A DNA stretch of 64,000 bases from Agromyces sp. ISL-38 (GTDB lineage: Bacteria > Actinomycetota > Actinomycetes > Actinomycetales > Microbacteriaceae), in the NCBI RefSeq assembly GCF_018613935.1, contig NZ_JAGGPF010000010.1, positions 558,001 to 622,000 of the forward strand. The letters run 5' to 3'. Below the pieces are notes generated by a model, which was not told the DNA's origin, searched no databases, and saw only the letters and a program-made list of their open reading frames with translations. Made by a program: the position numbers and the translations under genes. Positions 1 to 64,000 of the stretch are shown one piece after another. Position 1 is the first letter of the stretch, and each line of letters opens with the position of its first letter.

Positions 1-2
1 TC

Positions 3-650
3 GCGACCGGCATGCCGTATCTCAAGCTCGACGAGCGGCCCACCGATCTCGCGACCCAGCAGGCCGCGGCATCCGTCGGGCAGAACCTGCTCGTGTTCCG
101 CTACCAGGACTCGCTCGACCGCTACGGCATCGTCGCGGGGCAGGTGCTCCTCACCGCGGGCGACCTCGAGAACCCCACGCCGCGCTCGAACGCGCAGCGC
201 GCGATGGACCGGCTGCTCGCGCTGAAGATCCTGCCGATCGTGAACGAGAACGACACCGTCGCGACCCACGAGATCCGGTTCGGCGACAACGACCGGCTCG
301 CGGCCCTCGTCGCCGAGCTGATCGGCGCCGACCTGCTCGTGCTGCTCTCCGACGTCGACGCGCTGTACACGAAGCCGCCGCACCTCGACGGGGCGAAGCG
401 CATCGAGCACGTGCCGTTCGGCGACGCCCTCACGGGCGTCGAGATCGGTTCGGTGGGACGCACCGGCGTCGGCACCGGGGGAGCGGAGACCAAGGTGTCG
501 GCGGCGCGCATCGCGGCCGAGGCCGGTGCCGCGGTGCTGATCACGGCGACGAGCCTCGTCGCCGACGCGCTGGCCGGACGCGAGGTCGGTACTTGGTTCG
601 AGCCCGCCCCCGAACGTCACACGGCCGACGGCGAACCGGCGCTCGCCTAG
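3..650 (+). CDS. proB: Glutamate 5-kinase, 3' part (5' end outside window)
   Basis: This is the C-terminal part of the enzyme that phosphorylates L-glutamate to gamma-glutamyl phosphate, the first step of proline synthesis. The reading frame is already open at the window edge, so the start lies upstream. Visible amino-acid kinase family motifs include IVNENDTVA, the FGDND segment and a GTGGAETK stretch near the C-terminus. The protein ends soon after the kinase fold, so it lacks the C-terminal PUA domain of the E. coli enzyme; this is the short, kinase-only form. proA follows after 9 bases, which supports the assignment. Confidence 0.95.
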   Translation, partial: ATGMPYLKLDERPTDLATQQAAASVGQNLLVFRYQDSLDRYGIVAGQVLLTAGDLENPTPRSNAQRAMDRLLALKILPIVNENDTVATHEIRFGDNDRLAALVAELIGADLLVLLSDVDALYTKPPHLDGAKRIEHVPFGDALTGVEIGSVGRTGVGTGGAETKVSAARIAAEAGAAVLITATSLVADALAGREVGTWFEPAPERHTADGEPALA

Positions 651-653
651 GCT
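648..653 (+). promoter_or_regulatory. Putative -10 element of proA overlapping the proB stop
   Basis: TAGGCT lies six bases before the proA ATG, the geometry of a leaderless transcript. Its first three bases are the proB stop codon. No Shine-Dalgarno sequence sits in front of proA. A recognisable -35 is not obvious. Confidence 0.5.
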
Positions 654-659
654 GATTCC

Positions 660-1928
660 ATGGAGCACCACGAAGTCGACACGAGCCTGATCGACGCGCG
701 GCTCGCTGCCGCGAAGGACGCGTCATTCCGGCTCGCGCAGGCGACGACGGCCGAGAAGGATGCCGCCCTCGAACAGGTTGCCGCGATCCTCCGGGAACGG
801 GCGGCCGACATCGTCGCCGCGAACGCGCTCGACCTCGCCGCCGGCCGCGATGCGGGTCTCGCCACAGGACTCCTCGACCGACTCGAACTCGACGAGCGCC
901 GGGTCGACGCACTCGCCGAGGCGGTGCTCGAGGTCATCGCGCTCACCGATCCGATCGGCGAGACCGTGAGTGGCCGGTCGCTGCCGAGCGGGATCCGCAT
1001 CGACCAGGTACGCGTGCCGCTCGGCGTCGTGGGCGCGATCTACGAGGCGCGACCGAACGTGACCGTCGACATCGCCGTGCTCGCGCTGAAGAGCGGCAAC
1101 GCGGTCGTGCTCCGCGGCGGCAGCGCGGCCGAGCAGACGAACCGGGTGCTCGTCGGAGTGCTGCGCGACGCGCTCGACGCGGTGGGTCTCCCCGCCGACG
1201 CCGTGCAGACCGTCGACGACTTCGGCCGCGCCGGTGCGCGCCATCTCATGCAGGCCCGCGACTACGTCGACGTGCTCATCCCGCGCGGGAGTGCCGGGCT
1301 CATCCGGGCCGTCGTCGACGAAGCGCGGGTGCCCGTCATCGAGACGGGCGCCGGGGTCGTGCACATGTTCCTCGATGAGAGCGCGCGGGAAGACTGGGCC
1401 GTCGAGCTCGTGCACAATGCGAAGGTGCAACGACCGAGCGTCTGCAATGCCCTCGAGACCCTGCTCGTGCACGAGGCGGCGGCTGAGCGGCTGCTGCCCG
1501 CGGTGCTCGACCGGCTCGAGGCATCCGGCGTCACGATCCATGGCGACGAGCGGGTGCGCGCACTCCGGCCGAACGCCCTTCCCGTCACCGACGAGGACTG
1601 GGCCACCGAGCACATGAGCCTCGACCTGTCGGTCGGCGTCGTCGACTCGATCGACGACGCGCTGCGGCACATCCGTCGCTATTCGACGAAGCACACCGAG
1701 TCGATCGTGACGAACGACCTCGGCAATGCGGAACGCTTCCTGAAGGAGGTGGATGCCGCGGCGGTCATGGTGAACGCCTCGACGCGCTTCACCGACGGCG
1801 CGGAGTTCGGATTCGGCGCCGAAGTCGGAATCTCGACGCAGAAGCTGCACGCGCGAGGGCCCATGGGACTGCCCGAGCTCACGAGCACGAAGTGGATCGT
1901 GCGCGGCGCCGGGCATGTGCGTGCCTGA
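660..1928 (+). CDS. proA: Gamma-glutamyl phosphate reductase
   Basis: A 422-residue aldehyde-dehydrogenase-fold enzyme that reduces gamma-glutamyl phosphate with NADPH to glutamate-5-semialdehyde, the second step of proline synthesis. Family landmarks are YEARPNVTVD near residue 126, KSGNAVVLRGG, and the catalytic cysteine in PSVCNALETLL near residue 260. FGFGAEVGISTQKLHARGP marks the C-terminal region. Length is normal for ProA. It follows proB by 9 bases. The start is the ATG six bases after a TAGGCT hexamer, so besides read-through from proB it may have its own leaderless transcript. Confidence 0.97.
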   Translation: MEHHEVDTSLIDARLAAAKDASFRLAQATTAEKDAALEQVAAILRERAADIVAANALDLAAGRDAGLATGLLDRLELDERRVDALAEAVLEVIALTDPIGETVSGRSLPSGIRIDQVRVPLGVVGAIYEARPNVTVDIAVLALKSGNAVVLRGGSAAEQTNRVLVGVLRDALDAVGLPADAVQTVDDFGRAGARHLMQARDYVDVLIPRGSAGLIRAVVDEARVPVIETGAGVVHMFLDESAREDWAVELVHNAKVQRPSVCNALETLLVHEAAAERLLPAVLDRLEASGVTIHGDERVRALRPNALPVTDEDWATEHMSLDLSVGVVDSIDDALRHIRRYSTKHTESIVTNDLGNAERFLKEVDAAAVMVNASTRFTDGAEFGFGAEVGISTQKLHARGPMGLPELTSTKWIVRGAGHVRA

Positions 1929-1934
1929 CCTCGC

Positions 1935-1940
1935 TAGACT
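1935..1940 (+). promoter_or_regulatory. Putative -10 hexamer for the small membrane protein/nadD group
   Basis: TAGACT just after the proA stop. The next start (1980) is about 40 bases on and has an AAAGGAA ribosome site, so this transcript would carry a short leader. Confidence 0.35.
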
Positions 1941-1979
1941 GTCCGGAGCGACACCCGCAGGATTCGAAAGGAACGGCGA

Positions 1980-2186
1980 ATGAGCCTCGTGACCGCAGTG
2001 CTGACCGAGACGGTGCACGCCAGGGAACTGCCGATCGACTCGTGGGTCTACGGTCTCATCGCGCTCGTCATCTTCGCTGTGCTCGCCATGATCGTCGCGT
2101 CGTACCGCGACGTGGCCAACCGCCACAGCAGCAGATCGGCAGCCTACGCTGCCCGCCACTCAGGAGACGAGCACGGCGGTCACTGA
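1980..2186 (+). CDS. Small single-pass membrane protein, unknown function
   Basis: A 68-residue protein with one clear hydrophobic helix (about residues 24-43, WVYGLIALVIFAVLAMIVAS) followed by a short polar tail rich in Arg, Ser and His. An AAAGGAA ribosome site precedes the ATG at good spacing. It lies between proA and nadD, 12 bases before the nadD GTG, so it is probably co-transcribed with nadD. I do not recognise a functional family. Codon usage matches its neighbours and favours a real gene. Confidence 0.7.
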   Translation: MSLVTAVLTETVHARELPIDSWVYGLIALVIFAVLAMIVASYRDVANRHSSRSAAYAARHSGDEHGGH

Positions 2187-2198
2187 GCGGGCGGTCGC

Positions 2199-2801
2199 GT
2201 GATCACGAGCGAGGAACGCCGACCACGGGTCGGTGTGATGGGTGGCACCTTCGATCCCATCCACCACGGGCACCTCGTGGCCGCGAGCGAGGTCGCTCAG
2301 CACCTCGAGCTCGATGAGGTCGTGTTCGTGCCCACCGGGCAGCCGAGCTACAAATCCGACGTCACGCAAGCCGAGCACCGGTATCTCATGACGGTCATCG
2401 CGACGGCGTCGAACCCGCGGTTCACCGTGAGCCGCGTCGACATCGATCGTCCGAAGCCGACGTTCACGATCGACACGCTCCACGACATCCGGAGCCAGCG
2501 CCCCGACGCCGACCTGTACTTCATCACCGGTGCCGACGCGATCGCCCAGATCCTCTCCTGGAAGAACGTCGGCGAACTCTGGGAACTCGCGCACTTCGTG
2601 GCTGTGAGTCGCCCGGGACATGTGCTCTCCGTTTCGGGTTTGCCAGAGCAAGACGTAAGCTTGTTGGAGGTTCCGGCACTTGCGATCTCGTCGACCGACT
2701 GCCGGGACAGGGTGCGCCGGGGATTCCCGGTGTGGTACTTGGTGCCCGATGGGGTCGTCCAGTACATCTCCAAGCACCATCTCTATCGGAGTGTCGAATG
2801 A
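2199..2801 (+). CDS. nadD: Nicotinate-nucleotide adenylyltransferase
   Basis: This enzyme joins nicotinate mononucleotide and ATP to make deamido-NAD in NAD synthesis. The N-terminal nucleotidyltransferase signature [12 protein letters not shown] carries the HxGH motif (HHGH). The mid-domain has FITGADA, and the C-terminal ISSTDCR matches the ISSTxxR motif of the family. At 200 residues it has typical length. The start is GTG. Its TGA overlaps the ATG of the next gene (ATGA), so the two are translationally coupled, and rsfS follows, the usual nadD-rsfS neighbourhood with one extra gene in between. Confidence 0.96.
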
Positions 2802-3943
2802 CGTCGTCACAGGAACCACCGCTCACGCGCCGCGAGGCTCGTGAGCGTGAGCGCCTGCGTGAGCAGCAGGCGCCCTCGACGACCCCCGAAGCCGCTCCCG
2901 CTCCGCGCGATCCGCAGGCCGATCAGCCCGTTCGGGCCGTCCCGCCGCAGCCTGCCGCACCGCCCGTGCAGCCGCCGCAGCAGCAGATCCCGGCCCCCAC
3001 GCCTGCGCCGGCCGCAGCTCCGGCCTATGCCGCTCCGCGCCCAGCAGGAGCGTCCGGCCAGCAGCCGTCGCCGTTCGGGGGAGCCGTCGCCGCACCGCAG
3101 CAGAACCCGTTCGCACCCAGGTATCCGCAGCCCGCTGCACCTGCCGCGCCGCCGACGCCCGCCGCGCCCTCCCAGTTCGGGTCGCCGTTCCCGGCGCCGT
3201 CGTCGCCCGCGCAGCGCCAACCGAGCGTCGAGACCAGCGCCCCCGAGCGCACGCTGACGCGACGCGAGCTCCGGGCGATGCTCGATGCGCAGCACGAGCA
3301 TGAACTCGACCTCGACGACGAGGTCATCGCGACACCGCCCGCTGCAGCAGCTCCCACGGAGCATCCGTTGCTGTCGCCTCCCGTTCCGACTCGAGCACCG
3401 GCGCCGCACCAGCCGGCCGCCGACGTGAGCCTCGCCGCCGACGCCGTCGTGGCGCAGAAGCCCGTCGGTCACTGGACTGCACAGCTGAACGTGCCGGCCG
3501 ATCGCGCCGAGCCGTTCGACCAGTTGCTCTCACGTGGCGGCGTGAGCCACGGCGTTCCGACCACCACGAACGCGCTCATCCTGCCGTCGCTGCCGAATCA
3601 GGCGCCGGTCGGCAACAATCCGCTTGCATCGAGCGGTGAGATCATCGTCACCGGATCGATCAACCTGCCGCGCAGTTACGGCGCGACGGGCGTGCACCCG
3701 AGCCACATCGACTCGAGCGACGTCGACCGGCTGTTCGACCAGGTCGAAGACGGCGCAGGCACCGGCGGCGCGCCGATCGCAGCGACACGCGCCATCAGCA
3801 CCCAGGGCGCCGCTCGCGCGATGATGGCTCCGCCGAAGAAGGAGGGCGTGAACGCCCCCCTCGTGCTCGCCGTCACTGCCGGCGTGCTCGCACTCGGCGT
3901 CGTCGCCACACTCGTCATCGGTGCCGTCGCCGGCCTCTTCTGA
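2798..3943 (+). CDS. Pro/Ala-rich protein with C-terminal membrane anchor, unknown function
   Basis: A 381-residue protein. Its start is the ATG overlapping the nadD stop; the upstream in-frame codons would extend it into nadD and are unlikely. The N-terminus is charged ([14 protein letters not shown]), and a second copy of this motif, [21 protein letters not shown], occurs near residue 150. Between and after them lie long Pro/Ala/Gln-rich low-complexity stretches. One hydrophobic helix at the extreme C-terminus (about residues 355-380) should anchor it with most of the protein in the cytoplasm. It is coupled to nadD and precedes rsfS. No catalytic motif is visible, and function is unknown. 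Confidence 0.75.
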
Positions 3944-3987
3944 GCTGGGGCATCCACATCGACTTCTCAGAATCCGGAAAAGAGCGT

Positions 3988-4362
3988 ATGACCGCATCAC
4001 ACGAGGCACTCGACTTGCTCGCCATCGCGGCGCGGGCGGCAGACTCCAAGGGCGGTGAAGACCTGGTGGCACTCGACGTGTCGGGTCCGCTGCCGTTCGC
4101 CGACATCTTCCTGCTGGTCACCGGCAACTCCGAGCGCAACGTCGTCGCCATCGCCGACGAGGTCGAGGAGGTGCTCGGCCGTTCCGGAACCCAGACCCGT
4201 CGTCGCGAGGGTCACGACGCCGGCCGCTGGATCCTGCTCGATTTCGGCGACCTGGTGGTGCACGTCTTCCACCAGGAGGAGCGCCTCTACTACGGCCTCG
4301 AACGGCTCTGGCTCGACTGCCCGTCGCTGCCCGTCGCACCGCTCCTGGCAGCGAGCAGCTGA
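3988..4362 (+). CDS. rsfS: Ribosomal silencing factor RsfS
   Basis: A 124-residue member of the RsfS/Iojap family, which binds ribosomal protein uL14 on the 50S subunit and blocks subunit joining under poor nutrition. Typical landmarks are the N-terminal alpha-helix with LAIAARAADSKGGEDLVALD, the FADIFLLVTGNSERNV core, and the C-terminal GRWILLDFGDLVVHVFHQEERLYYGLERLW block. Length is normal. It lies 44 bases after the Pro/Ala-rich protein in the nadD neighbourhood where rsfS usually sits. Confidence 0.96.
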   Translation: MTASHEALDLLAIAARAADSKGGEDLVALDVSGPLPFADIFLLVTGNSERNVVAIADEVEEVLGRSGTQTRRREGHDAGRWILLDFGDLVVHVFHQEERLYYGLERLWLDCPSLPVAPLLAASS

Positions 4363-4421
4363 GTACAGCCGCGAGCATCCGCCGAGCGGGCCTCGATTTC
4401 ATCCGAGACCTGCGGCTGGTG

Positions 4422-4427
4422 TAAGCT
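4422..4427 (+). promoter_or_regulatory. Putative -10 element of tRNA-Ala
   Basis: TAAGCT lies 27 bases before the mature 5' end of tRNA-Ala and matches the TANNNT pattern of this window. No clear -35 is visible. Confidence 0.3.
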
Positions 4428-4454
4428 CAATTCGTTGCCTCGAACGGGGCGTAC

Positions 4455-4530
4455 GGGTCTGTGGCGCAGCTGGTAGCGCACCTGCATGGCATGCAGGGGG
4501 TCAGGGGTTCGAGTCCCCTCAGATCCACCA
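4455..4530 (+). tRNA. tRNA-Ala (anticodon GGC), CCA encoded
   Basis: The sequence folds as a cloverleaf. The acceptor stem GGGTCTG pairs with CAGATCC with one G-T wobble. The anticodon stem CCTGC/GCAGG holds the loop ATGGCAT, giving anticodon GGC that reads GCC alanine codons. The T arm AGGGG-TTCGAGT-CCCCT is canonical. ACCA follows the acceptor stem, so the 3' CCA is encoded. A strong terminator follows at once. Confidence 0.96.
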
Positions 4531-4533
4531 AGA

Positions 4534-4564
4534 ACCCCTGATCCCAAGTTGATCAGGGGTTTTT
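4534..4564 (+). terminator. Rho-independent terminator after tRNA-Ala
   Basis: A 10-bp perfect stem (ACCCCTGATC pairing with GATCAGGGGT) with a 7-base loop is followed by a run of T at 4560-4564. Confidence 0.9.
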
Positions 4565-4929
4565 CTCGTCTCACTCAGAAGAGATCCTCGCCGGGCAGCT
4601 CGGCGAGGATCGCGGATCCAGCTCGGAATGAGCTCCTCGTGGAGCTCCTCATCCTCATGGAGGTCGAGGTACCGTACGCGCTCATGCTTGGACTCGCCCG
4701 GAGGGAGCGGGCCCAGCGATGAGCCGTTGAGCTAGACACCGCGTTTCCGTCCCGGCATCGCGTCGATATAGGCCGCAGCAGGCTACCGGGTGGCAATCAG
4801 CTCGACCTGAGGCTCGTCGACACAATCGGAGCGTGGGCGCGTCGCGTCCGGGCACGGATGTCACGCCCAATAGGGTTGACCCGCCCGTCTCCACACCCGC
4901 AACACCTTGAACGATTGCCGCGCCCTGAC
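4565..4929. other. Gene-poor strip after tRNA-Ala; possible decayed gene end on the minus strand
   Basis: No intact gene is evident in these 365 bases. On the minus strand (about 4720 down to 4572) one frame reads like a natural acidic/basic C-terminus (ERVRYLDLHEDEELHEEL, then IPSWIRDPRRAA) that ends in TGA. A TAG stop lies about 60 codons upstream in frame, and no ATG or GTG lies between. It may be the remnant of a lost gene. The rest shows no recognisable coding or RNA signal. Confidence 0.3.
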
Positions 4930-5628
4930 ATGCCCCGCTCCTCCCGAATCATCCCCGGCGCCATCGTCGCCTTTCTGTTCGTCGCACTCCTCGTCTGGAC
5001 GGGCGCCTGGAATCCGCTGACGGAGGCGTTCGCCGACGCCTTCGGCATCGAGGTCGAGGCGAGCGGGGATGCTGCAGCCGCCCTCGCCGAGCTCGACACC
5101 GTCACGGTGAAAGGCAAGGCGCCGATGACGGGCTACGACCGTGAAGGCATGTTCGGCACCGCATGGATCGACAGCGACCGCAACGGATGCGACCAGCGCA
5201 ACGATGTTCTCGACCGCGATCTGATGGCCAAGACGTACGAGCCCGACACGCGCGATTGCGTCGTGATCACCGGCACTCTCGATGATCCGTACACAGGCGT
5301 GACCATCCGATTCACGCGCGGGCAGGACACCTCCACTGCGGTGCAGATCGACCACATCTACCCTCTGGGCATGGCGTGGCGTCAGGGGGCGCAACAGTGG
5401 ACTCAGGATCAACGCATCGCGTTCGCCAACGACTTCGACAACCTCGTCGCCGTCGACGGTCCCGCGAACGGGCAGAAGGGCGATTCCGGCCCCGCTGCCT
5501 GGCTGCCATCGAACAAGAGGTATCGCTGCGAGTACGTCATCGACTTCGTCGAGGTCACCGCGAAGTACGACCTCTCGATGCCGCAACCGGATGTCGACGC
5601 CGCCCGTCGCGTCCTCGAGGGCTGCTGA
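4930..5628 (+). CDS. Membrane-anchored or secreted HNH-type nuclease family protein (DUF1524-like)
   Basis: A 232-residue protein starting with an N-terminal hydrophobic segment (about residues 8-25, IPGAIVAFLFVALLVWTGAW) that acts as signal peptide or anchor. The extracytoplasmic part matches the actinobacterial HNH/DUF1524 family: RNGCDQRNDVLDRDL, then VQIDHIYPLGMAW with the His of the H-N-H site, FANDFDNLVAVDG, and WLPSNKRYRCEYV. Family members are predicted nucleases; the actual substrate here is unknown. The ATG at 4930 is chosen over the in-frame one at 4858 because it places the hydrophobic segment at the N-terminus. It stands alone downstream of a gene-poor strip. Confidence 0.85.
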   Translation: MPRSSRIIPGAIVAFLFVALLVWTGAWNPLTEAFADAFGIEVEASGDAAAALAELDTVTVKGKAPMTGYDREGMFGTAWIDSDRNGCDQRNDVLDRDLMAKTYEPDTRDCVVITGTLDDPYTGVTIRFTRGQDTSTAVQIDHIYPLGMAWRQGAQQWTQDQRIAFANDFDNLVAVDGPANGQKGDSGPAAWLPSNKRYRCEYVIDFVEVTAKYDLSMPQPDVDAARRVLEGC

Positions 5629-5654
5629 CGCGAAGACGGGACGTATGCTGAAGC

Positions 5655-6152
5655 ATGGACATTCGCGACATCCCCTTCACGACGATCGACGGCGACCCGA
5701 CGTCACTGGCCGAGTGGGCCGACGACGTGGTGCTGGTCGTGAACGTGGCCTCGCGGTGCGGGCTGACGCCCCAGTACGAACAGCTCGAAGCGTTGCAGCG
5801 TGAATACGGCCCGCGCGGATTCACGGTCCTCGGGTTCCCGTGCAACCAGTTCGCCGGGCAGGAGCCGGGCGGCGCCGACGACATCAAGGAGTTCTGCTCC
5901 ATGACCTACGGTGTGACCTTCCCGCTCATGGAGAAGGTCAAGGTCAACGGCCGGAACCGGCATCCGCTCTATGCAGAGCTCACGACCGTTCACGACGCCA
6001 GGGGCAAGGCCGGGCGCGTCAAGTGGAACTTCGAGAAGTTCGTGATCCAGCCCAGCGGAGAGGTGCAGCGGTTCCGCCCCGACGTCCTCCCGAATGATCG
6101 GGCGATCATCGCGGCGATCGAGCGTGGCCTCGCCGACGAAGCGGCCGCCTGA
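5655..6152 (+). CDS. Glutathione peroxidase family thiol peroxidase
   Basis: A 165-residue peroxidase that reduces hydroperoxides. The peroxidatic cysteine is in NVASRCGLTPQY (near residue 36), in the position where mammalian enzymes use selenocysteine. The conserved FPCNQFAGQEPG segment and WNFEKFV (Trp of the catalytic tetrad) are present. Bacterial Cys-type enzymes of this family usually draw electrons from thioredoxin rather than glutathione; this is family knowledge, not visible here. A TATGCT hexamer five bases before the ATG suggests a leaderless transcript. Confidence 0.95.
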   Translation: MDIRDIPFTTIDGDPTSLAEWADDVVLVVNVASRCGLTPQYEQLEALQREYGPRGFTVLGFPCNQFAGQEPGGADDIKEFCSMTYGVTFPLMEKVKVNGRNRHPLYAELTTVHDARGKAGRVKWNFEKFVIQPSGEVQRFRPDVLPNDRAIIAAIERGLADEAAA

Positions 6153-6192
6153 CCGATCGTCCGAGCGGCATCGCATCGCACGGCGCGCTGTC

Positions 6193-6221
6193 TTGACCAC
6201 TCATGGCGCGCGGCCCACAAT
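6193..6221 (+). promoter_or_regulatory. Putative sigma70-type promoter
   Basis: TTGACC (6193-6198) and CACAAT (6216-6221) are separated by 17 bases, upstream of the gene starting at 6259. This is one of the few places in the window with a good -35. Confidence 0.5.
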
Positions 6222-6258
6222 TGGGGGTCTATCCGATTGCAGGGAGCGTGAGGAACGG

Positions 6259-6768
6259 ATGTCAGACACGTACACTCGTCCGATCATCGATGAGGGAGCC
6301 GGCGCGGTCGTCGGCGGCGCCCCGCAAGGCGAGGAAGGCGCGCCGTCACAGTCGACCGGTGAGCCCGAGCGACGCAGCGCGGGCGCATTCTGGAGCCGCG
6401 ACATCCGATTCATGCTCGTCGTGCTCGCCGCGATCGTGGTGCTCTTCCTCGCCTTCGCGCTGCTCATCGCGTTCAGCCCGACCGGCGCCGCGATCAGCGC
6501 ACTCGCGATCATCGCGGCACCCATCGCCACGATGGTCGCCGCCTACTACGGCATCTCGCTCGCGTTGCGCCAGGTCAGCGACGCACGCGAGACCGCGGAG
6601 GCATCGGAGGGGCGCGCACGCGCCGCCGAGGTCACCGCTCGCGAGTCCGACGCCTGGGCGGCCCAGATGGAGTCGGGACTGCGCGTCGCCGTCGCCAAGC
6701 TCCGAGCAGCCGGCCAGGACACTCGCGATGTGGAGCGTGCCGCGGGCACGCCCGACGAGTTCTTCTGA
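6259..6768 (+). CDS. Membrane protein with C-terminal coiled coil, unknown function
   Basis: A 169-residue protein. The N-terminal 50 residues are polar. Two adjacent hydrophobic helices follow (about 52-74, FMLVVLAAIVVLFLAFALLI, and 78-98, ISALAIIAAPIATMVAAYYG). An Ala/Glu/Arg-rich stretch (about 105-155) then looks like a coiled coil. The ATG at 6259 with an AGGAACGG ribosome site is preferred over an in-frame codon at 6094 inside the peroxidase gene. A promoter-like TTGACC-17-CACAAT lies upstream. Function unknown. Confidence 0.75.
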   Translation: MSDTYTRPIIDEGAGAVVGGAPQGEEGAPSQSTGEPERRSAGAFWSRDIRFMLVVLAAIVVLFLAFALLIAFSPTGAAISALAIIAAPIATMVAAYYGISLALRQVSDARETAEASEGRARAAEVTARESDAWAAQMESGLRVAVAKLRAAGQDTRDVERAAGTPDEFF

Positions 6769-6827
6769 GCCTCCTCTCCACGCGAGCGAGGGGCATGGCC
6801 TGGTGCGGGCGGCCTAGAGAGAGCGGC

Positions 6828-8231
6828 CTAGAGCTCTGCGAGCACCGACACCGGACGCTCGATGCACGCGGCGACGAATGTGAGGAACGCCGCCGCCTCC
6901 GCGCCATCGCACACCCGGTGGTCGAATGAGAGCGTGAGCTCGGTGACGCGGCGCACGGCGAGCTCGCCGTCCACGACCCACGGTCGCTCGATGAGCCTGC
7001 CGATGCCGATCATCGCCGCCTCTGGATGGTTGATGATCGCCGCCGAACCGTCGACGCCGAGCGTGCCGTAGTTGTTCAGCGTGAAGGTGCCACCCGTGAG
7101 CGACGCGGGCGAGAACGCGCCCGTCTCGGCCTCCTCGGTGCGGGAGGCGATGGCGTCGCGCAATTCGCGGAGCGTCATCCGCTCGGCTCCGTGCACCACC
7201 GGCACGAGCAGCCCGCGGGGGGTCTGCGCGGCGAGTCCCAGGTTCACGGCCGCGTGGTAGACGATCTCCTCACGAGCGGCGTCGAAGCTCGAGTTGAGAG
7301 CCGGATGCTTGCGCAATCCGGCGACGACGAAGCGCGCCACGAGCGCGGTGACCCCGAAGCGTTCACCCGTCGCCTCCTGCAGCTGCCGGCGCGCTGCGAG
7401 CAACTCGGTGGCGTCGACGTCCATCCACACGGTCGCCTCGGGGATCTCCCGGCGTGAGCGCGTGAAGTGGGCGGCGGCAGCTCGGCCCATGCGGTCGAGC
7501 GGTACGCGGCGATCGCCCTCGGCGGTCGCGACCGGTGCCGGCGCGGACACGGGCGCCTCGCCCGGGGCGCCGGCGGGGGATGCTGTCTGCGTGCCGGCCC
7601 GCTCGGAGATGAATGACTCGACATCGCGGCGCACGACGAGATGGTCGGGGCCGGACCCAACGAGCTGGCTCGCATCGAAGCCGTTCTCGCGCGCGATGCG
7701 ACGTACGATCGGGGAGACGACGGGGGAGCGCCGAGCCGGATCGAGCCGCGCAGGTGCCGGTTGCCGCTGGATCGACGGGCCGCCCGAGGAGCGGCGTCCG
7801 AACCGGGACGGCGTGCCCGGAGCCCGCTTCGTGATCGTCGACTCGCGCGTGCCGTACCCGATGAGCACGGCGCCGGAGGCTTCGGACGAGCGTGATGCCG
7901 CGGCATCCGTCGCGTCGGCGACCTCGACCACATCGCTCTCCTCCGGCTCCGCGACGGCGACCTCGGCCTGCCCGCCGGCCGGCCCCGCATCGGTGCCGCC
8001 CGACAGGGTCATGAGCACGCTCCCCGCGTGCAAGACCTGCCCGACCTCGCCGCCGAGCGCCTCGACGACGCCCGCGTACGGGCTCGGCAGCTGCACGACG
8101 GATTTCGCCGATTCGAGCTCTACCACGGGCTGGTCGATCGCCACCTCGTCGCCGGGCTCGACGAGCCACGCGACGATTTCGGCCTCGGTGAGTCCCTCGC
8201 CGAGATCGGGCAGGATGAATGAACGGCTCAT
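6828..8231 (-). CDS. 2-oxoacid dehydrogenase E2, lipoamide acyltransferase
   Basis: The E2 core of a branched-chain 2-oxoacid (or pyruvate) dehydrogenase complex, 467 residues. It has one N-terminal lipoyl domain (about 1-75) with the lipoylation lysine in ELESAKSVVQLPSP. An Ala/Pro linker follows, then an E3/E1-binding domain (SPIVRRIARENGFDASQLVGSGP), then the catalytic domain ending in SFDHRVCDGAEAAAFL with the HRxxDG active-site motif. The ATG at 8231 overlaps the E1beta stop (ATGA) and starts directly at MSRSFILPDLGEG. It is the last gene of an E1alpha-E1beta-E2 operon; no E3 gene is in the window. Confidence 0.95.
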   Translation of the reverse strand: MSRSFILPDLGEGLTEAEIVAWLVEPGDEVAIDQPVVELESAKSVVQLPSPYAGVVEALGGEVGQVLHAGSVLMTLSGGTDAGPAGGQAEVAVAEPEESDVVEVADATDAAASRSSEASGAVLIGYGTRESTITKRAPGTPSRFGRRSSGGPSIQRQPAPARLDPARRSPVVSPIVRRIARENGFDASQLVGSGPDHLVVRRDVESFISERAGTQTASPAGAPGEAPVSAPAPVATAEGDRRVPLDRMGRAAAAHFTRSRREIPEATVWMDVDATELLAARRQLQEATGERFGVTALVARFVVAGLRKHPALNSSFDAAREEIVYHAAVNLGLAAQTPRGLLVPVVHGAERMTLRELRDAIASRTEEAETGAFSPASLTGGTFTLNNYGTLGVDGSAAIINHPEAAMIGIGRLIERPWVVDGELAVRRVTELTLSFDHRVCDGAEAAAFLTFVAACIERPVSVLAEL

Positions 8232-9253
8232 GCGAGTTCCCACTCCCAGGTCTCGAGCGCGGCGAGCACGCGGTCCGCGGTGGGCAGGTGGTATTCCTCG
8301 AGCTTCGGCGACGGATATGGGATGTCGAAGCCCGTGATCCGCAGCACGGGTGCCGCGAGGTGGTAGAAGTTCCGCTCCGTCACGCGCGCGGCGACCTCGG
8401 CGCCGAAGCCGCCGAACTGCGCCGCCTCGTGGATGACGGCTGCCCGCGAGGTCTTCCGCACCGAGGCCGACACCGTCTCATCGTCGAACGGGGAGAGGCT
8501 GCGAAGGTCGACGACTTCGATCGAGAGCCCTTCCTCAGCTGCTGCATCGGCGGCTTCGAGCGCGGTGCGCACCGTAGGGCCGTAACCGATGAGCGTCACG
8601 TCCGACCCCTCTCGCACGACGAGTGCACGGTCCATCGGTGCGGTGGTCACGGGCAGCGCGAGCGGCGCCTTCGCCCAGTAGCGGCTCTTCGGCTCCATGA
8701 AGATCACGGGGTCGTCGCTCTCGATCGCCTCCCGGAGCATCGAGTAGGCGTCGGCCGGGTTCGAGGGCATCACGACCGTGAGGCCGGGCGTGGACGCCCA
8801 GTACGACTCCGAGGAATCCGAGTGGTGCTCGACGCCCCCGATCGCGCCGGCGCACGGAATGCGCACCACGAGCGGCAGGCTCACCCGCCCCTTCGTGCGA
8901 TTGCGCATCTTCGCGACGTGCGACACGATCTGCTCGAACGCGGGATAGCTGAACGCGTCGAACTGCATCTCGACGACGGGTCGCATTCCGTAGATCGCCA
9001 TGCCGATCGCGGTGCCCACGATGCCCGATTCGGCGAGCGGCGAGTCCCAGATGCGTTCGTCGCCGAATCGCTCCTGCAGCCCGTCGGTCACCCGGAACAC
9101 CCCACCCAGGGGGCCGACGTCCTCGCCGTAGACCACGACGCGATCGTCCTCGGCCATCGCATCGCGGAGCGCGGCATTCAGTGCGCCCGCCATCGTGAGC
9201 TCCGTGGGCGCGGATGCCGCGTCGGCGCCGGTTCTCGTCTTCGTCGCGGTCAT
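8228..9253 (-). CDS. 2-oxoacid dehydrogenase E1 component, beta subunit
   Basis: A 341-residue transketolase-like subunit that pairs with E1alpha to form the thiamine-diphosphate site of the branched-chain 2-oxoacid dehydrogenase. Landmarks are VVYGEDVGPLGGVFRVTDGL with the conserved acidic residue, the FGDERIWDSPLAESGIVG block, RIPCAGAIGGVEHHSDSSES, and the C-terminal RITGFDIPYPSPKLEEYHLP. Its start overlaps the E1alpha stop and its stop overlaps the E2 start (both ATGA), so the three subunits are translationally coupled. Confidence 0.95.
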   Translation of the reverse strand: MTATKTRTGADAASAPTELTMAGALNAALRDAMAEDDRVVVYGEDVGPLGGVFRVTDGLQERFGDERIWDSPLAESGIVGTAIGMAIYGMRPVVEMQFDAFSYPAFEQIVSHVAKMRNRTKGRVSLPLVVRIPCAGAIGGVEHHSDSSESYWASTPGLTVVMPSNPADAYSMLREAIESDDPVIFMEPKSRYWAKAPLALPVTTAPMDRALVVREGSDVTLIGYGPTVRTALEAADAAAEEGLSIEVVDLRSLSPFDDETVSASVRKTSRAAVIHEAAQFGGFGAEVAARVTERNFYHLAAPVLRITGFDIPYPSPKLEEYHLPTADRVLAALETWEWELA

Positions 9254-10371
9254 CGTGGGTTCCTCGCGGCCTCGGCGAGCTCTGCCTCGAGACGGGCTCG
9301 CTGTTCGAGCAGGGCGCGCCGCGGGCGGGCGTACACGTGGTCGAACAGCTCGAGCGGATCGAGTTCAGACTCGGTGGTGATGACGTCGCGCGTGTGAGCG
9401 GCGAGCGCCTCGGCGGCATCCGTGATCTCGGATCTCGTCGCCTCGGTGAGCGCGCCCTCGGAGACGAGGTACTTCTCGAGTCGCTCGATCGGGTCGCGCC
9501 GCTTCCAGTGCTCGACGTCGCGGGCCGGGCGATAGCGGGTCGGGTCGTCGGAGTTCGTGTGCGCCTCGATCCGGTACGTGAGCCCCTCGATGAGCGTCGG
9601 GCCACCGCCTGCTCGCGCGCGGTCGACCGCGGCGCGGGTCACGGCGTACATGGCGGCGACGTCGTTGCCGTCGACGTGGAAGCCGGGCATGCCGTAGCCC
9701 ACCGCCTTGTCGGCGAGCGTTGCCGCGTGCGTCTGCCGCGCGAGCGGGACGCTGATCGCGAATTGGTTGTTCTGCACGATGAACACCGTGGGCGTCTGCC
9801 ATACCGCGGCGAAGTTGAAGGCCTCATGGGCGTCGCCCTCGCTCGTCGCGCCGTCGCCCAGGAAGGTCAGCGCCACGATCGGGTCGTGACGCAGCCGTGC
9901 AGCATGCGCCAAGCCGACGGCGTGCAGCGCCTGGGTCGCGAGGGGCGTCGTCTGCGTGGACGTGCGGTGCGACCGCTGGTCGTAGCCGCTGTGCCAGTCG
10001 CCTCGGAAGGATTTCAGGATGTCGCCGGGGTCGATGCCCCGCGTGAGCAATGCGACGCTCTCGCGATAGGTCGGGAAGAGCCAGTCGTCTGCCGAGATCG
10101 CGGAGACGGCACCGATCTCGCACGCCTCCTGCCCATACGCAGAAGGATAGGTCGCGAGCCGGCCCTGCTTCGTGAGCGCGGTGACCTGCACGTCGAACCG
10201 ACGGGCGACCACCATCTTGCGGTACAGGTCGAGGAGGGTCTCGGTGTCGGGCAGGCTGAACCCGCCGGTGGCGGCCCCGGTGACCGCGTGCCCGGCATTG
10301 TCGAGCAGCCGGAGCGGCTTCTCGGAGGGAAGGGCTCGACGGGCTGCGTGATGCTCGACATTGAGGCTCAT
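9250..10371 (-). CDS. 2-oxoacid dehydrogenase E1 component, alpha subunit (branched-chain type)
   Basis: A 373-residue subunit that decarboxylates the 2-oxoacid with thiamine diphosphate. The cofactor motif is GDGATSEGDAHEAFNFAAVW followed by VQNNQ. The branched-chain type is supported by YRIEAHTNSDDPTRYR, which lines up with the phosphorylation-loop region, and by PSAYGQEACEIGAV. The start is the ATG at 10371 (MSLNVEHH); the frame stays open upstream but without family similarity. An Lrp-family regulator ends 107 bases upstream on the same strand, a common arrangement for such operons. Confidence 0.94.
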   Translation of the reverse strand: MSLNVEHHAARRALPSEKPLRLLDNAGHAVTGAATGGFSLPDTETLLDLYRKMVVARRFDVQVTALTKQGRLATYPSAYGQEACEIGAVSAISADDWLFPTYRESVALLTRGIDPGDILKSFRGDWHSGYDQRSHRTSTQTTPLATQALHAVGLAHAARLRHDPIVALTFLGDGATSEGDAHEAFNFAAVWQTPTVFIVQNNQFAISVPLARQTHAATLADKAVGYGMPGFHVDGNDVAAMYAVTRAAVDRARAGGGPTLIEGLTYRIEAHTNSDDPTRYRPARDVEHWKRRDPIERLEKYLVSEGALTEATRSEITDAAEALAAHTRDVITTESELDPLELFDHVYARPRRALLEQRARLEAELAEAARNPR

Positions 10372-10478
10372 GGAGCCATGGTGCGCCTCTCGTGAGGCCG
10401 CCGCATCGCCTTTTCGGCAAGCGTGAACGATCGGCCCGGCGGGCACGAAAGCGGTGCCGCGCGTCCGGTTCGCGCCGC

Positions 10479-10970
10479 TCAGGCGTGCCAGATGTCCAGG
10501 GTCTGCGCGGGCGGATGTCCGTCGAGTTCGGCGAGGATCAGGTGCGATCTCGTCGAGATGACGCCGGGCATGTCGTGGATGTCCCGCAGGATCGCCTGGC
10601 TCAATTGCTCGTGGTCGGGAGCGCTGACGGTGAGCATGATGTCGATGTCGCCGGAGACGGCCTGCACCTTCTCGACGAAGGGCAGCGTCGCGAGCTTCGC
10701 GGCGATCTCCTCCCACGAGACCTCGCCGATGCGCACGACGACGAGCGCGGAGATGTGCAGGCCGATGGCCTTGCGGTCGATCTGTGCTCCGAAGCCGGTG
10801 ATGACGCCGCGCTTCAGCAGCAACTGCACCCGATTGTGCGCCGCGGTGCGTGAGATGTGCACGCGCTCGGCGAGGGTTCGCACCGAGAGTCGCCCGTCAC
10901 GGCTCAACTCGGCGACGATACGCCGATCGATGTTGTCGAGCGCCTCGTTCCGGTGCGGTGGTTGGGTCAT
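10479..10970 (-). CDS. Lrp/AsnC family transcriptional regulator
   Basis: A 163-residue regulator. The N-terminal winged helix begins LDNIDRRIVAELSRDGRLSV, with RTLAERVHISRTAAHNRVQ as the recognition region. The C-terminal RAM/ligand domain contains IGLHISALVVVRIG, VQAVSGDIDIMLTV and DMPGVISTRSHLIL. Such proteins sense amino acids. It lies just upstream of the branched-chain 2-oxoacid dehydrogenase operon in the same orientation, so control of that operon by branched-chain amino or oxo acids is a reasonable inference. An alternative ATG lies 12 bases upstream (10982). Its 5' end overlaps the 3' end of the preceding gene. Confidence 0.93.
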   Translation of the reverse strand: MTQPPHRNEALDNIDRRIVAELSRDGRLSVRTLAERVHISRTAAHNRVQLLLKRGVITGFGAQIDRKAIGLHISALVVVRIGEVSWEEIAAKLATLPFVEKVQAVSGDIDIMLTVSAPDHEQLSQAILRDIHDMPGVISTRSHLILAELDGHPPAQTLDIWHA

Positions 10971-11793
10971 CGTCGTCCTCATGCTCAAGCTCAGCGTACC
11001 GGCTGCGGCGTCGCGCGCGTCGGAGAGATGCGTGCATCGGGGCCTGGCGGATTCTCCGAGGCAGGAGCGGCCAGACGGTCGCGATCGCGTCGAGCCATCC
11101 GTTCGCGACGTGTTCGACCCGAGGGGTCCACCGGAATCCATAGGCTTCCCGCACGTCGGAGGGCAGCAGCGCCGCGGTGATGATGCGCACCGGTGGAAGG
11201 AGTGCCGCGGCACCGAATGGCAGGGCGGATGCTCCTGAGAGCAACGACCGGGCCACGGATCGAGCGTCGGCGCCGACCTCGAGCCGTGCGACGCGGTCGA
11301 CCCACCACGCGTCGAACTCGGCTCGGGAGTCCGGCCAGCCGGCCCGGGCCGACTGCAGGCGGAGGCCGTACGGGGCATAGCCCCGTACGATCGCGTCTCC
11401 GGTCGCCGCGTCGAGTGGTCCCCAGAGTCGTTCGTGCAGTTCCAGTGCGACCGCGAGCAGCGTCGATGCGACCCAGCGCTGCGCATCGGCGTCGAATGCG
11501 TCGTACTCGGGACCCTCTGCGGACGCACGCCCACGCACCGGCGCATGACGCGCGTTCACCGTGCGCACGGCGGCTTCGGCGAGATCGTCGTCGCCGAAGC
11601 CGACTGCATAGACGTAGTCGAGCGTGCCGAGCAGGCGGTCGAGCGGTCGCTCCTGGAAACCGCTGTGACGTGCCACGCCTCGCGCCACACGGGGATCGGC
11701 GAGCTGCAGGAGGATCGCGGCCCCGCCACCGAGGAGCAGCACGCCCTCCGCCCCGTGCCGGCGGAAGGCATCGCGTTCATCCTGATGTGGCAT
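10897..11793 (-). CDS. Oxygenase MpaB family / DUF2236 protein
   Basis: A 298-residue protein of the DUF2236/MpaB family, which includes heme-dependent latex-clearing oxygenases and fungal MpaB. Family landmarks are FRRHGAEGVLLLGGGAAILL near the N-terminus, VARHSGFQERPLDRLLGTLD, and the YDAFDADAQRWVASTLL block. The catalytic activity of most bacterial members is not known. The ATG shares one base with the stop of the upstream lytic enzyme gene (TGATG), so the two are coupled. The last 74 bases, coding a charged tail, overlap the start of the Lrp gene in another frame. Confidence 0.88.
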   Translation of the reverse strand: MPHQDERDAFRRHGAEGVLLLGGGAAILLQLADPRVARGVARHSGFQERPLDRLLGTLDYVYAVGFGDDDLAEAAVRTVNARHAPVRGRASAEGPEYDAFDADAQRWVASTLLAVALELHERLWGPLDAATGDAIVRGYAPYGLRLQSARAGWPDSRAEFDAWWVDRVARLEVGADARSVARSLLSGASALPFGAAALLPPVRIITAALLPSDVREAYGFRWTPRVEHVANGWLDAIATVWPLLPRRIRQAPMHASLRRARRRSRYAELEHEDDDDPTTAPERGARQHRSAYRRRVEP

Positions 11794-12923
11794 CAATACC
11801 AGTTGTACGCCTCTGAGTGCGCCCATGCACCGCAGGGTGCGCCATAACGTGCCGCGATGTACGAGAGTCCCCACTCGATCTGCGTCGCGGCGTTGGTGCG
11901 CCAGTCGGCGCCCGCGGCGGCCATCTTGCTGCCCGGCAGCGACTGCGGGATGCCGTAGGCACCGCTCGACGCGTTGTAGGCGTCGGCGCGCCAGCCCGAT
12001 TCGCGCGTCCACAAAAGCACGAGGCAGCGATACTCGCCGTCGCCCCAGCCGTAGCGGGCGATCGCACCGGCCGCGTACGCCTTCGCGGCCGCCGGATCGA
12101 CGACGATGCCGGGCGGGGGAGCGCCGCCGCCGGTGTTGGATCCGCCGCCGGCGGCGGCTGCCGCTGCGGCTCGTCGCGCGGCTTCTTCGGCCGCCGCCTG
12201 TTGGCCGACCTTGAAGCTTCGCTCGAGCTCGACCGTGCGGTCGCGCAAGCTTGCGAGCTGCGCATACAACGTGTCGAGGGCCCCTTGCTGTTCGGCAACG
12301 CGCGCAGCGGCGGCCTCGTGCGCGGCGCGGGCCGACTCGGCGGTGGCGGCTGCCTCGAGCGCGAGGCGGGCACGTTCGCGTTCGGCGACCTCGGCTTGTG
12401 CGCTGAGGGCCGCCGCGTCCGCTTCGGCGGCGCGCGCTCGATCCACGACCGAGCCGTAGACGTTCGTCAGCTGCGCAGCCCGCGAGAGGCCGATGAGGAG
12501 GTCGCGGTCGTCGCCGGTTCCGAACAGGAGACGCAATGTGACATCCGCACCGCCTGATCTCGCGAGCACGGCGCCGACCCGGCCGAGCTGCCGGGCGGTC
12601 GATGCGGCTTCGGCTTCGGCGGCGTCCGCGCCCGCGCGCAACGTCGCGGCACGTGCCGAGGCGTCGGTGTGCGCCGCCTCCGCCGTCGCCGCTGCGGCCG
12701 CCGAGGCGACGGCGGCATCGCCGAGCCGGCCGGACTCCGCCTCGAGCTCGTCGACGAATGCCGTGATGCGGGTCACCTCGGCTTCGCGCGCCGCGACGTC
12801 GCGCTTGGCGGACTCCACTTCCTCCCAGCTCGGATAGTCCTCGGCGAGGGCGGCGACCGGCACCGAGAGCGTCGTCGCGAGCACCACCGCGAGTCCTGCC
12901 AGCACACGAATCCCCGTTCGCAT
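11793..12923 (-). CDS. Secreted coiled-coil protein with C-terminal lysozyme-like (transglycosylase) domain
   Basis: A 376-residue secreted protein. The N-terminal signal peptide (VLAGLAVVLATTLSVPVAALA) ends around residue 26. Residues about 30-270 are Ala/Glu/Arg-rich coiled coil, as in RipA/PcsB-type peptidoglycan hydrolases. After a Gly/Pro linker the C-terminal domain has CLVLLWTRESGWRADAYN with the catalytic Glu of lytic transglycosylases, SSGAYGIPQSLPGSKM, and IEWGLSYIAARYGAPCGAW. It probably cleaves peptidoglycan during wall remodelling. The frame stays open upstream of 12923, but the ATG there gives a perfect signal peptide. It is the first gene of a minus-strand series. Confidence 0.93.
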   Translation of the reverse strand: MRTGIRVLAGLAVVLATTLSVPVAALAEDYPSWEEVESAKRDVAAREAEVTRITAFVDELEAESGRLGDAAVASAAAAATAEAAHTDASARAATLRAGADAAEAEAASTARQLGRVGAVLARSGGADVTLRLLFGTGDDRDLLIGLSRAAQLTNVYGSVVDRARAAEADAAALSAQAEVAERERARLALEAAATAESARAAHEAAAARVAEQQGALDTLYAQLASLRDRTVELERSFKVGQQAAAEEAARRAAAAAAAGGGSNTGGGAPPPGIVVDPAAAKAYAAGAIARYGWGDGEYRCLVLLWTRESGWRADAYNASSGAYGIPQSLPGSKMAAAGADWRTNAATQIEWGLSYIAARYGAPCGAWAHSEAYNWY

Positions 12924-13002
12924 CCCCACCCCCCTCGGGCCACGCGATTCTACACAGCGTCGACGGCGCGCTCGTTCGGACACGCAGCGTAAACTCGGGC
13001 CG

Positions 13003-14172
13003 GTGCGAGTGAAGCGAACGGCTGCGCTGCCGCTCCTGGTGACGGCAGTGCTCATCGGGTCGGCCGCGTGCGCCGGTGGTGTGGCGGAACGGTCACCTGA
13101 ATCGACGACGCCCGCGCCCGCCGCGACGCGGACGCCGATTCCCGTCGATCCGATCGCCGCCTGGGTCGACGAGCGGATGTCGCAGCTCACCCTCGAGCAG
13201 AAGTCCGCCGCGTTGCTCATGCTGCATGCGCCCGGGCTCGACCCGGCGCCGCTCCGCGCGCTCATCGAGGACGGCGCATCCGGACTCATCCTGATGGGCG
13301 ACAACATGCCAGCCACGCCGGCCGAACTCGCCGCGCTGACCACGGCGCTCGAGGTCGACCCCGAAGCCCCGCCGCTCATCGGCATCGACGAGGAGGGCGG
13401 TGAGGTGCAGCGGCTCGACTGGGACGACGCGGCGAGCGCTGAAGGCCTGCGCGCCGAGCCGCCCGCGGCGTCGCGCGACGCATTCTCCTCGCGTGCCGGT
13501 TACCTCGCCGACAGCGGGATCTCGGCGAACTTCGGCATCGTGGCCGACGTGACGGCCGATCAGGGCTCCTTCATCTTCGGCCGCGTGCTCGGCACCGATC
13601 CGGCAGGTTCGGCCGACCGCGTCGCCGCGGCGGTCGCGGGGGAGCGCGGGGTCGTCGCGAGCACACTCAAGCACTTCCCCGGCCACGGCGCCGCACCTGG
13701 AGATTCTCATTCGAGCGTTCCGAGTGCACCCCTCACGATCGAGGAGTGGCGCGCAGGACCGGCACTGCCGTTCCAGTCGGGAATCGATGCCGGCGCCGAG
13801 ATGGTCATGACCGGACACTTGGCATATCCGGCGGTCGATGCCGCCCCGGCCTCGCTTTCCCCGGAGTGGCACCGGATCCTTCGAGACGACCTCGGCTTCG
13901 ACGGCATCGTCGTCACCGACGACATGCTCATGCTGCAGCACAACGGCTTGCCCGAGTTCGCCGACCCGGGCGAGAACGCCGTTCGAGCCGTTGCGGCGGG
14001 TGCCGACCTGTTGCTCTACGTGCTGCCGGCGGATCCCGCTGAGTTCGGCATCTCAGTACCCTCACTCGCCGGATCGATCGCGGCGGCGGTGCAGAGCGGC
14101 CGCATCAGCGAGAAGCGCCTCGATGACGCCGTGGCGCGCGTGCTCACCATGCGCCGCGCACTCTCAACCTGA
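13003..14172 (+). CDS. Glycoside hydrolase family 3 beta-N-acetylhexosaminidase-like lipoprotein
   Basis: A 389-residue exported protein. The N-terminal signal ends in GSAACAGG, which resembles a lipobox with Cys near residue 24, followed by a Pro/Thr linker. The GH3 catalytic domain shows LIGIDEEGGEVQRLDWDD, the KHFPGHGAAPGDSHSSVP motif, and VVTDDMLMLQ containing the aspartate region. These match NagZ-type enzymes that remove N-acetylglucosamine from peptidoglycan fragments. The start is GTG. It is divergent from the lytic-enzyme gene, so both may act in wall turnover. Confidence 0.93.
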   Translation: MRVKRTAALPLLVTAVLIGSAACAGGVAERSPESTTPAPAATRTPIPVDPIAAWVDERMSQLTLEQKSAALLMLHAPGLDPAPLRALIEDGASGLILMGDNMPATPAELAALTTALEVDPEAPPLIGIDEEGGEVQRLDWDDAASAEGLRAEPPAASRDAFSSRAGYLADSGISANFGIVADVTADQGSFIFGRVLGTDPAGSADRVAAAVAGERGVVASTLKHFPGHGAAPGDSHSSVPSAPLTIEEWRAGPALPFQSGIDAGAEMVMTGHLAYPAVDAAPASLSPEWHRILRDDLGFDGIVVTDDMLMLQHNGLPEFADPGENAVRAVAAGADLLLYVLPADPAEFGISVPSLAGSIAAAVQSGRISEKRLDDAVARVLTMRRALST

Positions 14173-14268
14173 GTCGCAGCTGGGGATCGGGAATAGATCT
14201 CAGATTCATGTGTTTGCATGTGTGTGGCCGAACGGCCGCGCGACATCGACCTGGAGAGAGACCGCACT

Positions 14269-14832
14269 ATGACGAGTACCGCCCCGACGATCGAGATCCC
14301 CGGCTACAAGGCTGGCACCTGGAAGATCGACACCGCGCACAGCGAGGTCGCCTTCAGCCTCCGCCACCTCATGATCAGCAAGGTGAAGGGCAAGTTCGAG
14401 CGCTTCGACGCGACGTTCGTGACCGGTGAGGACCCGCTCGACTCGACCGTGACGGCGTCGGCCGAAGTGGCATCGATCAGCACGAACGACCCGACTCGCG
14501 ACGGGCACCTGCGCACGGGAGACTTCTTCGACGCCGAGACCTACCCGACGATCGATTTCGTGTCGACGGGAGTTCGCGTCGACGACGGCGACTTCAAGGT
14601 GGACGGCGACCTCACGATCCGCGGCGTCACCAAGCCCGTCACGTTCGACTTCGACTTCGGCGGCTTCGGCGGCGACCCCTGGGGCAACTACAAGGGCGGC
14701 GCCACGGCGAAGACCGTCATCAACCGCGAGGACTTCGGCCTCACCTACAACGCGGCACTCGAGACCGGTGGCGTGCTCCTCGGCGAAGCCGTGACGATCA
14801 CCCTCGAGCTCCAGGCCGCGCTCGAGCAGTAG
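14269..14832 (+). CDS. YceI family protein
   Basis: A 187-residue lipocalin-like YceI-domain protein. Landmarks are WKIDTAHSEVAFSLRHLMIS at the start, VKGKFERFD, the TRDGHLRTGDFFDAETYPTI block, and the C-terminal VGEALTITLEL-type strand (here LLGEAVTITLEL). Family members bind isoprenoid or other amphiphilic ligands; no enzymatic role is established. There is no signal peptide, so it is cytoplasmic. The start is the ATG at 14269 with a GGAGAGAG ribosome site; an upstream in-frame ATG at 14218 lacks one. Confidence 0.94.
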   Translation: MTSTAPTIEIPGYKAGTWKIDTAHSEVAFSLRHLMISKVKGKFERFDATFVTGEDPLDSTVTASAEVASISTNDPTRDGHLRTGDFFDAETYPTIDFVSTGVRVDDGDFKVDGDLTIRGVTKPVTFDFDFGGFGGDPWGNYKGGATAKTVINREDFGLTYNAALETGGVLLGEAVTITLELQAALEQ

Positions 14833-14842
14833 TTCGCGCGAT

Positions 14843-14879
14843 CGAACGGGCGGTCTCGCTGGTCGGGGCCGCCCGTTCG
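14843..14879. terminator. Hairpin between convergent genes (YceI / AlkZ-like)
   Basis: An 11-bp perfect stem (CGAACGGGCGG with CCGCCCGTTCG) lies between the two convergent genes, overlapping none of the YceI frame. It could end transcription from both sides. It lacks a long T run. Confidence 0.7.
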
Positions 14880-14886
14880 CATGCCG

Positions 14887-15996
14887 TCACGCTCGTACGG
14901 TGATCTCGCCGAGTTCGACTCCCCAGAAGCGGGCCCATTCGCCCAGCGCATGGCGGTAGGCCGATGGTTCGAGCTCGGATGTCGCGTCGAAGCCCGCGAG
15001 CGTGACCGCTTGTCGCCCGCGGCCGGGCGTGCGCTTCCACGTGCCCACGACGCGTCCGCTCGAGACGAGTATCGGCTGGAAGACGCCGTTCGAACCCGGA
15101 ACGACGCTCGTCGCGTGCGCAGGATCGCACACCGCCGTGCGATCCGCGTAGCCGAGGAAGTATTCGTCGAAGGCGGCGAGCGCCAGTCGGCTCCGCCCAC
15201 GCGGCGTGTCGGAGTCGGCGTCGGCCGGCCATCCGGCGTCGGAAGCGACGAAGCGTTCGTCGTCGAACGGGGTGACGGCGTCGCCTGCGGCGAGGAGGCC
15301 GACGCGAGCGTCGCTGAGCGTCAGGCCACTCCACCACGCGAAGTCGCGAACGGTCGCCGGCCCGTGCCCGGTGACGTACGCGACGAACATGGCCGCGAGC
15401 GTCTCATCGCGGTCGGTAGGCGGCGCGTTTCCAGGCGCCCACTCGTCGAGCAGCACGAGTCGCTGCCCACGAGCCTCGGTCGGGCCCCAGCAGACCACCG
15501 CGTCGTTGGCGAGCCACCAGATGAGGTGGTAGCCGCGTTGCCCGGTCGTCTCGATGCCGGCGGCGTTCCATGCCGCCTGCAGTTCATCGCGCGAGCGGGA
15601 GGCGCCGCCCGCGAGCTCGCGCTCGGCGACAGCCCGGGCGGCCCGGTAGACGACATCGTCGAGCTCGAGCTGTCGATGCCGCGTGGCCGCGCGCTGCAAT
15701 TCGCGTCGGCCGGTGATGGAGAGGATGGGGCGCAGCGACGCTGTGGGCAGCAGATGCAGCGTGCCTCGCATGGGCCAGGACCGCACGATCTCGCGGGAGG
15801 CGATCGCCGCATCGACATCGGCGGCGACCGAACCCGGCACTCGCGCCCCGATCACCCACTTCGCGGCGGTGAAGTCCTGCGCCTGCGTGGCGCCGAGCCT
15901 GGTGACCGCAGCGGTGACCGACGGCAGGCCGCCGCGGAGCCCGTGAGCGTCGAGCCGGGCGGCGCGAACGCGAGCGTCGGTTGCGAGCTTCGGCAT
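14887..15996 (-). CDS. Winged-helix DNA-binding protein, AlkZ/YcaQ-like
   Basis: A 369-residue protein of the HTH_42 family. The family prototypes AlkZ and YcaQ are DNA glycosylases that remove bulky lesions or unhook interstrand crosslinks. The N-terminal LGATQAQDFTAAKWVIGAR contains a Q-x-Q motif (QAQ) that is catalytic in those enzymes. Other landmarks are SWPMRGTLHLLPT, GYHLIWWLANDAVVCWGP, and LAAFDEYFLGYADR near residue 270. Whether this member repairs DNA is inference. It is divergent from the ABC-F gene with 139 bases between starts. Confidence 0.88.
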   Translation of the reverse strand: MPKLATDARVRAARLDAHGLRGGLPSVTAAVTRLGATQAQDFTAAKWVIGARVPGSVAADVDAAIASREIVRSWPMRGTLHLLPTASLRPILSITGRRELQRAATRHRQLELDDVVYRAARAVAERELAGGASRSRDELQAAWNAAGIETTGQRGYHLIWWLANDAVVCWGPTEARGQRLVLLDEWAPGNAPPTDRDETLAAMFVAYVTGHGPATVRDFAWWSGLTLSDARVGLLAAGDAVTPFDDERFVASDAGWPADADSDTPRGRSRLALAAFDEYFLGYADRTAVCDPAHATSVVPGSNGVFQPILVSSGRVVGTWKRTPGRGRQAVTLAGFDATSELEPSAYRHALGEWARFWGVELGEITVRA

Positions 15997-16124
15997 GCGA
16001 CGAGTCTCTCGCGATCCGGCGACATCCGTCGCCCGCCGTACAGCTGACGTCGATGTTCGGCTGCCCCGGAACGATAGACTGGGAGGCTGTGCCGCTCGGC
16101 ACGCCATCCCACACCCGTCGCTCC

Positions 16125-16130
16125 GGAGGA
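16125..16130 (+). promoter_or_regulatory. Ribosome binding site deciding the ABC-F start
   Basis: GGAGGA sits five bases before GTG 16136. The frame is open 47 codons further up, but this strong site fixes the start. Confidence 0.85.
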
Positions 16131-16135
16131 TTCCC

Positions 16136-17734
16136 GTGCTCGCCGTCCATGATCTCGAGATCCGAATCGGCGCACGAGTGCTCATGGAGCACGTCGACTT
16201 CCGCATCTCCCCGGGCGACAAGGTCGGCCTCGTCGGCCGAAACGGCGCCGGCAAGACCACCCTCACGAAGACACTCGCCGGCGAGACCCTGCCCACCGGC
16301 GGCCGCATCGATCGCGGCGGCGAGATCGGCTACCTCCCGCAAGATCCGCGCTCGGGCGACCCCGAGATGCTCGCCCGCACGCGCATCCTCGACGCCCGCG
16401 GACTCGGCTCGCTCGTACTCGGCATGCACGAGGCCTCGATGCAGATGGGCAGCGACGACGCGGCCGTCGCCGAGCGCGCGATGAAGAAGTACGGCAACCT
16501 CACCGACCGCTTCACGGCGCTCGGCGGGTATGCGGCCGAGGCCGAGGCCGCCTCGATCGCCTCGAACCTGAACCTGCCCGATCGCATCCTCGACCAGCCC
16601 CTCAAGACGCTCTCCGGCGGCCAGCGCCGGCGCATCGAGCTCGCCCGCATCCTCTTCTCCGACGCCGAGACGATGATCCTCGACGAGCCGACGAACCACC
16701 TCGACGCCGACTCGGTGGTCTGGCTCCGCGAGTTCCTCAAGGGCTATCGCGGGGGCGTCATCGTCATCAGCCACGACGTCGAGCTCGTCGGCGAGGTCGT
16801 GAACCGCGTGTTCTACCTCGACGCCAACCGCTCGATGATCGACGTCTACAACATGGGGTGGAAGCACTACCAGCGCCAGCGCGCCGCCGATGAAGAGCGT
16901 CGCAAGAAGGAGCGGGCGAACGCCGAGAAGAAGGCCGGCGTCCTGCAGTTGCAGGCCGCGAAGTTCGGCGCGAAGGCCTCGAAGGCTGCTGCGGCGCACC
17001 AGATGGTCGCTCGTGCCGAGAAGCTCCTCGCCGGCCTCGACGAGGTGCGCGCCGTCGATCGCGTGGCGAAGCTGCGCTTCCCGACGCCCGCCCCGTGCGG
17101 CCGCACCCCGATCACGGCGAGCGACCTCTCGAAGAGCTACGGCTCGCTCGAGATCTTCACGGCCGTCGACCTCGCGATCGACCGCGGCTCGAAGGTCGTC
17201 ATCATCGGCTTGAACGGTGCAGGCAAGACGACCCTGCTCCGCATCCTCGCGGGGGTCGACAAGCCCGACACGGGTGTCATCGAGCCCGGCCACGGACTGC
17301 GTGTCGGCTACTACGCCCAGGAGCACGAAACCCTCGACGTGCAGCGGAGCGTGCTGCAGAACATGGTGAGCGCATCACCCAACCTCACCGAGACCGAGGC
17401 ACGCAAGGTGCTCGGCTCGTTCCTCTTCACGGGTGACGACGTGCACAAGCCCGCCGGTGTGCTCTCGGGCGGCGAGAAGACCCGTCTCGCCCTCGCCATG
17501 ATCGTCGTCTCGGGGGCGAACGTGCTGCTCCTCGACGAGCCGACGAACAACCTCGACCCCGCGAGCCGCGCCGAGATCCTCGACGCGCTCGCCCACTACG
17601 AGGGATCCGTAGTGCTCGTGAGCCACGACCCGGGCGCGGTCGAAGCACTGAACCCCGAGCGCGTGCTCATCATGCCCGACGGCACGGAAGACCACTGGAG
17701 CAGTGAGTACCAGGAGCTCATCGAGCTGGCTTGA
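16136..17734 (+). CDS. ABC-F family ATPase
   Basis: A 532-residue soluble protein with two ABC domains and no membrane segment. Domain 1 has [10 protein letters not shown] and LSGGQRRRIELARILFSD with DEPTNHLD. Domain 2 has [16 protein letters not shown] and LSGGEKTRLALAMIV with DEPTNNLD. The linker between them (about residues 240-320) is Lys/Arg/Ala-rich, as in ribosome-binding ABC-F proteins. Such proteins act on the ribosome, either rescuing stalled translation or protecting from antibiotics. Which role applies here cannot be read from sequence. The start is GTG 16136 behind GGAGGA. Confidence 0.95.
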   Translation: MLAVHDLEIRIGARVLMEHVDFRISPGDKVGLVGRNGAGKTTLTKTLAGETLPTGGRIDRGGEIGYLPQDPRSGDPEMLARTRILDARGLGSLVLGMHEASMQMGSDDAAVAERAMKKYGNLTDRFTALGGYAAEAEAASIASNLNLPDRILDQPLKTLSGGQRRRIELARILFSDAETMILDEPTNHLDADSVVWLREFLKGYRGGVIVISHDVELVGEVVNRVFYLDANRSMIDVYNMGWKHYQRQRAADEERRKKERANAEKKAGVLQLQAAKFGAKASKAAAAHQMVARAEKLLAGLDEVRAVDRVAKLRFPTPAPCGRTPITASDLSKSYGSLEIFTAVDLAIDRGSKVVIIGLNGAGKTTLLRILAGVDKPDTGVIEPGHGLRVGYYAQEHETLDVQRSVLQNMVSASPNLTETEARKVLGSFLFTGDDVHKPAGVLSGGEKTRLALAMIVVSGANVLLLDEPTNNLDPASRAEILDALAHYEGSVVLVSHDPGAVEALNPERVLIMPDGTEDHWSSEYQELIELA

Positions 17735-17854
17735 GTCCGCGTGGCGCGAAGCGACGCGCGTCTCAAGCAAAGGCGGAGCAGGAGCGGTCGAGGCGCGCCA
17801 GCGTCGCGAAGCGCACTCGGCAGACTCGGCTGCGAGACTCTTGCCCGCAGCCCA

Positions 17855-18685
17855 CTATCGCCGATCGAGAATCTCGTCCTCGACGTCGGCGTCGCCACGC
17901 TCGCGCTTCGGCCTGCGCGGCGGAGGCGGTGCGGCATCCGGTCCCGCTGCGAGCTCGGCGAGCGCCCTGCGCTCCTGATTCGCGGCCCACCCGAGTCCGA
18001 TGAACCCGAGCAGGGCGAAGACGAACCACTGCAGCGCATACGACAGGTGCGGCCCCTCGTCGCGCACCGGGCGCGCGGCGGCGAGCGGCGGTTCATCGCT
18101 CTCCGCGCGCGATTGCACGAGCACGCCGTACGCACCGGTGTAGGTCGGCTCGTCGATGCGAGCAGCAAGCTCATCGAGGTCGATCGTCGCGAGCTCGATG
18201 CCCGTCGAGGTGCGACCGGCGATGCGGCCCTCACCGGCCTTCAACCTCGCGGTGATCTCGACCTGGCCGTCGGGCGGGGGCGGAACCTCGCTCGGGCGCC
18301 CATTGGGAGCTTGCGCGATCCACCCGCGATCCACCATGAAGACGAGCCCGTCATCGAGTCGGAACGGGGTGATCACCTCGAAGCCCGAGTTGCCCTCGAA
18401 CGGGCGGTTGCGCACGACGACCTCCTCTTCGACGAGGTAGCGGCCCGAGAGCTCGACAACTTGCCAGCGCTGGTCGGCGTCGAACGCGGCCGGGTCGGGC
18501 AGGGCCTCGGCGAGCGGCACGGGGTCGGCGTCGTAGTTGGCGTCGATCCTCGCCACCTCGGCGAGCGCCTCGGCGCGGCGGTTCAGCTGCCACGTGCCGA
18601 GCGCCGAGCAGGCCACCGCGAAGACCACGGTGAGGGCCAGGTACCCGGCCCAGCGCGGCGAGCGGAGGAACGACCAGGAACTCAC
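17855..18685 (-). CDS. SURF1 family cytochrome oxidase assembly protein
   Basis: A 276-residue membrane protein with one hydrophobic helix near each end (about 13-33 and 225-245) around an extracytoplasmic domain, the standard SURF1 layout. Landmarks are LGTWQLNRRAE after the first helix, VVVRNRPFEGNSGFEVITPF, FMVDRGWIAQ, and PHLSYALQWFVFALLGFIGLG before the tail. SURF1 helps insert heme a during assembly of aa3-type cytochrome c oxidase. Its GTG start overlaps the stop of the zinc-ribbon-like gene upstream (GTGA). The C-terminal tail is Pro/Arg/Glu-rich. Confidence 0.94.
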   Translation of the reverse strand: MSSWSFLRSPRWAGYLALTVVFAVACSALGTWQLNRRAEALAEVARIDANYDADPVPLAEALPDPAAFDADQRWQVVELSGRYLVEEEVVVRNRPFEGNSGFEVITPFRLDDGLVFMVDRGWIAQAPNGRPSEVPPPPDGQVEITARLKAGEGRIAGRTSTGIELATIDLDELAARIDEPTYTGAYGVLVQSRAESDEPPLAAARPVRDEGPHLSYALQWFVFALLGFIGLGWAANQERRALAELAAGPDAAPPPPRRPKRERGDADVEDEILDRR

Positions 18686-18972
18686 GAGTCACTCCTCGTC
18701 GCGGCATTCGGAGCCGAATCGATCTCGACGCTGGTTTCGGATGCCTCGAATGGCCCCACCTCGACCGGGAACGAGCGCGCCTCGAGGAAGTCGCGCAGGT
18801 ACCCGACGTGCTCCTCGCACGCGAGCCACGTCTTCGAACGGTCACCCGTGTGGATGCGTGGGTTGCGCCATTCGATGCGCCATGTGGCCGCTTCGCGGCA
18901 CCCTGCACGTGAGCAGGTGGCCTTCGCGAGTTCGCCGCCCGGGCCGCCGAGGCCGCCGAGGCCGCCGATCAT
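18682..18972 (-). CDS. Small Cys/His protein, unknown function
   Basis: A 96-residue protein with a Gly-rich N-terminus (MIGGLGGLGGPGGELAK). It carries a possible metal-binding pattern, CSRAGC at residues 20-25 and CEEH near residue 52. It is translationally coupled on both sides (ATGA with the DUF3099 gene, GTGA with SURF1), so it belongs to this membrane/respiration operon. I do not recognise a function; a small zinc-binding protein is possible. Confidence 0.75.
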   Translation of the reverse strand: MIGGLGGLGGPGGELAKATCSRAGCREAATWRIEWRNPRIHTGDRSKTWLACEEHVGYLRDFLEARSFPVEVGPFEASETSVEIDSAPNAATRSDS

Positions 18973-19352
18973 CGGCCGTCCCGCTCGGCGTCGGGTTCGT
19001 CGTTCGCCTCGGGTGCATCGACGGTCGGCGCCTCAGTCGTCGTCGGCGTCTCCGCTGTCGGCGGCGCGTCGGCCGTGCCGGGAACCGCGTTCGGGGGAGT
19101 CGTCGGCAGGATATTTCCCGGGCGGAGCACTTCCGGTGCGCGGGTCGGACCGCCCACGTTGGCGAGCACGACCGCGATGTACGGCAGGAAGATCGCCCCC
19201 GCTGCGAACACCACGAGCCACCAGCCCTGCGCGAAGAGCATCGCGAAGATGCAGAGCACACGGATCGACATCGCGATCGTGTATTTGATCATGCGCGAGC
19301 GCCGCTCCGCTTCGGGCGAGGGCGGGAGCGAGGTGATCGACTGCTGCTTCAT
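18969..19352 (-). CDS. DUF3099 family membrane protein
   Basis: A 127-residue protein. The N-terminus is polar (QQSITSLPPSPEAERRSRMI). Two hydrophobic helices follow (about 22-40 and 43-64) with RVLCIFAMLFAQGWWLVVFA, typical of the actinobacterial DUF3099 family. A long Pro/Thr/Ala/Glu-rich C-terminal tail follows. It heads a three-gene coupled operon with the Cys/His protein and SURF1. Function is unknown; the company of SURF1 hints at a role around the respiratory membrane. Confidence 0.85.
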   Translation of the reverse strand: MKQQSITSLPPSPEAERRSRMIKYTIAMSIRVLCIFAMLFAQGWWLVVFAAGAIFLPYIAVVLANVGGPTRAPEVLRPGNILPTTPPNAVPGTADAPPTAETPTTTEAPTVDAPEANDEPDAERDGR

Positions 19353-19484
19353 AATGCTCGCCGTTGGTCACTCGGCGCTCCTCCTACTCAAGCCTACGTC
19401 CGCTGCGCCCGGGCGGATGCCGGAATGGACAGCCGTATGCTGGGACGGGCCGATCGGCCGCACGCACAGAAACGGAGTCCAGCA

Positions 19485-20195
19485 ATGACGACGAGCCGCA
19501 CCGTCCTCGTGACCGGGGGCAATCGGGGCATCGGGTTCGCGATCGCCGGCGAGTTCCTCGCACAAGGCCATCGTGTCGCCGTCACGGCGCGCTCTGGGGA
19601 GGGCCCCGAGGGGTCGCTCACGGTGCGGGCGGATGTCACGGATGCGGCGTCGATCGACCGGGCGTTCTCCGAGGTCGAGGCGGCGCTCGGTCCCGTCGAG
19701 GTTGTCGTGGCGAACGCCGGCATCACCCGCGACACGCTCCTGTTGCGCATGAGCGACGACGAGTTCACGAGTGTCATCGACACCAACCTCTCGGGCGCGT
19801 TCCGTGTCGTCAAGCGCGCATCGAAGGGCATGCTGAAGGCCCGCTTCGGCCGAATCGTGCTCATCTCGAGCGTCGTCGGCCTCTACGGCTCGGCTGGCCA
19901 GGTCAACTACTCCGCGTCGAAGGCGGGTCTCGTGGGCATGGCCCGGTCGCTCACGCGCGAGCTCGGCGCCCGCAACATCACGGCGAATGTCGTCGCGCCC
20001 GGCTTCATCGAGACCGACATGACCGACGAACTGCCCGAAGCACAGCAGGCCGAGTACAAGAAGAGCATCCCGCTCGGCCGGTTCGCCTCGCCCGCCGAAG
20101 TGGCCAAGGTCGTCGCCTGGCTGACCGGCGACGACGCCGGGTACATCTCGGGCGCGGTCATCCCGGTCGACGGCGGTCTCGGCATGGGGCACTAG
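19485..20195 (+). CDS. fabG: 3-oxoacyl-ACP reductase FabG-type short-chain dehydrogenase
   Basis: A 236-residue SDR enzyme that reduces 3-oxoacyl-ACP with NADPH in fatty acid synthesis, by family. The cofactor motif is VTGGNRGIGFAIA. VANAGITRDTLLLRM and the SSVVGLYGSAGQVNYSASKAG region with Ser-Tyr-Lys are present, as is NVVAPGFIETDMTDELP. The C-terminal YISGAVIPVDGGLGMGH is diagnostic for FabG. The ATG at 19485 is chosen; the frame is open far upstream but only as antisense to other genes. Its stop codon lies inside a tandem duplication that forms a hairpin. Confidence 0.92.
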   Translation: MTTSRTVLVTGGNRGIGFAIAGEFLAQGHRVAVTARSGEGPEGSLTVRADVTDAASIDRAFSEVEAALGPVEVVVANAGITRDTLLLRMSDDEFTSVIDTNLSGAFRVVKRASKGMLKARFGRIVLISSVVGLYGSAGQVNYSASKAGLVGMARSLTRELGARNITANVVAPGFIETDMTDELPEAQQAEYKKSIPLGRFASPAEVAKVVAWLTGDDAGYISGAVIPVDGGLGMGH

Positions 20196-20223
20196 GACCC
20201 CGCGGGGCTAGGACCCCGCGGGG
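20192..20223. repeat. Tandem 16-bp duplication containing a palindrome
   Basis: CTAGGACCCCGCGGGG occurs twice in direct tandem (20192-20207 and 20208-20223). The first copy contains the fabG stop codon. Each copy holds the palindrome CCCCGCGGGG. Confidence 0.9.
20198..20223. terminator. Bidirectional hairpin between fabG and serB
   Basis: The two CCCCGCGGGG palindromes pair into a 10-bp GC stem with a 6-base loop (CTAGGA), between convergent fabG and serB. No T run follows. Confidence 0.6.
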
Positions 20224-20227
20224 GGCT

Positions 20228-20890
20228 CTATCCCCGAAGTCCGAGGAGTGCGAGGACGCCCGAGAGATCGGGCCGGTCGATCGCGACGTGCGCGTGTTCG
20301 CGCACGATCGGCTTCGCGCAGAACGCCACGCCGAGCGCCGCGCGCCCGAGCATGAGCAGGTCGTTGGCGCCGTCGCCCACGGCGACGGTGCGTTTCAGTG
20401 GGATGCCGCTGGCCGCCGCCCATTCATCGAGTGCCGCGGCTTTGCCATGAGCGTCGATGATCGGGCCGTCGACTCGCCCGGTGAGCCGATCGCCGTCGAC
20501 CTCGAGCCGATTGGCCCGGCAGAAGTCGAGGCCGAGGCTTTCGGCGAGCGGGTCGAGCAACTCATGGAAACCGCCCGACACCACGCCGATGCGCCCGCCG
20601 GCGGCGTGCACGCCGGCGATGAGCTCACCGAGGCCCGGCGTCGGCGTCATCCGCTCGCGTGCCTCGGCGAGTACTGCGACATCGAGCCCCGCGAGGGTCG
20701 CGACGCGTTCCCGCAGACTCGCGGCGAAGTCGAGCTCGCCCCGCATCGCCCGCTCGGTGACGAGCGCCACATGCGCGAGGCTGCCAGCGGCTTCGGCGAG
20801 CAGCTCGATCGCCTCCTCACGGATGAGCGTGGAGTCGGCGTCGAGCACGACGAGCGGGCCGCTCGCGCGGCCCGGGGCGCCATCCGTCAC
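20228..20890 (-). CDS. serB: Phosphoserine phosphatase
   Basis: A 220-residue HAD-superfamily enzyme that releases phosphate from phosphoserine in the last step of serine synthesis. The motifs are [11 protein letters not shown] (DxDST nucleophile), the [19 protein letters not shown] block, a Lys in [10 protein letters not shown], and [10 protein letters not shown]. It lacks the N-terminal ACT domain seen in mycobacterial SerB. The GTG start overlaps the glgC stop (GTGA), so it is coupled to glgC on the minus strand. Confidence 0.93.
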
Positions 20891-22134
20891 GCGAGGGCCC
20901 GGACCCTGGAGCCCTTGCCGACCACCGTGATGCCCGTGTCGGTCACGATGAAGCCGCGCGCGAGGTCGTCGGCGCGATCGACACCGATGCGTGCACCGGC
21001 TTCGACCACGACCTCCTTGTCGAGGATCGCCCGTTGCACGGTCGCACCGGCCTCGATGCGCGCCCGGTCGAACAGGATGGAGTCGGCGACGTGCGCGCCG
21101 GAACCGACGATCGCCCATGGGCCGAGCACGCTGCGCTCGACGTGCGCACCCGAGATGACCGAGCCGAGCGAGACGATCGAGTCGATCACCGTGCCGAGCG
21201 AGCCTCGCGCGTCGCGGGTGAACTTCGCGGGCGGGGAGTTCAGCTGCTGGCTGAAGATGGGCCACTCGCGGTTGTACAGGTTGAACACCGGCAGCACGGA
21301 GATGAGGTCTTGGTGCGCCTCGAAGAACGAGTCGATCGTGCCGACGTCGCGCCAGTAGTAGCGGTCGCGGTCGGTCGAACCCGGCACGACGTTGTTCCGC
21401 AGGTCGTACACTCCCGCATTGCCCTGGGCCACGAACGCGGGGATGATGTCGCCGCCCATGTCGTGACTCGAATCGGCGCGTTCGCCGTCGCGCAACACGG
21501 CATCGATGAGCGCGTCGGCGTTGAACACGTAATTGCCCATCGAGGCGAGCACTTCGTGCGGCGCATCCGCGAGGCCCACCGGGTCGGTCGGCTTCTCGAG
21601 GAACCGGCTGATGTGGTTGGGGCGCGCGGGATCGACCTCGATGACGCCGAACTGGTCGGCGAGCGAGATCGGCTGCCGGATCGCCGCGACGGTCGCGTCG
21701 ACGCCCGACTCGATGTGCGCGTCGATCATCTGGCTGAAGTCCATGCGGTACACGTGATCGGCGCCGACGACGGCGATGATGTCGGGCTGCTCGTCGTAGA
21801 TGAGGTTGAGGCTCTGCAGGATCGCGTCGGCAGAGCCCGAGAACCAGCGCTTGCCGAGCCGCTGCTGCGCCGGCACCGACGCGACGTACGAGTTCAGCAG
21901 CCCGTTCATGCGCCAGGTCTGCGAGACATGCCGGTCGAGACTGTGGGATTTGTACTGGGTGAGCACGACGATCTGCCGTAACCCGGAGTTCAGCAGATTG
22001 GAGAGTGCGAAATCGATGAGCCGATACTGGCCGCCGAACGGAACGGCGGGCTTCGCGCGGTCCTCGGTCAGGGGCATGAGTCGCTTGCCCTCGCCGCCGG
22101 CGAGGACGATGCCGAATACTTTGCGCGTCACCAT
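20887..22134 (-). CDS. glgC: Glucose-1-phosphate adenylyltransferase
   Basis: A 415-residue enzyme that makes ADP-glucose from glucose-1-phosphate and ATP, the committed step of glycogen synthesis. Landmarks are [49 protein letters not shown], and [15 protein letters not shown] and the [12 protein letters not shown] block follow, then a left-handed helix domain ([20 protein letters not shown]). The ATG at 22134 begins [14 protein letters not shown]. It is divergent from glgA with 81 bases between starts, the usual actinobacterial pairing. Confidence 0.97.
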
Positions 22135-22141
22135 GCCCCCC

Positions 22142-22147
22142 AGCGTA
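22142..22147 (-). promoter_or_regulatory. Putative -10 element of glgC
   Basis: TACGCT on the minus strand lies seven bases before the glgC ATG. The seven bases are G-rich, so they could also serve as a ribosome site. Confidence 0.4.
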
Positions 22148-22203
22148 GCCAGAGCGAGGCATCGATGGGCACCGAAGTCGGAGCATGACGGATGCCGCTG
22201 CGC

Positions 22204-22209
22204 TACCGT
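22204..22209 (+). promoter_or_regulatory. Putative -10 element of glgA
   Basis: TACCGT lies six bases before the glgA ATG, giving a leaderless layout. It faces the glgC hexamer in the shared divergent promoter region. Confidence 0.4.
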
Positions 22210-22215
22210 TGCACC

Positions 22216-23403
22216 ATGCGCGTCGACCTGCTCACCCGCGAATACCCACCCGAGGTCTATGGAGGAGCCGGCGTGCACGTCGCCGAGCTCGTGCGTGCCC
22301 TGCGCCGCGACCTCGAGGTCGTCGTGCGCTGTTTCGGCGCACCACGCGACGAGGCCGGCACCTTCGGCTACCCGGCACCCGCCGAGTTCGCCGCGGCGAA
22401 CCAGGCGCTCGGCACGATGGGGGTCGACCTCCTGATGGCGAGCGACGCCGCCGGGGCGGACCTCGTGCACTCGCACACCTGGTACGCGAACTTCGCCGGG
22501 TTTACGGCGAAGCGACTGCACGGCGTGCCGCACGTCGTGACGGCGCACAGCCTCGAGCCGCTTCGTCCGTGGAAGGCGGAACAACTCGGCGGTGGCTATC
22601 GGGTCTCGTCCTGGGTCGAGCGAACGGCGTTCGAGGATGCCGACGCGGTCATCGCCGTGAGCGAGGGGATGCGACGCGACATCCTGCGCGCCTACCCGTC
22701 GATCGACCCCGATCGGGTCGAAGTGGTCTACAACGGCATCGACCTCGACGACTGGCGGCCGCTCGACGATCCCGAGACGGTGCGCGCGCTCGGTGTCGAC
22801 CCCGACCGTCCGGCGGTGATCTTCGTGGGCCGGATCACCCGCCAGAAGGGGCTGCCGTACCTGCTCCGTGCCGCGCGGCTGCTGCCCGACGACGTGCAGC
22901 TCGTGCTGTGCGCGGGCGCTCCCGACACCGAAGAGATCATGGCCGAGGTCACTGCGCTCGTGGAGGCGCTGCGCGCCGAGCGGAGCGGCGTCGTCTGGAT
23001 CGATCGGCACCTGCCGCGTGCCGAGCTCACCGCGCTGCTCACGGCCGCGACGGTGTTCGTCTGCCCGTCGGTGTACGAGCCGCTCGGCATCGTGAACCTC
23101 GAGGCGATGGCGTGCGGGGCACCCGTGGTCGGCACGGCGACCGGCGGCATTCCCGAAGTCGTCGACGACGGCGTCACCGGCGTGCTCGTGCCGATCGAGC
23201 AGGCCGACGACGGCACCGGCACGCCCCTCGATCCCGATCGCTTCGTCGCAGACCTCGCCGCTGCACTCAGCCGTGTCGTCGCCGACCCGGCGCGTGCGCG
23301 GGCCATGGGCGAGGCGGGCCGGCTGCGCGCCGAGGCGCGATTCGCCTGGGATGCCATCGCAGCACGCACTCGCGAGGTGTATGCGGCCGTTCTGGCACGA
23401 TAG
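22216..23403 (+). CDS. glgA: Glycogen synthase, actinobacterial GT4 type
   Basis: A 395-residue GT-B glycosyltransferase that by family uses ADP-glucose for alpha-1,4-glucan or maltose-1-phosphate synthesis. The N-terminal domain has [19 protein letters not shown] and [12 protein letters not shown]. The C-terminal domain has [25 protein letters not shown], and [20 protein letters not shown] with the conserved E-x7-E. The start is the ATG at 22216; eight upstream in-frame codons carry no family similarity. Divergent glgC next door supports the glycogen role. Confidence 0.94.
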
Positions 23404-23449
23404 CCCGTCGGCGGAGCGCGTGCGCGTCAGGAGCCCACTCGGTGCCCGA

Positions 23450-23455
23450 TAGCAT
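23450..23455 (+). promoter_or_regulatory. Putative -10 element of the ABC ATPase gene
   Basis: TAGCAT lies seven bases before the ATG at 23463; no ribosome site is evident, which fits a leaderless mRNA. Confidence 0.4.
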
Positions 23456-23462
23456 TGGAGCC

Positions 23463-24248
23463 ATGGCGAGCACGGTTCTGCAGTTCCGCGATGTGTCGGT
23501 GGTCCGCGACGGCAATTCGATTCTCGATGGGGTGACGTGGAGCGTCGACTCCGACGAGCGCTGGGTGATCCTCGGACCGAACGGCGCAGGCAAGACGACG
23601 TTGCTGCAGATCGCGGCGGCTGCGATGCATCCCTCCAAGGGCACTGCGCACGTGCTGGAGGAATCCCTCGGCAAGGTCGACGTGTTCGAGCTCCGGCCGA
23701 TGATCGGCTTCGCGTCCACCGCGATGGCGCGGAAGATCCCGCGCAACGAGACCGTGCTCGATGTCGTGCTCACCGCCGCCTATTCGGTCACCGGTCGCTG
23801 GAACGAGGAGTACGAGGAGATCGACCTCCGCCGCGCCCAGCGCGTGCTCAAGGAGTGGGGCCTCGAGGGCTTCGCCGAGCGCCGCTTCGGCAGTCTCTCC
23901 GATGGCGAGCAGAAGCGCGTGCAGATCGCGCGCTCGGTCATGACCGACCCCGAGCTCCTGCTCCTCGACGAACCGGCCGCAAGCCTCGACCTCGGTGCTC
24001 GTGAGGAACTCGTCGGGCTCCTCGGCGGGTACGCCTCCTCGCCCGCGTCGCCGGCGATCATCATGGTCACCCACCACGTCGAGGAGATCCCTCCGGGGTT
24101 CACGCACGCCATGCTGCTCGCGCACGGCGCCGTCGTCGCGGCCGGCCCGATCGCCGAGTCGCTCACGTCCGAGGCCTTGACCGAGACGTTCGGCCTCCAG
24201 ATCGACCTCACCGAGGCCGAGGGGCGTTTCGCCGCTCGCGCCGCCTGA
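23463..24248 (+). CDS. ABC transporter ATP-binding protein
   Basis: A 261-residue single ABC ATPase. It has Walker [12 protein letters not shown], a signature variant [15 protein letters not shown], Walker [14 protein letters not shown], and the switch His in [13 protein letters not shown]. No partner permease is adjacent, so the substrate cannot be inferred. The related ModF/YlmA-type cytosolic ABC proteins also occur as orphans. It sits between glgA and rpmE2 in the same direction. Confidence 0.9.
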
Positions 24249-24271
24249 CCTGCAATCACGTCGGTTCTGCT

Positions 24272-24277
24272 AGGATC
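24272..24277 (+). promoter_or_regulatory. Putative -10 element of rpmE2
   Basis: TAGGAT preceded by TGC (extended -10 form). It predicts an rpmE2 leader of roughly 90 bases. No Zur-type palindrome is visible around it. Confidence 0.4.
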
Positions 24278-24305
24278 GATAGCTGGCCCGTGGGCCGACA
24301 GCTTT

Positions 24306-24322
24306 CCTGCCCGTGTGGCAGG
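24306..24322 (+). other. Small hairpin in the rpmE2 leader
   Basis: CCTGCC and GGCAGG form a 6-bp stem with a 5-base loop within the predicted untranslated leader. It may be an r-protein autoregulation site; this is inference. Confidence 0.35.
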
Positions 24323-24373
24323 TGCGAAACCACCGTTCGAACACTCCGCCATCTGAACTCCAAGGAAGTCTCC

Positions 24374-24622
24374 ATGAAGACCGACATCCACCCCGACTAC
24401 GCCGCCGTCGTCTTCCGCGACCTCGCCTCGGGTGCCACGTTCCTCACCCGTTCGACGGTCTCGAGCGACAAGACGATCGAGCTCGATGGCGTCACCTACC
24501 CGGTGATCGACGTCGAGATCTCGTCGGAGTCGCACCCGTTCTACACGGGCAAGCAGCGCATCATGGACTCGGCCGGCCGCGTCGAGAAGTTCAACAAGCG
24601 CTTCAAGGGCTTCGGCCAGTAA
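24374..24622 (+). CDS. rpmE2: 50S ribosomal protein bL31, type B
   Basis: An 82-residue ribosomal protein. [20 protein letters not shown] and [25 protein letters not shown] are typical of type B bL31. It has no CxxC pair and so binds no zinc. Such zinc-free paralogues often replace the zinc form when zinc is scarce, but no Zur operator is visible here. An AAGGAAG ribosome site precedes the ATG. A strong terminator follows 10 bases after the stop. Confidence 0.95.
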
Positions 24623-24631
24623 GAGCCGATA

Positions 24632-24665
24632 CGAAAGGCGGGCGACCGAGGTCGCCCGCCTTTCG
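24632..24665. terminator. Strong terminator hairpin after rpmE2
   Basis: A 15-bp perfect stem (CGAAAGGCGGGCGAC with its complement) closes on a CGAG loop and has TTT in the 3' arm. It lies between convergent rpmE2 and the exonuclease gene, so it may serve both. Confidence 0.88.
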
Positions 24666-24753
24666 TCGTGCCTGAGAGCGATTCCGCTTCGAGCAATGGC
24701 CGTGCCCTTCCGAGTCGAGCCCAGCCGACGGATGCCGCGTTTTGCAGCCCTGC

Positions 24754-25455
24754 TCAGCGCACCGGCCACTCGCCCGACGTGATGAATTCGGGACTGCCGT
24801 TCGCGCGGCGCCACGCCTGGTAGTTCTCGGCCTGCTCGCGGCTCCAGTCGACCTGCCGGGCGTGCAGTGCTGCGACGGCGGTCGTGGCCAGCTCGGGGAA
24901 GGCGCGGGCGATCGCCTGGGCGACCCGGCCGGCGGCCACGGCATCGGCGCCGGCGTCGTGGGCGTCGACGAGGGAGACACCGTAGTGCGCTGCGGTCGCG
25001 GAGAGGGTGCGCTTGCCGCGGCGGTACCGGTCGACGGCCTTGTCGATGACGAGGGGGTCGACGACGGCGCCCGGCGCCGGCAGCGCGGTGAGGCCGTACC
25101 GCAGCGCCTCGCGATCGAGCAGGGTCAGGTCGTAGGCGGCGTTGTAGGCGACGATTGGCAGGCCGCGACTCGCGACCTCGGTGAGGGCCGCGATGATCTC
25201 GGCGATGGCGGCCGGCGGCGTCTGCCCCTCGAGGCGCGCACGCTCGGTGGTGACACCGTGGATGATCGATGCCGCCATCGGGATCTCGACGCCGGGGTCG
25301 ACGATCCAGTCGCGCTGCTCGATCACCTCGCCGTCGCGCCCGAGCACGCCGACGTACGCGGTGACGATGCGACTCGTCTCGACGTCGATGCCGGTGGTCT
25401 CGAGGTCGAAGACGGCCAGCGTGTCGGCCCAGGGAGCTGCGGTCGTGTCATCCAT
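24754..25455 (-). CDS. DEDDh-family 3'-5' exonuclease (DNA polymerase III epsilon-like)
   Basis: A 233-residue exonuclease-domain protein. Exo I is FDLETTGIDVETSRIV with Asp and Glu, Exo II includes IVAYNAAYDLTLLDRE, and the Exo III region DAHDAGADAVAAGRV has the His and Asp of the DEDDh class. It resembles stand-alone epsilon-like proofreading or RNase T-type enzymes used in repair or RNA trimming. It is monocistronic. A TAGCCT hexamer six bases before the ATG suggests a leaderless mRNA. Confidence 0.93.
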   Translation of the reverse strand: MDDTTAAPWADTLAVFDLETTGIDVETSRIVTAYVGVLGRDGEVIEQRDWIVDPGVEIPMAASIIHGVTTERARLEGQTPPAAIAEIIAALTEVASRGLPIVAYNAAYDLTLLDREALRYGLTALPAPGAVVDPLVIDKAVDRYRRGKRTLSATAAHYGVSLVDAHDAGADAVAAGRVAQAIARAFPELATTAVAALHARQVDWSREQAENYQAWRRANGSPEFITSGEWPVR

Positions 25456-25461
25456 GTCGTC

Positions 25462-25467
25462 AGGCTA
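25462..25467 (-). promoter_or_regulatory. Putative -10 element of the exonuclease gene
   Basis: TAGCCT on the minus strand, six bases before the ATG at 25455; leaderless geometry. Confidence 0.4.
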
Positions 25468-25554
25468 GGGGTGGCCACCGTCAACAGCGGGGGAGCCCCC
25501 CGCGTGTCCGCAGCATCCGTTGTGGAGAGCGCGCCGTCGCCCAGCCCGCGCCCG

Positions 25555-25560
25555 TAGAAT
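25555..25560 (+). promoter_or_regulatory. Putative -10 element of the hydrolase gene
   Basis: TAGAAT, close to the TATAAT consensus, seven bases before the ATG at 25568. Confidence 0.45.
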
Positions 25561-25567
25561 GGCGGGG

Positions 25568-26461
25568 ATGATCGCCTCCCCGTACGCAGAGCAGCTCGCT
25601 CGCATTCCCGTGCGGGAGCACCGCATCGACGTGGCCGGCACCGAGACCGCCTGGTGGGAGTACGGCGACGAGCGCGCTCCCGTGCTCGTGCTCGTGCACG
25701 GATTCCGCGGCGACCACCACGGACTCGAACCGGTCGTCGCGCAGCTGCCCGGCTTCCGCATCGTCTCACCCGACCTGCCGGGCTTCGGCGATTCTGCGAA
25801 CTTCGCCGACCGCCCCCACGACATCGACGGCTACGCGGCCTGGCTGACGGCGTTCGTCGCCGCGGTCGGCATCGAGGGCCGCTTCGCGCTGCTCGGCCAC
25901 TCATTCGGCTCCATCATCGCTGCGGCGGCGGTTGCCGGCGGGCTCGCGCCTGAGCGGCTCGTGCTCGTGAACCCGATCGGAGCGCCGGCACTCGAGGGTT
26001 CCCGCGGTGTCATGACCCGACTCGCCGTGTTCTACTACCGCATGGCTGCCGCACTGCCCGAGCGCGCGGGCTTCGCGCTCCTGCGCAACGGAGCGATCGT
26101 CCGGGTCATGAGCGTGACCATGGCGAAGACCCGGTCGAAGACGCTCCGGCGCTGGATCCACGACCAGCACGATCGTTACTTCTCGGCGTTCGGCGATCGC
26201 GACGCCGTGCTCGAGGCGTTCCAGGCCTCCGTGAGTCACGACGTGCGCGAATACGCTCCGCAGATCGACGTGCCGACGCTCCTCGTCGCCGCCGAGCGCG
26301 ACGACGTCACCCCGATCGCCGCCCAGCACCTGCTCGTCACCCTGTTCCCCGATGCCACGCTCGAGGTCATCCCCGAGGTGGGCCACCTCATCCACTACGA
26401 GACCCCCGGCGACGCCGCGGCGCGCATCCAGAAGTTCCTGCGCTCCGGAGCACGCGCGTGA
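25568..26461 (+). CDS. Alpha/beta hydrolase
   Basis: A 297-residue alpha/beta-hydrolase fold protein. The oxyanion region is VLVHGFRGDHHGLEP, and the nucleophile elbow is GHSFGS (Ser near residue 109). An acidic residue lies in AERDDVTP, and the catalytic His is in EVGHLIHYE near the C-terminus. The substrate is unknown; lipase, esterase or a lipid-modifying role would fit. Its TGA overlaps the GTG of the glycosyltransferase gene, so the two are co-translated. Confidence 0.9.
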   Translation: MIASPYAEQLARIPVREHRIDVAGTETAWWEYGDERAPVLVLVHGFRGDHHGLEPVVAQLPGFRIVSPDLPGFGDSANFADRPHDIDGYAAWLTAFVAAVGIEGRFALLGHSFGSIIAAAAVAGGLAPERLVLVNPIGAPALEGSRGVMTRLAVFYYRMAAALPERAGFALLRNGAIVRVMSVTMAKTRSKTLRRWIHDQHDRYFSAFGDRDAVLEAFQASVSHDVREYAPQIDVPTLLVAAERDDVTPIAAQHLLVTLFPDATLEVIPEVGHLIHYETPGDAAARIQKFLRSGARA

Positions 26462-27561
26462 GGCTCGTCGTCGACTGCCGGTACATCCGCATCGGGCAAC
26501 ACGACGGCATCAGCCGGTTCACGGCCGGCATCGTGACCGAGCTCGGCAAGCGGCATCCGCTCACCATGCTCATCAGCGACCACCGGCAGCTCGAGATGCT
26601 GCCGCCGTTGCCGTGGCAGCTCGTGAGCGCGGTCACGAGCATCCGTGAACCGTTCGTGGCGCTGCAGGTGAGAAAGCTCCGGCCCGATCTCGTCTTCACG
26701 CCGATGCAGACGATGGGCTCCTGGGGCCGCGACTATCGCCTCCTGCTCACCGTGCACGATCTCATCTACTACGAGAACCGCACCCCGCCGCGCGACCTGC
26801 CGGTCGCCGTGCGCCTGTTGTGGCGGCTCTATCACCTCGCGTGGTGGCCGCAGCGGATGCTGCTGAATCGCGCCGATGGCGTGGTCACCGTCTCGCAGAC
26901 CACAGCGGCGCTCATCCGCGAACACCACCTCACCGATCGTCCTGTCACGGTGGTGCCGAACGCCGCCGACGACGACCTCGGCCGCCCAGAACTTCCCCGG
27001 CGCAGCCCCGCCGCGAATCGGCTCGTCTACATGGGTTCGTTCATGCCCTACAAGAACGTCGACACGCTCGTGCGCGCCGTCGCCGCGCTGCCCGACCACG
27101 AGCTGCACCTCCTGAGCCGAATCACTCGAGACGAGCGCACCCGGCTCACGAGGCTCGCGCCGCAGGCGAGACTCGTCTTCCACGACGGCGTGACCGATGC
27201 CGAATACGCCGAACTGCTCGCCGGCGCCACGGCCCTCGTCACGGCCTCGCGGGCCGAGGGCTTCGGCATCCCGCTCGTCGAGGCAATGCGGCTCGGCACC
27301 CCGGTCGTCGTGAGCGACATCCCGATCTTCCGCGAGATCGGCGGCGCGGCGGCGATGTTCTTCGATCCCGACAATCCCGAGGCACTCGTGGCCGCGTTGT
27401 GGGCGCTCGAGCGCGAGGGGGAGTGGGAGCGCCGTTCGGCGGCAGCGGTCGAAGCCGCGGCGGGGTACACCTGGAGCGCGTCCGCCGAGCGGCTGCTCGA
27501 TCTCATGCAGCGCACGGTCGCGCCAGGATCACGTCGGCGCCGACGCAGCGCCCGCGCCTGA
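26458..27561 (+). CDS. Glycosyltransferase family 4 protein
   Basis: A 367-residue GT-B glycosyltransferase. N-terminal features are VDCRYIRIGQHDGISRFTAG and LTVHDLIYYENR. C-terminal features are VVPNAADDDLG, VYMGSFMPYKNVDTLV, and TASRAEGFGIPLVEAMRLG, which carries the E-x7-E motif. There is no membrane segment. It is likely to build a cell-envelope glycolipid or polysaccharide. Translational coupling (GTGA) to the alpha/beta hydrolase suggests the pair act on the same glycolipid; that is inference. Confidence 0.92.
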   Translation: MRLVVDCRYIRIGQHDGISRFTAGIVTELGKRHPLTMLISDHRQLEMLPPLPWQLVSAVTSIREPFVALQVRKLRPDLVFTPMQTMGSWGRDYRLLLTVHDLIYYENRTPPRDLPVAVRLLWRLYHLAWWPQRMLLNRADGVVTVSQTTAALIREHHLTDRPVTVVPNAADDDLGRPELPRRSPAANRLVYMGSFMPYKNVDTLVRAVAALPDHELHLLSRITRDERTRLTRLAPQARLVFHDGVTDAEYAELLAGATALVTASRAEGFGIPLVEAMRLGTPVVVSDIPIFREIGGAAAMFFDPDNPEALVAALWALEREGEWERRSAAAVEAAAGYTWSASAERLLDLMQRTVAPGSRRRRRSARA

Positions 27562-27591
27562 ACGCTCCGAGCTCAGGCCACGCGGGGCGGA

Positions 27592-28437
27592 TTACGCCAG
27601 CAGCGCGGCGGCCATGGCCGTGAGCGTCTCGCTCGCGCCGGCGTGGATCTTCACGACGGCGCGGCTGTCGCCCTTCGTGATGCCGCGGTTCACGACGATG
27701 ATGGGCAGCCGCCGCCGGCGTGCCTGCTCGATGAGCCGCATGCCCGAGTTCACGACGAGCGACGAGCCCGCGACGAGCAGGACATCGGCCGATTGCACGA
27801 GCGACGCCGCGGACTGGAAGATATCGGCCGGCACGAACTCGCCGAAGAAGACGACGTCGGGCTTCAGCACCCCGCCGCAGACGGTGCACGCGGGAATGGC
27901 CATGGCCTCGACGTCGTCGACCTGCACGTCGCCGTCGGGCGCGAGGCGGATCGAGGTGCCGAGTTCGATCTCCGGGTTCAGTTCGGTGAGCCGGTCGGCG
28001 ATCGCCTGGCGCGCATAGTGCTGGCCGCAGATCACGCACAGCACGCGATCCATGCTGCCGTGGAGTTCGACGACGTGACGACTGCCCGCGCGGCGGTGCA
28101 GCCCGTCGACGTTCTGCGTGACGATGCCCGAGACGACCCCGCCCGCTTCGAGCCGTGCGAGTGCCAGGTGACCGGTGTTCGGCCGGGCGCTTCCGAAGCT
28201 GCGCCATCCGAGGTGACTTCCTGCCCAGTACCGCTTGCGCGACGTCTCGGAGGCCATGAACGCCTGCACCGTCATCGGCGTGCGCACGGGCGCACCCTCA
28301 CCGCGATAGTCGGGAATGCCCGAGTCGGTGCTCACGCCGGCGCCCGTCAGCACGGCCACTCGCGCGCCCCGCATGAGGCCGATCGCCTCTTCGAGCCGGG
28401 CGTCGGTCGTTACCGGTGCTCCGGTGCCAATTGACAC
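27592..28437 (-). CDS. NAD-dependent protein deacylase (sirtuin)
   Basis: A 281-residue Sir2-family enzyme that removes acetyl or longer acyl groups from lysines using NAD. Motifs are TGAGVSTDSGIPDYRG, TQNVDGLHRRAG, and the catalytic His in VELHGS. A Cys4 zinc site is formed by CVICG and CTVCG; KPDVVFFGE and AGSSLVVNSG follow. Length is on the long side for bacteria, close to class II enzymes. The GTG start follows an AAGGGAGA ribosome site. It is convergent with the glycosyltransferase gene and divergent from the SPOUT methyltransferase gene. Confidence 0.95.
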   Translation of the reverse strand: MSIGTGAPVTTDARLEEAIGLMRGARVAVLTGAGVSTDSGIPDYRGEGAPVRTPMTVQAFMASETSRKRYWAGSHLGWRSFGSARPNTGHLALARLEAGGVVSGIVTQNVDGLHRRAGSRHVVELHGSMDRVLCVICGQHYARQAIADRLTELNPEIELGTSIRLAPDGDVQVDDVEAMAIPACTVCGGVLKPDVVFFGEFVPADIFQSAASLVQSADVLLVAGSSLVVNSGMRLIEQARRRRLPIIVVNRGITKGDSRAVVKIHAGASETLTAMAAALLA

Positions 28438-28524
28438 ACGTCTCCCTTCGACGGTGGTCTGATTCTAGACGTCTCGGTTTTCCGGTATGTTTCGCGCACT
28501 GGCAAGCTGGAGGCGAGGAGACCA

Positions 28525-29331
28525 ATGCACATCGAGCGAGTCCGCGACGCGGCATCCGACACCGTCGCCGACTACGCGCGGCTCACCGACGTGACCCTGC
28601 GGAGTGTGAACGAGCCCGAGCGGGGGCTCTACATCGCCGAGTCGGCGAGGGTCATCCGCAGGGCGATCGCCGCGGGGCACCGGCCGCGCTCGGTGCTCAT
28701 GGAGGAGAAGTGGCTGCCAGGACTGCAGGAGGCCCTTGCCCCGTTCGACATCCCGGTGCACCTCGCCGACCCCGACCAGCTCGAGGCGATCACCGGGTAT
28801 CGCGTGCACCGCGGGGCCCTCGCCGCGTTCGAGCGGCCTGAGCTGCCCGATCCCGCGGAGCTGCTCGCCGGGGCGCGCCGTGTCGTGGTGCTCGAGGACA
28901 TCGTCGACCACACGAACGTCGGCGCGATCTTCCGCTCGGTCGCGGCGCTCGGCGCCGATGCGGTGTTCATCAGCCCTCGCTGCGCCGATCCGCTCTATCG
29001 CCGGAGCGTTCGCGTGAGCATGGGCACGGTCTTCCAGGTGCCGTGGACCCGGCTGCCCGAGTGGCCTGAGGCGGAACGGATGCTGCGCGCCCATGATTTC
29101 GCCATCGCCGCGCTCGCCCTCGCAGACGAGGCCGTCTCGCTCAGGGCCCTCGCGGCCGATCCGCCCGCCCGGCTCGCCGTCGTGTTCGGCGCCGAGGGCG
29201 ACGGGCTCAGCCGGAACGCACTTGCGGCAGCCGACACGGTCGTCACGATCCCGATGTCGCACGGTGTCGACTCCCTGAACGTCGCGGCCGCCGCCGCCGT
29301 CGTGCTCTACGCGCTCAGCGCCGACGATTAG
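28525..29331 (+). CDS. SPOUT (TrmH/SpoU) family RNA 2'-O-methyltransferase
   Basis: A 268-residue SAM-dependent methyltransferase acting on tRNA or rRNA ribose. An N-terminal substrate-binding domain covers about residues 1-95. The SPOUT domain has motif 1 VDHTNVGAIFRSVAALGAD, motif 2 VFGAEGDGLS, and motif 3 IPMSHGVDSLNVAAAAAVVL, the trefoil-knot signature. The exact nucleotide modified cannot be told. A GAGGAG ribosome site lies four bases before the ATG. Its TAG stop is part of the -10-like hexamer of the next gene. Confidence 0.93.
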   Translation: MHIERVRDAASDTVADYARLTDVTLRSVNEPERGLYIAESARVIRRAIAAGHRPRSVLMEEKWLPGLQEALAPFDIPVHLADPDQLEAITGYRVHRGALAAFERPELPDPAELLAGARRVVVLEDIVDHTNVGAIFRSVAALGADAVFISPRCADPLYRRSVRVSMGTVFQVPWTRLPEWPEAERMLRAHDFAIAALALADEAVSLRALAADPPARLAVVFGAEGDGLSRNALAAADTVVTIPMSHGVDSLNVAAAAAVVLYALSADD

Positions 29332-29334
29332 GCT
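29329..29334 (+). promoter_or_regulatory. Putative -10 element overlapping the methyltransferase stop
   Basis: TAGGCT, seven bases before the carboxypeptidase ATG; its first three bases are the stop codon of the upstream gene. Confidence 0.5.
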
Positions 29335-29341
29335 CGAACGG

Positions 29342-30634
29342 ATGTCACAGCAGTTGCCGACCCTCTCGCGCGAGCGCCGACCCGATCGCACCAAGACCTA
29401 CCGGCGCCGGCGCATCGTCGTCTTCGGCTCACTCGCGGTGGTGCTCGCCCTGCTGCTCACCGGCGGCGTGTACGCGGGCAACGCGCTCGGCGCTCCGATC
29501 CCCGCTGCGCAGCCGTCGGTGTCGACTCCCGATCAGATCGTCGCACCGGCGCAACCGCTCGCACTGCCGGGCTTCGGCGGCTACGCGGTCGGAGCCGTCG
29601 GATTCGACGGCCTGCTCGCCGCGAGCCCCGACCAGTCGCTCATGCCCATCGCGAGCATCACGAAGATCGTCACGGCACTGCTCATCCTCGAGGCCAAGCC
29701 GCTCGCGACGGGTGAGGAGGGCCCCGGCATCGAGTACACCGAAGCCGACGTCGATCTCTACTGGCAGGTCGTCGCCGAGAACGGCTCGGTCGCCCCCGTC
29801 AGCGCGGGGAGCACCTTGAGCGAGCGGCAGAGCCTCGCGGCGATGCTCCTCGCGTCGGGCAACAACTACGCCATCTCCCTCGCGACCTGGGCGTACGGGT
29901 CGATGGAGGCGTTCCTCGACGCCGCCCGAGGCTGGCTCGATGAGCACGGGCTCGAGAACACCCGGCTCGTCGATTCGAGCGGTATCTCGCTCGACAACGT
30001 GAGCACGCCCGCCGAGCTCGTCGAACTCGGCGAGATCGCCCTCGCCGACCCAACGGTCTCCGAGCTCGCCGCGACGCAGAGCATCGACCTGCCCGTGATC
30101 GGCACCGTCAAGAACTCGAACAAGATGCTCGGCACCCACGGCGTCGACGGCATCAAGACGGGCACGACCGACGACGCGGCGAACCTGCTGTTCTCCGCGG
30201 ACTACCCGGTCGGCTCCCAGGTCGTCACGGTCGTCGGCGTGGTGCTCGGCGGCGAGAACCACACCGTGCTCGACGAGGCCATCGCCGCCCTCCTCGACAG
30301 CATCGCGCCCGGATTCCACGAGGTCACGGCGCTCGAGGCCGGCCAGGAGCTGGCGTCGTATTCCACGGCGTGGGGCGACACCGCCCATGCACGTGCGGCG
30401 GAAGGGGCATCCGTCGTCATCTGGAGCGACACCCCGGTCGACGTCGAGGTCGTGGCCGCTCCAGTCACCGTCGCGGCGAGCGGCGCCGAGGTCGGTACGG
30501 CAACGGTGCGAGCCGGCACGCAGGAGATCCGCGTCGCGCTCGAGCTCGACGCGGCGATCGAGGATCCGGGCGCTTGGTGGCGATTGTCGAATCCCGGTGC
30601 CCTCGAAGCAGGGGCTCAGCCGCCGCGCGAGTAG
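29342..30634 (+). CDS. D-alanyl-D-alanine carboxypeptidase (S11, DacA-like)
   Basis: A 430-residue extracytoplasmic enzyme that trims the terminal D-Ala of peptidoglycan stem peptides. An N-terminal membrane anchor (about residues 22-45, VVFGSLAVVLALLLTGGVYA) precedes the catalytic domain. Its three penicillin-binding motifs are visible: SITK (SxxK) near residue 105, SGNN (SxN) near 175, and KTGTT (KTG). A C-terminal Ala/Val-rich domain follows, without a membrane helix at the end. Its 3' end overlaps the convergent SGNH hydrolase gene by 19 bases. Confidence 0.95.
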   Translation: MSQQLPTLSRERRPDRTKTYRRRRIVVFGSLAVVLALLLTGGVYAGNALGAPIPAAQPSVSTPDQIVAPAQPLALPGFGGYAVGAVGFDGLLAASPDQSLMPIASITKIVTALLILEAKPLATGEEGPGIEYTEADVDLYWQVVAENGSVAPVSAGSTLSERQSLAAMLLASGNNYAISLATWAYGSMEAFLDAARGWLDEHGLENTRLVDSSGISLDNVSTPAELVELGEIALADPTVSELAATQSIDLPVIGTVKNSNKMLGTHGVDGIKTGTTDDAANLLFSADYPVGSQVVTVVGVVLGGENHTVLDEAIAALLDSIAPGFHEVTALEAGQELASYSTAWGDTAHARAAEGASVVIWSDTPVDVEVVAAPVTVAASGAEVGTATVRAGTQEIRVALELDAAIEDPGAWWRLSNPGALEAGAQPPRE

Positions 30635-31401
30635 GGCCCGGCATCGGGCCGCTTCGCCGTGACGAAGTCGCCCGAGGACTGGTGCCGCACCCGGCGGAGC
30701 ACCCACGGCACCAGGTACTCGCGAGCCCACGCGAAGTCTTCGACGCGAGCCTGGCGCCAGGTGCTGAGGGGCAGGGGCTCGGGCTTCAGCGGCTCGAGCG
30801 AGTTCTCGACGTTGAGCGCGGCGAGCACCATGCGCGCGACCGTGTGGTGACCGAGCGAGTTGAGGTGCAGTCGGTCGGGCGCCCACATGCGCTGGTCTTG
30901 AATGGTGGTGAGCGCCCACAGGTCGGCGACGATGCAGTCGTACTTCGCGGCGATCGTACGGAGGTTCTCGTTGTAGATCGCGACCTTGCCGCGGATCCCG
31001 CGGAACACCGGGGAGAAGCCGACGTCGACGCCCGTGAAGATCACGATGGTGGCACGGTCGCGTGAGAGCCGCTCGATCGCGTACTGGAACCTGCCCGCGA
31101 TCTCGTCGGGGTCGGTGCCGGGGCGGATGACGTCGTTACCTCCCGCAGAGATCGTGATGAGGTCGGGGTGCAATGCGAGCGCGGGCTCGAGCTGTTCGTC
31201 GATGATCTGCTGAATGAGCCTGCCCCGCACGGCGAGATTCGCGTAGGCGAAATCGTCGACGCCCTGGCCGAGCACCTCGGCCACGCGGTCGGCCCAGCCC
31301 CGATGGCCGCCCGGCACATTGGGATCGGGATCGCCCATGCCCTCAGTGAACGAGTCGCCGATGGCGACAAAGCGAGACCAGGGGTGCTGCTGCGTGACCA
31401 T
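30616..31401 (-). CDS. SGNH/GDSL hydrolase
   Basis: A 261-residue esterase/lipase-fold protein. Block I is AIGDSFTEGMGDPDP with the nucleophilic Ser, a later block contains ISAGGNDVIRPG with Gly and Asn of the oxyanion hole, and block V DRLHLNSLGHH gives the catalytic Asp and His. No signal peptide is present, so it acts in the cytoplasm. Substrate unknown. The ATG at 31401 is chosen; the frame is open upstream over a divergent promoter region. It overlaps the convergent carboxypeptidase gene at its 3' end. Confidence 0.93.
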   Translation of the reverse strand: MVTQQHPWSRFVAIGDSFTEGMGDPDPNVPGGHRGWADRVAEVLGQGVDDFAYANLAVRGRLIQQIIDEQLEPALALHPDLITISAGGNDVIRPGTDPDEIAGRFQYAIERLSRDRATIVIFTGVDVGFSPVFRGIRGKVAIYNENLRTIAAKYDCIVADLWALTTIQDQRMWAPDRLHLNSLGHHTVARMVLAALNVENSLEPLKPEPLPLSTWRQARVEDFAWAREYLVPWVLRRVRHQSSGDFVTAKRPDAGPYSRGG

Positions 31402-31449
31402 GACTCCATTGTGCACTCGTCGTGGTTCGGGGATGTCGGCCGCCTCGGG

Positions 31450-31455
31450 TAGCCT
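31450..31455 (+). promoter_or_regulatory. Putative -10 element of the helicase gene
   Basis: TAGCCT, eight bases before GTG 31464; leaderless geometry supports that start. Confidence 0.4.
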
Positions 31456-31463
31456 CGAATCCA

Positions 31464-33263
31464 GTGAGCACCGCGACCCCCTCCGGCCCCCTGCCGGGCA
31501 CCTCGGCCGCCGAGCACCTCTCTCCGTCCTTCCCAGAGCGCGCCGCATGGGGAACGGCGAGCAAGCTGCGCGCGTGGCAGGCCGAAGCCCTCGAGCTCTA
31601 CCTGGCCGAACAGCCCCGAGACTTCCTCGCTGCCGCCACGCCCGGCGCCGGCAAGACCACGTTCGCCCTGCGCCTGGCGGCCGAACTGCGCGCCCGCCGG
31701 GTGATCGACCGCATCACTGTGGTCGCCCCCACCGACCACTTGAAGCGACAGTGGGCGGATGCCGCGGCGCGCGCCGGCATCCGCCTCGACCCCGGATTCC
31801 GCAATGCCCACGGCCGCAGCGCGCGGCACTTCCACGGGGTCGTCGTGACGTACGCCCAGGTCGCCATGCGGCCGGCACTGCATCGGGAGCTCACGCTCTC
31901 GGGCCGCACCCTCGTGATCCTCGACGAGGTGCACCACGGTGGCGACGCATTGTCGTGGGGCGACGCGATCCGCGAGGCGTTCGAGCCGGCGACCAAGCGA
32001 TTGTCGCTCACCGGCACGCCGTTCCGGTCCGACACCGCGCCGATCCCGTTCGTGCAGTACGAGCCCGACGCCTCCGGGGTGCGCGTCTCGAAGAGCGACT
32101 ACAACTACGGCTATGCGCGGGCGCTGCACGACGGTGTCGTGCGCCCGGTGCTGTTCATGGTCTACGCCGGCCACATGCGCTGGCGCACGAGGGCCGGTGA
32201 CGAGATGGAGGCGAAGCTCGGCGAGGACAACACGAAGGACATCACGTCGTCGGCGTGGCGCACGGCCCTCGAGCCCACAGGAGAGTGGATTCCGGCTGTG
32301 CTGCGCGCTGCAGACCGGCGGCTCACCGAGGTGCGGCACGGGATCCCCGACGCCGGGGGGCTCGTGATCGCGACCGACCAGTCGACGGCGCGCGCCTACG
32401 CGAAGATCCTCGAGGAGATCTGCGGCGAGCCGGTCACGGTCGTGCTCTCCGACGAGAAGGAGGCGAGCTCGCGCATCGAGGAGTTCTCGGGCAACACGAG
32501 GCGATGGATGGTCGCGGTGCGCATGGTGTCCGAGGGCGTCGACGTGCCACGGCTCGCCGTGGGCGTCTACGCGACGAGCGCCTCCACGGCCCTGTTCTTC
32601 GCGCAGGCGATCGGCCGCTTCGTGCGGGCGAGGCGGCGCGGTGAGACCGCATCGGTGTTCCTGCCGAACGTGCCCGGGCTGATGGCGCTCGCGGCGCAGC
32701 TCGAGCTCGAGCGCGATCACGCGCTCGATCGTCGAAGCGGCGATGACGACGATGATGGGCTCCTCGACGACCAGCTACTGAACGCGGCGAACCGCGAGGA
32801 ACGCGCGTCCGAGGAGGCCGGACTCGGCACCTGGGAGGCGATCGGGTCCGATGCCTCCTTCGACCGCGTGCTCTACGACGGAACCGAGTTCGGCACGCTC
32901 GCAGAACCCGGCAGCGACGAGGAGTTCGACTTCATCGGCATCCCGGGGCTGCTCGAGCCCGACCAGGTCGCAGAGTTGCTGCGCCATCGGCAGTCACGGC
33001 AGTCCCGGCGCGCGGGTGAGCGCCGACGGCAGGTCGCCGAAGAGGAGAAGCCCGAACCGGTCGCCCTCTATCGCACGCTCAAGGAGCAGCGCTCGCTCCT
33101 CAACAGCCTCGTCGGCCTCTGGGCGAGGCACACGGGCGAGGCGCACTCGCAGGTGCACGCCGAGTTGCGGCGCGTCTGCGGGGGGCCTGCGGTCGCGCAG
33201 GCCAGCGTCACGCAATTGCAGGCCCGCATCGAGCTGTTGCGGCGGCGGCTCGGCAGTCGCTGA
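31464..33263 (+). CDS. DEAD/DEAH-box helicase (SF2)
   Basis: A 599-residue SF2 helicase. Motif Q/I region: LRAWQAEALELYL then AATPGAGKTTFALRLA (Walker A). Motif II is ILDEVHHGGD, motif III SLTGTPFRSD, and motif VI QAIGRFVRARRRGET. The layout resembles RadD/ERCC3-like actinobacterial repair helicases. The last 130 residues are Arg/Glu-rich and probably helical. Nucleic-acid target and process are unknown; repair is plausible. GTG 31464 is chosen because it follows a TAGCCT hexamer at leaderless spacing; 14 more in-frame codons lie upstream. Confidence 0.9.
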   Translation: MSTATPSGPLPGTSAAEHLSPSFPERAAWGTASKLRAWQAEALELYLAEQPRDFLAAATPGAGKTTFALRLAAELRARRVIDRITVVAPTDHLKRQWADAAARAGIRLDPGFRNAHGRSARHFHGVVVTYAQVAMRPALHRELTLSGRTLVILDEVHHGGDALSWGDAIREAFEPATKRLSLTGTPFRSDTAPIPFVQYEPDASGVRVSKSDYNYGYARALHDGVVRPVLFMVYAGHMRWRTRAGDEMEAKLGEDNTKDITSSAWRTALEPTGEWIPAVLRAADRRLTEVRHGIPDAGGLVIATDQSTARAYAKILEEICGEPVTVVLSDEKEASSRIEEFSGNTRRWMVAVRMVSEGVDVPRLAVGVYATSASTALFFAQAIGRFVRARRRGETASVFLPNVPGLMALAAQLELERDHALDRRSGDDDDDGLLDDQLLNAANREERASEEAGLGTWEAIGSDASFDRVLYDGTEFGTLAEPGSDEEFDFIGIPGLLEPDQVAELLRHRQSRQSRRAGERRRQVAEEEKPEPVALYRTLKEQRSLLNSLVGLWARHTGEAHSQVHAELRRVCGGPAVAQASVTQLQARIELLRRRLGSR

Positions 33264-33441
33264 GCCGGCCGGCGGGACTCCAGGGTGTCCGCGGTCGCGG
33301 TGAGCATGGCGCGCATGGACCGCCGAACTCGCGTACTCGGTCGAGCTCGGCGGAGGGCCCTCTTTGCACGACGACGGTGCCTGATGGCTCGAATCGAACA
33401 GATTCTGCGTATCGAGGTTACTTGCCGTGCAGGATCCATGC

Positions 33442-33447
33442 GACAAT
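33442..33447 (+). promoter_or_regulatory. Weak -10 candidate of the Lrp-like gene
   Basis: GACAAT lies just before the GAACAT inverted repeat. If this is the -10, transcription would start inside the repeat. Confidence 0.25.
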
Positions 33448-33451
33448 CTTC

Positions 33452-33466
33452 GAACATCGAATGTTC
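33452..33466. promoter_or_regulatory. Inverted repeat, probable operator of the Lrp-like gene
   Basis: GAACAT-CGA-ATGTTC is a perfect 6-bp inverted repeat with a 3-base centre, 28 bases before the GTG start. Position and symmetry fit autoregulation by the Lrp-type protein it precedes. Confidence 0.5.
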
Positions 33467-33482
33467 TGCATTCCGATTTGTC

Positions 33483-33488
33483 AGGAGG
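33483..33488 (+). promoter_or_regulatory. Ribosome binding site deciding the Lrp-like start
   Basis: AGGAGG, six bases before GTG 33495. It rules out the long upstream extension of the frame. Confidence 0.85.
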
Positions 33489-33494
33489 CCCGTC

Positions 33495-33971
33495 GTGGCG
33501 CAGAAACCCGAACTCGACCGCGTAGACCGGGCGCTGCTGCAGGCGCTCTCCTCGAATGCACGCGCCTCGGGCGCCGCTCTCGCCGCCGAGGTGGGGGTCG
33601 CCGAGTCGACCGTATCGCTTCGGCTCCGTCGGCTGCAGGCGCTCGGCACCGTTCGCGGGTACCGCGTCGACGTCGACCTCGCCTCACTGGGCGTCTCGTT
33701 GCAGGCGCTCATCGCGATCCGGCTCGTGAAGCACGATCGCAGCGAGATCGACGCGTTCCGTGCGCAGGTGCCGCACCTGCCCGGCGTACTTGGCGTGTTC
33801 CACATGGCGGGCGCCGAGGACTATCTCCTCCACGTTGCCGCTCGCGATGCCGAGGAACTCCGCCAGTTCGTGCTCGATCACCTCACGGGACATCCGGCGG
33901 TCGCGCACACGGAGACGAATCTCATCTTCGAGCATGTTGACGGCGACGGCTGGAACCGCCTCGTCGGCTGA
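33495..33971 (+). CDS. Lrp/AsnC family transcriptional regulator
   Basis: A 158-residue regulator. The winged helix covers LDRVDRALLQALSSNARASG and LAAEVGVAESTVSLRLRRLQ. The C-terminal RAM domain has VSLQALIAIRLVKHD, LPGVLGVFHMAGAEDYLLHV and HTETNLIFEH. GTG 33495 follows AGGAGG and starts just before the DNA-binding domain. A perfect inverted repeat lies upstream. The gene stands alone between the helicase and the iron-transporter-like gene; target genes and effector are unknown. Confidence 0.93.
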   Translation: MAQKPELDRVDRALLQALSSNARASGAALAAEVGVAESTVSLRLRRLQALGTVRGYRVDVDLASLGVSLQALIAIRLVKHDRSEIDAFRAQVPHLPGVLGVFHMAGAEDYLLHVAARDAEELRQFVLDHLTGHPAVAHTETNLIFEHVDGDGWNRLVG

Positions 33972-34143
33972 CGCACCGCCGGCTCGTTCGGCGCTCCGAA
34001 AACCTGCCAGTTCCGCCGGGTGGGCGCCCCCCACAATGATCGCGCCGATATCGTGGCTGACGGCCGCGATCGCGGCGTGGACGCGACGGGGCGGGCGAGC
34101 GCCGAGCGGATCGCCGAGCCTCTGGTGAACGGATGGAGCACGA

Positions 34144-35235
34144 GTGACCGAGCAGTCGAGCGGATCGGCGGGCGAGCGCGCCAGGTGGCGCCGCTACCTC
34201 GCCGACGAGCGCGCCGAGGCTGCGGTCTACCGGGAGCTCGCAGCGCGCCGCGACGGCGAGGAACGCGAGATCCTCCTCGCCCTCGCCGCCGCCGAGGGGC
34301 GTCACGAAGCGCACTGGCTCGCCCTGCTCGGCGGCGACGACGCCGGGACACCCCGCGCCGACGTCCGCACCCGCATGCTGACCGCCCTCGCCCGTCGCTT
34401 CGGCTCGATCTTCGTGCTCGCACTCGCGCAACGCGCCGAAGCACGGTCTCCCTATGCGAACGATCCCGATGCCACGGCGGCGATGGCGGCCGACGAGCGG
34501 ATCCACGGCGAGGTCGTGCGCGGGCTCGCGTCGCGTGGCCGACGCCGCCTGGCCGGATCCTTCCGCGCGGCGGTCTTCGGCGCGAACGACGGGCTCGTGT
34601 CGAACCTGGCCCTCGTGCTCGGCATCGGAGCGACCGGCGTGCCCGCCGCTGTCGTGCTGTTCACGGGCATCGCGGGCCTCCTCGCCGGGGCGCTCTCGAT
34701 GGGCGCCGGTGAGTACGTCTCGGTGCGCTCGCAGCGTGAACTGCTCGAGGCATCCGCTCCCGATCCCACCGCTCGCGAGGCCCTGCCCGACCTCGACATC
34801 GACGCGAACGAACTCGCCCTCGTCTACCGCGCACGCGGCATGGGGGAGCAGGAGGCGATCGAGCATGCCGCCCTCGTCGTCGCTCGTGTGCACGCAGCGG
34901 AGCAGACCGCACCCCCCACCGAGTCGCTCGCCATCGTTCACCACGACGACGAAGCGATCGGCACGGGGCTGTCGGCCGCGGTCTCGAGCTTCCTCTTCTT
35001 CGCGTCCGGTGCGCTCATCCCGGTGCTGCCCTACCTCTTCGGCCTGACCGGTGCCGCCGCCATCGTCACGGCCACCGTGCTCGTCGGCATCGCATTGCTC
35101 GCCACGGGTGCGACGGTGGGCCTGCTCTCGGGTGCGTCTCCGCTGAAGCGGGCGCTGCGCCAGTTGGCCATCGGACTCGGGGCCGCCGCGGTCACCTACC
35201 TGCTCGGGCTCGCATTCGGCACGACGATCGCCTGA
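34144..35235 (+). CDS. Ferritin-like domain fused to VIT1/CCC1 iron or manganese transporter
   Basis: A 363-residue fusion. The N-terminal part (about 1-135) is helical with ferritin-like E-x-x-H elements (AAEGRHEAHW and DERIHGEVV) and no membrane segment. The C-terminal part is a VIT1/CCC1 domain: FGANDGLVSNLALVLGIGA, FTGIAGLLAGALSMGAGEYVSV, SSFLFFASGALIPVLPYLFG and two more helices to the end. VIT1 proteins export Fe2+ or Mn2+; the ferritin-like part may oxidise or hold iron for transport, as in the membrane-bound ferritin group. The start is GTG. Confidence 0.93.
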   Translation: MTEQSSGSAGERARWRRYLADERAEAAVYRELAARRDGEEREILLALAAAEGRHEAHWLALLGGDDAGTPRADVRTRMLTALARRFGSIFVLALAQRAEARSPYANDPDATAAMAADERIHGEVVRGLASRGRRRLAGSFRAAVFGANDGLVSNLALVLGIGATGVPAAVVLFTGIAGLLAGALSMGAGEYVSVRSQRELLEASAPDPTAREALPDLDIDANELALVYRARGMGEQEAIEHAALVVARVHAAEQTAPPTESLAIVHHDDEAIGTGLSAAVSSFLFFASGALIPVLPYLFGLTGAAAIVTATVLVGIALLATGATVGLLSGASPLKRALRQLAIGLGAAAVTYLLGLAFGTTIA

Positions 35236-35236
35236 G

Positions 35237-36103
35237 TCAGCGCGCCGTCGTCACGAAGTCGATGAGCTCCTCGACGCGGCCGAGCAGCGTCGGTTCGAGA
35301 TCGCCGTAGCCGCGCACCTGCCCGAGGATGCGCTGCCAGGCGCGGGCGATGTCGGCCTGCTCCTCGTGTGGCCATCCGAATGCCTCGCAGATGCCGTGCT
35401 TCCACTCGATGCCGCGGGGAATCTCGGGCCAGGCGTCGCGGCCGAGGCGTGCGGGCTTCACGGACTGCCAGATGTCGATATACGGATGCCCCACCACGAG
35501 CACATGCGCTCCATGCGGCCCGCGCCGTGCGGCGTCGGCGATGCGCTGCTCCTTCGATCCGGGCACGAGGTGGTCGACGAGTACGCCGACACGCCGGCCG
35601 GGACCCGGTCGGAACTCGTCGAGCACGTCGCCGAGCACGTCGACTCCCTCGAGGTACTCGACGACGACGCCCTCGATGCGGAGATCGGCGCCCCACACCT
35701 TTTCGACGAGTTCGGCGTCATGCCGGCCCTCGACGAAAATGCGGCTCGGCAACGCGACTTTCGCCGGAGCCGACGCGACGGCGAATGAGCCCGAGGCGGT
35801 GCGAAGCCGGCCGGCCGGCGCCTTGGGTTTCGGCACGACGAGCTCCACCACCTTCCCCTCGACGAGGAAGCCGTGCCCGAGCGGGAACATGCGCCGTGCG
35901 CCGAACCGGTCTTCGAGGGTCACGGTCTGCTTCTCGACGGCGACGACGGCGCCGCAGAAGCCGTTGCTCGCGAGTTCGACGACGAGGTCGCGTTCGGCCT
36001 CGACGACCGGGATCGTGCGGCGGCCGCGTGCCTTCCAGTCGCCGGCGAGCACATCGCCGCCGTACCGATCGTGGCTGATGGGGTCATGGGGCGTAGCGGG
36101 CAC
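35237..36103 (-). CDS. DUF3097 family protein with TOPRIM-like signature
   Basis: A 288-residue actinobacterial protein of the DUF3097 family, function unknown. The N-terminal third is a beta-rich region (VTLEDRFGARRMFPLGHGF). Around residues 121-175, RIFVEGRHDAELVEKVWGAD followed by RVGVLVDHLVPGSKE resembles the Glu and Asp motifs of TOPRIM nucleic-acid domains. HGAHVLVVGHPYIDIWQSVK and GIEWKHGICEAFGW are other conserved-looking blocks. It stops one base from the convergent VIT gene. A role with nucleic acids is inference from the motif. Confidence 0.9.
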   Translation of the reverse strand: MPATPHDPISHDRYGGDVLAGDWKARGRRTIPVVEAERDLVVELASNGFCGAVVAVEKQTVTLEDRFGARRMFPLGHGFLVEGKVVELVVPKPKAPAGRLRTASGSFAVASAPAKVALPSRIFVEGRHDAELVEKVWGADLRIEGVVVEYLEGVDVLGDVLDEFRPGPGRRVGVLVDHLVPGSKEQRIADAARRGPHGAHVLVVGHPYIDIWQSVKPARLGRDAWPEIPRGIEWKHGICEAFGWPHEEQADIARAWQRILGQVRGYGDLEPTLLGRVEELIDFVTTAR

Positions 36104-36150
36104 CGGTCGAGGCTAACGGACGCCGGCGGCCGCTGTCGTGACCGACGCGC

Positions 36151-37341
36151 TCACGCGACGTCGACGGGTTGCCGCTGACGAGTGCGGCGCTGCAGCAGCA
36201 GCGTCCAGATGCCACCCGCGACGGCGACGGCCGCCCCTGTGCCGAACGCCCACGGGATTCCGAATGGTCCGGCGATCAGGCCGAGCGCGATCGGTCCGAG
36301 ACCGAGCCCCAAGTCGAGGGCCGCACTGGCGGTGCCGGAAGCCGCACCTCGCTGCGATGGCGTCGCTGTCGAGAAGATCGCGGAGAAGAACGCCGGAGTG
36401 CTGAATGAGACGCCGACGGCCATGATGACAACGCCGACCAGGAGCCCCACCGGGGTCTGCCAGACGGCGACGAGACCGAGCCCGGCGCCGATCACGCCGA
36501 GTGCTGCGGCACCGAGCGGGAGTGACGGCAATCGGTCGGGCACGCGCGCGAATGCGATCCTGCACACCACGACGACCGTGCCGTAGAGGAAAAGCGCAAG
36601 GCTCGCCTGGTTCAGGCCGATACGCACCGCGTACAGGGAGGCGAAGGTGAGGAAGCCGCCGATCGCGACGAGCGACGTGATGAATCCGATCGAGATCGGG
36701 ATGGCGGGCCGATGGATGATCCGGCGGGGCGAGAGGTCGGGCGAGGCGTCGGCCGAGGTGTCCTCCCGGGTCTCTCCGATCAGCAGCGTCAGCGCTGCGG
36801 CGAGCGCGGCGAGCGCTGCGGCGCCCAGCCAGGCGATGCCGAATCCCCAGGCCTGCACGAGGATCTCGCCGAGCGGGGGCCCGAGCGCGATTCCGAGATA
36901 GAGGCCGAGGGAGTTGTACGAGAGCGCCTCGCCCAACCGCTTGGCCGGTGCGAGGTCGGCGAGCGCCGCGAAACCCGCGACGAAGAAGGCGGCCTCGGCC
37001 ACGCCGGCGAGCAGGCGCAGTGCGACGATCACGAAGAGATCTTCGGCCAGCGCGATGAGTGCGAGGCTGACGGCGGCGAGCACTGCGCCACCGAGGAGGA
37101 GGGGCAGGCGGCCGTAGACGTCGGCGATCCGGCCGGCGAAGGGTCGCAGCACGAGCGCAGACACCGCGAACACGCCGAACGCGAACCCCGCACCGACCTC
37201 GTCGCCACCGACGGGACCGGTCACGTAGAGGGGCAGGGCGAAGATCGCCACGCCCACTGCAGTGAAGTAGGCGAGATCTGAGATCCCGAGCGCGATGAAC
37301 TGGCGCGTGAAGAGCCGCTCAGTCGGCTGCCGCCGCTTCAT
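36151..37341 (-). CDS. Major facilitator superfamily transporter
   Basis: A 396-residue membrane protein with about 12 hydrophobic helices. Cytoplasmic-loop motifs of drug-type MFS carriers are visible, for example LRPFAGRIADVYGRLPLLLG between helices 2 and 3 and FARVPDRLPSLPLG in the second half. The substrate cannot be deduced; small-molecule or drug export is most likely. It stands alone, between DUF3097 and dnaE2, all on the minus strand. Confidence 0.92.
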   Translation of the reverse strand: MKRRQPTERLFTRQFIALGISDLAYFTAVGVAIFALPLYVTGPVGGDEVGAGFAFGVFAVSALVLRPFAGRIADVYGRLPLLLGGAVLAAVSLALIALAEDLFVIVALRLLAGVAEAAFFVAGFAALADLAPAKRLGEALSYNSLGLYLGIALGPPLGEILVQAWGFGIAWLGAAALAALAAALTLLIGETREDTSADASPDLSPRRIIHRPAIPISIGFITSLVAIGGFLTFASLYAVRIGLNQASLALFLYGTVVVVCRIAFARVPDRLPSLPLGAAALGVIGAGLGLVAVWQTPVGLLVGVVIMAVGVSFSTPAFFSAIFSTATPSQRGAASGTASAALDLGLGLGPIALGLIAGPFGIPWAFGTGAAVAVAGGIWTLLLQRRTRQRQPVDVA

Positions 37342-37455
37342 GGTTCATCGCCCCGGAAGGTGTTCGCGGCGGATCGTGTCTCAGCCACACGCCCACTGTA
37401 TTCCTGATGCGCCCGGGCGCGCCGATCTGTTCGCCTGCGCCGACGTGTTCGCCCG

Positions 37456-40400
37456 TCAACGGAAGTCGCGTGAGCGGCCGGGCGCCGACACGATGAGCCG
37501 TTCGAATCGATCGGCGACGAGGTTCGTGACGCCCTCGGGCGACCGCTCGAGCATGCCGCGCACGATCATCGCGGGCGCTTCGCGTGCCACTCGCCGGTAT
37601 CGGTTCCACACGCCCACCCCAGCGATGACGTTGAGGGTGCCCGATTCGTCTTCGATGTTCAGGAAGGTGATGCCGCTCGCCGTCGCCGGCCGCTGGCGGT
37701 GGGTCACGACTCCGCCCACTTCGATGCGCCGGCCGGTCTCCGCGTGCTGCAGCCGATCGATGCGGATCGCGCCGCGTTCGTCGAGTCGCTCGCGCACGTG
37801 CCGGATGGGATGGTCGTCGGGGGAGATGCCCGTGGCCCAGAGGTCGTAGACGACCTGCTCGGCGGGGGTGAGCATCGGCAGCAACGGAGGCTGCACCACG
37901 ACGACGGAGCCCTGCAGGTACTCGGCGCGGTCTTCTGCAGCCTCACCGGCGAGCCAGAGGGCTTCTCGGCGCTCGAGTCCGAAGCCGGAGAACGCGCCGG
38001 CTGCGGCGAGCGCCTCGAGCTGTTCGGCGCTGAGCGCCGCGCGACGTGAGACGTCGGCCATGTCGCGGTACGGCCCGCGCGCGTCACGCTCGGCGACGAT
38101 GCGTTCTGCGACGGCGGTGCCGATCGACGAGACGTCGGCGAGGCCGAGCCGCACCGCGAAGGCCGCATCACGGCGATGCTCGGCGGAGCGATCGGGTGCG
38201 TGCATGTCGAACTTCCCGACGGGCGGTTGTGCGGGATCGATGCACGAGTCGAGGCCGCTTGGCGCGCGCGATCCGCGCTGCCGATCGCCAGCACCGGATG
38301 CCTCGGATGCCCCGGCCGCCGTGAATGTCCCCGCCACCCCGATCGCCTCGAGTCCCGCGTGCACGCCGGAGCGCAGGATGTCGGGCCGGAGCATCTCGAC
38401 GCCGTGCCGCCTCGCGTCGGCGGTGAGCGTCTGTGGCGAGTAGAACCCCATCGGCTGGGCGCGCAGCAGCGCGGCGAGGAATGCGGCGGGGTAGTGCAGC
38501 TTCAGCCACGAGCTCGCGTAGACGAGCAGGCCGAAGCTGATCGCGTGGCTCTCGGCGAAGCCGAAGTTCGCGAAGGCCTCGATCTTCGCGTAGATCGAGT
38601 CGGCGACGTCGGGTTCGATGCCGTTGCGCTCCATGCCCGCGTAGAGCTTCGACTTCAGGCGTTCGATCTTCTCGACGCCGCGCTTGGAGCCCATCGCCCG
38701 CCGCAAGAGGTCGGCGTCGGCAGCGCTGCAGTCGCCGACGGCGACCGCCATCTGCATGAGCTGCTCTTGGAAGAGCGGCACCCCGAGGGTGCGTTCGAGC
38801 ACCGGCTCGAGCTTCGGGTGCAGGTAGCTCACCTCTTCCTCGCCGGTGCGGCGGCGGATGTAGGGGTGCACCGCACCGCCCTGCACGGGCCCCGGACGGA
38901 TCAGCGCGATCTCGACGACGAGGTCGTAGAAGCAGCGTGGCTTCAGGCGGGGGAGCGTGCCGATCTGCGCGCGGCTCTCGACCTGGAAGACGCCGATCGA
39001 GTCGGCACGGCACAGCATGTCGTAGACCGCGGACTCCTCTTTGGGGATGGTGGCGAGCTCCCATGTCTCGCCGGTGGTCTGCTGCACGAGGTCGAACGTG
39101 TACTGCAGCGCCGCGAGCATGCCGAGGCCGAGCAGGTCGAACTTCACGAGCCCCATCCACGCGCAGTCGTCTTTGTCCCACTGGAGTACCGTGCGGCGCT
39201 CCTTGCGGGCGTGCTCGATGGGGCACACTTCGCCGACGGGGCGGTCGGTGAGCACCATGCCGCCGGAGTGGATGCCGAGGTGGCGTGGGAAGGTGAGCAC
39301 CTGCTCGGCGAGCTCGACGACGGCATCGGGGATGTCATGGTCGTCGGTCGAGACCATCGCACCCCAGCGCTCGACCTGTCGCGACCACGCGTCCTGCTGG
39401 CCGGTCGAGTAGCCGAGCGCCTTCGCCATGTCGCGCACCGCGGCCTTCGGCCGGTAGCTGATGACGTTCGCGACCTGCGCGGCGTTGTGCCTGCCGTACT
39501 TGTCGTAGACGTACTGGATGACTTCTTCGCGCCGGTCGGAGTCGAAGTCGACGTCGATGTCGGGCTCCTCGTCTCGGAGCGCGGAGAGGAACCGCTCGAA
39601 GGGCAGCCCGTAGCCGATCGAGTCGACCGCGGTGATGTCGAGCACATAGCAGACGGCGGAGTTCGCCGCCGACCCGCGGCCCTGGCAGAGGATGCCGCGG
39701 CTGCGGGCCTCGCGCACGATGTCGTACACGATGAGGAAGTAGCCGGGGAAGTCCTTCTGCTCGATGACGTCGAGCTCGCGGGCGATGCGCTCCCGCACGT
39801 GCTCGGGCAGGCCGGGATAGCGTCGTTCGGCACCCGCCCACGCGAGCTCGCGCAACCAGCTCATCGGCGTGTGGCCGGCCGGCACCTTCTGCTGCGGCAA
39901 CCGCGGCTTCGCGCTCCGCAGCCGGAAGCCGAGCTCTTCGGCGAGTCGTACCGAGTGCTCCACCGCACCGGGATACCTGGCGAAGCGCTGCGCCATCTCG
40001 GCCCCGCTCCTGAGATGCAGCCCATCGGATGCCGGGAGCCAGCCGTCGAGCTCGTCGAGGCTGCGCCGCGCCCGCACGGCGGCCAGCGCGCTCGCGAGCC
40101 GGTGCTCGGACGGGCTCGCGTAGTGCACGGCGTTCGTCGCGAGGAGCGGAAGCCCCGTGCGTTCGGCGAGCTCGGCAAGGGCGTCGTTCGCCTCCTGATC
40201 GAGCGGATGCCCGTGGTCGAAGAGCTCGACGACGACGTTCTCGCGGCCGAAGAGGGCGACGAGACGGTCGAGCTCGCGCCTCGCGGCATCCGGCCCCTCG
40301 GCGGCGAGCGCTCGCCTGACGGCTCCCTTGCGACAGCCCGTCAGCACCGCCCACTCGCCGCCCGCGCGCTCACCGAGCTCGTCGAGGGAATAGACCGGAC

Positions 40401-40920
40401 GGCCCTTCTCACCGCCCGCGAGCTGGCCTGCGGTGATCGCGGACGCGAGGCGGTGGTAGCCCTCTTCGCGGCGAGCGAGGACGAGCAGGTGCTCGCCTTC
40501 GGGGTCGGCCGAACCGTTCTGCGGCGCGGTCAGGCCGAGCGAGAGCTCGGCGCCGAACACGGTCGCCAGTTCGGGGAAGCTCTCGGCGGCCTCGGCGAAG
40601 TGCACGATGCCGTAGAAGCCGTCGTGGTCGGTCATGGCGAGCCCGGTGAGGCCGAGGCGCTGCGCCTCCTCGACGAGTTGCTCGGGCGTCGAGGCGCCGT
40701 CGAGGAAACTGAACGTCGAGTGCACGTGCAGCTCGGCGTAGGGCACGACCGGACCGGTCGGGGCCTCGAGCCCCTCAGAGGGGCGGTACGGATGGCGCTT
40801 CCGGCTCCACGCCGGACTGTCGCCGCCGTCGGCGATGAGCGGGGGCCCTCCCGGCCGCCGTGCGTCGGAGAGCTTGCGCTCGAGCTCCGACCACGGAATG
40901 GCGGGATTGTTCCAGCCCAT
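37456..40920 (-). CDS. dnaE2: Error-prone DNA polymerase DnaE2
   Basis: A 1154-residue C-family DNA polymerase for translesion synthesis in SOS mutagenesis. The PHP domain starts near residue 64 with YAELHVHSTFSFLDGASTPE and MTDHDGFYGIVHF. The polymerase active site shows GRGSAANSAVCYVLDIT and PDIDVDFDSDRREEVIQYVY. FDLLGLGMLAALQ, LFQEQLMQMAVAVG and FANFGFAESHAISFGLLVYA follow. A low-complexity insert lies in the C-terminal part before the helix-hairpin-helix region. An OB-fold (IEVGGVVTHRQRPATASGITF) ends the protein. The ATG is two bases after the imuB stop. Confidence 0.96.
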   Translation of the reverse strand: MGWNNPAIPWSELERKLSDARRPGGPPLIADGGDSPAWSRKRHPYRPSEGLEAPTGPVVPYAELHVHSTFSFLDGASTPEQLVEEAQRLGLTGLAMTDHDGFYGIVHFAEAAESFPELATVFGAELSLGLTAPQNGSADPEGEHLLVLARREEGYHRLASAITAGQLAGGEKGRPVYSLDELGERAGGEWAVLTGCRKGAVRRALAAEGPDAARRELDRLVALFGRENVVVELFDHGHPLDQEANDALAELAERTGLPLLATNAVHYASPSEHRLASALAAVRARRSLDELDGWLPASDGLHLRSGAEMAQRFARYPGAVEHSVRLAEELGFRLRSAKPRLPQQKVPAGHTPMSWLRELAWAGAERRYPGLPEHVRERIARELDVIEQKDFPGYFLIVYDIVREARSRGILCQGRGSAANSAVCYVLDITAVDSIGYGLPFERFLSALRDEEPDIDVDFDSDRREEVIQYVYDKYGRHNAAQVANVISYRPKAAVRDMAKALGYSTGQQDAWSRQVERWGAMVSTDDHDIPDAVVELAEQVLTFPRHLGIHSGGMVLTDRPVGEVCPIEHARKERRTVLQWDKDDCAWMGLVKFDLLGLGMLAALQYTFDLVQQTTGETWELATIPKEESAVYDMLCRADSIGVFQVESRAQIGTLPRLKPRCFYDLVVEIALIRPGPVQGGAVHPYIRRRTGEEEVSYLHPKLEPVLERTLGVPLFQEQLMQMAVAVGDCSAADADLLRRAMGSKRGVEKIERLKSKLYAGMERNGIEPDVADSIYAKIEAFANFGFAESHAISFGLLVYASSWLKLHYPAAFLAALLRAQPMGFYSPQTLTADARRHGVEMLRPDILRSGVHAGLEAIGVAGTFTAAGASEASGAGDRQRGSRAPSGLDSCIDPAQPPVGKFDMHAPDRSAEHRRDAAFAVRLGLADVSSIGTAVAERIVAERDARGPYRDMADVSRRAALSAEQLEALAAAGAFSGFGLERREALWLAGEAAEDRAEYLQGSVVVVQPPLLPMLTPAEQVVYDLWATGISPDDHPIRHVRERLDERGAIRIDRLQHAETGRRIEVGGVVTHRQRPATASGITFLNIEDESGTLNVIAGVGVWNRYRRVAREAPAMIVRGMLERSPEGVTNLVADRFERLIVSAPGRSRDFR

Positions 40921-40922
40921 GG

Positions 40923-42464
40923 CTAGTCGTACCTCGCTTCGGCCCACCAGCCCTCGTCGTCGCGCACGAGGAGCCAGGCGCATCCGTCGTCGTCGACGAT
41001 CTGGAAGCGGTGCACGCGCTTGGCATGCTCGGCGTCCCACCAGCGCTCCACGACCGGCCAGGGGCCTGCCCAGGCCCGCACCGGGGCCGGCGTGCCACCG
41101 CTGACGGCGAAGACCTCGGGGGTCGCGGTGATCGCACCTCGCCCGTCGATCGCGACGGTGACCCCGCCGGAACCTTGGAGCGCGATCGGCAGTCGCTCGC
41201 GGAAGACGCTCGCGGGGGCGAGCGCGGGCAGGCTCCCGGGCCATGGCGCATCGCTCGGGCGCTCGGGGGCACGGTCGCCCCACGGCACGAGCACCTGCCG
41301 GTCGGCGAGCATGCGCCCTCCGCCGATCGTCGCGGTCACGACGCCCTCGTGCCCGAGCATGCTCTGCACGCGCGTGAGGCCGTGATGCACGCGTTCGTCG
41401 GGTCCGCCGCCCCAGAGTCCCTCTTCGTGGTTGCCGGTGGAGTCGATGCGCTCGGGCACGACCCGCAACCGCACGATGGGGGAGGCGAGCCCGCTCGCGG
41501 TGCCCGCGCCCTGCAACTGCCAGCGCACCCGGTCGACGACGTCGGCGGGCGTGAACCACTGCGGGTGCAGCCAGCTGCGGCTGGAGTGCCCGCCGCCTTC
41601 GTCGTCGAGCTCGACGCGGATGCCGGTGCACACGAGCCGCACCGCCCGCATGCGCTCGATGAACTCCTCGGCGAGCACGCGGAAGGCGAAGGCGAGCTGG
41701 TCGATGCGGTCGAGCGGCGGCTCGAACTCCTGCTGCACGGCGAACTCGGGCGGCGGCGTGCGGGCGATCACCCTGGCCTGCTCGCGCCCGGCTGCGCGGT
41801 CGTGGGCGAAGGCCCCTGCTGCGCCGAAACGCCGCCGCACATCTTCTCGCGGCAGCTCGGCGAACTCGCCGAGCGTGCGCACTCCGAGCCGGTTGAGCAG
41901 GGTCGTCGTGCGGGTGTCGGTGACGAGACCGACGGGCAGCGGGGCGATGAATGCAGCGGATGCCCCGGGCGCCACGATGCCCACGGGAGACGCCGTGGCG
42001 GCCCGCGCCGCCTGCTCGGCCGCGAACGGCCCGTCGGCGATGCCGACCCTCGCTCCGGGCACCCCGAGCTCGGCGACGGTGGTGAGCAGGGCCGCAGCCG
42101 CGGCATCCTCGCCGCCGTAGTAGCGGGCGGGACCCCTCGCTCGCATCGCGAGCGAGCCGGGGCGGATGAGCTGCACGCCCGGCACGGTCTCTTCGACCCG
42201 GCGCACGACGGGCTCGAAGATGCGCGCATCGAGCGCGGCGTCGTAGTCGAGCACCACGACCTCGGGGGAGCGGTATTGCGCCTCGCGGAGCTTCAACCCG
42301 CGGATGACCCCGTCGCGGCGGGCGGCTGCCGAGCAGGCGAAGACGAGTCCAGACCGGATGAGGGCGATCGGCTGCCCGGGATCGAGCGCACGCTCGCGGC
42401 ACGCCGCGAGGATCGGCCAATCGGGGCACCAGAGCACGATCGTGCGGGAGAGCTCGGAAGTCAT
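40923..42464 (-). CDS. imuB: ImuB, inactive Y-family polymerase-like mutasome subunit
   Basis: A 513-residue Y-family homologue that recruits DnaE2 to the sliding clamp. The N-terminus SRTIVLWCPDWPILAA replaces the catalytic DMDAFFAS motif, and the second acidic pair is also absent (LIRPGSLAMRARGPARYYGG). It should therefore be catalytically inactive, as known for ImuB. YDAALDARIFEPVVRRVEE and LNRLGVRTLGEFAELPREDV (helix-hairpin-helix) are recognisable. Its start overlaps the imuA' stop (ATGA) and its stop is two bases from dnaE2, forming the three-gene SOS cassette. Confidence 0.94.
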   Translation of the reverse strand: MTSELSRTIVLWCPDWPILAACRERALDPGQPIALIRSGLVFACSAAARRDGVIRGLKLREAQYRSPEVVVLDYDAALDARIFEPVVRRVEETVPGVQLIRPGSLAMRARGPARYYGGEDAAAAALLTTVAELGVPGARVGIADGPFAAEQAARAATASPVGIVAPGASAAFIAPLPVGLVTDTRTTTLLNRLGVRTLGEFAELPREDVRRRFGAAGAFAHDRAAGREQARVIARTPPPEFAVQQEFEPPLDRIDQLAFAFRVLAEEFIERMRAVRLVCTGIRVELDDEGGGHSSRSWLHPQWFTPADVVDRVRWQLQGAGTASGLASPIVRLRVVPERIDSTGNHEEGLWGGGPDERVHHGLTRVQSMLGHEGVVTATIGGGRMLADRQVLVPWGDRAPERPSDAPWPGSLPALAPASVFRERLPIALQGSGGVTVAIDGRGAITATPEVFAVSGGTPAPVRAWAGPWPVVERWWDAEHAKRVHRFQIVDDDGCAWLLVRDDEGWWAEARYD

Positions 42465-43234
42465 CCGGTGGCCCGCCGTTCGACGTCGCCGAGGGGAACC
42501 GGCTCGGCCCACTCGGGTTCGACCCGGGTCGGCAGGGTGCGCACCCGCTCGGGGAGCGGCAGCGCCTCGCCGGCAACCGCGAACCCGAGGGAGCGATCGG
42601 GCAGGAGGAGCCGCGATCGGGCACGCCGCCCGAACCCGCCTCGACCGGCGGCGCTCACGACGACCTCGCGTTCACGCAAGCGGCCGTGCCCGCGTTCGAG
42701 CCCCTGCCACTCGCTCTCTTCGAGGCCGAGTCTCGCGTCGCTGCCCGGCCACTCGCCCGCGACGAGCAGGGTCGAGCCGCGCTGGCGGAGCCTCGCCGAG
42801 AGCCGGGACGCCTCGGCGGGCGACACCCGGCCGACGGGCCGCACGGCGACCATGGGGATGACGTCGGCGAGGGCGGCGACCACGGTGAGCCATTGCCCGC
42901 CGGGATCGGGCACGAGCACGAGGCGGTCGAGCACGATGCCGAAGCGTGAGGCGGCCTCGACGCCGAAGTCGGGCAGCCCGACGACCGCGACCCAGCGCCC
43001 GCTCGCCGAGGGGGCCGCGAGCAGTGCCATGAGCAGTGTCGTCGATCCCTCGACCTGCACGACCGTGCCCTCGCGGAGGGTGCCGCCCGGCAGCACCGAT
43101 TCGAATGCCGGATGCGTCGGCACGGCCTTCGAATCGAGCCGCGTCGCCTGCATGCCGCTGATTCGGGCCTGCAGCTCTTCAACACGCTCGAGCCGCGCAG
43201 GTGCGGGCGAGGCCGTGGTGAGGGGAGCGGTCAT
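42461..43234 (-). CDS. imuA': ImuA'/SulA-like mutasome subunit
   Basis: A protein of about 257 residues with a RecA-like fold, the third partner of the ImuB-DnaE2 mutasome. Landmarks are HPAFESVLPGGTLREGTVVQ, STTLLMALLAAPSASGRWVAV, VVGLPDFGVEAA, and LSARLRQRGSTLLVAGEWPG. The walker-like loop is degenerate (VEGSTTLLM). Two ATGs are possible, 43240 and 43234; the second has GGGG at a better distance. A perfect LexA palindrome lies immediately upstream, so the operon should be induced by DNA damage. Confidence 0.9.
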   Translation of the reverse strand: MTAPLTTASPAPARLERVEELQARISGMQATRLDSKAVPTHPAFESVLPGGTLREGTVVQVEGSTTLLMALLAAPSASGRWVAVVGLPDFGVEAASRFGIVLDRLVLVPDPGGQWLTVVAALADVIPMVAVRPVGRVSPAEASRLSARLRQRGSTLLVAGEWPGSDARLGLEESEWQGLERGHGRLREREVVVSAAGRGGFGRRARSRLLLPDRSLGFAVAGEALPLPERVRTLPTRVEPEWAEPVPLGDVERRATG

Positions 43235-43248
43235 GGTCATACCCCAGT

Positions 43249-43266
43249 TTCGAACATATGTTCGAA
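43249..43266. promoter_or_regulatory. LexA (SOS) operator of the imuA'-imuB-dnaE2 operon
   Basis: TTCGAACATATGTTCGAA is an uninterrupted 18-bp palindrome containing the actinobacterial/Gram-positive SOS box core CGAAC-N4-GTTCG. It lies 8 to 14 bases before the imuA' start. Confidence 0.93.
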
Positions 43267-43322
43267 GAGGGCAAGTCGGGAATGCCGACTGTCCACGTCG
43301 TGCGCACAACGCAGCCTTAACG

Positions 43323-43359
43323 CGAGAAGGGCCGGATCTCGATGATCCGGCCCTTCTCG
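43323..43359. terminator. 16-bp hairpin downstream of tRNA-Leu
   Basis: CGAGAAGGGCCGGATC pairs perfectly with GATCCGGCCCTTCTCG around a 5-base loop. It follows tRNA-Leu on the minus strand and separates it from imuA'. No long T run follows. Confidence 0.75.
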
Positions 43360-43367
43360 ACACATCG

Positions 43368-43451
43368 TGCGCGAGGGGGGACTTGAACCCCCACGCCCGT
43401 TAGGGCACTAGCACCTCAAGCTAGCGCGTCTGCCATTTCCGCCACCCGCGC
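43368..43451 (-). tRNA. tRNA-Leu (anticodon GAG)
   Basis: On the minus strand the acceptor stem GCGCGGG pairs with CTCGCGC (one wobble). The anticodon stem CTAGC/GCTAG holds loop TTGAGGT, giving anticodon GAG for CTC leucine codons. A long variable arm (TGCCCTAACGGGCG) and T loop TTCAAGT confirm the class II leucine type. CCA is not encoded (CGA follows the discriminator A). Confidence 0.95.
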
Positions 43452-43561
43452 ATGTGTCTGGCCACCCGATCGCTCGGAGGCCCGAGAGAAGACATTAGCA
43501 CGGATTACTGGGTGCCTCGAACGCCGGCAGGGCCCCGCTGGTCGCCGTCTGCGGTGGCGGC

Positions 43562-43567
43562 TAGCGT
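43562..43567 (+). promoter_or_regulatory. Putative -10 element of the M20 peptidase gene
   Basis: TAGCGT, seven bases before the ATG at 43575; leaderless geometry. Confidence 0.4.
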
Positions 43568-43574
43568 GAAGTTC

Positions 43575-44900
43575 ATGGCCGAGTCATCCGCAGTCCAGAA
43601 CCCGACCCCAGAGCTCGATGAGACGGCCGAGATCGCGCGCGACCTGATCCGCATCGACACGAGCAACTACGGCGAAGGGCGGGCGAACGGCGAGCGCGAG
43701 GCGGCCGAGTACGTCGAGGCGAGGCTCACCGCGCTCGGCCTCGCCCCGAGGCTCTACGAGCCCGAATCCCGCCGCACGAGCGTGGTGGCCAGGGTGCCGG
43801 GACGCAACCCCGCCAAGCCCGCGCTCGTGCTGCACGGCCACCTCGACGTCGTGCCCGCCGACGCCCGCAACTGGAGCGTCGACCCGTTCGCGGGGGAGAT
43901 CCGCGATGGCATGCTCTGGGGCCGCGGCGCCGTCGACATGAAGGACATGGACGCCATGATGCTCACGGCGCTCGGCGACATCATCGGCTCCGGGTCGCAA
44001 CCCGAGCGCGAGCTCATCGTCGCGTTCTTCGCCGACGAAGAGGCCGGCGGCGGCCTCGGTGCGAGCTGGCTCGTCGACGAGCATCCCGAGCTCTTCGAGG
44101 GCGCCACCGAGGCGATCAGCGAGGTCGGCGGCTACTCGATCGCCGTCGACGGGAAGCGCGCCTACCTCTTGCAGACGGGGGAGAAGTCGCTCATCTGGGT
44201 CCGGCTCGTCGCGCACGGGGTCGCCGCGCACGGCTCGCGCCTCGTTCGCGACAATGCGATCACGAAGCTCGCCGAGGCCGTCGCGCGGCTCGGGCGGACC
44301 GAATGGCCGGTCCGCCTCACCGACACGACGCGGGAGCTCCTCGGCGAGATCGCCGGCGTCCTCGGCGTCGATCCCGAGCGGGTCTCGCCCGATGAGCTCG
44401 CCCTCGCGACCGGCTCCGCCTCGGGATTCATCACCGCGACGCTCCGCACGACGTCGAATCCCACGCTGCTCGCGGGCGGCTACAAGCACAACGTCATCCC
44501 CGATCGGGCGGAGGCCCTCGTCGACATCCGCACGCTCCCGGGCGAGGAGGACGCGGTGCTCGCCGAGATCCGAGAGCTCCTGGGGCCCGAGATCGTCGTC
44601 GAGATCGTGCACCGCGACGTGGGGCTCGAGAGCCCGACATCCGGCGCCCTCGTAGATGCCGTGCGACGCTCGATCGCCGTGCACGACCCCGGCACCCCGG
44701 TGTTCCCCTACCTGCTCTCGGGTGGCACCGACAACAAGTCGCTCAGCCGGCTCGGCATCGCCGGCTATGGCTTCGCGCCACTGAGGCTGCCAGAAGGCTT
44801 GGACTTCCCGGCGATGTTCCACGGGGTGGACGAACGCGTGCCGCTCGACGCATTAGTCTTCGGTAGGCACGTTCTGCGGGACCTGCTCCTCGACTACTGA
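43575..44900 (+). CDS. M20-family metallopeptidase
   Basis: A 441-residue zinc peptidase/deacylase of the M20 family (dipeptidase, ArgE or DapE-like). Metal ligands and catalytic residues are in LVLHGHLDVVPAD, WGRGAVDMKDMDAMM, and the catalytic Glu of FFADEEAGGGLGA. A further metal ligand lies in FHGVDERVPLDAL at the C-terminus. A dimerisation domain lies around residues 200-320. Cytoplasmic, no signal. The exact substrate is unknown. The ATG at 43575 follows a TAGCGT hexamer; 41 upstream in-frame codons run over the tRNA-Leu promoter region and are unlikely. Confidence 0.94.
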   Translation: MAESSAVQNPTPELDETAEIARDLIRIDTSNYGEGRANGEREAAEYVEARLTALGLAPRLYEPESRRTSVVARVPGRNPAKPALVLHGHLDVVPADARNWSVDPFAGEIRDGMLWGRGAVDMKDMDAMMLTALGDIIGSGSQPERELIVAFFADEEAGGGLGASWLVDEHPELFEGATEAISEVGGYSIAVDGKRAYLLQTGEKSLIWVRLVAHGVAAHGSRLVRDNAITKLAEAVARLGRTEWPVRLTDTTRELLGEIAGVLGVDPERVSPDELALATGSASGFITATLRTTSNPTLLAGGYKHNVIPDRAEALVDIRTLPGEEDAVLAEIRELLGPEIVVEIVHRDVGLESPTSGALVDAVRRSIAVHDPGTPVFPYLLSGGTDNKSLSRLGIAGYGFAPLRLPEGLDFPAMFHGVDERVPLDALVFGRHVLRDLLLDY

Positions 44901-44948
44901 CGGTCTCGATCCTCCGGCGTTCCGCGGAGGCGGAAGGCGGATGCCCAC

Positions 44949-45767
44949 GTGTTCGAAGCGCTCATCCTCGGCCTGGTGCAAGGGCTGACCGAGTTCCTGC
45001 CGATCTCCTCGAGCGCCCACCTGCGCATCCTCGGCGAGTTCCTGCCCGGAGCGCACGACCCGGGGGCGGCGTTCACCGCGATCACCCAGCTCGGCACCGA
45101 GACCGCTGTCGTGGTGTTCTTCTGGCGCGACATCGTGCGTATCGTCTCGCACTGGTGGGGTTCGCTCTTCGGGAAGGTGCCGCGTAGCGACCCCGACGCA
45201 CGCATGGGCTGGCTCATCATCATCGGCTCGCTCCCGATCGTCGTGCTCGGCATCCTCTTCCAAGCCGAGATCGAGACGAGCCTGCGCTCCCTCTGGATCG
45301 TCGCGACGATGCTCATCGTCTTCGGCATCGTGCTCGGCCTCGCCGACTGGGCCGGTGAGAAGCGGCGCACGCTCGACCAGCTGACCGTTCCGCACGGCGT
45401 GATCTTCGGGTTCGCGCAGGCGCTCGCGCTCGTGCCGGGCGTGTCCCGCTCGGGCGGCACGATCACGGCCGGCCTGCTGCTCGGCTACGAGCGTCCGGCG
45501 GCGGCGCGCTACGCCTTCCTCCTCGCGATTCCGGCGGTCTTCGGCAGCGGCCTGTTCCAGGTCTTCAAGAGCTGGGGGCAGCCGTCCGTATACGGCCCGA
45601 TCGAGACGGCCGCGGCGACGATCCTCGCGTTCTTCGTCGCCATCGTCGTGATCGCGTTCTTCATGAACTACATCTCGAAGCGCAGCTTCCTGCCGTTCGT
45701 GATCTACCGCATCCTCCTCGGCGGCCTCATCTTCGTACTGCTCGGCACGGGAGCCATCCAAGCCTGA
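44949..45767 (+). CDS. uppP: Undecaprenyl-diphosphatase
   Basis: A 272-residue integral membrane enzyme that recycles undecaprenyl diphosphate to the monophosphate carrier for peptidoglycan and other wall polymers. The two catalytic motifs are present: [17 protein letters not shown] at the N-terminus and [18 protein letters not shown] in the middle. About eight hydrophobic segments are visible. Overproduction of this family gives bacitracin resistance. The start is GTG. It is convergent with the PAC2-family gene across a perfect palindrome. Confidence 0.96.
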
Positions 45768-45774
45768 CGAATGA

Positions 45775-45800
45775 CGGATGCCGCGGCGCCGCGGCATCCG
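45775..45800. terminator. Perfect 26-bp palindrome between convergent genes
   Basis: CGGATGCCGCGGC followed directly by its complement, with no spacer, lies between uppP and the PAC2 gene. As RNA it forms a long GC hairpin from either strand. It contains both GGATGC and GCATCC words. There is no T run. Confidence 0.65.
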
Positions 45801-45830
45801 CCGGCGTGCGACCTCAGCGGCACGGCCGCA

Positions 45831-46760
45831 TCACTCGCGCGGCCGCCACGGCTCGTCGCGCGGGCCCTCGCCCCGACCGTCGGCGCGACCCTCGGGGCCC
45901 TCGCCGCGTCGCCGGAGGTACCGCTCGAACTCCTGCGCGATCGCCTCGCCGCTCGCCTCTGGGGCATCGACGGCATCTCGTGCCTGCTCGAGTTGCGTGA
46001 TGTAGCCGGCCATCTCGTCGTCGTCGGCGGCAAGGGCGTCAACGCCCGCCTCCCACGCCTTCGCGTCGGCCTCGAGGTTGCCGCGGGGGATGCTGAGCCC
46101 GGTGAGCTCCTCGAGCTTGCCGAGAAGGGCGAGCACCGCCTTCGGCGAGGGTGCGTTGTGCACGTAGTGCGGAACCGAGGCCCACAGCGAGACCGTGGGG
46201 ATGCCCACTCGCTCCGCCTGGTCGGCGAGCACGCTGAGGATGCCGACGGGTCCTTCGTAGTTGGAGCGCTCCACGCCGAGCGCGGCCCGCACGTCGGGGT
46301 TCTCGCTCGAGGCGAACACCGAGAGCGGCCTCGTGTGCGGCGCGTCGGCGAGCATCGCGCCGAGCAGCACGATGCCCTCGACGTCGGCGGTGAGCGCCGC
46401 GTCGATGAGCTCGGCCGCGAAGCCCTTCCAACTGCGCGCCGGCTCAGCGCCGATGAGCACGTGCAGCGTGCCGGCGCCGGGGCCGGTGACGCGGTCGTCG
46501 TCGAGCTCGTCACCGCTCGGGCCGAGGATCGCGGCACCCGGCCACTCGATGCGACGGTCGCCGTCGTCACCGACGACGATGGTGGGTCGCGTGAACTGGT
46601 AGTCGAAGTAGAGTTCGGGGTCGACGGCGGCGATCTCGACCAGGCCGAGTCGCTCGACGAGCAGCCTCGCCGCTCCGGTCGCCGCCTCGCCGGCGTCGTT
46701 CCATCCCTCGAATGCCACGACGAGCAGCCTTCCGCCCTCGAATCCGGCCGGCTGAATCAC
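45831..46760 (-). CDS. PAC2 family protein (proteasome-assembly-chaperone-like)
   Basis: A 309-residue protein of the PAC2 family common in actinobacteria. Landmarks are LLVVAFEGWNDAGEAATGAA near the start, YFDYQFTRPTI, HVLIGAEPARSWKGFAAELI, GAMLADAPHTRPL, and the GILSVLADQAERVGIPTVSL block. SLWASVPHYVHNAPSPKAVL follows. The eukaryotic namesake helps assemble proteasomes; the bacterial role is not established. The C-terminal 30 residues are Arg/Gly/Glu-rich. The GTG start at 46760 is the best fit to the family N-terminus, but its ribosome site is weak. Confidence 0.88.
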   Translation of the reverse strand: MIQPAGFEGGRLLVVAFEGWNDAGEAATGAARLLVERLGLVEIAAVDPELYFDYQFTRPTIVVGDDGDRRIEWPGAAILGPSGDELDDDRVTGPGAGTLHVLIGAEPARSWKGFAAELIDAALTADVEGIVLLGAMLADAPHTRPLSVFASSENPDVRAALGVERSNYEGPVGILSVLADQAERVGIPTVSLWASVPHYVHNAPSPKAVLALLGKLEELTGLSIPRGNLEADAKAWEAGVDALAADDDEMAGYITQLEQARDAVDAPEASGEAIAQEFERYLRRRGEGPEGRADGRGEGPRDEPWRPRE

Positions 46761-46821
46761 TCCTGGTGCCCCGCTTCCCGCCCCGGATCTCCGGGTTCCC
46801 CTCCACAATAGGCCGTGCCCG

Positions 46822-46827
46822 TAGACT
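46822..46827 (+). promoter_or_regulatory. Putative -10 element of the HAD hydrolase gene
   Basis: TAGACT, eight bases before GTG 46836. It argues for that codon rather than the in-frame GTG at 46815. Confidence 0.45.
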
Positions 46828-46835
46828 TGCGGGTT

Positions 46836-47510
46836 GTGACTACACGCCTGCCTGCCGCCGTCCTCTGGGACATGGACGGAACCCTCGTCGACACCGAGCC
46901 GTACTGGATGACCGCCGAAGAGGAGCTCGTGGGCTCCTTCGGCGGCACCTGGACCCATGAAGACGCCCTCGCGCTCGTCGGCACCGGCCTGTGGGAGGCT
47001 GCGACGGTGTTCCAGTCCTTCGGCGTCGACCTCGATGCCGACACGATCGTCGCGCGCCTCACCGGGCGCGTGAGCGAGCAGCTCGTCGCGCACGGCGTGC
47101 CGTGGCGCCCGGGGGCGCGCGAACTGCTCGAGGCGCTGCGCGAGGCATCCGTTCCCACGGCGCTCGTCACGATGTCGGTCCGGTCGATGGCCGATGAGGT
47201 CGTGGCCGCGATCCCGTTCGAGGCGTTCGACGTGATCGTCACGGGCGATTCGGTGACGGAGGCCAAGCCTCACCCCGAGCCCTACCTCACCGCCGCCGCC
47301 GAGCTCGGCGTCGACATCCGCGATTGCGTCGCCATCGAGGATTCGCCTGCCGGCGTCATGTCGGCCTTCAGTGCCGGGGCCGTGGTGGTCGGCGTGCCGA
47401 ACATCCTGTCGCTCGACGACACGCCCGCGAGCGTGCTCTGGACGACCCTCGCCGGCAAGTCGGTGGCGGATGTCGCAGCGCTCGTGCCTGCACGGGAGAA
47501 GAGCCGATGA
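46836..47510 (+). CDS. HAD-superfamily phosphatase
   Basis: A 224-residue haloacid-dehalogenase-fold hydrolase of the beta-phosphoglucomutase/phosphoglycolate phosphatase type. Motif I is LWDMDGTLVDTEPYW, motif II lies in ALVTMSVRS, motif III the Lys in EAKPHPEPYL, and motif IV CVAIEDSPAGVMSAFSAG. A helical cap lies between residues about 20 and 90. The substrate, a small phosphorylated metabolite, is unknown. GTG 46836 is preferred because of the hexamer eight bases upstream. Its stop overlaps the trmI start (ATGA). Confidence 0.93.
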   Translation: MTTRLPAAVLWDMDGTLVDTEPYWMTAEEELVGSFGGTWTHEDALALVGTGLWEAATVFQSFGVDLDADTIVARLTGRVSEQLVAHGVPWRPGARELLEALREASVPTALVTMSVRSMADEVVAAIPFEAFDVIVTGDSVTEAKPHPEPYLTAAAELGVDIRDCVAIEDSPAGVMSAFSAGAVVVGVPNILSLDDTPASVLWTTLAGKSVADVAALVPAREKSR

Positions 47511-48574
47511 GCGAGCCGGTCAGCGAGTCCACGCACGAACCGACGAACGAGCCCAGGCATGAGAGCAGGGGCCAGCAGAGCGGCCCGTTCCGCGTGGGCG
47601 ACCGCGTGCAGCTGACCGGCCCGAAGGGCCGCATGCACACGATCACCCTCCAGCCCGGTGCCCTCTTCCACTCGCACAAGGGCCCGATCGCGCACGACGA
47701 TCTCATCGGGCTGCCAGACGGCTCCGTCGTCGCGAACAAGGTCGGAATCGAATACCTCGCCCTCCGGCCCTTGCTCAGCGACTTCGTCATGTCGATGCCG
47801 CGCGGCGCGGCGATCGTCTATCCGAAGGACGCGGCGCAGATCCTCGCGCAGGCCGACATCTTCCCCGGCGCCACCGTCGTCGAGGCCGGAGTGGGCTCCG
47901 GCGCGTTGTCGCTCTGGCTGCTTCGCGGGATCGGCCCCGCGGGTCGCCTGCTCTCGTTCGAGCGCCGTGAGGAGTTCGCCGATGTCGCGCGCGGCAACGT
48001 CGCAACCTTCCACGGCGCCGACCCCGAGAACTGGTCGATCACCCTGGGCGACCTCGCCGAGGTGCTGCCCGACCTGGCGCCCGAGGCATCCGTCGACCGC
48101 GTCGTGCTCGACATGCTCGCGCCGTGGGAGTGCCTCGACGTCGTCTCGACGGCGCTGAAGCCGGGCGGCGTGCTGCTCTGCTACATCGCGACCGCCACGC
48201 AGCTCTCCCGGGTCGCCGAGGCGATCCGGGCGACGGGGGAGTACACCGAGCCGAGCTCGAGCGAGACGATGGTGCGCGGCTGGCACGTGCAGGGGCTCGC
48301 GGTTCGGCCCGACCACCGCATGATCGCGCACACCGGATTCCTCATCACCGCCCGCCGCCTCGCGCCGGGCACGGTGCTGCCCGAGCTCAAGCGCCGTCCA
48401 TCGAAGACCGAGTTCAGCGACGAGGATTTCGAGGCGTGGACCCCGGGCGCCCTCGGCGAGCGATCGGTCAGCGACAAGGCGTTGCGCAAGCGCGTCAGGG
48501 CTGCGGATGCCGCTGCCGAGCGCTCCCGTGCGGGGAACGGCCCGGGCACCGAACCCCCGGCCGAAGCCGGGTAG
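47507..48574 (+). CDS. trmI: tRNA (adenine-58-N1) methyltransferase
   Basis: A 355-residue SAM-dependent enzyme that makes m1A58 in the T loop of tRNAs. The N-terminal beta domain includes FRVGDRVQLTGPKGRMHTIT and GAAIVYPKDAAQILAQADIF. The SAM fold has VVEAGVGSGALSLWLLRGIG and VDRVVLDMLAPWECLD. An extended N-terminal tail (about 25 polar residues) and a charged C-terminal tail are present. It is coupled to the HAD gene by ATGA. Its TAG stop is shared with a TAGGCT hexamer of the next gene. Confidence 0.95.
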   Translation: MSEPVSESTHEPTNEPRHESRGQQSGPFRVGDRVQLTGPKGRMHTITLQPGALFHSHKGPIAHDDLIGLPDGSVVANKVGIEYLALRPLLSDFVMSMPRGAAIVYPKDAAQILAQADIFPGATVVEAGVGSGALSLWLLRGIGPAGRLLSFERREEFADVARGNVATFHGADPENWSITLGDLAEVLPDLAPEASVDRVVLDMLAPWECLDVVSTALKPGGVLLCYIATATQLSRVAEAIRATGEYTEPSSSETMVRGWHVQGLAVRPDHRMIAHTGFLITARRLAPGTVLPELKRRPSKTEFSDEDFEAWTPGALGERSVSDKALRKRVRAADAAAERSRAGNGPGTEPPAEAG

Positions 48575-48577
48575 GCT
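48572..48577 (+). promoter_or_regulatory. Putative -10 element overlapping the trmI stop
   Basis: TAGGCT whose first three bases are the trmI stop. The FKBP gene starts about 50 bases on, so its transcript would carry a leader. Confidence 0.4.
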
Positions 48578-48625
48578 TTCAACGACTTTTCACCGCCCCC
48601 GCGACCATCGAAGAATCGAGGATCA

Positions 48626-49570
48626 GTGCGCTCGTCTCTCGCGCTCATCGCCACCGCCGGCCTCGTCGCCGTCGCGCTCTCCGGTTGCGCCGCCGCGCCT
48701 GCACCCCAGGCTTCGGCGGGCGACTCGTCCGATGCCGTCACCGTGTCGGGCAAGTTCGGCGAGGCACCGAAGGTCGATTTCCCGACGCCGCTGTCGCCGG
48801 GCGAGACGCAGTGCACCGAGGTCATCGCAGGCGAAGGGGAGCTGCTCCAGGAGGGCCAGCTCGTGCTGCTCGGCGCGTCGTTCTTCAATGGCACCACTGG
48901 TGAGGAGCTGCGGGCCATCGGCTACGACGACCAACCAGCGCCGCTCGCACTCGGCGGTGAGAAGACGGCGATCGCCTTCACGAAGGGCCTGAGTTGTGCC
49001 CGAGAGGGTTCCCGCGTCGTGATCGTGGCTCCCTCGGAAGAGATCATCCCCCCGGGTGAAGATCCGGAGAGTGCCAAGGGCGGCGACAGCATCGTGGCGG
49101 TGTTCGACGTGCAGCGCGCGTTCCCGGGTCACGCCAATGGAACGCCTCAGCTCACGCGCGACGGGTTCCCGGCAGTCGTACTCGCGCCCGACGGTCGACC
49201 AGGAATCACCGTGCCGAAGGGTGATCCGCCGACGAAGAAGGAGTCCGAGGTCGAGGTGCTGAAGCGGGGCGCCGGTGGGGTCGTCGAAGACGGCGACACG
49301 GTCGTCGCGCAGTACACGGGAGTAACTTGGGCCGACGGAAAGGTCTTCGACTCGAGCTGGAAGAGCGGCACGCCGGTGACGTTCACCGTCGGTACCGGCG
49401 AGGAGTCACAAGTGGTTCCTGGCTTCGCGAAGGCGATCATCGGGCAGAAGGTCGGCTCCCAGGTCGCCGTGATCGTGCCGCCGTCCGAAGGCTACGGCGA
49501 CCAAGCCAGCGAAAAGATCCCGGCCGGCTCCACCCTGTTCTATGTCATCGACATCCTGGGTACCTACTGA
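48626..49570 (+). CDS. FKBP-type peptidyl-prolyl isomerase lipoprotein
   Basis: A 314-residue exported lipoprotein. The signal peptide ends in ALSGC, a lipobox with the lipidated Cys near residue 20. The C-terminal FKBP domain (about 215-314) has DTVVAQYTGVTWADGKVFDS, VPGFAKAIIGQKVGSQVAVI, and PPSEGYGDQASEKIPAGSTL. It speeds up proline isomerisation in folding exported proteins. Residues about 60-160 look like a degenerate second FKBP domain. The start is GTG. It precedes pafBC as in other actinobacteria. Confidence 0.94.
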   Translation: MRSSLALIATAGLVAVALSGCAAAPAPQASAGDSSDAVTVSGKFGEAPKVDFPTPLSPGETQCTEVIAGEGELLQEGQLVLLGASFFNGTTGEELRAIGYDDQPAPLALGGEKTAIAFTKGLSCAREGSRVVIVAPSEEIIPPGEDPESAKGGDSIVAVFDVQRAFPGHANGTPQLTRDGFPAVVLAPDGRPGITVPKGDPPTKKESEVEVLKRGAGGVVEDGDTVVAQYTGVTWADGKVFDSSWKSGTPVTFTVGTGEESQVVPGFAKAIIGQKVGSQVAVIVPPSEGYGDQASEKIPAGSTLFYVIDILGTY

Positions 49571-49606
49571 GCCCGTGCAGGCAGCCATTGCCCGCCCGCG
49601 GGCCAG

Positions 49607-49612
49607 TATGAT
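49607..49612 (+). promoter_or_regulatory. Putative -10 element of pafB
   Basis: TATGAT, seven bases before GTG 49620 and near the TATAAT consensus. It suggests a leaderless pafBC mRNA and makes the overlapping ATG at 49608 an unlikely start. Confidence 0.5.
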
Positions 49613-49619
49613 CGCACGT

Positions 49620-50645
49620 GTGGCTGGTGGAGGGGGCAAGGGCGATTCGAGGATCCCGGTCGAGGATCGTCTCTTCAGTCTCGTGCTCGCGTTGCTCGCA
49701 ACCGAGACCGGGCTGCTGAAGGCCGAGATCCTCTCGACGGTGCGTGGCTATGCCGAGCGTTTCGACACCTCGGGGCAGAACGCCAACCTCGAGCGGCAGT
49801 TCGAGCGCGACAAAGACGACATCCGCGAGCTCGGCATCCCGCTCGAGACCGTGGAGTCGCCCGATCGGCCCGGCGACAACCAGGCCCTGCGATATCGCAT
49901 CCCGAAGGGGCAGTACGACCTGCCCGACGAGGTGCGCTTCACTCCCGACGAGCTCGCGCTGCTCGGCCTCGCCGCAGAGGTCTGGCGCGAGGCATCCCTC
50001 TCGGCCGACTCCCAGCGCGCGCTCACCAAGCTGCGCTCGCTCGGCATCGAGCCTCGTGACCCCGTCATCGGCTATGCGCCGAGGCTCCGAGTTCGGGATG
50101 CCGCGTTCGAACCGCTCCGCCAGGCACTCGACCGTCGCCAGACGGTGCGATTCCGGTACTTCAAGCCCGGGGAGCCCGAGGCGAGGCTCCGCACGGTCAA
50201 TCCGCTCGCGGTCATCCTCCACGAGAGCCGTTGGCATCTGCACGCGTTCGACCTCGACGCCAACGGCCCCCGCACGTTCCTGCTCTCCCGCATCATCAAA
50301 GCGGTGACTCCGGTCGCCGGTTCCACGTTCGAGGCGCCGCCTGCCGGCATCCAAGACCGGGTGATCGCCGAGCTCAACGAACTCCGGTTGCGGAACAGTG
50401 CCGACCTCGCGGTCACCGCCGGTAGCGACGCCGAGGTGCGACTCGGCAAGCGAGCCGTCGAGGGCGACGAAGACGCCGGCGTCATCCGGCTCCATTACAC
50501 GGATGCCGCAGTGCTGGCCGATGAGCTCGCCGCCTACGGTCCCGAGGTGCGCGTGCTCTCACCCGAGTCATTGCGTGAGGCGGTGCGCGAGCGCTTACGC
50601 GCCGTCGCCGCGGCCCACCGCGACGGCGTGGAGGAGGCATCCTGA
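49620..50645 (+). CDS. pafB: WYL-domain transcriptional regulator PafB
   Basis: A 341-residue HTH-WYL protein. The N-terminal winged helix (EDRLFSLVLALLATETGLLK, ERDKDDIRELGIPLETV) is followed by a WYL domain near residues 150-240 (VRFRYFKPGEPEARLRTVNP, RWHLHAFDLDANGPRTFLLS). A C-terminal extension domain follows. With PafC it forms the PafBC activator that turns on LexA-independent DNA-damage genes in mycobacteria. No proteasome genes are nearby, as in other actinobacteria that keep PafBC without it. Its TGA shares one base with the pafC ATG. Confidence 0.94.
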   Translation: MAGGGGKGDSRIPVEDRLFSLVLALLATETGLLKAEILSTVRGYAERFDTSGQNANLERQFERDKDDIRELGIPLETVESPDRPGDNQALRYRIPKGQYDLPDEVRFTPDELALLGLAAEVWREASLSADSQRALTKLRSLGIEPRDPVIGYAPRLRVRDAAFEPLRQALDRRQTVRFRYFKPGEPEARLRTVNPLAVILHESRWHLHAFDLDANGPRTFLLSRIIKAVTPVAGSTFEAPPAGIQDRVIAELNELRLRNSADLAVTAGSDAEVRLGKRAVEGDEDAGVIRLHYTDAAVLADELAAYGPEVRVLSPESLREAVRERLRAVAAAHRDGVEEAS

Positions 50646-51664
50646 TGGCCAAGCGCACCAAGCCCCTGAAGGCGCCCGACAAGCTCGTCTTCCTGCTCTC
50701 GTTCGTGCCCTACCTGCTCGAACAGCGGGTCGTCGACGTGGCGGAGGCCGCCCAGCACTTCGGGATGACCGAAGAAGAGATCCGCGATGCAGTGCGTCTC
50801 ATCGCAACCTCGGGCCTGCCCGGCGCCACGGGCACCTACCAGCCGAACGATCTCTTCGACATCGACTGGGACTCGTTCGAAGACGATGACGTGATCGTGA
50901 TCGTGCACCATGTCGCGATCGACGACGCACCGAGGCTCTCGGCGCGTGAGGCCGCGGCGCTCATCGCGGGCCTGCAATACCTCTCGGCTTCGCCCGAGAA
51001 CGCGAGCAGCGCCTCGCTCGCCTCGCTCATGGCGAAACTCACGGCGGGGGCCTCCGCAGCACCAAGTCGACTCGCCGTTGCCGAGACCGAGGCCGACTCG
51101 TCGCTCGCCGTCATCCGCAGCGCGGTGACCGGCGGCCGACAGCTCGAGTTCGACTACCGCAACGCACTCGGGCAGGCGGGTCGCCGTCGCGTCGATCCGT
51201 TGCGCATCCTCTCGCAAGACGCCGACTGGTACCTGCAGGCCTACTGCCACACGCGCGAAGACGTGCGCAACTTCCGCGTCGACCGCATGAGCGGTCTCGC
51301 GGTGACCGAAGTGCCGATCGACGACCATTCCGATCGTGAGGTGCCTGACACGCTCTTCCAGGTCTCGGACTCCGACCTCGACGTCGTCGTCGACGTCGCC
51401 CCCGAGACGATTCCGTTGCTCGCCGATTACCTCGCCGACTCCACATCCGTCGAGGTCGACGGGCGGATGCGGGTGACGCTGCGGCTCGCCCACGTGCATG
51501 GGTTGAAGCGGCTCGTCGCGGGCCTGCCGGGCCTCGTCACGGTCGTCGCACCGGCCGAGGCGCGCGCCGTCGTAGCCGAGTGGGCGACCGCCGGACTCGC
51601 GGGATATGGTGACGAGGCGCCCCCGCTCGGCGACGAGAACGGCGCGGAGACCCCCGACAGGTAG
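50645..51664 (+). CDS. pafC: WYL-domain transcriptional regulator PafC
   Basis: A 339-residue paralogue of PafB and its partner. The N-terminal helix-turn-helix (LLEQRVVDVAEAAQHFGMTE) is followed by a WYL domain with LEFDYRNALGQAGRRRVDPL and DWYLQAYCHTREDVRNFRVD. It starts one base into the pafB stop (TGATG), ensuring equal synthesis. The WYL domain is thought to bind single-stranded DNA as the damage signal. Its TAG stop is the start of a TAGACT hexamer in front of tatA. Confidence 0.94.
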   Translation: MAKRTKPLKAPDKLVFLLSFVPYLLEQRVVDVAEAAQHFGMTEEEIRDAVRLIATSGLPGATGTYQPNDLFDIDWDSFEDDDVIVIVHHVAIDDAPRLSAREAAALIAGLQYLSASPENASSASLASLMAKLTAGASAAPSRLAVAETEADSSLAVIRSAVTGGRQLEFDYRNALGQAGRRRVDPLRILSQDADWYLQAYCHTREDVRNFRVDRMSGLAVTEVPIDDHSDREVPDTLFQVSDSDLDVVVDVAPETIPLLADYLADSTSVEVDGRMRVTLRLAHVHGLKRLVAGLPGLVTVVAPAEARAVVAEWATAGLAGYGDEAPPLGDENGAETPDR

Positions 51665-51667
51665 ACT
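51662..51667 (+). promoter_or_regulatory. Putative -10 element overlapping the pafC stop
   Basis: TAGACT begins with the pafC stop codon; tatA starts 36 bases further. Confidence 0.4.
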
Positions 51668-51703
51668 GTCGTCACCCATCCTCCGAGAAACGGACGAACA
51701 CCT

Positions 51704-51922
51704 ATGTGGCAAGGCTTCACTGGTTGGCACGCGCTGATCATCCTCGTGGTCATCCTGCTGCTCTTCGGCGCGCCCAAGCTCCCCGCGCTCGCGCGCAGCC
51801 TCGGCCAGTCGATGAAGATCCTGAAGAGCGAGGTGCGCTCCGACAAGGTTGACGGCGAAGCGCCCGCCGCAGGCGACGCGCCGGCCAGCTCCGAAGAGCC
51901 GGATTCCGGCAAGAAGTCCTGA
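51704..51922 (+). CDS. tatA: Sec-independent translocase subunit TatA
   Basis: A 72-residue TatA protein of the twin-arginine pathway, which exports folded proteins. One N-terminal membrane helix (WHALIILVVILLLFGAPKLP) has the FGAPKLP hinge, followed by the amphipathic helix ALARSLGQSMKILKSEVRSD and an acidic tail. tatC follows after 5 bases. No tatB is present in the window. Confidence 0.96.
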   Translation: MWQGFTGWHALIILVVILLLFGAPKLPALARSLGQSMKILKSEVRSDKVDGEAPAAGDAPASSEEPDSGKKS

Positions 51923-51927
51923 CTCCG

Positions 51928-52725
51928 GTGACCGCGGTGAAAGATCGCGGCGAGAAGAACCGCGAGAAGCGGATGTCGCTCGGTCAGCATCTGATCGAGC
52001 TGCGCAAGCGCCTCTTCATCTCCGCGATCGCAATCGTCGTCGGCGCAGGCCTGGGCTGGTGGCTCACCGACCTGTTCGTCTGGAAGGCGATCCAGGAACC
52101 CGTGCAGCGCGTTGCCGATGCGCAGGGCTCCGACACGGCGATCATCTTCCCGACGATCTCGAGCGGGTTCGACCTGCTCCTGCAGATCGCGTTCACGCTC
52201 GGTCTCGTGATCTCGAGCCCGGTGTGGCTGTACCAGATCTTCGCATTCCTCGTGCCGGGGCTGAACAAGCGTGAACGCCGCTTCACGCTCGCCTTCTTCG
52301 CGACGGCGATCCCGCTGTTCTTCGCGGGCTGTGCCGCCGGATGGTTCGTGCTGCCGAACATCGTCAAGCTCATGACGGGCTTCGTGCCCGAAGGTGCATT
52401 GTCGCTCCTGACCGCGAAGGAGTACATCGACTTCGTCCTGAAGCTCGTGGTCGCGATCGGCGTCGCCTTCGTCGTGCCGGTCTTCATCGTGCTGTTGAAC
52501 GCCGCGGGCATTCTCAGCGCCGCGGCGATCATCAAGTCGTGGCGGGTCGCGATCCTCGTGATCGTGCTCTTCACGGCCATCGCGACGCCGTCGGCCGACA
52601 TCGTGTCGATGTTCATGCTGGCGATCCCGATGATCGCGCTGTACTTCGCGGCGTGGTTCATCGCCCATTTGCACGATCGCCGTGTCGAACGGCGGAACGC
52701 CCGCGAATTCGGGGCGGCTGTCTAG
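51928..52725 (+). CDS. tatC: Sec-independent translocase subunit TatC
   Basis: A 265-residue six-helix membrane protein that recognises twin-arginine signal peptides. The family N-terminus is MSLGQHLIELRKRLF, preceded by 14 charged residues. Hallmarks are PTISSGFDLLLQIAFTLGLV, the FLVPGLNKRERR cytoplasmic loop, and the PSADIVSMFMLAIPMIALY region near the end. The start is GTG. Its TAG stop doubles as the first three bases of a TAGGCT hexamer in front of the helicase gene. Confidence 0.96.
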   Translation: MTAVKDRGEKNREKRMSLGQHLIELRKRLFISAIAIVVGAGLGWWLTDLFVWKAIQEPVQRVADAQGSDTAIIFPTISSGFDLLLQIAFTLGLVISSPVWLYQIFAFLVPGLNKRERRFTLAFFATAIPLFFAGCAAGWFVLPNIVKLMTGFVPEGALSLLTAKEYIDFVLKLVVAIGVAFVVPVFIVLLNAAGILSAAAIIKSWRVAILVIVLFTAIATPSADIVSMFMLAIPMIALYFAAWFIAHLHDRRVERRNAREFGAAV

Positions 52726-52728
52726 GCT
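52723..52728 (+). promoter_or_regulatory. Putative -10 element overlapping the tatC stop
   Basis: TAGGCT begins with the tatC stop and lies six bases before the helicase GTG; leaderless geometry. Confidence 0.5.
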
Positions 52729-52734
52729 GGAGGG

Positions 52735-55167
52735 GTGATGAGCCTCTCGCCGTCCGAGCGCTACGCGCTTTCGCGTCAGGAACGCCGCCAGCCTCGGCTC
52801 GCCGAGTTCGCCGCCGGGCTCCGGTTCGAGCTCGACCCGTTCCAGCGCGCGTCGTGTGCGTCGCTCGACGAGGGGCGCAGCGTGCTCGTCGCCGCGCCCA
52901 CCGGTGCCGGCAAGACGATCGTGGCCGAGTTCGCCCTGTACCTGGCGATGCAGGCCAGCCACGAGAAGGTCTTCTACACCACGCCGATCAAGGCGCTCAG
53001 CAACCAGAAGTACCAGGAGTTCGTCGACACATGGGGTGCCGACAAGGTCGGCCTGCTCACGGGCGACACGAACATCAACTCAGGTGCGCGCATCGTGGTG
53101 ATGACCACCGAGGTGCTCCGCAACATGCTCTACGCCGACTCGCCACTCCTCGATCGGCTCGCATACGTGGTCATGGACGAGGTGCACTACCTCGCCGACC
53201 GGTTCCGCGGTGCCGTCTGGGAAGAGGTGATCATCCACCTCCCCGAAGCGGTGCGACTCGTCTCGCTCAGCGCGACCGTGTCGAACGCCGAGGAGTTCGG
53301 TGACTGGTTGCAGGCCGTGCGCGGTGACACCGACGTGATCGTCTCCGAGGAGCGTCCGGTGCCACTCGAGCAGCATGTGCTCGTGAAGGCGAAGCTGCTC
53401 GACCTGTTCGATTCTTCAGGCCCGGTGGCCACGCACCGGGTGAACCCCGAACTGCAGCGCCTCGCGAGGGCCGGCGGTCGCTCGATCACGGCGCGCTCCG
53501 AGCGCGGCCGTCGCGGCGGCGATCGGGGGCGGTACCACCAGCCAGGGCAGGGCAGCGGCCGCGCCGACCGGCCCGAGGTGGTCGCGCTCCTGCAGGGCAA
53601 GAACCTGCTCCCCGCGATCGTGTTCATCTTCTCGCGGGCGGGCTGCGATCAAGCTGTTCGCCAGGTGCTGCAATCCGGCATCCGGCTCACTGAATCGCAC
53701 GAGCGCGCCGAGATCAAGGCGATCGTCGAGGAGCGGGCACGGATGCTGCGCGACGAGGATCTCGCCGTGCTCGGCTACTGGGAGTGGCTCGAAGGCCTCG
53801 AACGGGGCGTCGCGGCGCACCACGCGGGCATGCTGCCGGCCTTCAAGGAGATCGTCGAGGATCTCTTCCAGAGAAAGCTCCTGAAGGTCGTCTTCGCGAC
53901 CGAGACGCTCGCCCTGGGCGTCAACATGCCGGCGCGCTCGGTCGTGCTCGAGAAGCTCGAGAAGTTCAACGGCGAAGCGAGAGTGCCGATCACACCGGGG
54001 GAGTACACCCAGCTCACCGGCCGCGCCGGCCGGCGCGGCATCGATGTCGAGGGGCACTCGGTGATCCAGTGGGTCGACGGCCTCGACCCCGAGTCGGTCG
54101 CCTCACTCGCGTCCCGGCGAAGCTATCCGATGAACTCGAGCTTCAAGCCGACGTACAACATGGCCGTCAACCTCATCGACCAGTTCGGACGCGAGCGCAC
54201 TCGCCAGATCCTCGAACTCTCGTTCGCGCAGTTCCAAGCCGATCGTGCGGTCGTCGATCTCGCCCGCACCCTGCGCAAGCAGGAGGAGTCGATGGTCGGG
54301 TTCGAGGAGGCGATGCGGTGTCACCTCGGCGACTTCGGCGAGTACGCGGCCTTACGGCGGCGCATCGGCGAGCTCGAGCGGCAGGCGTCGAAAGGCAATC
54401 CCTCGCACGGCCAGCGCGAGCGGATGCAGCGTGAGCTGACCGCTGCACGCAAGGCGATGCGCGCGCACCCGTGCCACGGCTGCGCAGAGCGCGAGCAGCA
54501 CGCACGGTGGGCCGAGCGATGGTGGCGACTGAAGCAGGAGCACGAGCAGTTGTCGCGGCAGATCCGCACCCGCACCGGGCAGGTCGCCAAGCGCTTCGAC
54601 CGGGTCGCCGAGGTGCTCGAGTCCCTCCGGTACCTCGAGTACGACAAGCACGGCGCCCTCGTGTCGACCTCCGCGGGTCGCATCCTGAAACGCATCTACG
54701 GTGAGCGCGACCTGCTGGTGGCGGAATCGCTGCGGCGCGGGCTGTGGGACGGCCTCGACACCGCGGGCCTCGCCGCGATGGCCGCCGCGCTCGTCTACGA
54801 GCCGCGCCGCGACGACCGCGGCGAGCAGTACCGATTGCCGCGCGCCGGCTTCCGTGAGGCGTTCGAGCGAACGCTCGACGTCTGGAGCGAGCTCGACCAG
54901 CTCGAACGCGAACATCGGCTCGCGGGCAGCGAGCAGCCGTCGCCGGCACTCTCGTCGGCGATGTACGCGTGGGCGCGCGGGGCCGCGCTGGGCAACGTGC
55001 TCGACGACACCGAACTCGCCGCGGGCGATTTCGTACGCCTCACGAAGCAAGTGGTCGACCTGCTCGATCAGGTGTCGATCGTCGCCGACGCCGAGCTCGG
55101 TGCGACCGCTCGAGCCGCCATCGACACGGTGCGCCGTGGCGTTGTGGCGTACGGCTCGCTGGGCTGA
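52735..55167 (+). CDS. helY: Ski2/Mtr4-like RNA helicase HelY
   Basis: An 810-residue SF2 helicase. Motif I is AAPTGAGKTIVAEFALY, motif II MDEVHYLADRFRG, motif III SLSATVSNAEEF, and motif VI YTQLTGRAGRRGIDVEG. An inserted Arg/Gly-rich loop follows residue 245. The C-terminal half is a helical DSHCT-type domain with CHGCAEREQHARW, a possible metal-binding cluster. The family unwinds structured RNA, but the cellular role in actinobacteria is uncertain. Its position after tatC is the usual one. Start could be GTG 52735 or ATG 52738. Confidence 0.94.
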   Translation: MMSLSPSERYALSRQERRQPRLAEFAAGLRFELDPFQRASCASLDEGRSVLVAAPTGAGKTIVAEFALYLAMQASHEKVFYTTPIKALSNQKYQEFVDTWGADKVGLLTGDTNINSGARIVVMTTEVLRNMLYADSPLLDRLAYVVMDEVHYLADRFRGAVWEEVIIHLPEAVRLVSLSATVSNAEEFGDWLQAVRGDTDVIVSEERPVPLEQHVLVKAKLLDLFDSSGPVATHRVNPELQRLARAGGRSITARSERGRRGGDRGRYHQPGQGSGRADRPEVVALLQGKNLLPAIVFIFSRAGCDQAVRQVLQSGIRLTESHERAEIKAIVEERARMLRDEDLAVLGYWEWLEGLERGVAAHHAGMLPAFKEIVEDLFQRKLLKVVFATETLALGVNMPARSVVLEKLEKFNGEARVPITPGEYTQLTGRAGRRGIDVEGHSVIQWVDGLDPESVASLASRRSYPMNSSFKPTYNMAVNLIDQFGRERTRQILELSFAQFQADRAVVDLARTLRKQEESMVGFEEAMRCHLGDFGEYAALRRRIGELERQASKGNPSHGQRERMQRELTAARKAMRAHPCHGCAEREQHARWAERWWRLKQEHEQLSRQIRTRTGQVAKRFDRVAEVLESLRYLEYDKHGALVSTSAGRILKRIYGERDLLVAESLRRGLWDGLDTAGLAAMAAALVYEPRRDDRGEQYRLPRAGFREAFERTLDVWSELDQLEREHRLAGSEQPSPALSSAMYAWARGAALGNVLDDTELAAGDFVRLTKQVVDLLDQVSIVADAELGATARAAIDTVRRGVVAYGSLG

Positions 55168-55185
55168 TCACACCCGCTGGTCGCC

Positions 55186-55191
55186 TAGGCT
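55186..55191 (+). promoter_or_regulatory. Putative -10 element of lnt
   Basis: TAGGCT, six bases before GTG 55198; same leaderless layout as at proA and helY. Confidence 0.45.
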
Positions 55192-55197
55192 GAACGA

Positions 55198-56784
55198 GTG
55201 CCCGAGAAACTCCAGCGTCCTGTGCTGCCGACTTGGGCCGCCGTTCTCGTTGCTGTCGCCGGCGGCACCGTCTACGACCTCGGCTTTCCCGGCGCGAGCG
55301 TCTGGCCGCTCGCATTCCTCGGCATTGGGCTCGCACTGGTCAGCCTGATCGGCCGTACCTCATGGTCGGCGCTGCTCGTGGGCTTCGCCTTCGGCCTCAC
55401 GTTCTACCTGCTGCAGGTGTCGTGGACCTCGCTGTACCTCGGCCCGGTGCCGTGGCTCGCGCTGTCGTTCCTCGAATCGACGTTCGTCGCGGCGGGCGCG
55501 GTGCTGATCGCGCTCGCGTACCGGTGGCTGCCGCAGGCGAGTCCGTCACGGTGGGTGCGACTGATCTGGCTGCCACTGCTCGTTGCGGGCCTCTGGTGCG
55601 TGCGCGAAGCCGCGACGGGATCGGTGCCCTACGGCGGCTTCCCCTGGGGCCGTGCGGCGCTCAGCCAGTCCGAGAGCCCGTTCGCCGACGTGGTCTCCTG
55701 GATCGGGTCGACCGGACTCAGCTTCGTGATGGTCGCGATCGTGGCCGCGCTGATCGAGTGGGTGCGACTGCGAGGATGGCGCGACCTGCGCACCGCCGTG
55801 CCGGCTGCAGCGGTCATCATCGTCGCGATGGTGCTCCCCGCGTGGCCGACGACGCCCAACGGAGAACTCACGGTGGCGAGCGTGCAGGGCGATGGCCCGG
55901 CCGGATACTTCGACGAACGGTCACCCGGAGACGTCCTCGCCGCGCAGCTCGACGCGACCGAACCGATCCTCGACGAGTCGGGCATCGACGTGCTCCTGTG
56001 GCCCGAGGGCGGCTCAGACGTTGATCCGATGCGAAGCACGGAGACCGCGCGCATCTTCGATTCACTGAGCGCGCGCCTCGATGCACCCGTGATCCTCAAT
56101 ACCGTGACGAGCCTCGACGAGAAGTTCTTCAACACCTCGCTGCTCTGGCGCGCAGGAGAGGGGGCGGTCGCGAGCTACGACAAGCAGAATCCGGTGCCCT
56201 TCGGGGAGTACATCCCCGATCGATGGTTCTACGAGTCGCTTGCCCCCGACCTCGTCGGGCTGATCCAGCGCGGCTATACCCCCGGCACCACCCCGCCCGT
56301 CTTCGATCTCGGTGATGCCGTGACGGGCCTCGCGATCTGTTTCGACGTGATCTATGACGAGCTCATCTGGCAAGGGGCGCGCGAGGGCGCCGAGCTCTAC
56401 ATGTTCCAGACCAACAACGCCGATTTCCGCGGCACTGACGAGAACGAACAGCAACTTGCCATCGCGCGGCTCCGCGCGATCGAGACCGGGCGCTCCGTCG
56501 TGAACATCTCGACGGTCGGCACGAGCCAGGTGATCGATCCGACGGGGCGCACCATCGATTCGCTGCCCGCCTATGAAGAGGGGGCGATGGTGACCGAGGT
56601 CGAGCTTCGTGAAGGCCTGACACCCGCGGTCGCGATCGGCGGAGGCATCCCGTTCCTCGTCATCATCGGCGCGCTGGGCGGGCTGATCGCCGCGGCAGTG
56701 CTCGCGAAACGGCGAGCAGCCGCGGCGTGGTTCGCGTCTACGCGCCGATCTTCTGCTGACCCCGACGGGCGCGCAGGTAGTTGA
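55198..56784 (+). CDS. lnt: Apolipoprotein N-acyltransferase
   Basis: A 528-residue membrane enzyme that adds the third acyl chain to lipoproteins. About six N-terminal membrane helices precede the nitrilase-like domain (about 215-480). The catalytic Glu is in LLWPEGG, the Lys in YDKQNPVPFGEYIP, and the Cys in LAICFDVIYDE. A final membrane helix follows. It is not fused to Ppm1, unlike the mycobacterial enzyme. The start is GTG. Its last 47 bases overlap convergent rbpA. Confidence 0.94.
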   Translation: MPEKLQRPVLPTWAAVLVAVAGGTVYDLGFPGASVWPLAFLGIGLALVSLIGRTSWSALLVGFAFGLTFYLLQVSWTSLYLGPVPWLALSFLESTFVAAGAVLIALAYRWLPQASPSRWVRLIWLPLLVAGLWCVREAATGSVPYGGFPWGRAALSQSESPFADVVSWIGSTGLSFVMVAIVAALIEWVRLRGWRDLRTAVPAAAVIIVAMVLPAWPTTPNGELTVASVQGDGPAGYFDERSPGDVLAAQLDATEPILDESGIDVLLWPEGGSDVDPMRSTETARIFDSLSARLDAPVILNTVTSLDEKFFNTSLLWRAGEGAVASYDKQNPVPFGEYIPDRWFYESLAPDLVGLIQRGYTPGTTPPVFDLGDAVTGLAICFDVIYDELIWQGAREGAELYMFQTNNADFRGTDENEQQLAIARLRAIETGRSVVNISTVGTSQVIDPTGRTIDSLPAYEEGAMVTEVELREGLTPAVAIGGGIPFLVIIGALGGLIAAAVLAKRRAAAAWFASTRRSSADPDGRAGS

Positions 56785-57103
56785 GCCGCTCCTCGAGCAA
56801 CTCTTCGAGTTCGGCGCGCGTGCGGCGCTCGAGCAGCATGTCCCAGTGGGTTCGGGCGACCTTCTCACCCGAACGGTCGATCTCGACCGGCTTGGAGTCG
56901 ACGAGCAGCGTCGCGGCTGCACCGCAGAAGCGGCACTCCCACGTCTCGGGGAGCTCAGCCTCGGTCGAGAACGTCATCACCGTCTCGCGGCCGCACACCT
57001 CGCAACGGTAGGTGTAGTCGGCGCGGTCGGCGAACACTACGCCGTCCTCGCTCTGCAGGCTCTGGGCGCCGATTCGCATGCCCCGAAGGCTCCTGTCCGC
57101 CAT
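56738..57103 (-). CDS. rbpA: RNA polymerase-binding protein RbpA
   Basis: A 121-residue actinobacterial transcription factor that binds RNA polymerase and the principal sigma factor and aids promoter opening. The core has CEVCGRETVMTF and WECRFCGAAATLL, a likely zinc ribbon with four Cys. The sigma-interacting region is RTHWDMLLERRTRAELEELL. A GAGGAG ribosome site lies before the ATG. It is convergent with lnt, the arrangement known from mycobacteria. RbpA partly compensates for poor -35 elements, which fits the weak -35 boxes throughout this window. Confidence 0.96.
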   Translation of the reverse strand: MADRSLRGMRIGAQSLQSEDGVVFADRADYTYRCEVCGRETVMTFSTEAELPETWECRFCGAAATLLVDSKPVEIDRSGEKVARTHWDMLLERRTRAELEELLEERLNYLRARRGQQKIGA

Positions 57104-57188
57104 GGCGTACTCCTCTCGATCCTCTTCAGGTATAGACGATCAAGCTGGGCATTCCCTTGCCGCAGGCTGATGGATTGCCGGGGAATTC

Positions 57189-57944
57189 TCAGCTTCGAGA
57201 GGAAATAACCTCGAGCGCGACGTCGGGGCGGTCAGTGACGAGTCCATCGATGCCGAGGTCGAGCAGTCGTGCCATGTCAGCGCGTTCGTTGACGGTCCAG
57301 ACGTGCACCTCGCTGCCGGCCCGTTGCACCGCCTCCACGAAGCGGGGTGTCACGAGCCGAATCCTGCCCGAGCGCTCGGGAATCTGCAGGGCACCTGCAC
57401 CGCGCAGCGCGCGAACGAGTCGAGCATCCGGCCCCGCGAACACCGCGATGCGGGCACGGATGACGCCGGCGCTGCCGGCCGACGTTGCGACGCCCGGTAC
57501 GAGCGACGCGAGCCGGAGCCGACGCCGCTCTGAGAAGCTCGTGAGCAGCACGCGGGACTCGGCGCGAGTGCGTATGACGGCTGAGACGACAGGCTCCACC
57601 GCCCGCTCGACTTTCACATCGATGTTGAATCGCGTCTCGGGGAACGCGTCGAGCGCCTCTTCGAGCGAGCAGAAGCCCTGGCCTCGACCGAGATCGACGC
57701 GGCCGAGCTCTGCCATCGCCAGTTGCGCCACCGTGATGTCTCGACCGGCCACGCGCAGGAGCGACGGGTCATGAGCGACGACCGCCGTTTCGTCGCGACT
57801 GACGTGCACATCGGTTTCGATGTACTGCACGCCGATGGCGACGGCCTTCTCGAACGCGAGGAGCGTGTTCTCAGGCGCGTCGACCGCGAAGCCGCGATGG
57901 GCGAGCACACGCGGCCCGATCGGTTCGAAGTACGTGGACGCCAC
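57189..57944 (-). CDS. Glycerophosphodiester phosphodiesterase
   Basis: A 251-residue TIM-barrel GDPD enzyme that splits glycerophosphodiesters into glycerol-3-phosphate and an alcohol. Motifs are LAHRGFAVDAPENTLLAF, the acidic pair in YIETDVHVSRD, VVAHDPSLLRV, and FNIDVK. The C-terminal WTVNERADMARLLDLGIDGL and TDRPD match the family. No signal peptide, so cytoplasmic. The GTG start lies nine bases after the SPFH-gene stop, so it is probably co-transcribed with the NfeD/SPFH genes. Confidence 0.94.
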   Translation of the reverse strand: MASTYFEPIGPRVLAHRGFAVDAPENTLLAFEKAVAIGVQYIETDVHVSRDETAVVAHDPSLLRVAGRDITVAQLAMAELGRVDLGRGQGFCSLEEALDAFPETRFNIDVKVERAVEPVVSAVIRTRAESRVLLTSFSERRRLRLASLVPGVATSAGSAGVIRARIAVFAGPDARLVRALRGAGALQIPERSGRIRLVTPRFVEAVQRAGSEVHVWTVNERADMARLLDLGIDGLVTDRPDVALEVISSRS

Positions 57945-57952
57945 GCTCGGCG

Positions 57953-58885
57953 TCAGCTCCTGGGCGGCGAGGAGTCATGCGGGCCGTCTTGCGACGGCAC
58001 GAACGCTCGCCCGATGCCCTTCAGCGCCTCGGTGAGCTCGCTCGGCACGATCCAGAGCTTGTTCGACTCGCCCTGCGCGATCTGGGGGAGCATCTGCAGG
58101 TACTGGTACGCGAGGAGCTTGGGGTCGGGATCGCCTTGGTGAATGGCCTCGAAGACCTTGAGGATCGCCTCCGCCTCACCCTGAGCTCGAAGGACTGCCG
58201 CTTGCGCGTACCCCTCGGCCTGGAGGATGGCGGCCTGGCGGGCGCCTTCTGCAGTGAGGATCGCAGACTGCTTGGTTCCCTCCGCGGTGAGGATCAGCGC
58301 GCGGCGGTCGCGCTCGGCGCGCATCTGCTTCTCCATCGAGTCCTGAATAGAGTGGGGCGGGTCGATCGCCTTGAGCTCGACTCGGGAGACGCGGATGCCC
58401 CACTTGCCGGTGGCTTCATCGAGCACGACGCGAAGCTGCCCGTTGATGTTGTCGCGCGACGTGAGCGCCTCTTCGAGATTCAATCCGCCGACCACGTTTC
58501 GGAGTGTCGTGGTGGTCAGCTGTTCGACCGCACCGAGATAGTTGGCGATCTCGTACGTCGCAGCCCTGGCATCCGTGACCTGGAAGTAGACGACGGTGTC
58601 GATCGACACGACCAGGTTGTCTTCGGTGATGACCGGTTGCGGAGGGAACGAGACGACGGTCTCGCGCATGTCGACGAGCGGGCGCACCCGATCGATGAAC
58701 GGCACGAGGATGTTCAAGCCCGGCATGAGGGTCTTGTGATAGCGACCGAGCCGCTCGACGACGCCGGCGTAGGCCTGCGGGATGATGCGGATCGCACGAA
58801 CCAGGACGACAAGGACGAAGATCCCGACGACGATCAGTAGCGCGATGACGAAGATCTGGCCGACGAATCCCTCGATGCCGATCAT
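57953..58885 (-). CDS. SPFH/band-7 domain membrane protein (stomatin-like)
   Basis: A 310-residue protein. An N-terminal membrane helix (FVIALLIVVGIFVLVVLVRA) is followed by the SPFH domain: IIPQAYAGVVERLGRYHKTL, MPGLNILVPFIDRV, VDMRETVVSFPPQPVITEDN. A coiled-coil Ala/Glu/Arg region follows (MRAERDRRALILTAEGTKQS and repeats of TAEGARQAAILQAEGYAQAA), then KLWIVPSELTEAL. Stomatin-like proteins form membrane assemblies and often pair with NfeD partners. Two nfeD genes lie directly upstream, so this is a classic pair with an extra NfeD. Confidence 0.94.
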   Translation of the reverse strand: MIGIEGFVGQIFVIALLIVVGIFVLVVLVRAIRIIPQAYAGVVERLGRYHKTLMPGLNILVPFIDRVRPLVDMRETVVSFPPQPVITEDNLVVSIDTVVYFQVTDARAATYEIANYLGAVEQLTTTTLRNVVGGLNLEEALTSRDNINGQLRVVLDEATGKWGIRVSRVELKAIDPPHSIQDSMEKQMRAERDRRALILTAEGTKQSAILTAEGARQAAILQAEGYAQAAVLRAQGEAEAILKVFEAIHQGDPDPKLLAYQYLQMLPQIAQGESNKLWIVPSELTEALKGIGRAFVPSQDGPHDSSPPRS

Positions 58886-58919
58886 GGTGAGCTCCTCTGC
58901 GGTTGAACGAACGGCGGCT

Positions 58920-59393
58920 TCAAGCGCTTTCGCGCTCGGCGGGAACGATGACGACGGTCGCGCCGTCGACGAGGACGACGCGAACGGATGCCCCGGTGTC
59001 GACGAGGCGTTGGGCCGCTTCGGGTGCGAGCCGCGCCGTCCACGTCTCGCCGTTGGCAAGCTTGACGAGCCCGGTCGTGTCCGCGACGGGGGAGACGACC
59101 CGCCCCGACATCCCGTGCAGTGCGGCGATGTTGCTCAGTGCCGGGTCTGCCCCTCGGCGCATGTAGCGGAGCATGACGGGGCGGATGGTGAGGAGGAGCA
59201 ACACCGAGACGCCGGCGGCGACGAGGAACTGCACCCACCATTCCCAGCCGAGGAGATTCGCGCCGAGACCGGCGACCGAACCGAAGGCGATCATGAGGAA
59301 GGTGAACTCGAGCGTCAGGAGTTCGATGATCACGGCGATCAAGATCAGGATGAGCCATGCGATCCAGACGTACTGGGTGAGGTCCACCACCAT
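58920..59393 (-). CDS. NfeD family membrane protein (copy 1)
   Basis: A 157-residue protein with three N-terminal hydrophobic segments (IAWLILILIAVIIELLTLEF, FLMIAFGSVAGLGANLLG, WWVQFLVAAGVSVLLLLTIR). A C-terminal OB-fold domain of NfeD type follows (GMSGRVVSPVADTTGLVKLANGETW at its core). The OB-fold is believed to contact the SPFH partner encoded next. It is a paralogue of the following upstream gene, with 12 of the first 20 residues alike by eye. Confidence 0.93.
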   Translation of the reverse strand: MVVDLTQYVWIAWLILILIAVIIELLTLEFTFLMIAFGSVAGLGANLLGWEWWVQFLVAAGVSVLLLLTIRPVMLRYMRRGADPALSNIAALHGMSGRVVSPVADTTGLVKLANGETWTARLAPEAAQRLVDTGASVRVVLVDGATVVIVPAERESA

Positions 59394-59453
59394 GCGATCG
59401 CCCCTTCGACATCCTCTGTGTTGAACCTATCACCGGGGGGTCGGGCGGCATGC

Positions 59454-59930
59454 CTACGCGTTCGGCGTGCTGCGCTCGATAGGCACGACGACTGCGGTCG
59501 CACCGTCGATGCCGGTGACGAGCACGCGCTCGCCCACGGAGACATCCGACTGCTCGGTGATGGGGGAGAGGCGAGCCGTCCAGACCTCTCCATTCTGGAG
59601 ACGAACCTGGCCGCCCGTTGGGGTGACTGTGCGCACCGCCGATCCATCGGCACCGATGAGCGCGTCGACATTGCTGCGCGCCGGATCGCCGCCACGGCGG
59701 AGCAGCCTCAGCAGCGGCGGCCGGAGGGCCAGGATGAGCACGACGGAGACGACCGCTGCAATGAGGAACTGTGCCCACCAGGGGATGCCGAACAGTCCGG
59801 AGAGGAGCCCGGCGACGCTGCCGAGGGCCATCATCAGGAACGTCATCTCGAGCGTGAACACCTCGATCGTGGCGAACGCGAGGATCAGGACAAGCCAGAC
59901 GATCCAGGCGTACTGGGTCAGCACATCCAA
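59454..59930 (-). CDS. NfeD family membrane protein (copy 2)
   Basis: A 158-residue paralogue of copy 1 with the same plan: helices from VWLVLILAFATIEVFTLEMT onward, then an OB-fold (SAVRTVTPTGGQVRLQNGEV). The likely start is TTG 59930, five bases after GGAGAG, which gives LDVLTQYAWIVW aligned with copy 1 (VVDLTQYVWIAW). A GTG two codons later is the alternative. It heads the NfeD-NfeD-SPFH-GDPD series. Confidence 0.9.
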   Translation of the reverse strand: MDVLTQYAWIVWLVLILAFATIEVFTLEMTFLMMALGSVAGLLSGLFGIPWWAQFLIAAVVSVVLILALRPPLLRLLRRGGDPARSNVDALIGADGSAVRTVTPTGGQVRLQNGEVWTARLSPITEQSDVSVGERVLVTGIDGATAVVVPIERSTPNA

Positions 59931-60063
59931 TTGCTCTCCTTCGCACCCGCCCTCTTCCGAAACTAGCAGTGCGGAACTCGAGACGGGGGAGTTGATAGTC
60001 TCGGTTCGGCGTCCTGCCCACGGGACCGAGGGTCCCATTTCCGAAGCTTCGAGGAGTCGACTC

Positions 60064-60831
60064 GTGACCAACCCACTCGCCCCCGATTCGCTCGCCGGGC
60101 GTGTCGCCCTCGTGACGGGTTCATCGCGCGGCATCGGCGCCGACACGGTGCGCTACCTCGCCGGAGCTGGTGCCGCCGTCGTCGTGAACTTCCGCAACAA
60201 GGAGGCCAGGGCCGCGAAGCTCGTCGACGAGATCGTCGCTGCCGGCGGCCGGGCGATCGCGGTGGGTGCCGACCTGACGGATCCTGCATCGGTCGCTGCG
60301 ATGTTCGAGCGCACGGTGGCCGAGCTCGGTCCCATCGACATCCTCGTCTTGAATGCCTCGGGCGGCATGGAGTCGGGCATGGGGGAGGACTACGCGATGC
60401 GCCTCAACCGCGACGCGCAGGTGAACGTGGTCGACGGAGCACTCCCGCATCTCGCCGATGGCGCTCGCATCGTGTTCGTCACAAGCCACCAGGCGCACTT
60501 CATCCGCACGACGCCGACGATGCCCGAGTACGAGCCGGTCGCGCTGTCGAAGCGTGCTGGTGAAGACGCACTGCGGGAGAAGATCCCCGCCATCGAGGCG
60601 GCCGGATTCGAGTTCGTGGTCGTCTCCGGCGACATGATCGAGGGCACGATCACCGCGACCCTGCTCGAGCGAGCGAACCCCGGCGCGATCGAGGCTCGCA
60701 AGCAAGACGCGGGTCGTCTCTTCAACGTGGCGGAGTTCGCCGCCGAGGTGGCCTCCGCCGCGGTGGAGCCGGTGCCGTCCGAGCACACGCGCTATGTGGG
60801 GGACACCTCGGGGTTCAACCGCGAGGTGTGA
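60064..60831 (+). CDS. SDR family oxidoreductase
   Basis: A 255-residue short-chain dehydrogenase. The cofactor site is VTGSSRGIGADTVRYLAGAG, followed by NFRNKEARAAK and VLNASGGMESGMG. In the active-site region VTSHQAHF is followed by YEPVALSKRAGEDALR, giving Tyr-x5-Lys where family members have Tyr-x3-Lys, so the catalytic alignment is unusual. Substrate unknown. The start is GTG 60064 with GAGGAG upstream; divergent from the nfeD genes. Confidence 0.9.
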   Translation: MTNPLAPDSLAGRVALVTGSSRGIGADTVRYLAGAGAAVVVNFRNKEARAAKLVDEIVAAGGRAIAVGADLTDPASVAAMFERTVAELGPIDILVLNASGGMESGMGEDYAMRLNRDAQVNVVDGALPHLADGARIVFVTSHQAHFIRTTPTMPEYEPVALSKRAGEDALREKIPAIEAAGFEFVVVSGDMIEGTITATLLERANPGAIEARKQDAGRLFNVAEFAAEVASAAVEPVPSEHTRYVGDTSGFNREV

Positions 60832-60842
60832 CCCTCTGACGT

Positions 60843-60879
60843 GATGAGGCCGGCCCGGAGCATCCGGGCCGGCCTCATC
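60843..60879. terminator. 17-bp bidirectional terminator hairpin
   Basis: GATGAGGCCGGCCCGGA pairs perfectly with TCCGGGCCGGCCTCATC around a GCA loop, between the convergent SDR and DUF308 genes. Confidence 0.85.
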
Positions 60880-60894
60880 GTCGTTCGCCTGGAG

Positions 60895-61503
60895 TCACAC
60901 CGTCGCCGGCGCGCCGCGACCGAACGTGAACGCCCGCACGATCTGCATGATGCCGAGCACGATGAGGCTGATGCCGGCGATGATGAACAACACGATGGCG
61001 GCCCAGAGCGGCGAGAAGAGCAGCACGATTCCGGCGATGATGCTGAGGATGCCGAAGAAGATCGCCCACCCTCTCGACGGGGCATCGCCGAGCTGCGCGA
61101 GGGCGACGACGCCCTCGACGATCCAGAGGACGCCGATGAGTACGCCGATGAAGACCGCGAGGAAGACGGCTGTCGCGGCGAGATTGGCGAAGGCGAGGAT
61201 GCCGCCGACGAGGAACAGGATGCCGAGGATGATGTCCATGGCCCTCGCGCCGCCGGAGATGCCCTTCGAGAAGATGCCGAGACCCAGGTAGGCGATGCCG
61301 GCGATCACGAGGTAGATCGCAAGCATCACCGTGAGCACCACAGCGGAATCCTTCGGCCAGAACGTGATCAAGAGGCCGATGATGAGCGCCGTGGCACCGG
61401 TGATGCCGAGCGTCGTGCGCACCGTGTTGATGGCCTGCTTGGACAGGCTCGAGGCGTCGAGAGAGAACGAGGCGAACATCGCGTTGGGCTGCGGAGTAGA
61501 CAT
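60895..61503 (-). CDS. DUF308/HdeD-family membrane protein
   Basis: A 202-residue membrane protein with six hydrophobic helices in three similar pairs, the DUF308 layout (TLGITGATALIIGLLITFWP, VVLTVMLAIYLVIAGIAYLG, LGILFLVGGILAFANLAAT, FGILSIIAGIVLLFSPLWAA). HdeD in E. coli is linked to acid resistance; the role here is unknown. An AAAGGA ribosome site precedes the ATG at 61503. The frame is open upstream, but the family N-terminus is here. Confidence 0.9.
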   Translation of the reverse strand: MSTPQPNAMFASFSLDASSLSKQAINTVRTTLGITGATALIIGLLITFWPKDSAVVLTVMLAIYLVIAGIAYLGLGIFSKGISGGARAMDIILGILFLVGGILAFANLAATAVFLAVFIGVLIGVLWIVEGVVALAQLGDAPSRGWAIFFGILSIIAGIVLLFSPLWAAIVLFIIAGISLIVLGIMQIVRAFTFGRGAPATV

Positions 61504-61684
61504 GGAGTGTCCTTTCTGGCAACGATGACGTGCGGGATCAGGGTATTCCTCACAATCGGCTGGGTGTTGGATGTGTCCCGCGAGTCTTGGCGCCTCCTGA
61601 TGCGACTCATGCCCGCGTAGGGTCGATGCAGACGACCGCTGCGATCTGCGGAGGGATCCGGGGGCGATATTGCGGAGGTGCTCG

Positions 61685-61993
61685 ATGAAGGCGGTGATCC
61701 TGCACATCGACGAGTGCGCAAACTGGGCAGAAGCAGGCCGAAGCCTCCGCGCGGCCCTCGACGCGACCGGGCACGGCGACGTCCCCATCACCTACACCCT
61801 CCTCGATTCCCCTGATGAGGCGGAGCAAGTTCCATTCGCAGGTTCGCCGACGATCCTCATCGACGGCGCCGACCTCTTTCCATCCGGCGGACGCACCAGT
61901 GACCTCGCGTGCCGGGTGTACAAGACGCCCGACGGCCTCGCTGGTCGACCCACGCGAGAACAGCTCGAACAGGCCCTGGCCGCTCGCGATTGA
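61685..61993 (+). CDS. Thioredoxin-fold protein, unknown function
   Basis: A 102-residue protein. KAVILHIDECANWAEAG at the start holds one Cys where thioredoxins have CxxC. VPFAGSPTILIDGADLFP supplies the cis-Pro loop of the fold, and SDLACRVYKTPDGLAGRPTR ends it. Small Trx-fold proteins of this kind occur near alkylmercury-lyase or metal-resistance genes in other bacteria; no such gene is next to it here. The missing second active Cys argues against classical disulfide reduction. Confidence 0.85.
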   Translation: MKAVILHIDECANWAEAGRSLRAALDATGHGDVPITYTLLDSPDEAEQVPFAGSPTILIDGADLFPSGGRTSDLACRVYKTPDGLAGRPTREQLEQALAARD

Positions 61994-62016
61994 CGTCGGG
62001 GGAGACGGACTCGGGC

Positions 62017-62142
62017 TCAGACCTCTTCGTCGAGCAGTTGTACGAGCGCGGCGAGGTCTGTTTCGAGGCTGTGCTGGACATCCTGTCCGAACTGGAGCGC
62101 CGCAGCGGAAGAATACGCCGTCGTATGGGCAACTTGAATCAT
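62017..62142 (-). other. Short ORF of doubtful status
   Basis: A 41-codon minus-strand frame (starting MIQVAHTTAYSSAAALQFGQ and ending ALVQLLDEEV) lies between the Trx-fold gene and ridA. The codon pattern is plausible and the composition helical. No convincing ribosome site is visible and the family is unknown. It may be a small gene or a gene remnant. Confidence 0.25.
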
Positions 62143-62176
62143 GCGAAGCCAGCCTCTTCGGATGACCGCCGGACGC

Positions 62177-62578
62177 TCATCGCAGCACGGCGGCGACCGC
62201 GCTGATCTCGACGAGCGCGCCGGGCACGCCCAGCCCGGCGACACGCGCCGCGGTCACCAGAGCCGGTTCATCGGACGCGAGTTCGGATGCGATCGCGCCG
62301 TACCCCGCCGCAAGATCGACGCCGTCGACGAAGAGCACCGTCCACTGCACGACGTCGCCGAGCGTCGCGTCGGCCGCTTCGAGCGCGGTCTTCGCGTTCT
62401 CCAGGGCGCGTGCAGACTGCACGGCAACGTCATCCCCGCCAACGAGCGAGCCATTGACGTCGACGGCATTCTGACCGCCGACGTAGATGGTGGTTGCGCC
62501 AGGCGGCACGATGGCCACGTGGCTGAAGGCCGGGCTCGAGACGAGCCCTTCGGGACGGATGCGCTGGATGGCTGCCAT
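62177..62578 (-). CDS. RidA family protein
   Basis: A 133-residue YjgF/YER057c/UK114 protein. Landmarks are VGGQNAVDVNGSLVGGDDVA, QSARALENAKTALEAADATL, and the AALVT region ending ARVAGLGVPGALVEISAVAA, with the Arg and Glu of the RidA active pocket. RidA enzymes hydrolyse reactive enamine/imine intermediates from amino-acid metabolism, though some subgroups lack that activity. The ATG at 62578 is chosen; the frame continues upstream without similarity. It is divergent from the MDR reductase gene, with 64 bases between starts. Confidence 0.92.
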   Translation of the reverse strand: MAAIQRIRPEGLVSSPAFSHVAIVPPGATTIYVGGQNAVDVNGSLVGGDDVAVQSARALENAKTALEAADATLGDVVQWTVLFVDGVDLAAGYGAIASELASDEPALVTAARVAGLGVPGALVEISAVAAVLR

Positions 62579-62629
62579 GCCCGTACGATCGCACGGACCA
62601 CCGACACCGGGGCTCCGCCAGACCCGGCG

Positions 62630-62635
62630 TACACT
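62630..62635 (+). promoter_or_regulatory. Putative -10 element of the MDR reductase gene
   Basis: TACACT, seven bases before the ATG at 62643; supports this start over the in-frame ATG at 62664. Confidence 0.4.
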
Positions 62636-62642
62636 GACTCGC

Positions 62643-63614
62643 ATGTCGAGACGGCCGACCAGCATGAGGGCCGTCGTCTATGACCAGTACGGCTCACCCG
62701 ACCAGCTGAGAGTCGAGGAGGTTCCGATGCCGTCGCCGGGCGCGAAGCAGGTGCTCATCGAGGTCGTCGCGACATCCGTCAATCTCTCGGACTGGGAGAG
62801 TCTGACCGGAAGCCCGGCATACGCGCGATTCGGGGGACTGCGAACCCCCGCGCATCGGGTTCTCGGGTCGGACATCGCCGGGCGGGTCGCAGCAGTCGGC
62901 TCGGACGTCACCGGTGTCGTCGTCGGCGACGAGGTCTACGGAGACAATCTGGGACTCATGGGCGGTTTCGCCGAATACGCGGTGGCACCCGAAGCGGCGC
63001 TCGCACGCAAGCCTCGGGAGTTGACGTTCGCTGAGGCCTCCGCGCTGCCCCAGGCCGCCTCGATCGCTCTTCAGGGCACCGCCCGCTCGCGCCCCGGGCT
63101 ACGCGTGCTGATCAACGGGGCGGGCGGCGGAACAGGGTCCTTCGCGATCCAGCTCGCCTCGCGCTCCGGGGCACACGTGACCGGCGTCGACAACGCGGGC
63201 AAGCTTGATTTCATGCGGGAACTCGGCGCCGACGAAGTAGTCGACTATCGCAGCGAGGACTTCACCCGGCTCGAACCGTACGACCTGGTGCTCGATCTTG
63301 TCGCCCACCGATCCGTGTTCGCCTACCGACGGGCGTTGGCTCGGGGCGGCCGATACCTCTGCGTCGGTGGACCGGTTCGAACCTTGCTGCGGGTTGTGAC
63401 GGTCGGGGCGGCGCTCGGCCTGCTTACCGGACGCCGACTGGGGGTCCTGGTTGTAAGGCAGGGGCCGGAGCACTTCGAGCCCGTCGCTGAGCGTTGCGTC
63501 GCCGGCGACCTTCGCATCCACATCGATCGAGTCTTCCCGCTCGACGAGGTGCCGCAGGCGCTCGCCCACGTTGGTGAGGGGCGCGCACTCGGCAAGGTGG
63601 TCGTCACCCCATAG
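62643..63614 (+). CDS. Zinc-free MDR (quinone oxidoreductase-like) NAD(P)-dependent reductase
   Basis: A 323-residue medium-chain dehydrogenase/reductase. RAVVYDQYGSPDQLRVEEVP opens the GroES-like domain, with SVNLSDWESLTGSPAYARFG in place of the zinc-ligand segment. The Rossmann part shows VLINGAGGGTGSFAIQLASR and VTGVDNAGKLDFMRELGADE, then the C-terminal GEGRALGKVVVTP. The zinc ligands of alcohol dehydrogenases are absent, so it is likely an enone or quinone reductase. Substrate unknown. It is divergent from ridA. Confidence 0.92.
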   Translation: MSRRPTSMRAVVYDQYGSPDQLRVEEVPMPSPGAKQVLIEVVATSVNLSDWESLTGSPAYARFGGLRTPAHRVLGSDIAGRVAAVGSDVTGVVVGDEVYGDNLGLMGGFAEYAVAPEAALARKPRELTFAEASALPQAASIALQGTARSRPGLRVLINGAGGGTGSFAIQLASRSGAHVTGVDNAGKLDFMRELGADEVVDYRSEDFTRLEPYDLVLDLVAHRSVFAYRRALARGGRYLCVGGPVRTLLRVVTVGAALGLLTGRRLGVLVVRQGPEHFEPVAERCVAGDLRIHIDRVFPLDEVPQALAHVGEGRALGKVVVTP

Positions 63615-63774
63615 AGCGTCTCGAGTTCGTCGCTCAACGCAATGCCACGGTCTGGATCGATGCCGAGCCGGGTTCTCCCCACCGAATCGAGCTCCCGACG
63701 CTTGATCGGTAGAGGCGCGTAGAGAATCGAAGGATGACGGCCACTGTGTCAGCCGCTGATGGTTGGATGAGCGC

Positions 63775-64000
63775 ATGTCAGAACGACGTGGCGGTGCGCC
63801 TCCCTCTGAGACCACGTCGACGATCAGCGACGAGGATTGGTACGCCCGCGAGTTCGGCGGCGCGGAGTATTCCGACGTGCGATTCGTCGACATCGACCTC
63901 ACCGAGGCATCGAATTCCGGCGCGACCTTCACCAACTGCGTCTTCGTCAATGTGAAGTTCAACGTCTCTTCCCACGAATCCACCGCGTTCGTGAACTGCA
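63775..64000 (+). CDS. Pentapeptide-repeat protein, 5' part (runs off the window)
   Basis: The first 75 codons of a frame that continues past the window. After a polar start (residues 1-30) come five-residue turns with the A/S-D/N-L/F-x-x pattern: YSDVRFVDIDLTEASNSGAT, then FTNCVFVNVKFN. Such proteins form a right-handed beta-helix; some (Qnr, McbG types) mimic DNA and protect gyrase, most have no known role. The ATG at 63775 is the best start visible. The complete protein is not in the window. Confidence 0.8.
   Translation, partial: MSERRGGAPPSETTSTISDEDWYAREFGGAEYSDVRFVDIDLTEASNSGATFTNCVFVNVKFNVSSHESTAFVNC

Follow-up and report, generated by a model that had tools for sequence, protein, structure and literature searches.

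In the window analysed here, a 64-kb stretch of the genome of Agromyces sp. ISL-38 (3.72 Mb) with 69.3% GC, the TAG stop codon of one gene also forms the first three bases of a TANNNT hexamer ahead of the next gene at five junctions. This raises the question of why genes should end on what looks like the promoter of their neighbour. A preliminary description of the locus had proposed that selection holds TAG at such ends, so that each downstream gene within a series can be read from a separate, leaderless transcript.

Five gene ends coincide with TANNNT hexamers

The five hexamers are as follows, with the basis of each assignment in brackets:

648..653, + strand: TAGGCT, stop codon of proB (648-650) and putative -10 element of proA (ATG 660, 6-nt spacer, leaderless spacing) [own gene calls, relatives]
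29329..29334, + strand: TAGGCT, stop codon of a SpoU-methylase gene (29329-29331) and putative -10 element of a peptidase S11 carboxypeptidase gene (ATG 29342, 7-nt spacer) [gene calls, Pfam, relatives]
48572..48577, + strand: TAGGCT, stop codon of trmI (48572-48574) and putative -10 element of an FKBP gene (GTG 48626, leadered) [gene calls, Pfam, family loci]
51662..51667, + strand: TAGACT, stop codon of pafC (51662-51664) and putative -10 element of tatA (ATG 51704, leadered) [gene calls, Pfam, Agromyces loci]
52723..52728, + strand: TAGGCT, stop codon of tatC (52723-52725) and putative -10 element of helY (GTG 52735, 6-nt spacer) [gene calls, relatives]

All five lie exactly where they had first been reported, and each TAG is a stop codon in independent gene calls. 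Pfam domains for SpoU methylase, peptidase S11, TrmI, FKBP, PafC, TatA, DEAD/DSHCT helicase and amino-acid kinase were found at the named places, while proA was matched by TIGR00407 and tatC by PF00902; the names proB and helY were taken from the preliminary description and agree with the domains. The best tatC match among named contigs was Agromyces (A. albus, 97%), the source genome itself possibly being excluded from the comparison. The accompanying statement that nearly all other stops are TGA was overstated, with 45 TGA, 15 TAG and 3 TAA among the 63 genes in or touching the window; 10 of the TAG stops are not followed by NNT.

According to the excerpted text of PMC3160421, leaderless genes carry TANNNT about 12 bp before the start, and Actinobacteria are the most notable group. 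This spacing is found at proA, the carboxypeptidase gene and helY, whose starts follow the hexamer after 6, 7 and 6 nt, in agreement with the 6-7 bases reported for three of the five junctions. It is not found at the FKBP gene and tatA, where 48 nt and 36 nt separate hexamer and start. The proposal that each hexamer is the -10 element of the next gene is supported by its behaviour as a conserved element (see below), with leaderless spacing at three junctions and a leader predicted at the other two; transcription from each of the five we infer from the sequence.

TAG stops followed by NNT are enriched at a fixed distance from the next start

The distribution of such stops was counted in a set of 1409 genes, drawn from 862 kb of the Agromyces sp. 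ISL-38 genome and from stretches of 20 kb each of 40 other genomes of the Microbacteriaceae (34 genera by genus codes) that were picked blind to content. Genes were called with a home-made caller that used coding potential and start-codon type only and made no use of the -10 motif. Two loci of a small-genome group of the class (L216 and L217) had zero called genes and were excluded from all counts.

Of the 1409 genes, 188 have a TANNNT whose first base is at -12 or -13, compared to 9.4 expected from positions -17 to -40, and this spike is the leaderless architecture already described for Actinobacteria in the excerpts of PMC3160421. Among 921 same-strand junctions, a gap of 9-10 nt occurred 29 times, compared to 12 at 7-8 nt and 14 at 11-12 nt. 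The upstream stop was TAG in 21 of these 29 junctions, compared to 163/640 at other gaps of at least 0 (Fisher p=3.4e-7), and T stood at +6 of the TAG in 17/21, compared to 26/163 elsewhere (p=3.2e-9); the corresponding figures for TGA were 1/6 and 57/416. The enrichment that the preliminary description had proposed to count is therefore present and depends on spacing. It is present in each data set separately: in the ISL-38 genome by itself, TAG made up 15/20 versus 82/357 (p=2.8e-6) with T at +6 in 11/15 versus 14/82 (p=3.2e-5), and in the other genomes by themselves TAG was in weak excess (6/9 versus 81/283, p=0.023) with T at +6 in 6/6 versus 12/81 (p=3.7e-5). Same-strand junctions hold 187 TAG stops in all, of which 17 are TAG followed by NNT at gap 9-10. 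The leaderless spike was also clear in four of five groups from other families of the class (the fifth had 2/52 genes), and fused cases beyond the family were scarce, with 3 among 625 genes and 0/161 in other families of the order.

Shine-Dalgarno-like sites were present in 8/169 unfused and 3/19 fused leaderless-type genes, compared to 112/178 genes at -4 overlaps. Leaderless-type genes mostly lack a Shine-Dalgarno site, as expected for their class; helY is exceptional, with GGAGG before ATG 52738, the next in-frame codon after GTG 52735. With an SD-like site at 3/19 fused junctions, the stop bases do not appear to act as part of a ribosome-binding site. No -35 consensus was found, a match to TTGACA of at least 4/6 occurring in 0/19 fused genes, 24/169 unfused genes and 111/1221 control genes; a weak -35 has been reported for C. 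glutamicum in the excerpts of PMC3890552. A TGA stop doubling as part of a -35 element (TTGACA) was also considered; there were a few candidates at gaps of 30-36 nt, and the idea was dropped for want of -35 enrichment near these promoters.

The hexamers are conserved with and without a stop codon

The five junctions were followed among relatives, where genus-level loci reflect common ancestry and are not independent events. Taking one locus per genus, proA is preceded by TANNNT at -12 or -13 in 26/29 loci (L142 was dropped from the 30, its match beginning at residue 70). The proB stop lies on this hexamer in 4 of the 25 loci with a proB match (5 of 30 had none and were dropped), a count in which the proB hit of several "upstream" cases lies about 400-960 nt away, leaving the frame uncertain; at L116, L122 and L133, a long open frame that the count does not assign to proB ends on the proA hexamer. 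Within the genus, a hexamer is found at -12 of proA in 20/20 genomes (17 TAGGCT, 1 TAGACT, 2 TAAGCT and none TGA), and an upstream frame, meaning any frame already open where the 285-301 base piece begins on the left, terminates on it in 19/20, with none in L260.

The helY hexamer is kept in 30/30 genus loci (29 TAGGCT, 1 TAGTCT); reading the printed sequences, we place a GTG or ATG 12 nt from the first base of the hexamer. The hexamer coincides with the tatC stop in 22 loci, whereas the remaining 8 have that stop 13-31 nt upstream (4 TGA, 4 TAG). At L222, L228 and L229 the motif gtcTAG occurs in two copies, which could reflect duplication of the shared element. Across genera (29 loci, 1 of 30 tatC loci having been dropped), 3 were fused, 1 was T-sharing, 7 had the promoter with an upstream stop and 18 had no TANNNT at that distance, 11 of the latter being, by reading, overlapping TGA/start junctions.

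At the SpoU/carboxypeptidase junction, the SpoU stop is TAG on TAGGCT in 4/20 genus loci (one with an 8-nt spacer) and TGA in the other 16, which mostly overlap the carboxypeptidase start as read from the printed sequences. Across genera, the 16 loci comprised 4 fused, 1 T-sharing, 7 with a promoter and an upstream stop and 4 without a promoter, 14 of 30 loci having been dropped for lack of a carboxypeptidase. A quick FastTree tree built from the tatC loci plus one outgroup requires a minimum of 4 changes between junction states under the single coding used, in which T-sharing and 8-nt-spacer forms counted as fused. The two states alternate among relatives, and therefore the identity of the stop goes with the likely mode of expression of the next gene.

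For the remaining junctions, 81 loci were surveyed, of which 63 were kept for trmI/FKBP, 64 for pafC/tatA and 69 for tatC/helY. The trmI stop is itself part of TANNNT in 59/63 loci (28/29 Agromyces, 31/34 others) from at least seven named genera, including Cryobacterium, Glaciibacter, Leifsonia, Curtobacterium, Schumannella and Humibacter. T stands at +6 in 59/59 of the TAG/TAA stops, while positions 3 to 5 vary (TAGGCT, TAGGAT, TAGAAT, TAGCAT, TAAGAT and others) and the distance to the FKBP start ranges from 37 to about 133 nt. The four exceptions are TGA stops, of which L322, L331 and L349 show, by reading, TAGNNT further on. The T at +6 carries no coding role. In Agromyces, pafC/tatA is split, with a TAG stop on the hexamer in 17/31 loci and TGA in 14; TAGACT (30/31) or TAGAGT (1) stands about 40 nt before tatA in all 31.

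A proposed stop trap could account for the fused junctions

The third base of the 169 unfused leaderless-type -10 elements was G in 93, C in 42, T in 19 and A in 15, so that TAG is the commonest beginning of a -10 element where no gene ends and 64%, about two thirds, spell a stop codon without serving as one. We modelled the upstream end passively: at each of 139 unfused promoters, a reading frame was started 60 nt ahead of the start codon, in all three phases, and followed to its first stop. The model gave upstream, on-hexamer and T-sharing ends in the ratio 92 : 71 : 15 (scaled 21.7 : 16.8 : 3.5), and the observed 20 : 19 : 3 fits it (p=0.77) at a gap cut of 57 nt, chosen to match the 60-nt entry point; the fit depends on this cut, the earlier one of 48 nt giving 13/19/3/2 (upstream/on hexamer/T-sharing/past), numerically more fused junctions than expected. 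Since the fused count matches that of a first-in-frame stop, selection for TAG in its role as a stop is not required to explain the fused form. The selection first proposed is in this respect superfluous: TAG is already frequent at -10 elements away from gene ends, and orthologues keep the hexamer with the stop elsewhere. What does need explanation is the near absence of frames that run past the promoter, 2/44 compared to 57% expected (p=9.5e-14); such junctions seem to end in the coupled TGA state.

Discussion

We consider it probable that the hexamers serve the downstream genes as housekeeping-sigma -10 elements, and that upstream frames end on them as on a trap. Judging from the orthologues, the promoter seems to be the conserved element on which gene ends come to rest, an order of arrival that we infer along with promoter activity and leaderless translation. 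The TANNNT element, mostly TAG[G/A]CT, would let the downstream gene be transcribed separately, as a leaderless mRNA at three of the five junctions, and an upstream frame meeting it in the right frame would terminate on its TAG, because the start of a -10 element spells a stop in about two thirds of cases and other stops are sparse at 69% GC. Junctions that read past the promoter would be avoided or turned into translationally coupled ones, with an overlapping TGA and often an SD-like site, at which the promoter would no longer be found. A fused TAG would carry two functions and should resist change. Weighing against this account are the missing -35 consensus, the scarcity of fused cases beyond the family, the dependence of the model fit on the gap cut, the near-constant trmI/FKBP fusion and the use of home-made gene calls.

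A stronger form of this last point is that the fused stop and -10 element is a selected dual element, with TGA going with coupling, TAG with an own promoter, junctions switching between the two, and trmI/FKBP held family-wide as losing either function would be harmful. We regard this as possible, though less likely than the passive account. The near-constancy of the trmI/FKBP junction may exceed what a passive trap predicts, unless constraint on the C-terminus explains it, and for that reason a reading in which fusion is selected stays viable.

In its general form, that selection favours TAG ending exactly there and fusion is itself useful (compactness, separate translation, an own leaderless transcript in a gene series), this reading appears unlikely. 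It draws on the trmI/FKBP loci (59/63 kept, at least seven named genera, T at +6 in 59/59) and on the absence of TGA from the 20/20 proB/proA hexamers of the genus. The frequency of fusion, however, is matched by the stop-trap model with no further term, 8/30 helY loci keep the hexamer with the stop elsewhere, proB is fused in 4/25 loci across genera, and 93/169 unfused -10 elements begin with TAG in no stop role.

Less probable still is the reverse order, in which TAG/TAA stops that already stood 9-10 nt ahead of a start turned into promoters on gaining T at +6. Exaptation by a single change is plausible because a TA-type stop supplies half of TANNNT, and mycobacteria readily acquire new TANNNT boxes by mutation (excerpts of PMC6728331). 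Yet this predicts T at +6 but gives no reason for the surplus of junctions at gap 9-10 (29 versus 12 and 14), and the proA, helY and tatA hexamers exist also where the stop lies elsewhere; on both grounds we disfavour it as the main route. That TAG and NNT before a start merely reflect base composition or gene calling is very improbable: the motif is short and the starts come from a home-made caller, but that caller is blind to the motif, orthologues conserve the hexamer, and the pattern varies with spacing (T follows TAG at +6 in 26/163 at other gaps, and TGA in 1/6 at gap 9-10), a contradiction that only systematic errors in the start calls could lift.

If hexamers of this kind do act as promoters on which frames stop, a single trinucleotide would link where translation of one gene ends with where transcription of its neighbour begins, providing a simple rule for promoter placement inside compact, high-GC gene series. 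It would aid the annotation of starts, counsel caution over free stop-codon replacement in recoded actinobacterial genomes, and account for a minor share of TAG stops (17/187 at same-strand junctions). Were the dual-element reading true, the promoter of the neighbouring gene would dictate some of the TAG stops used in high-GC actinobacteria.

In the excerpts we cite, the literature covers leaderless TANNNT promoters, overlap of stops with Shine-Dalgarno sites, coupling and new TANNNT boxes arising by mutation; we found no description of a stop codon serving as a -10 element in the literature searched, to which subscription papers and preprints did not belong, and its absence is accordingly unproven. 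The leaderless genes described in the excerpts of PMC3160421 have the same hexamer and spacing as those here. In Deinococcus-Thermus (PMC12340547), promoters next to reading frames likewise place a -10 directly before the start, with leaderless expression; "stop codon" and "upstream gene" have zero occurrences in that text. The internal promoters and sub-operons of C. glutamicum, as excerpted in PMC3890552, share the TAnnnT -10, leaderless mRNAs and starts inside gene series, but those starts were measured by RNA sequencing, with no tie to stop codons drawn in the excerpts, whereas those here are predicted from sequence. In the short intergenic spacers of PMC2784483, spacing and stop usage are adapted to the Shine-Dalgarno site and TGA/TAG are favoured at 5-8 nt. 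There, as here, the stop shares bases with a signal of the next gene, altering stop usage and spacing; unlike that ribosome-binding site, the signal here is a putative promoter at 9-10 nt, with SD-like sites mostly absent (3/19).

The helY start and the tatC/helY junction

Two closely spaced candidate starts follow the hexamer at helY:

Window 52723-52740: helY start region, TAGGCT hexamer and two adjacent candidate starts

GTG 52735 stands at the leaderless distance from TAGGCT, and ATG 52738, in frame with it, is preceded by GGAGG; the GTG might serve a leaderless transcript and the ATG a read-through transcript. At the same junction in three loci from the genus (L222, L228 and L229), 'gtcTAG' occurs in two copies spaced 13-22 nt, one being the stop and the other a putative -10 element, an arrangement that looks like a dual element whose two roles were separated by duplication.

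Other arrangements of hexamer and stop

In a second mode of sharing, found in 3 of the 1409 called genes, the stop codon starts with the T that closes the hexamer (TANNNTGA or TANNNTAG; the gap is 4):

L080:6302, minus strand: T-sharing
L085:11348, minus strand: T-sharing
C2 stretch of the own genome: T-sharing

Unfused TAGNNT hexamers were also located 12-13 nt upstream of called starts in the window:

23450 and 55186, plus strand: unfused TAGNNT
25467 and 36115, minus strand: unfused TAGNNT

Comparison of hexamer positions with the gene calls showed that none of these four TAGs is the stop of a neighbouring gene, and from their sequence they are putative unfused promoters of the leaderless type.

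Separately, the FKBP leader of several Cryobacterium loci carries a short inverted repeat directly 3' of TAGGAT:

L314, L315 and L319: GGGC...GCCC inverted repeat after the trmI stop
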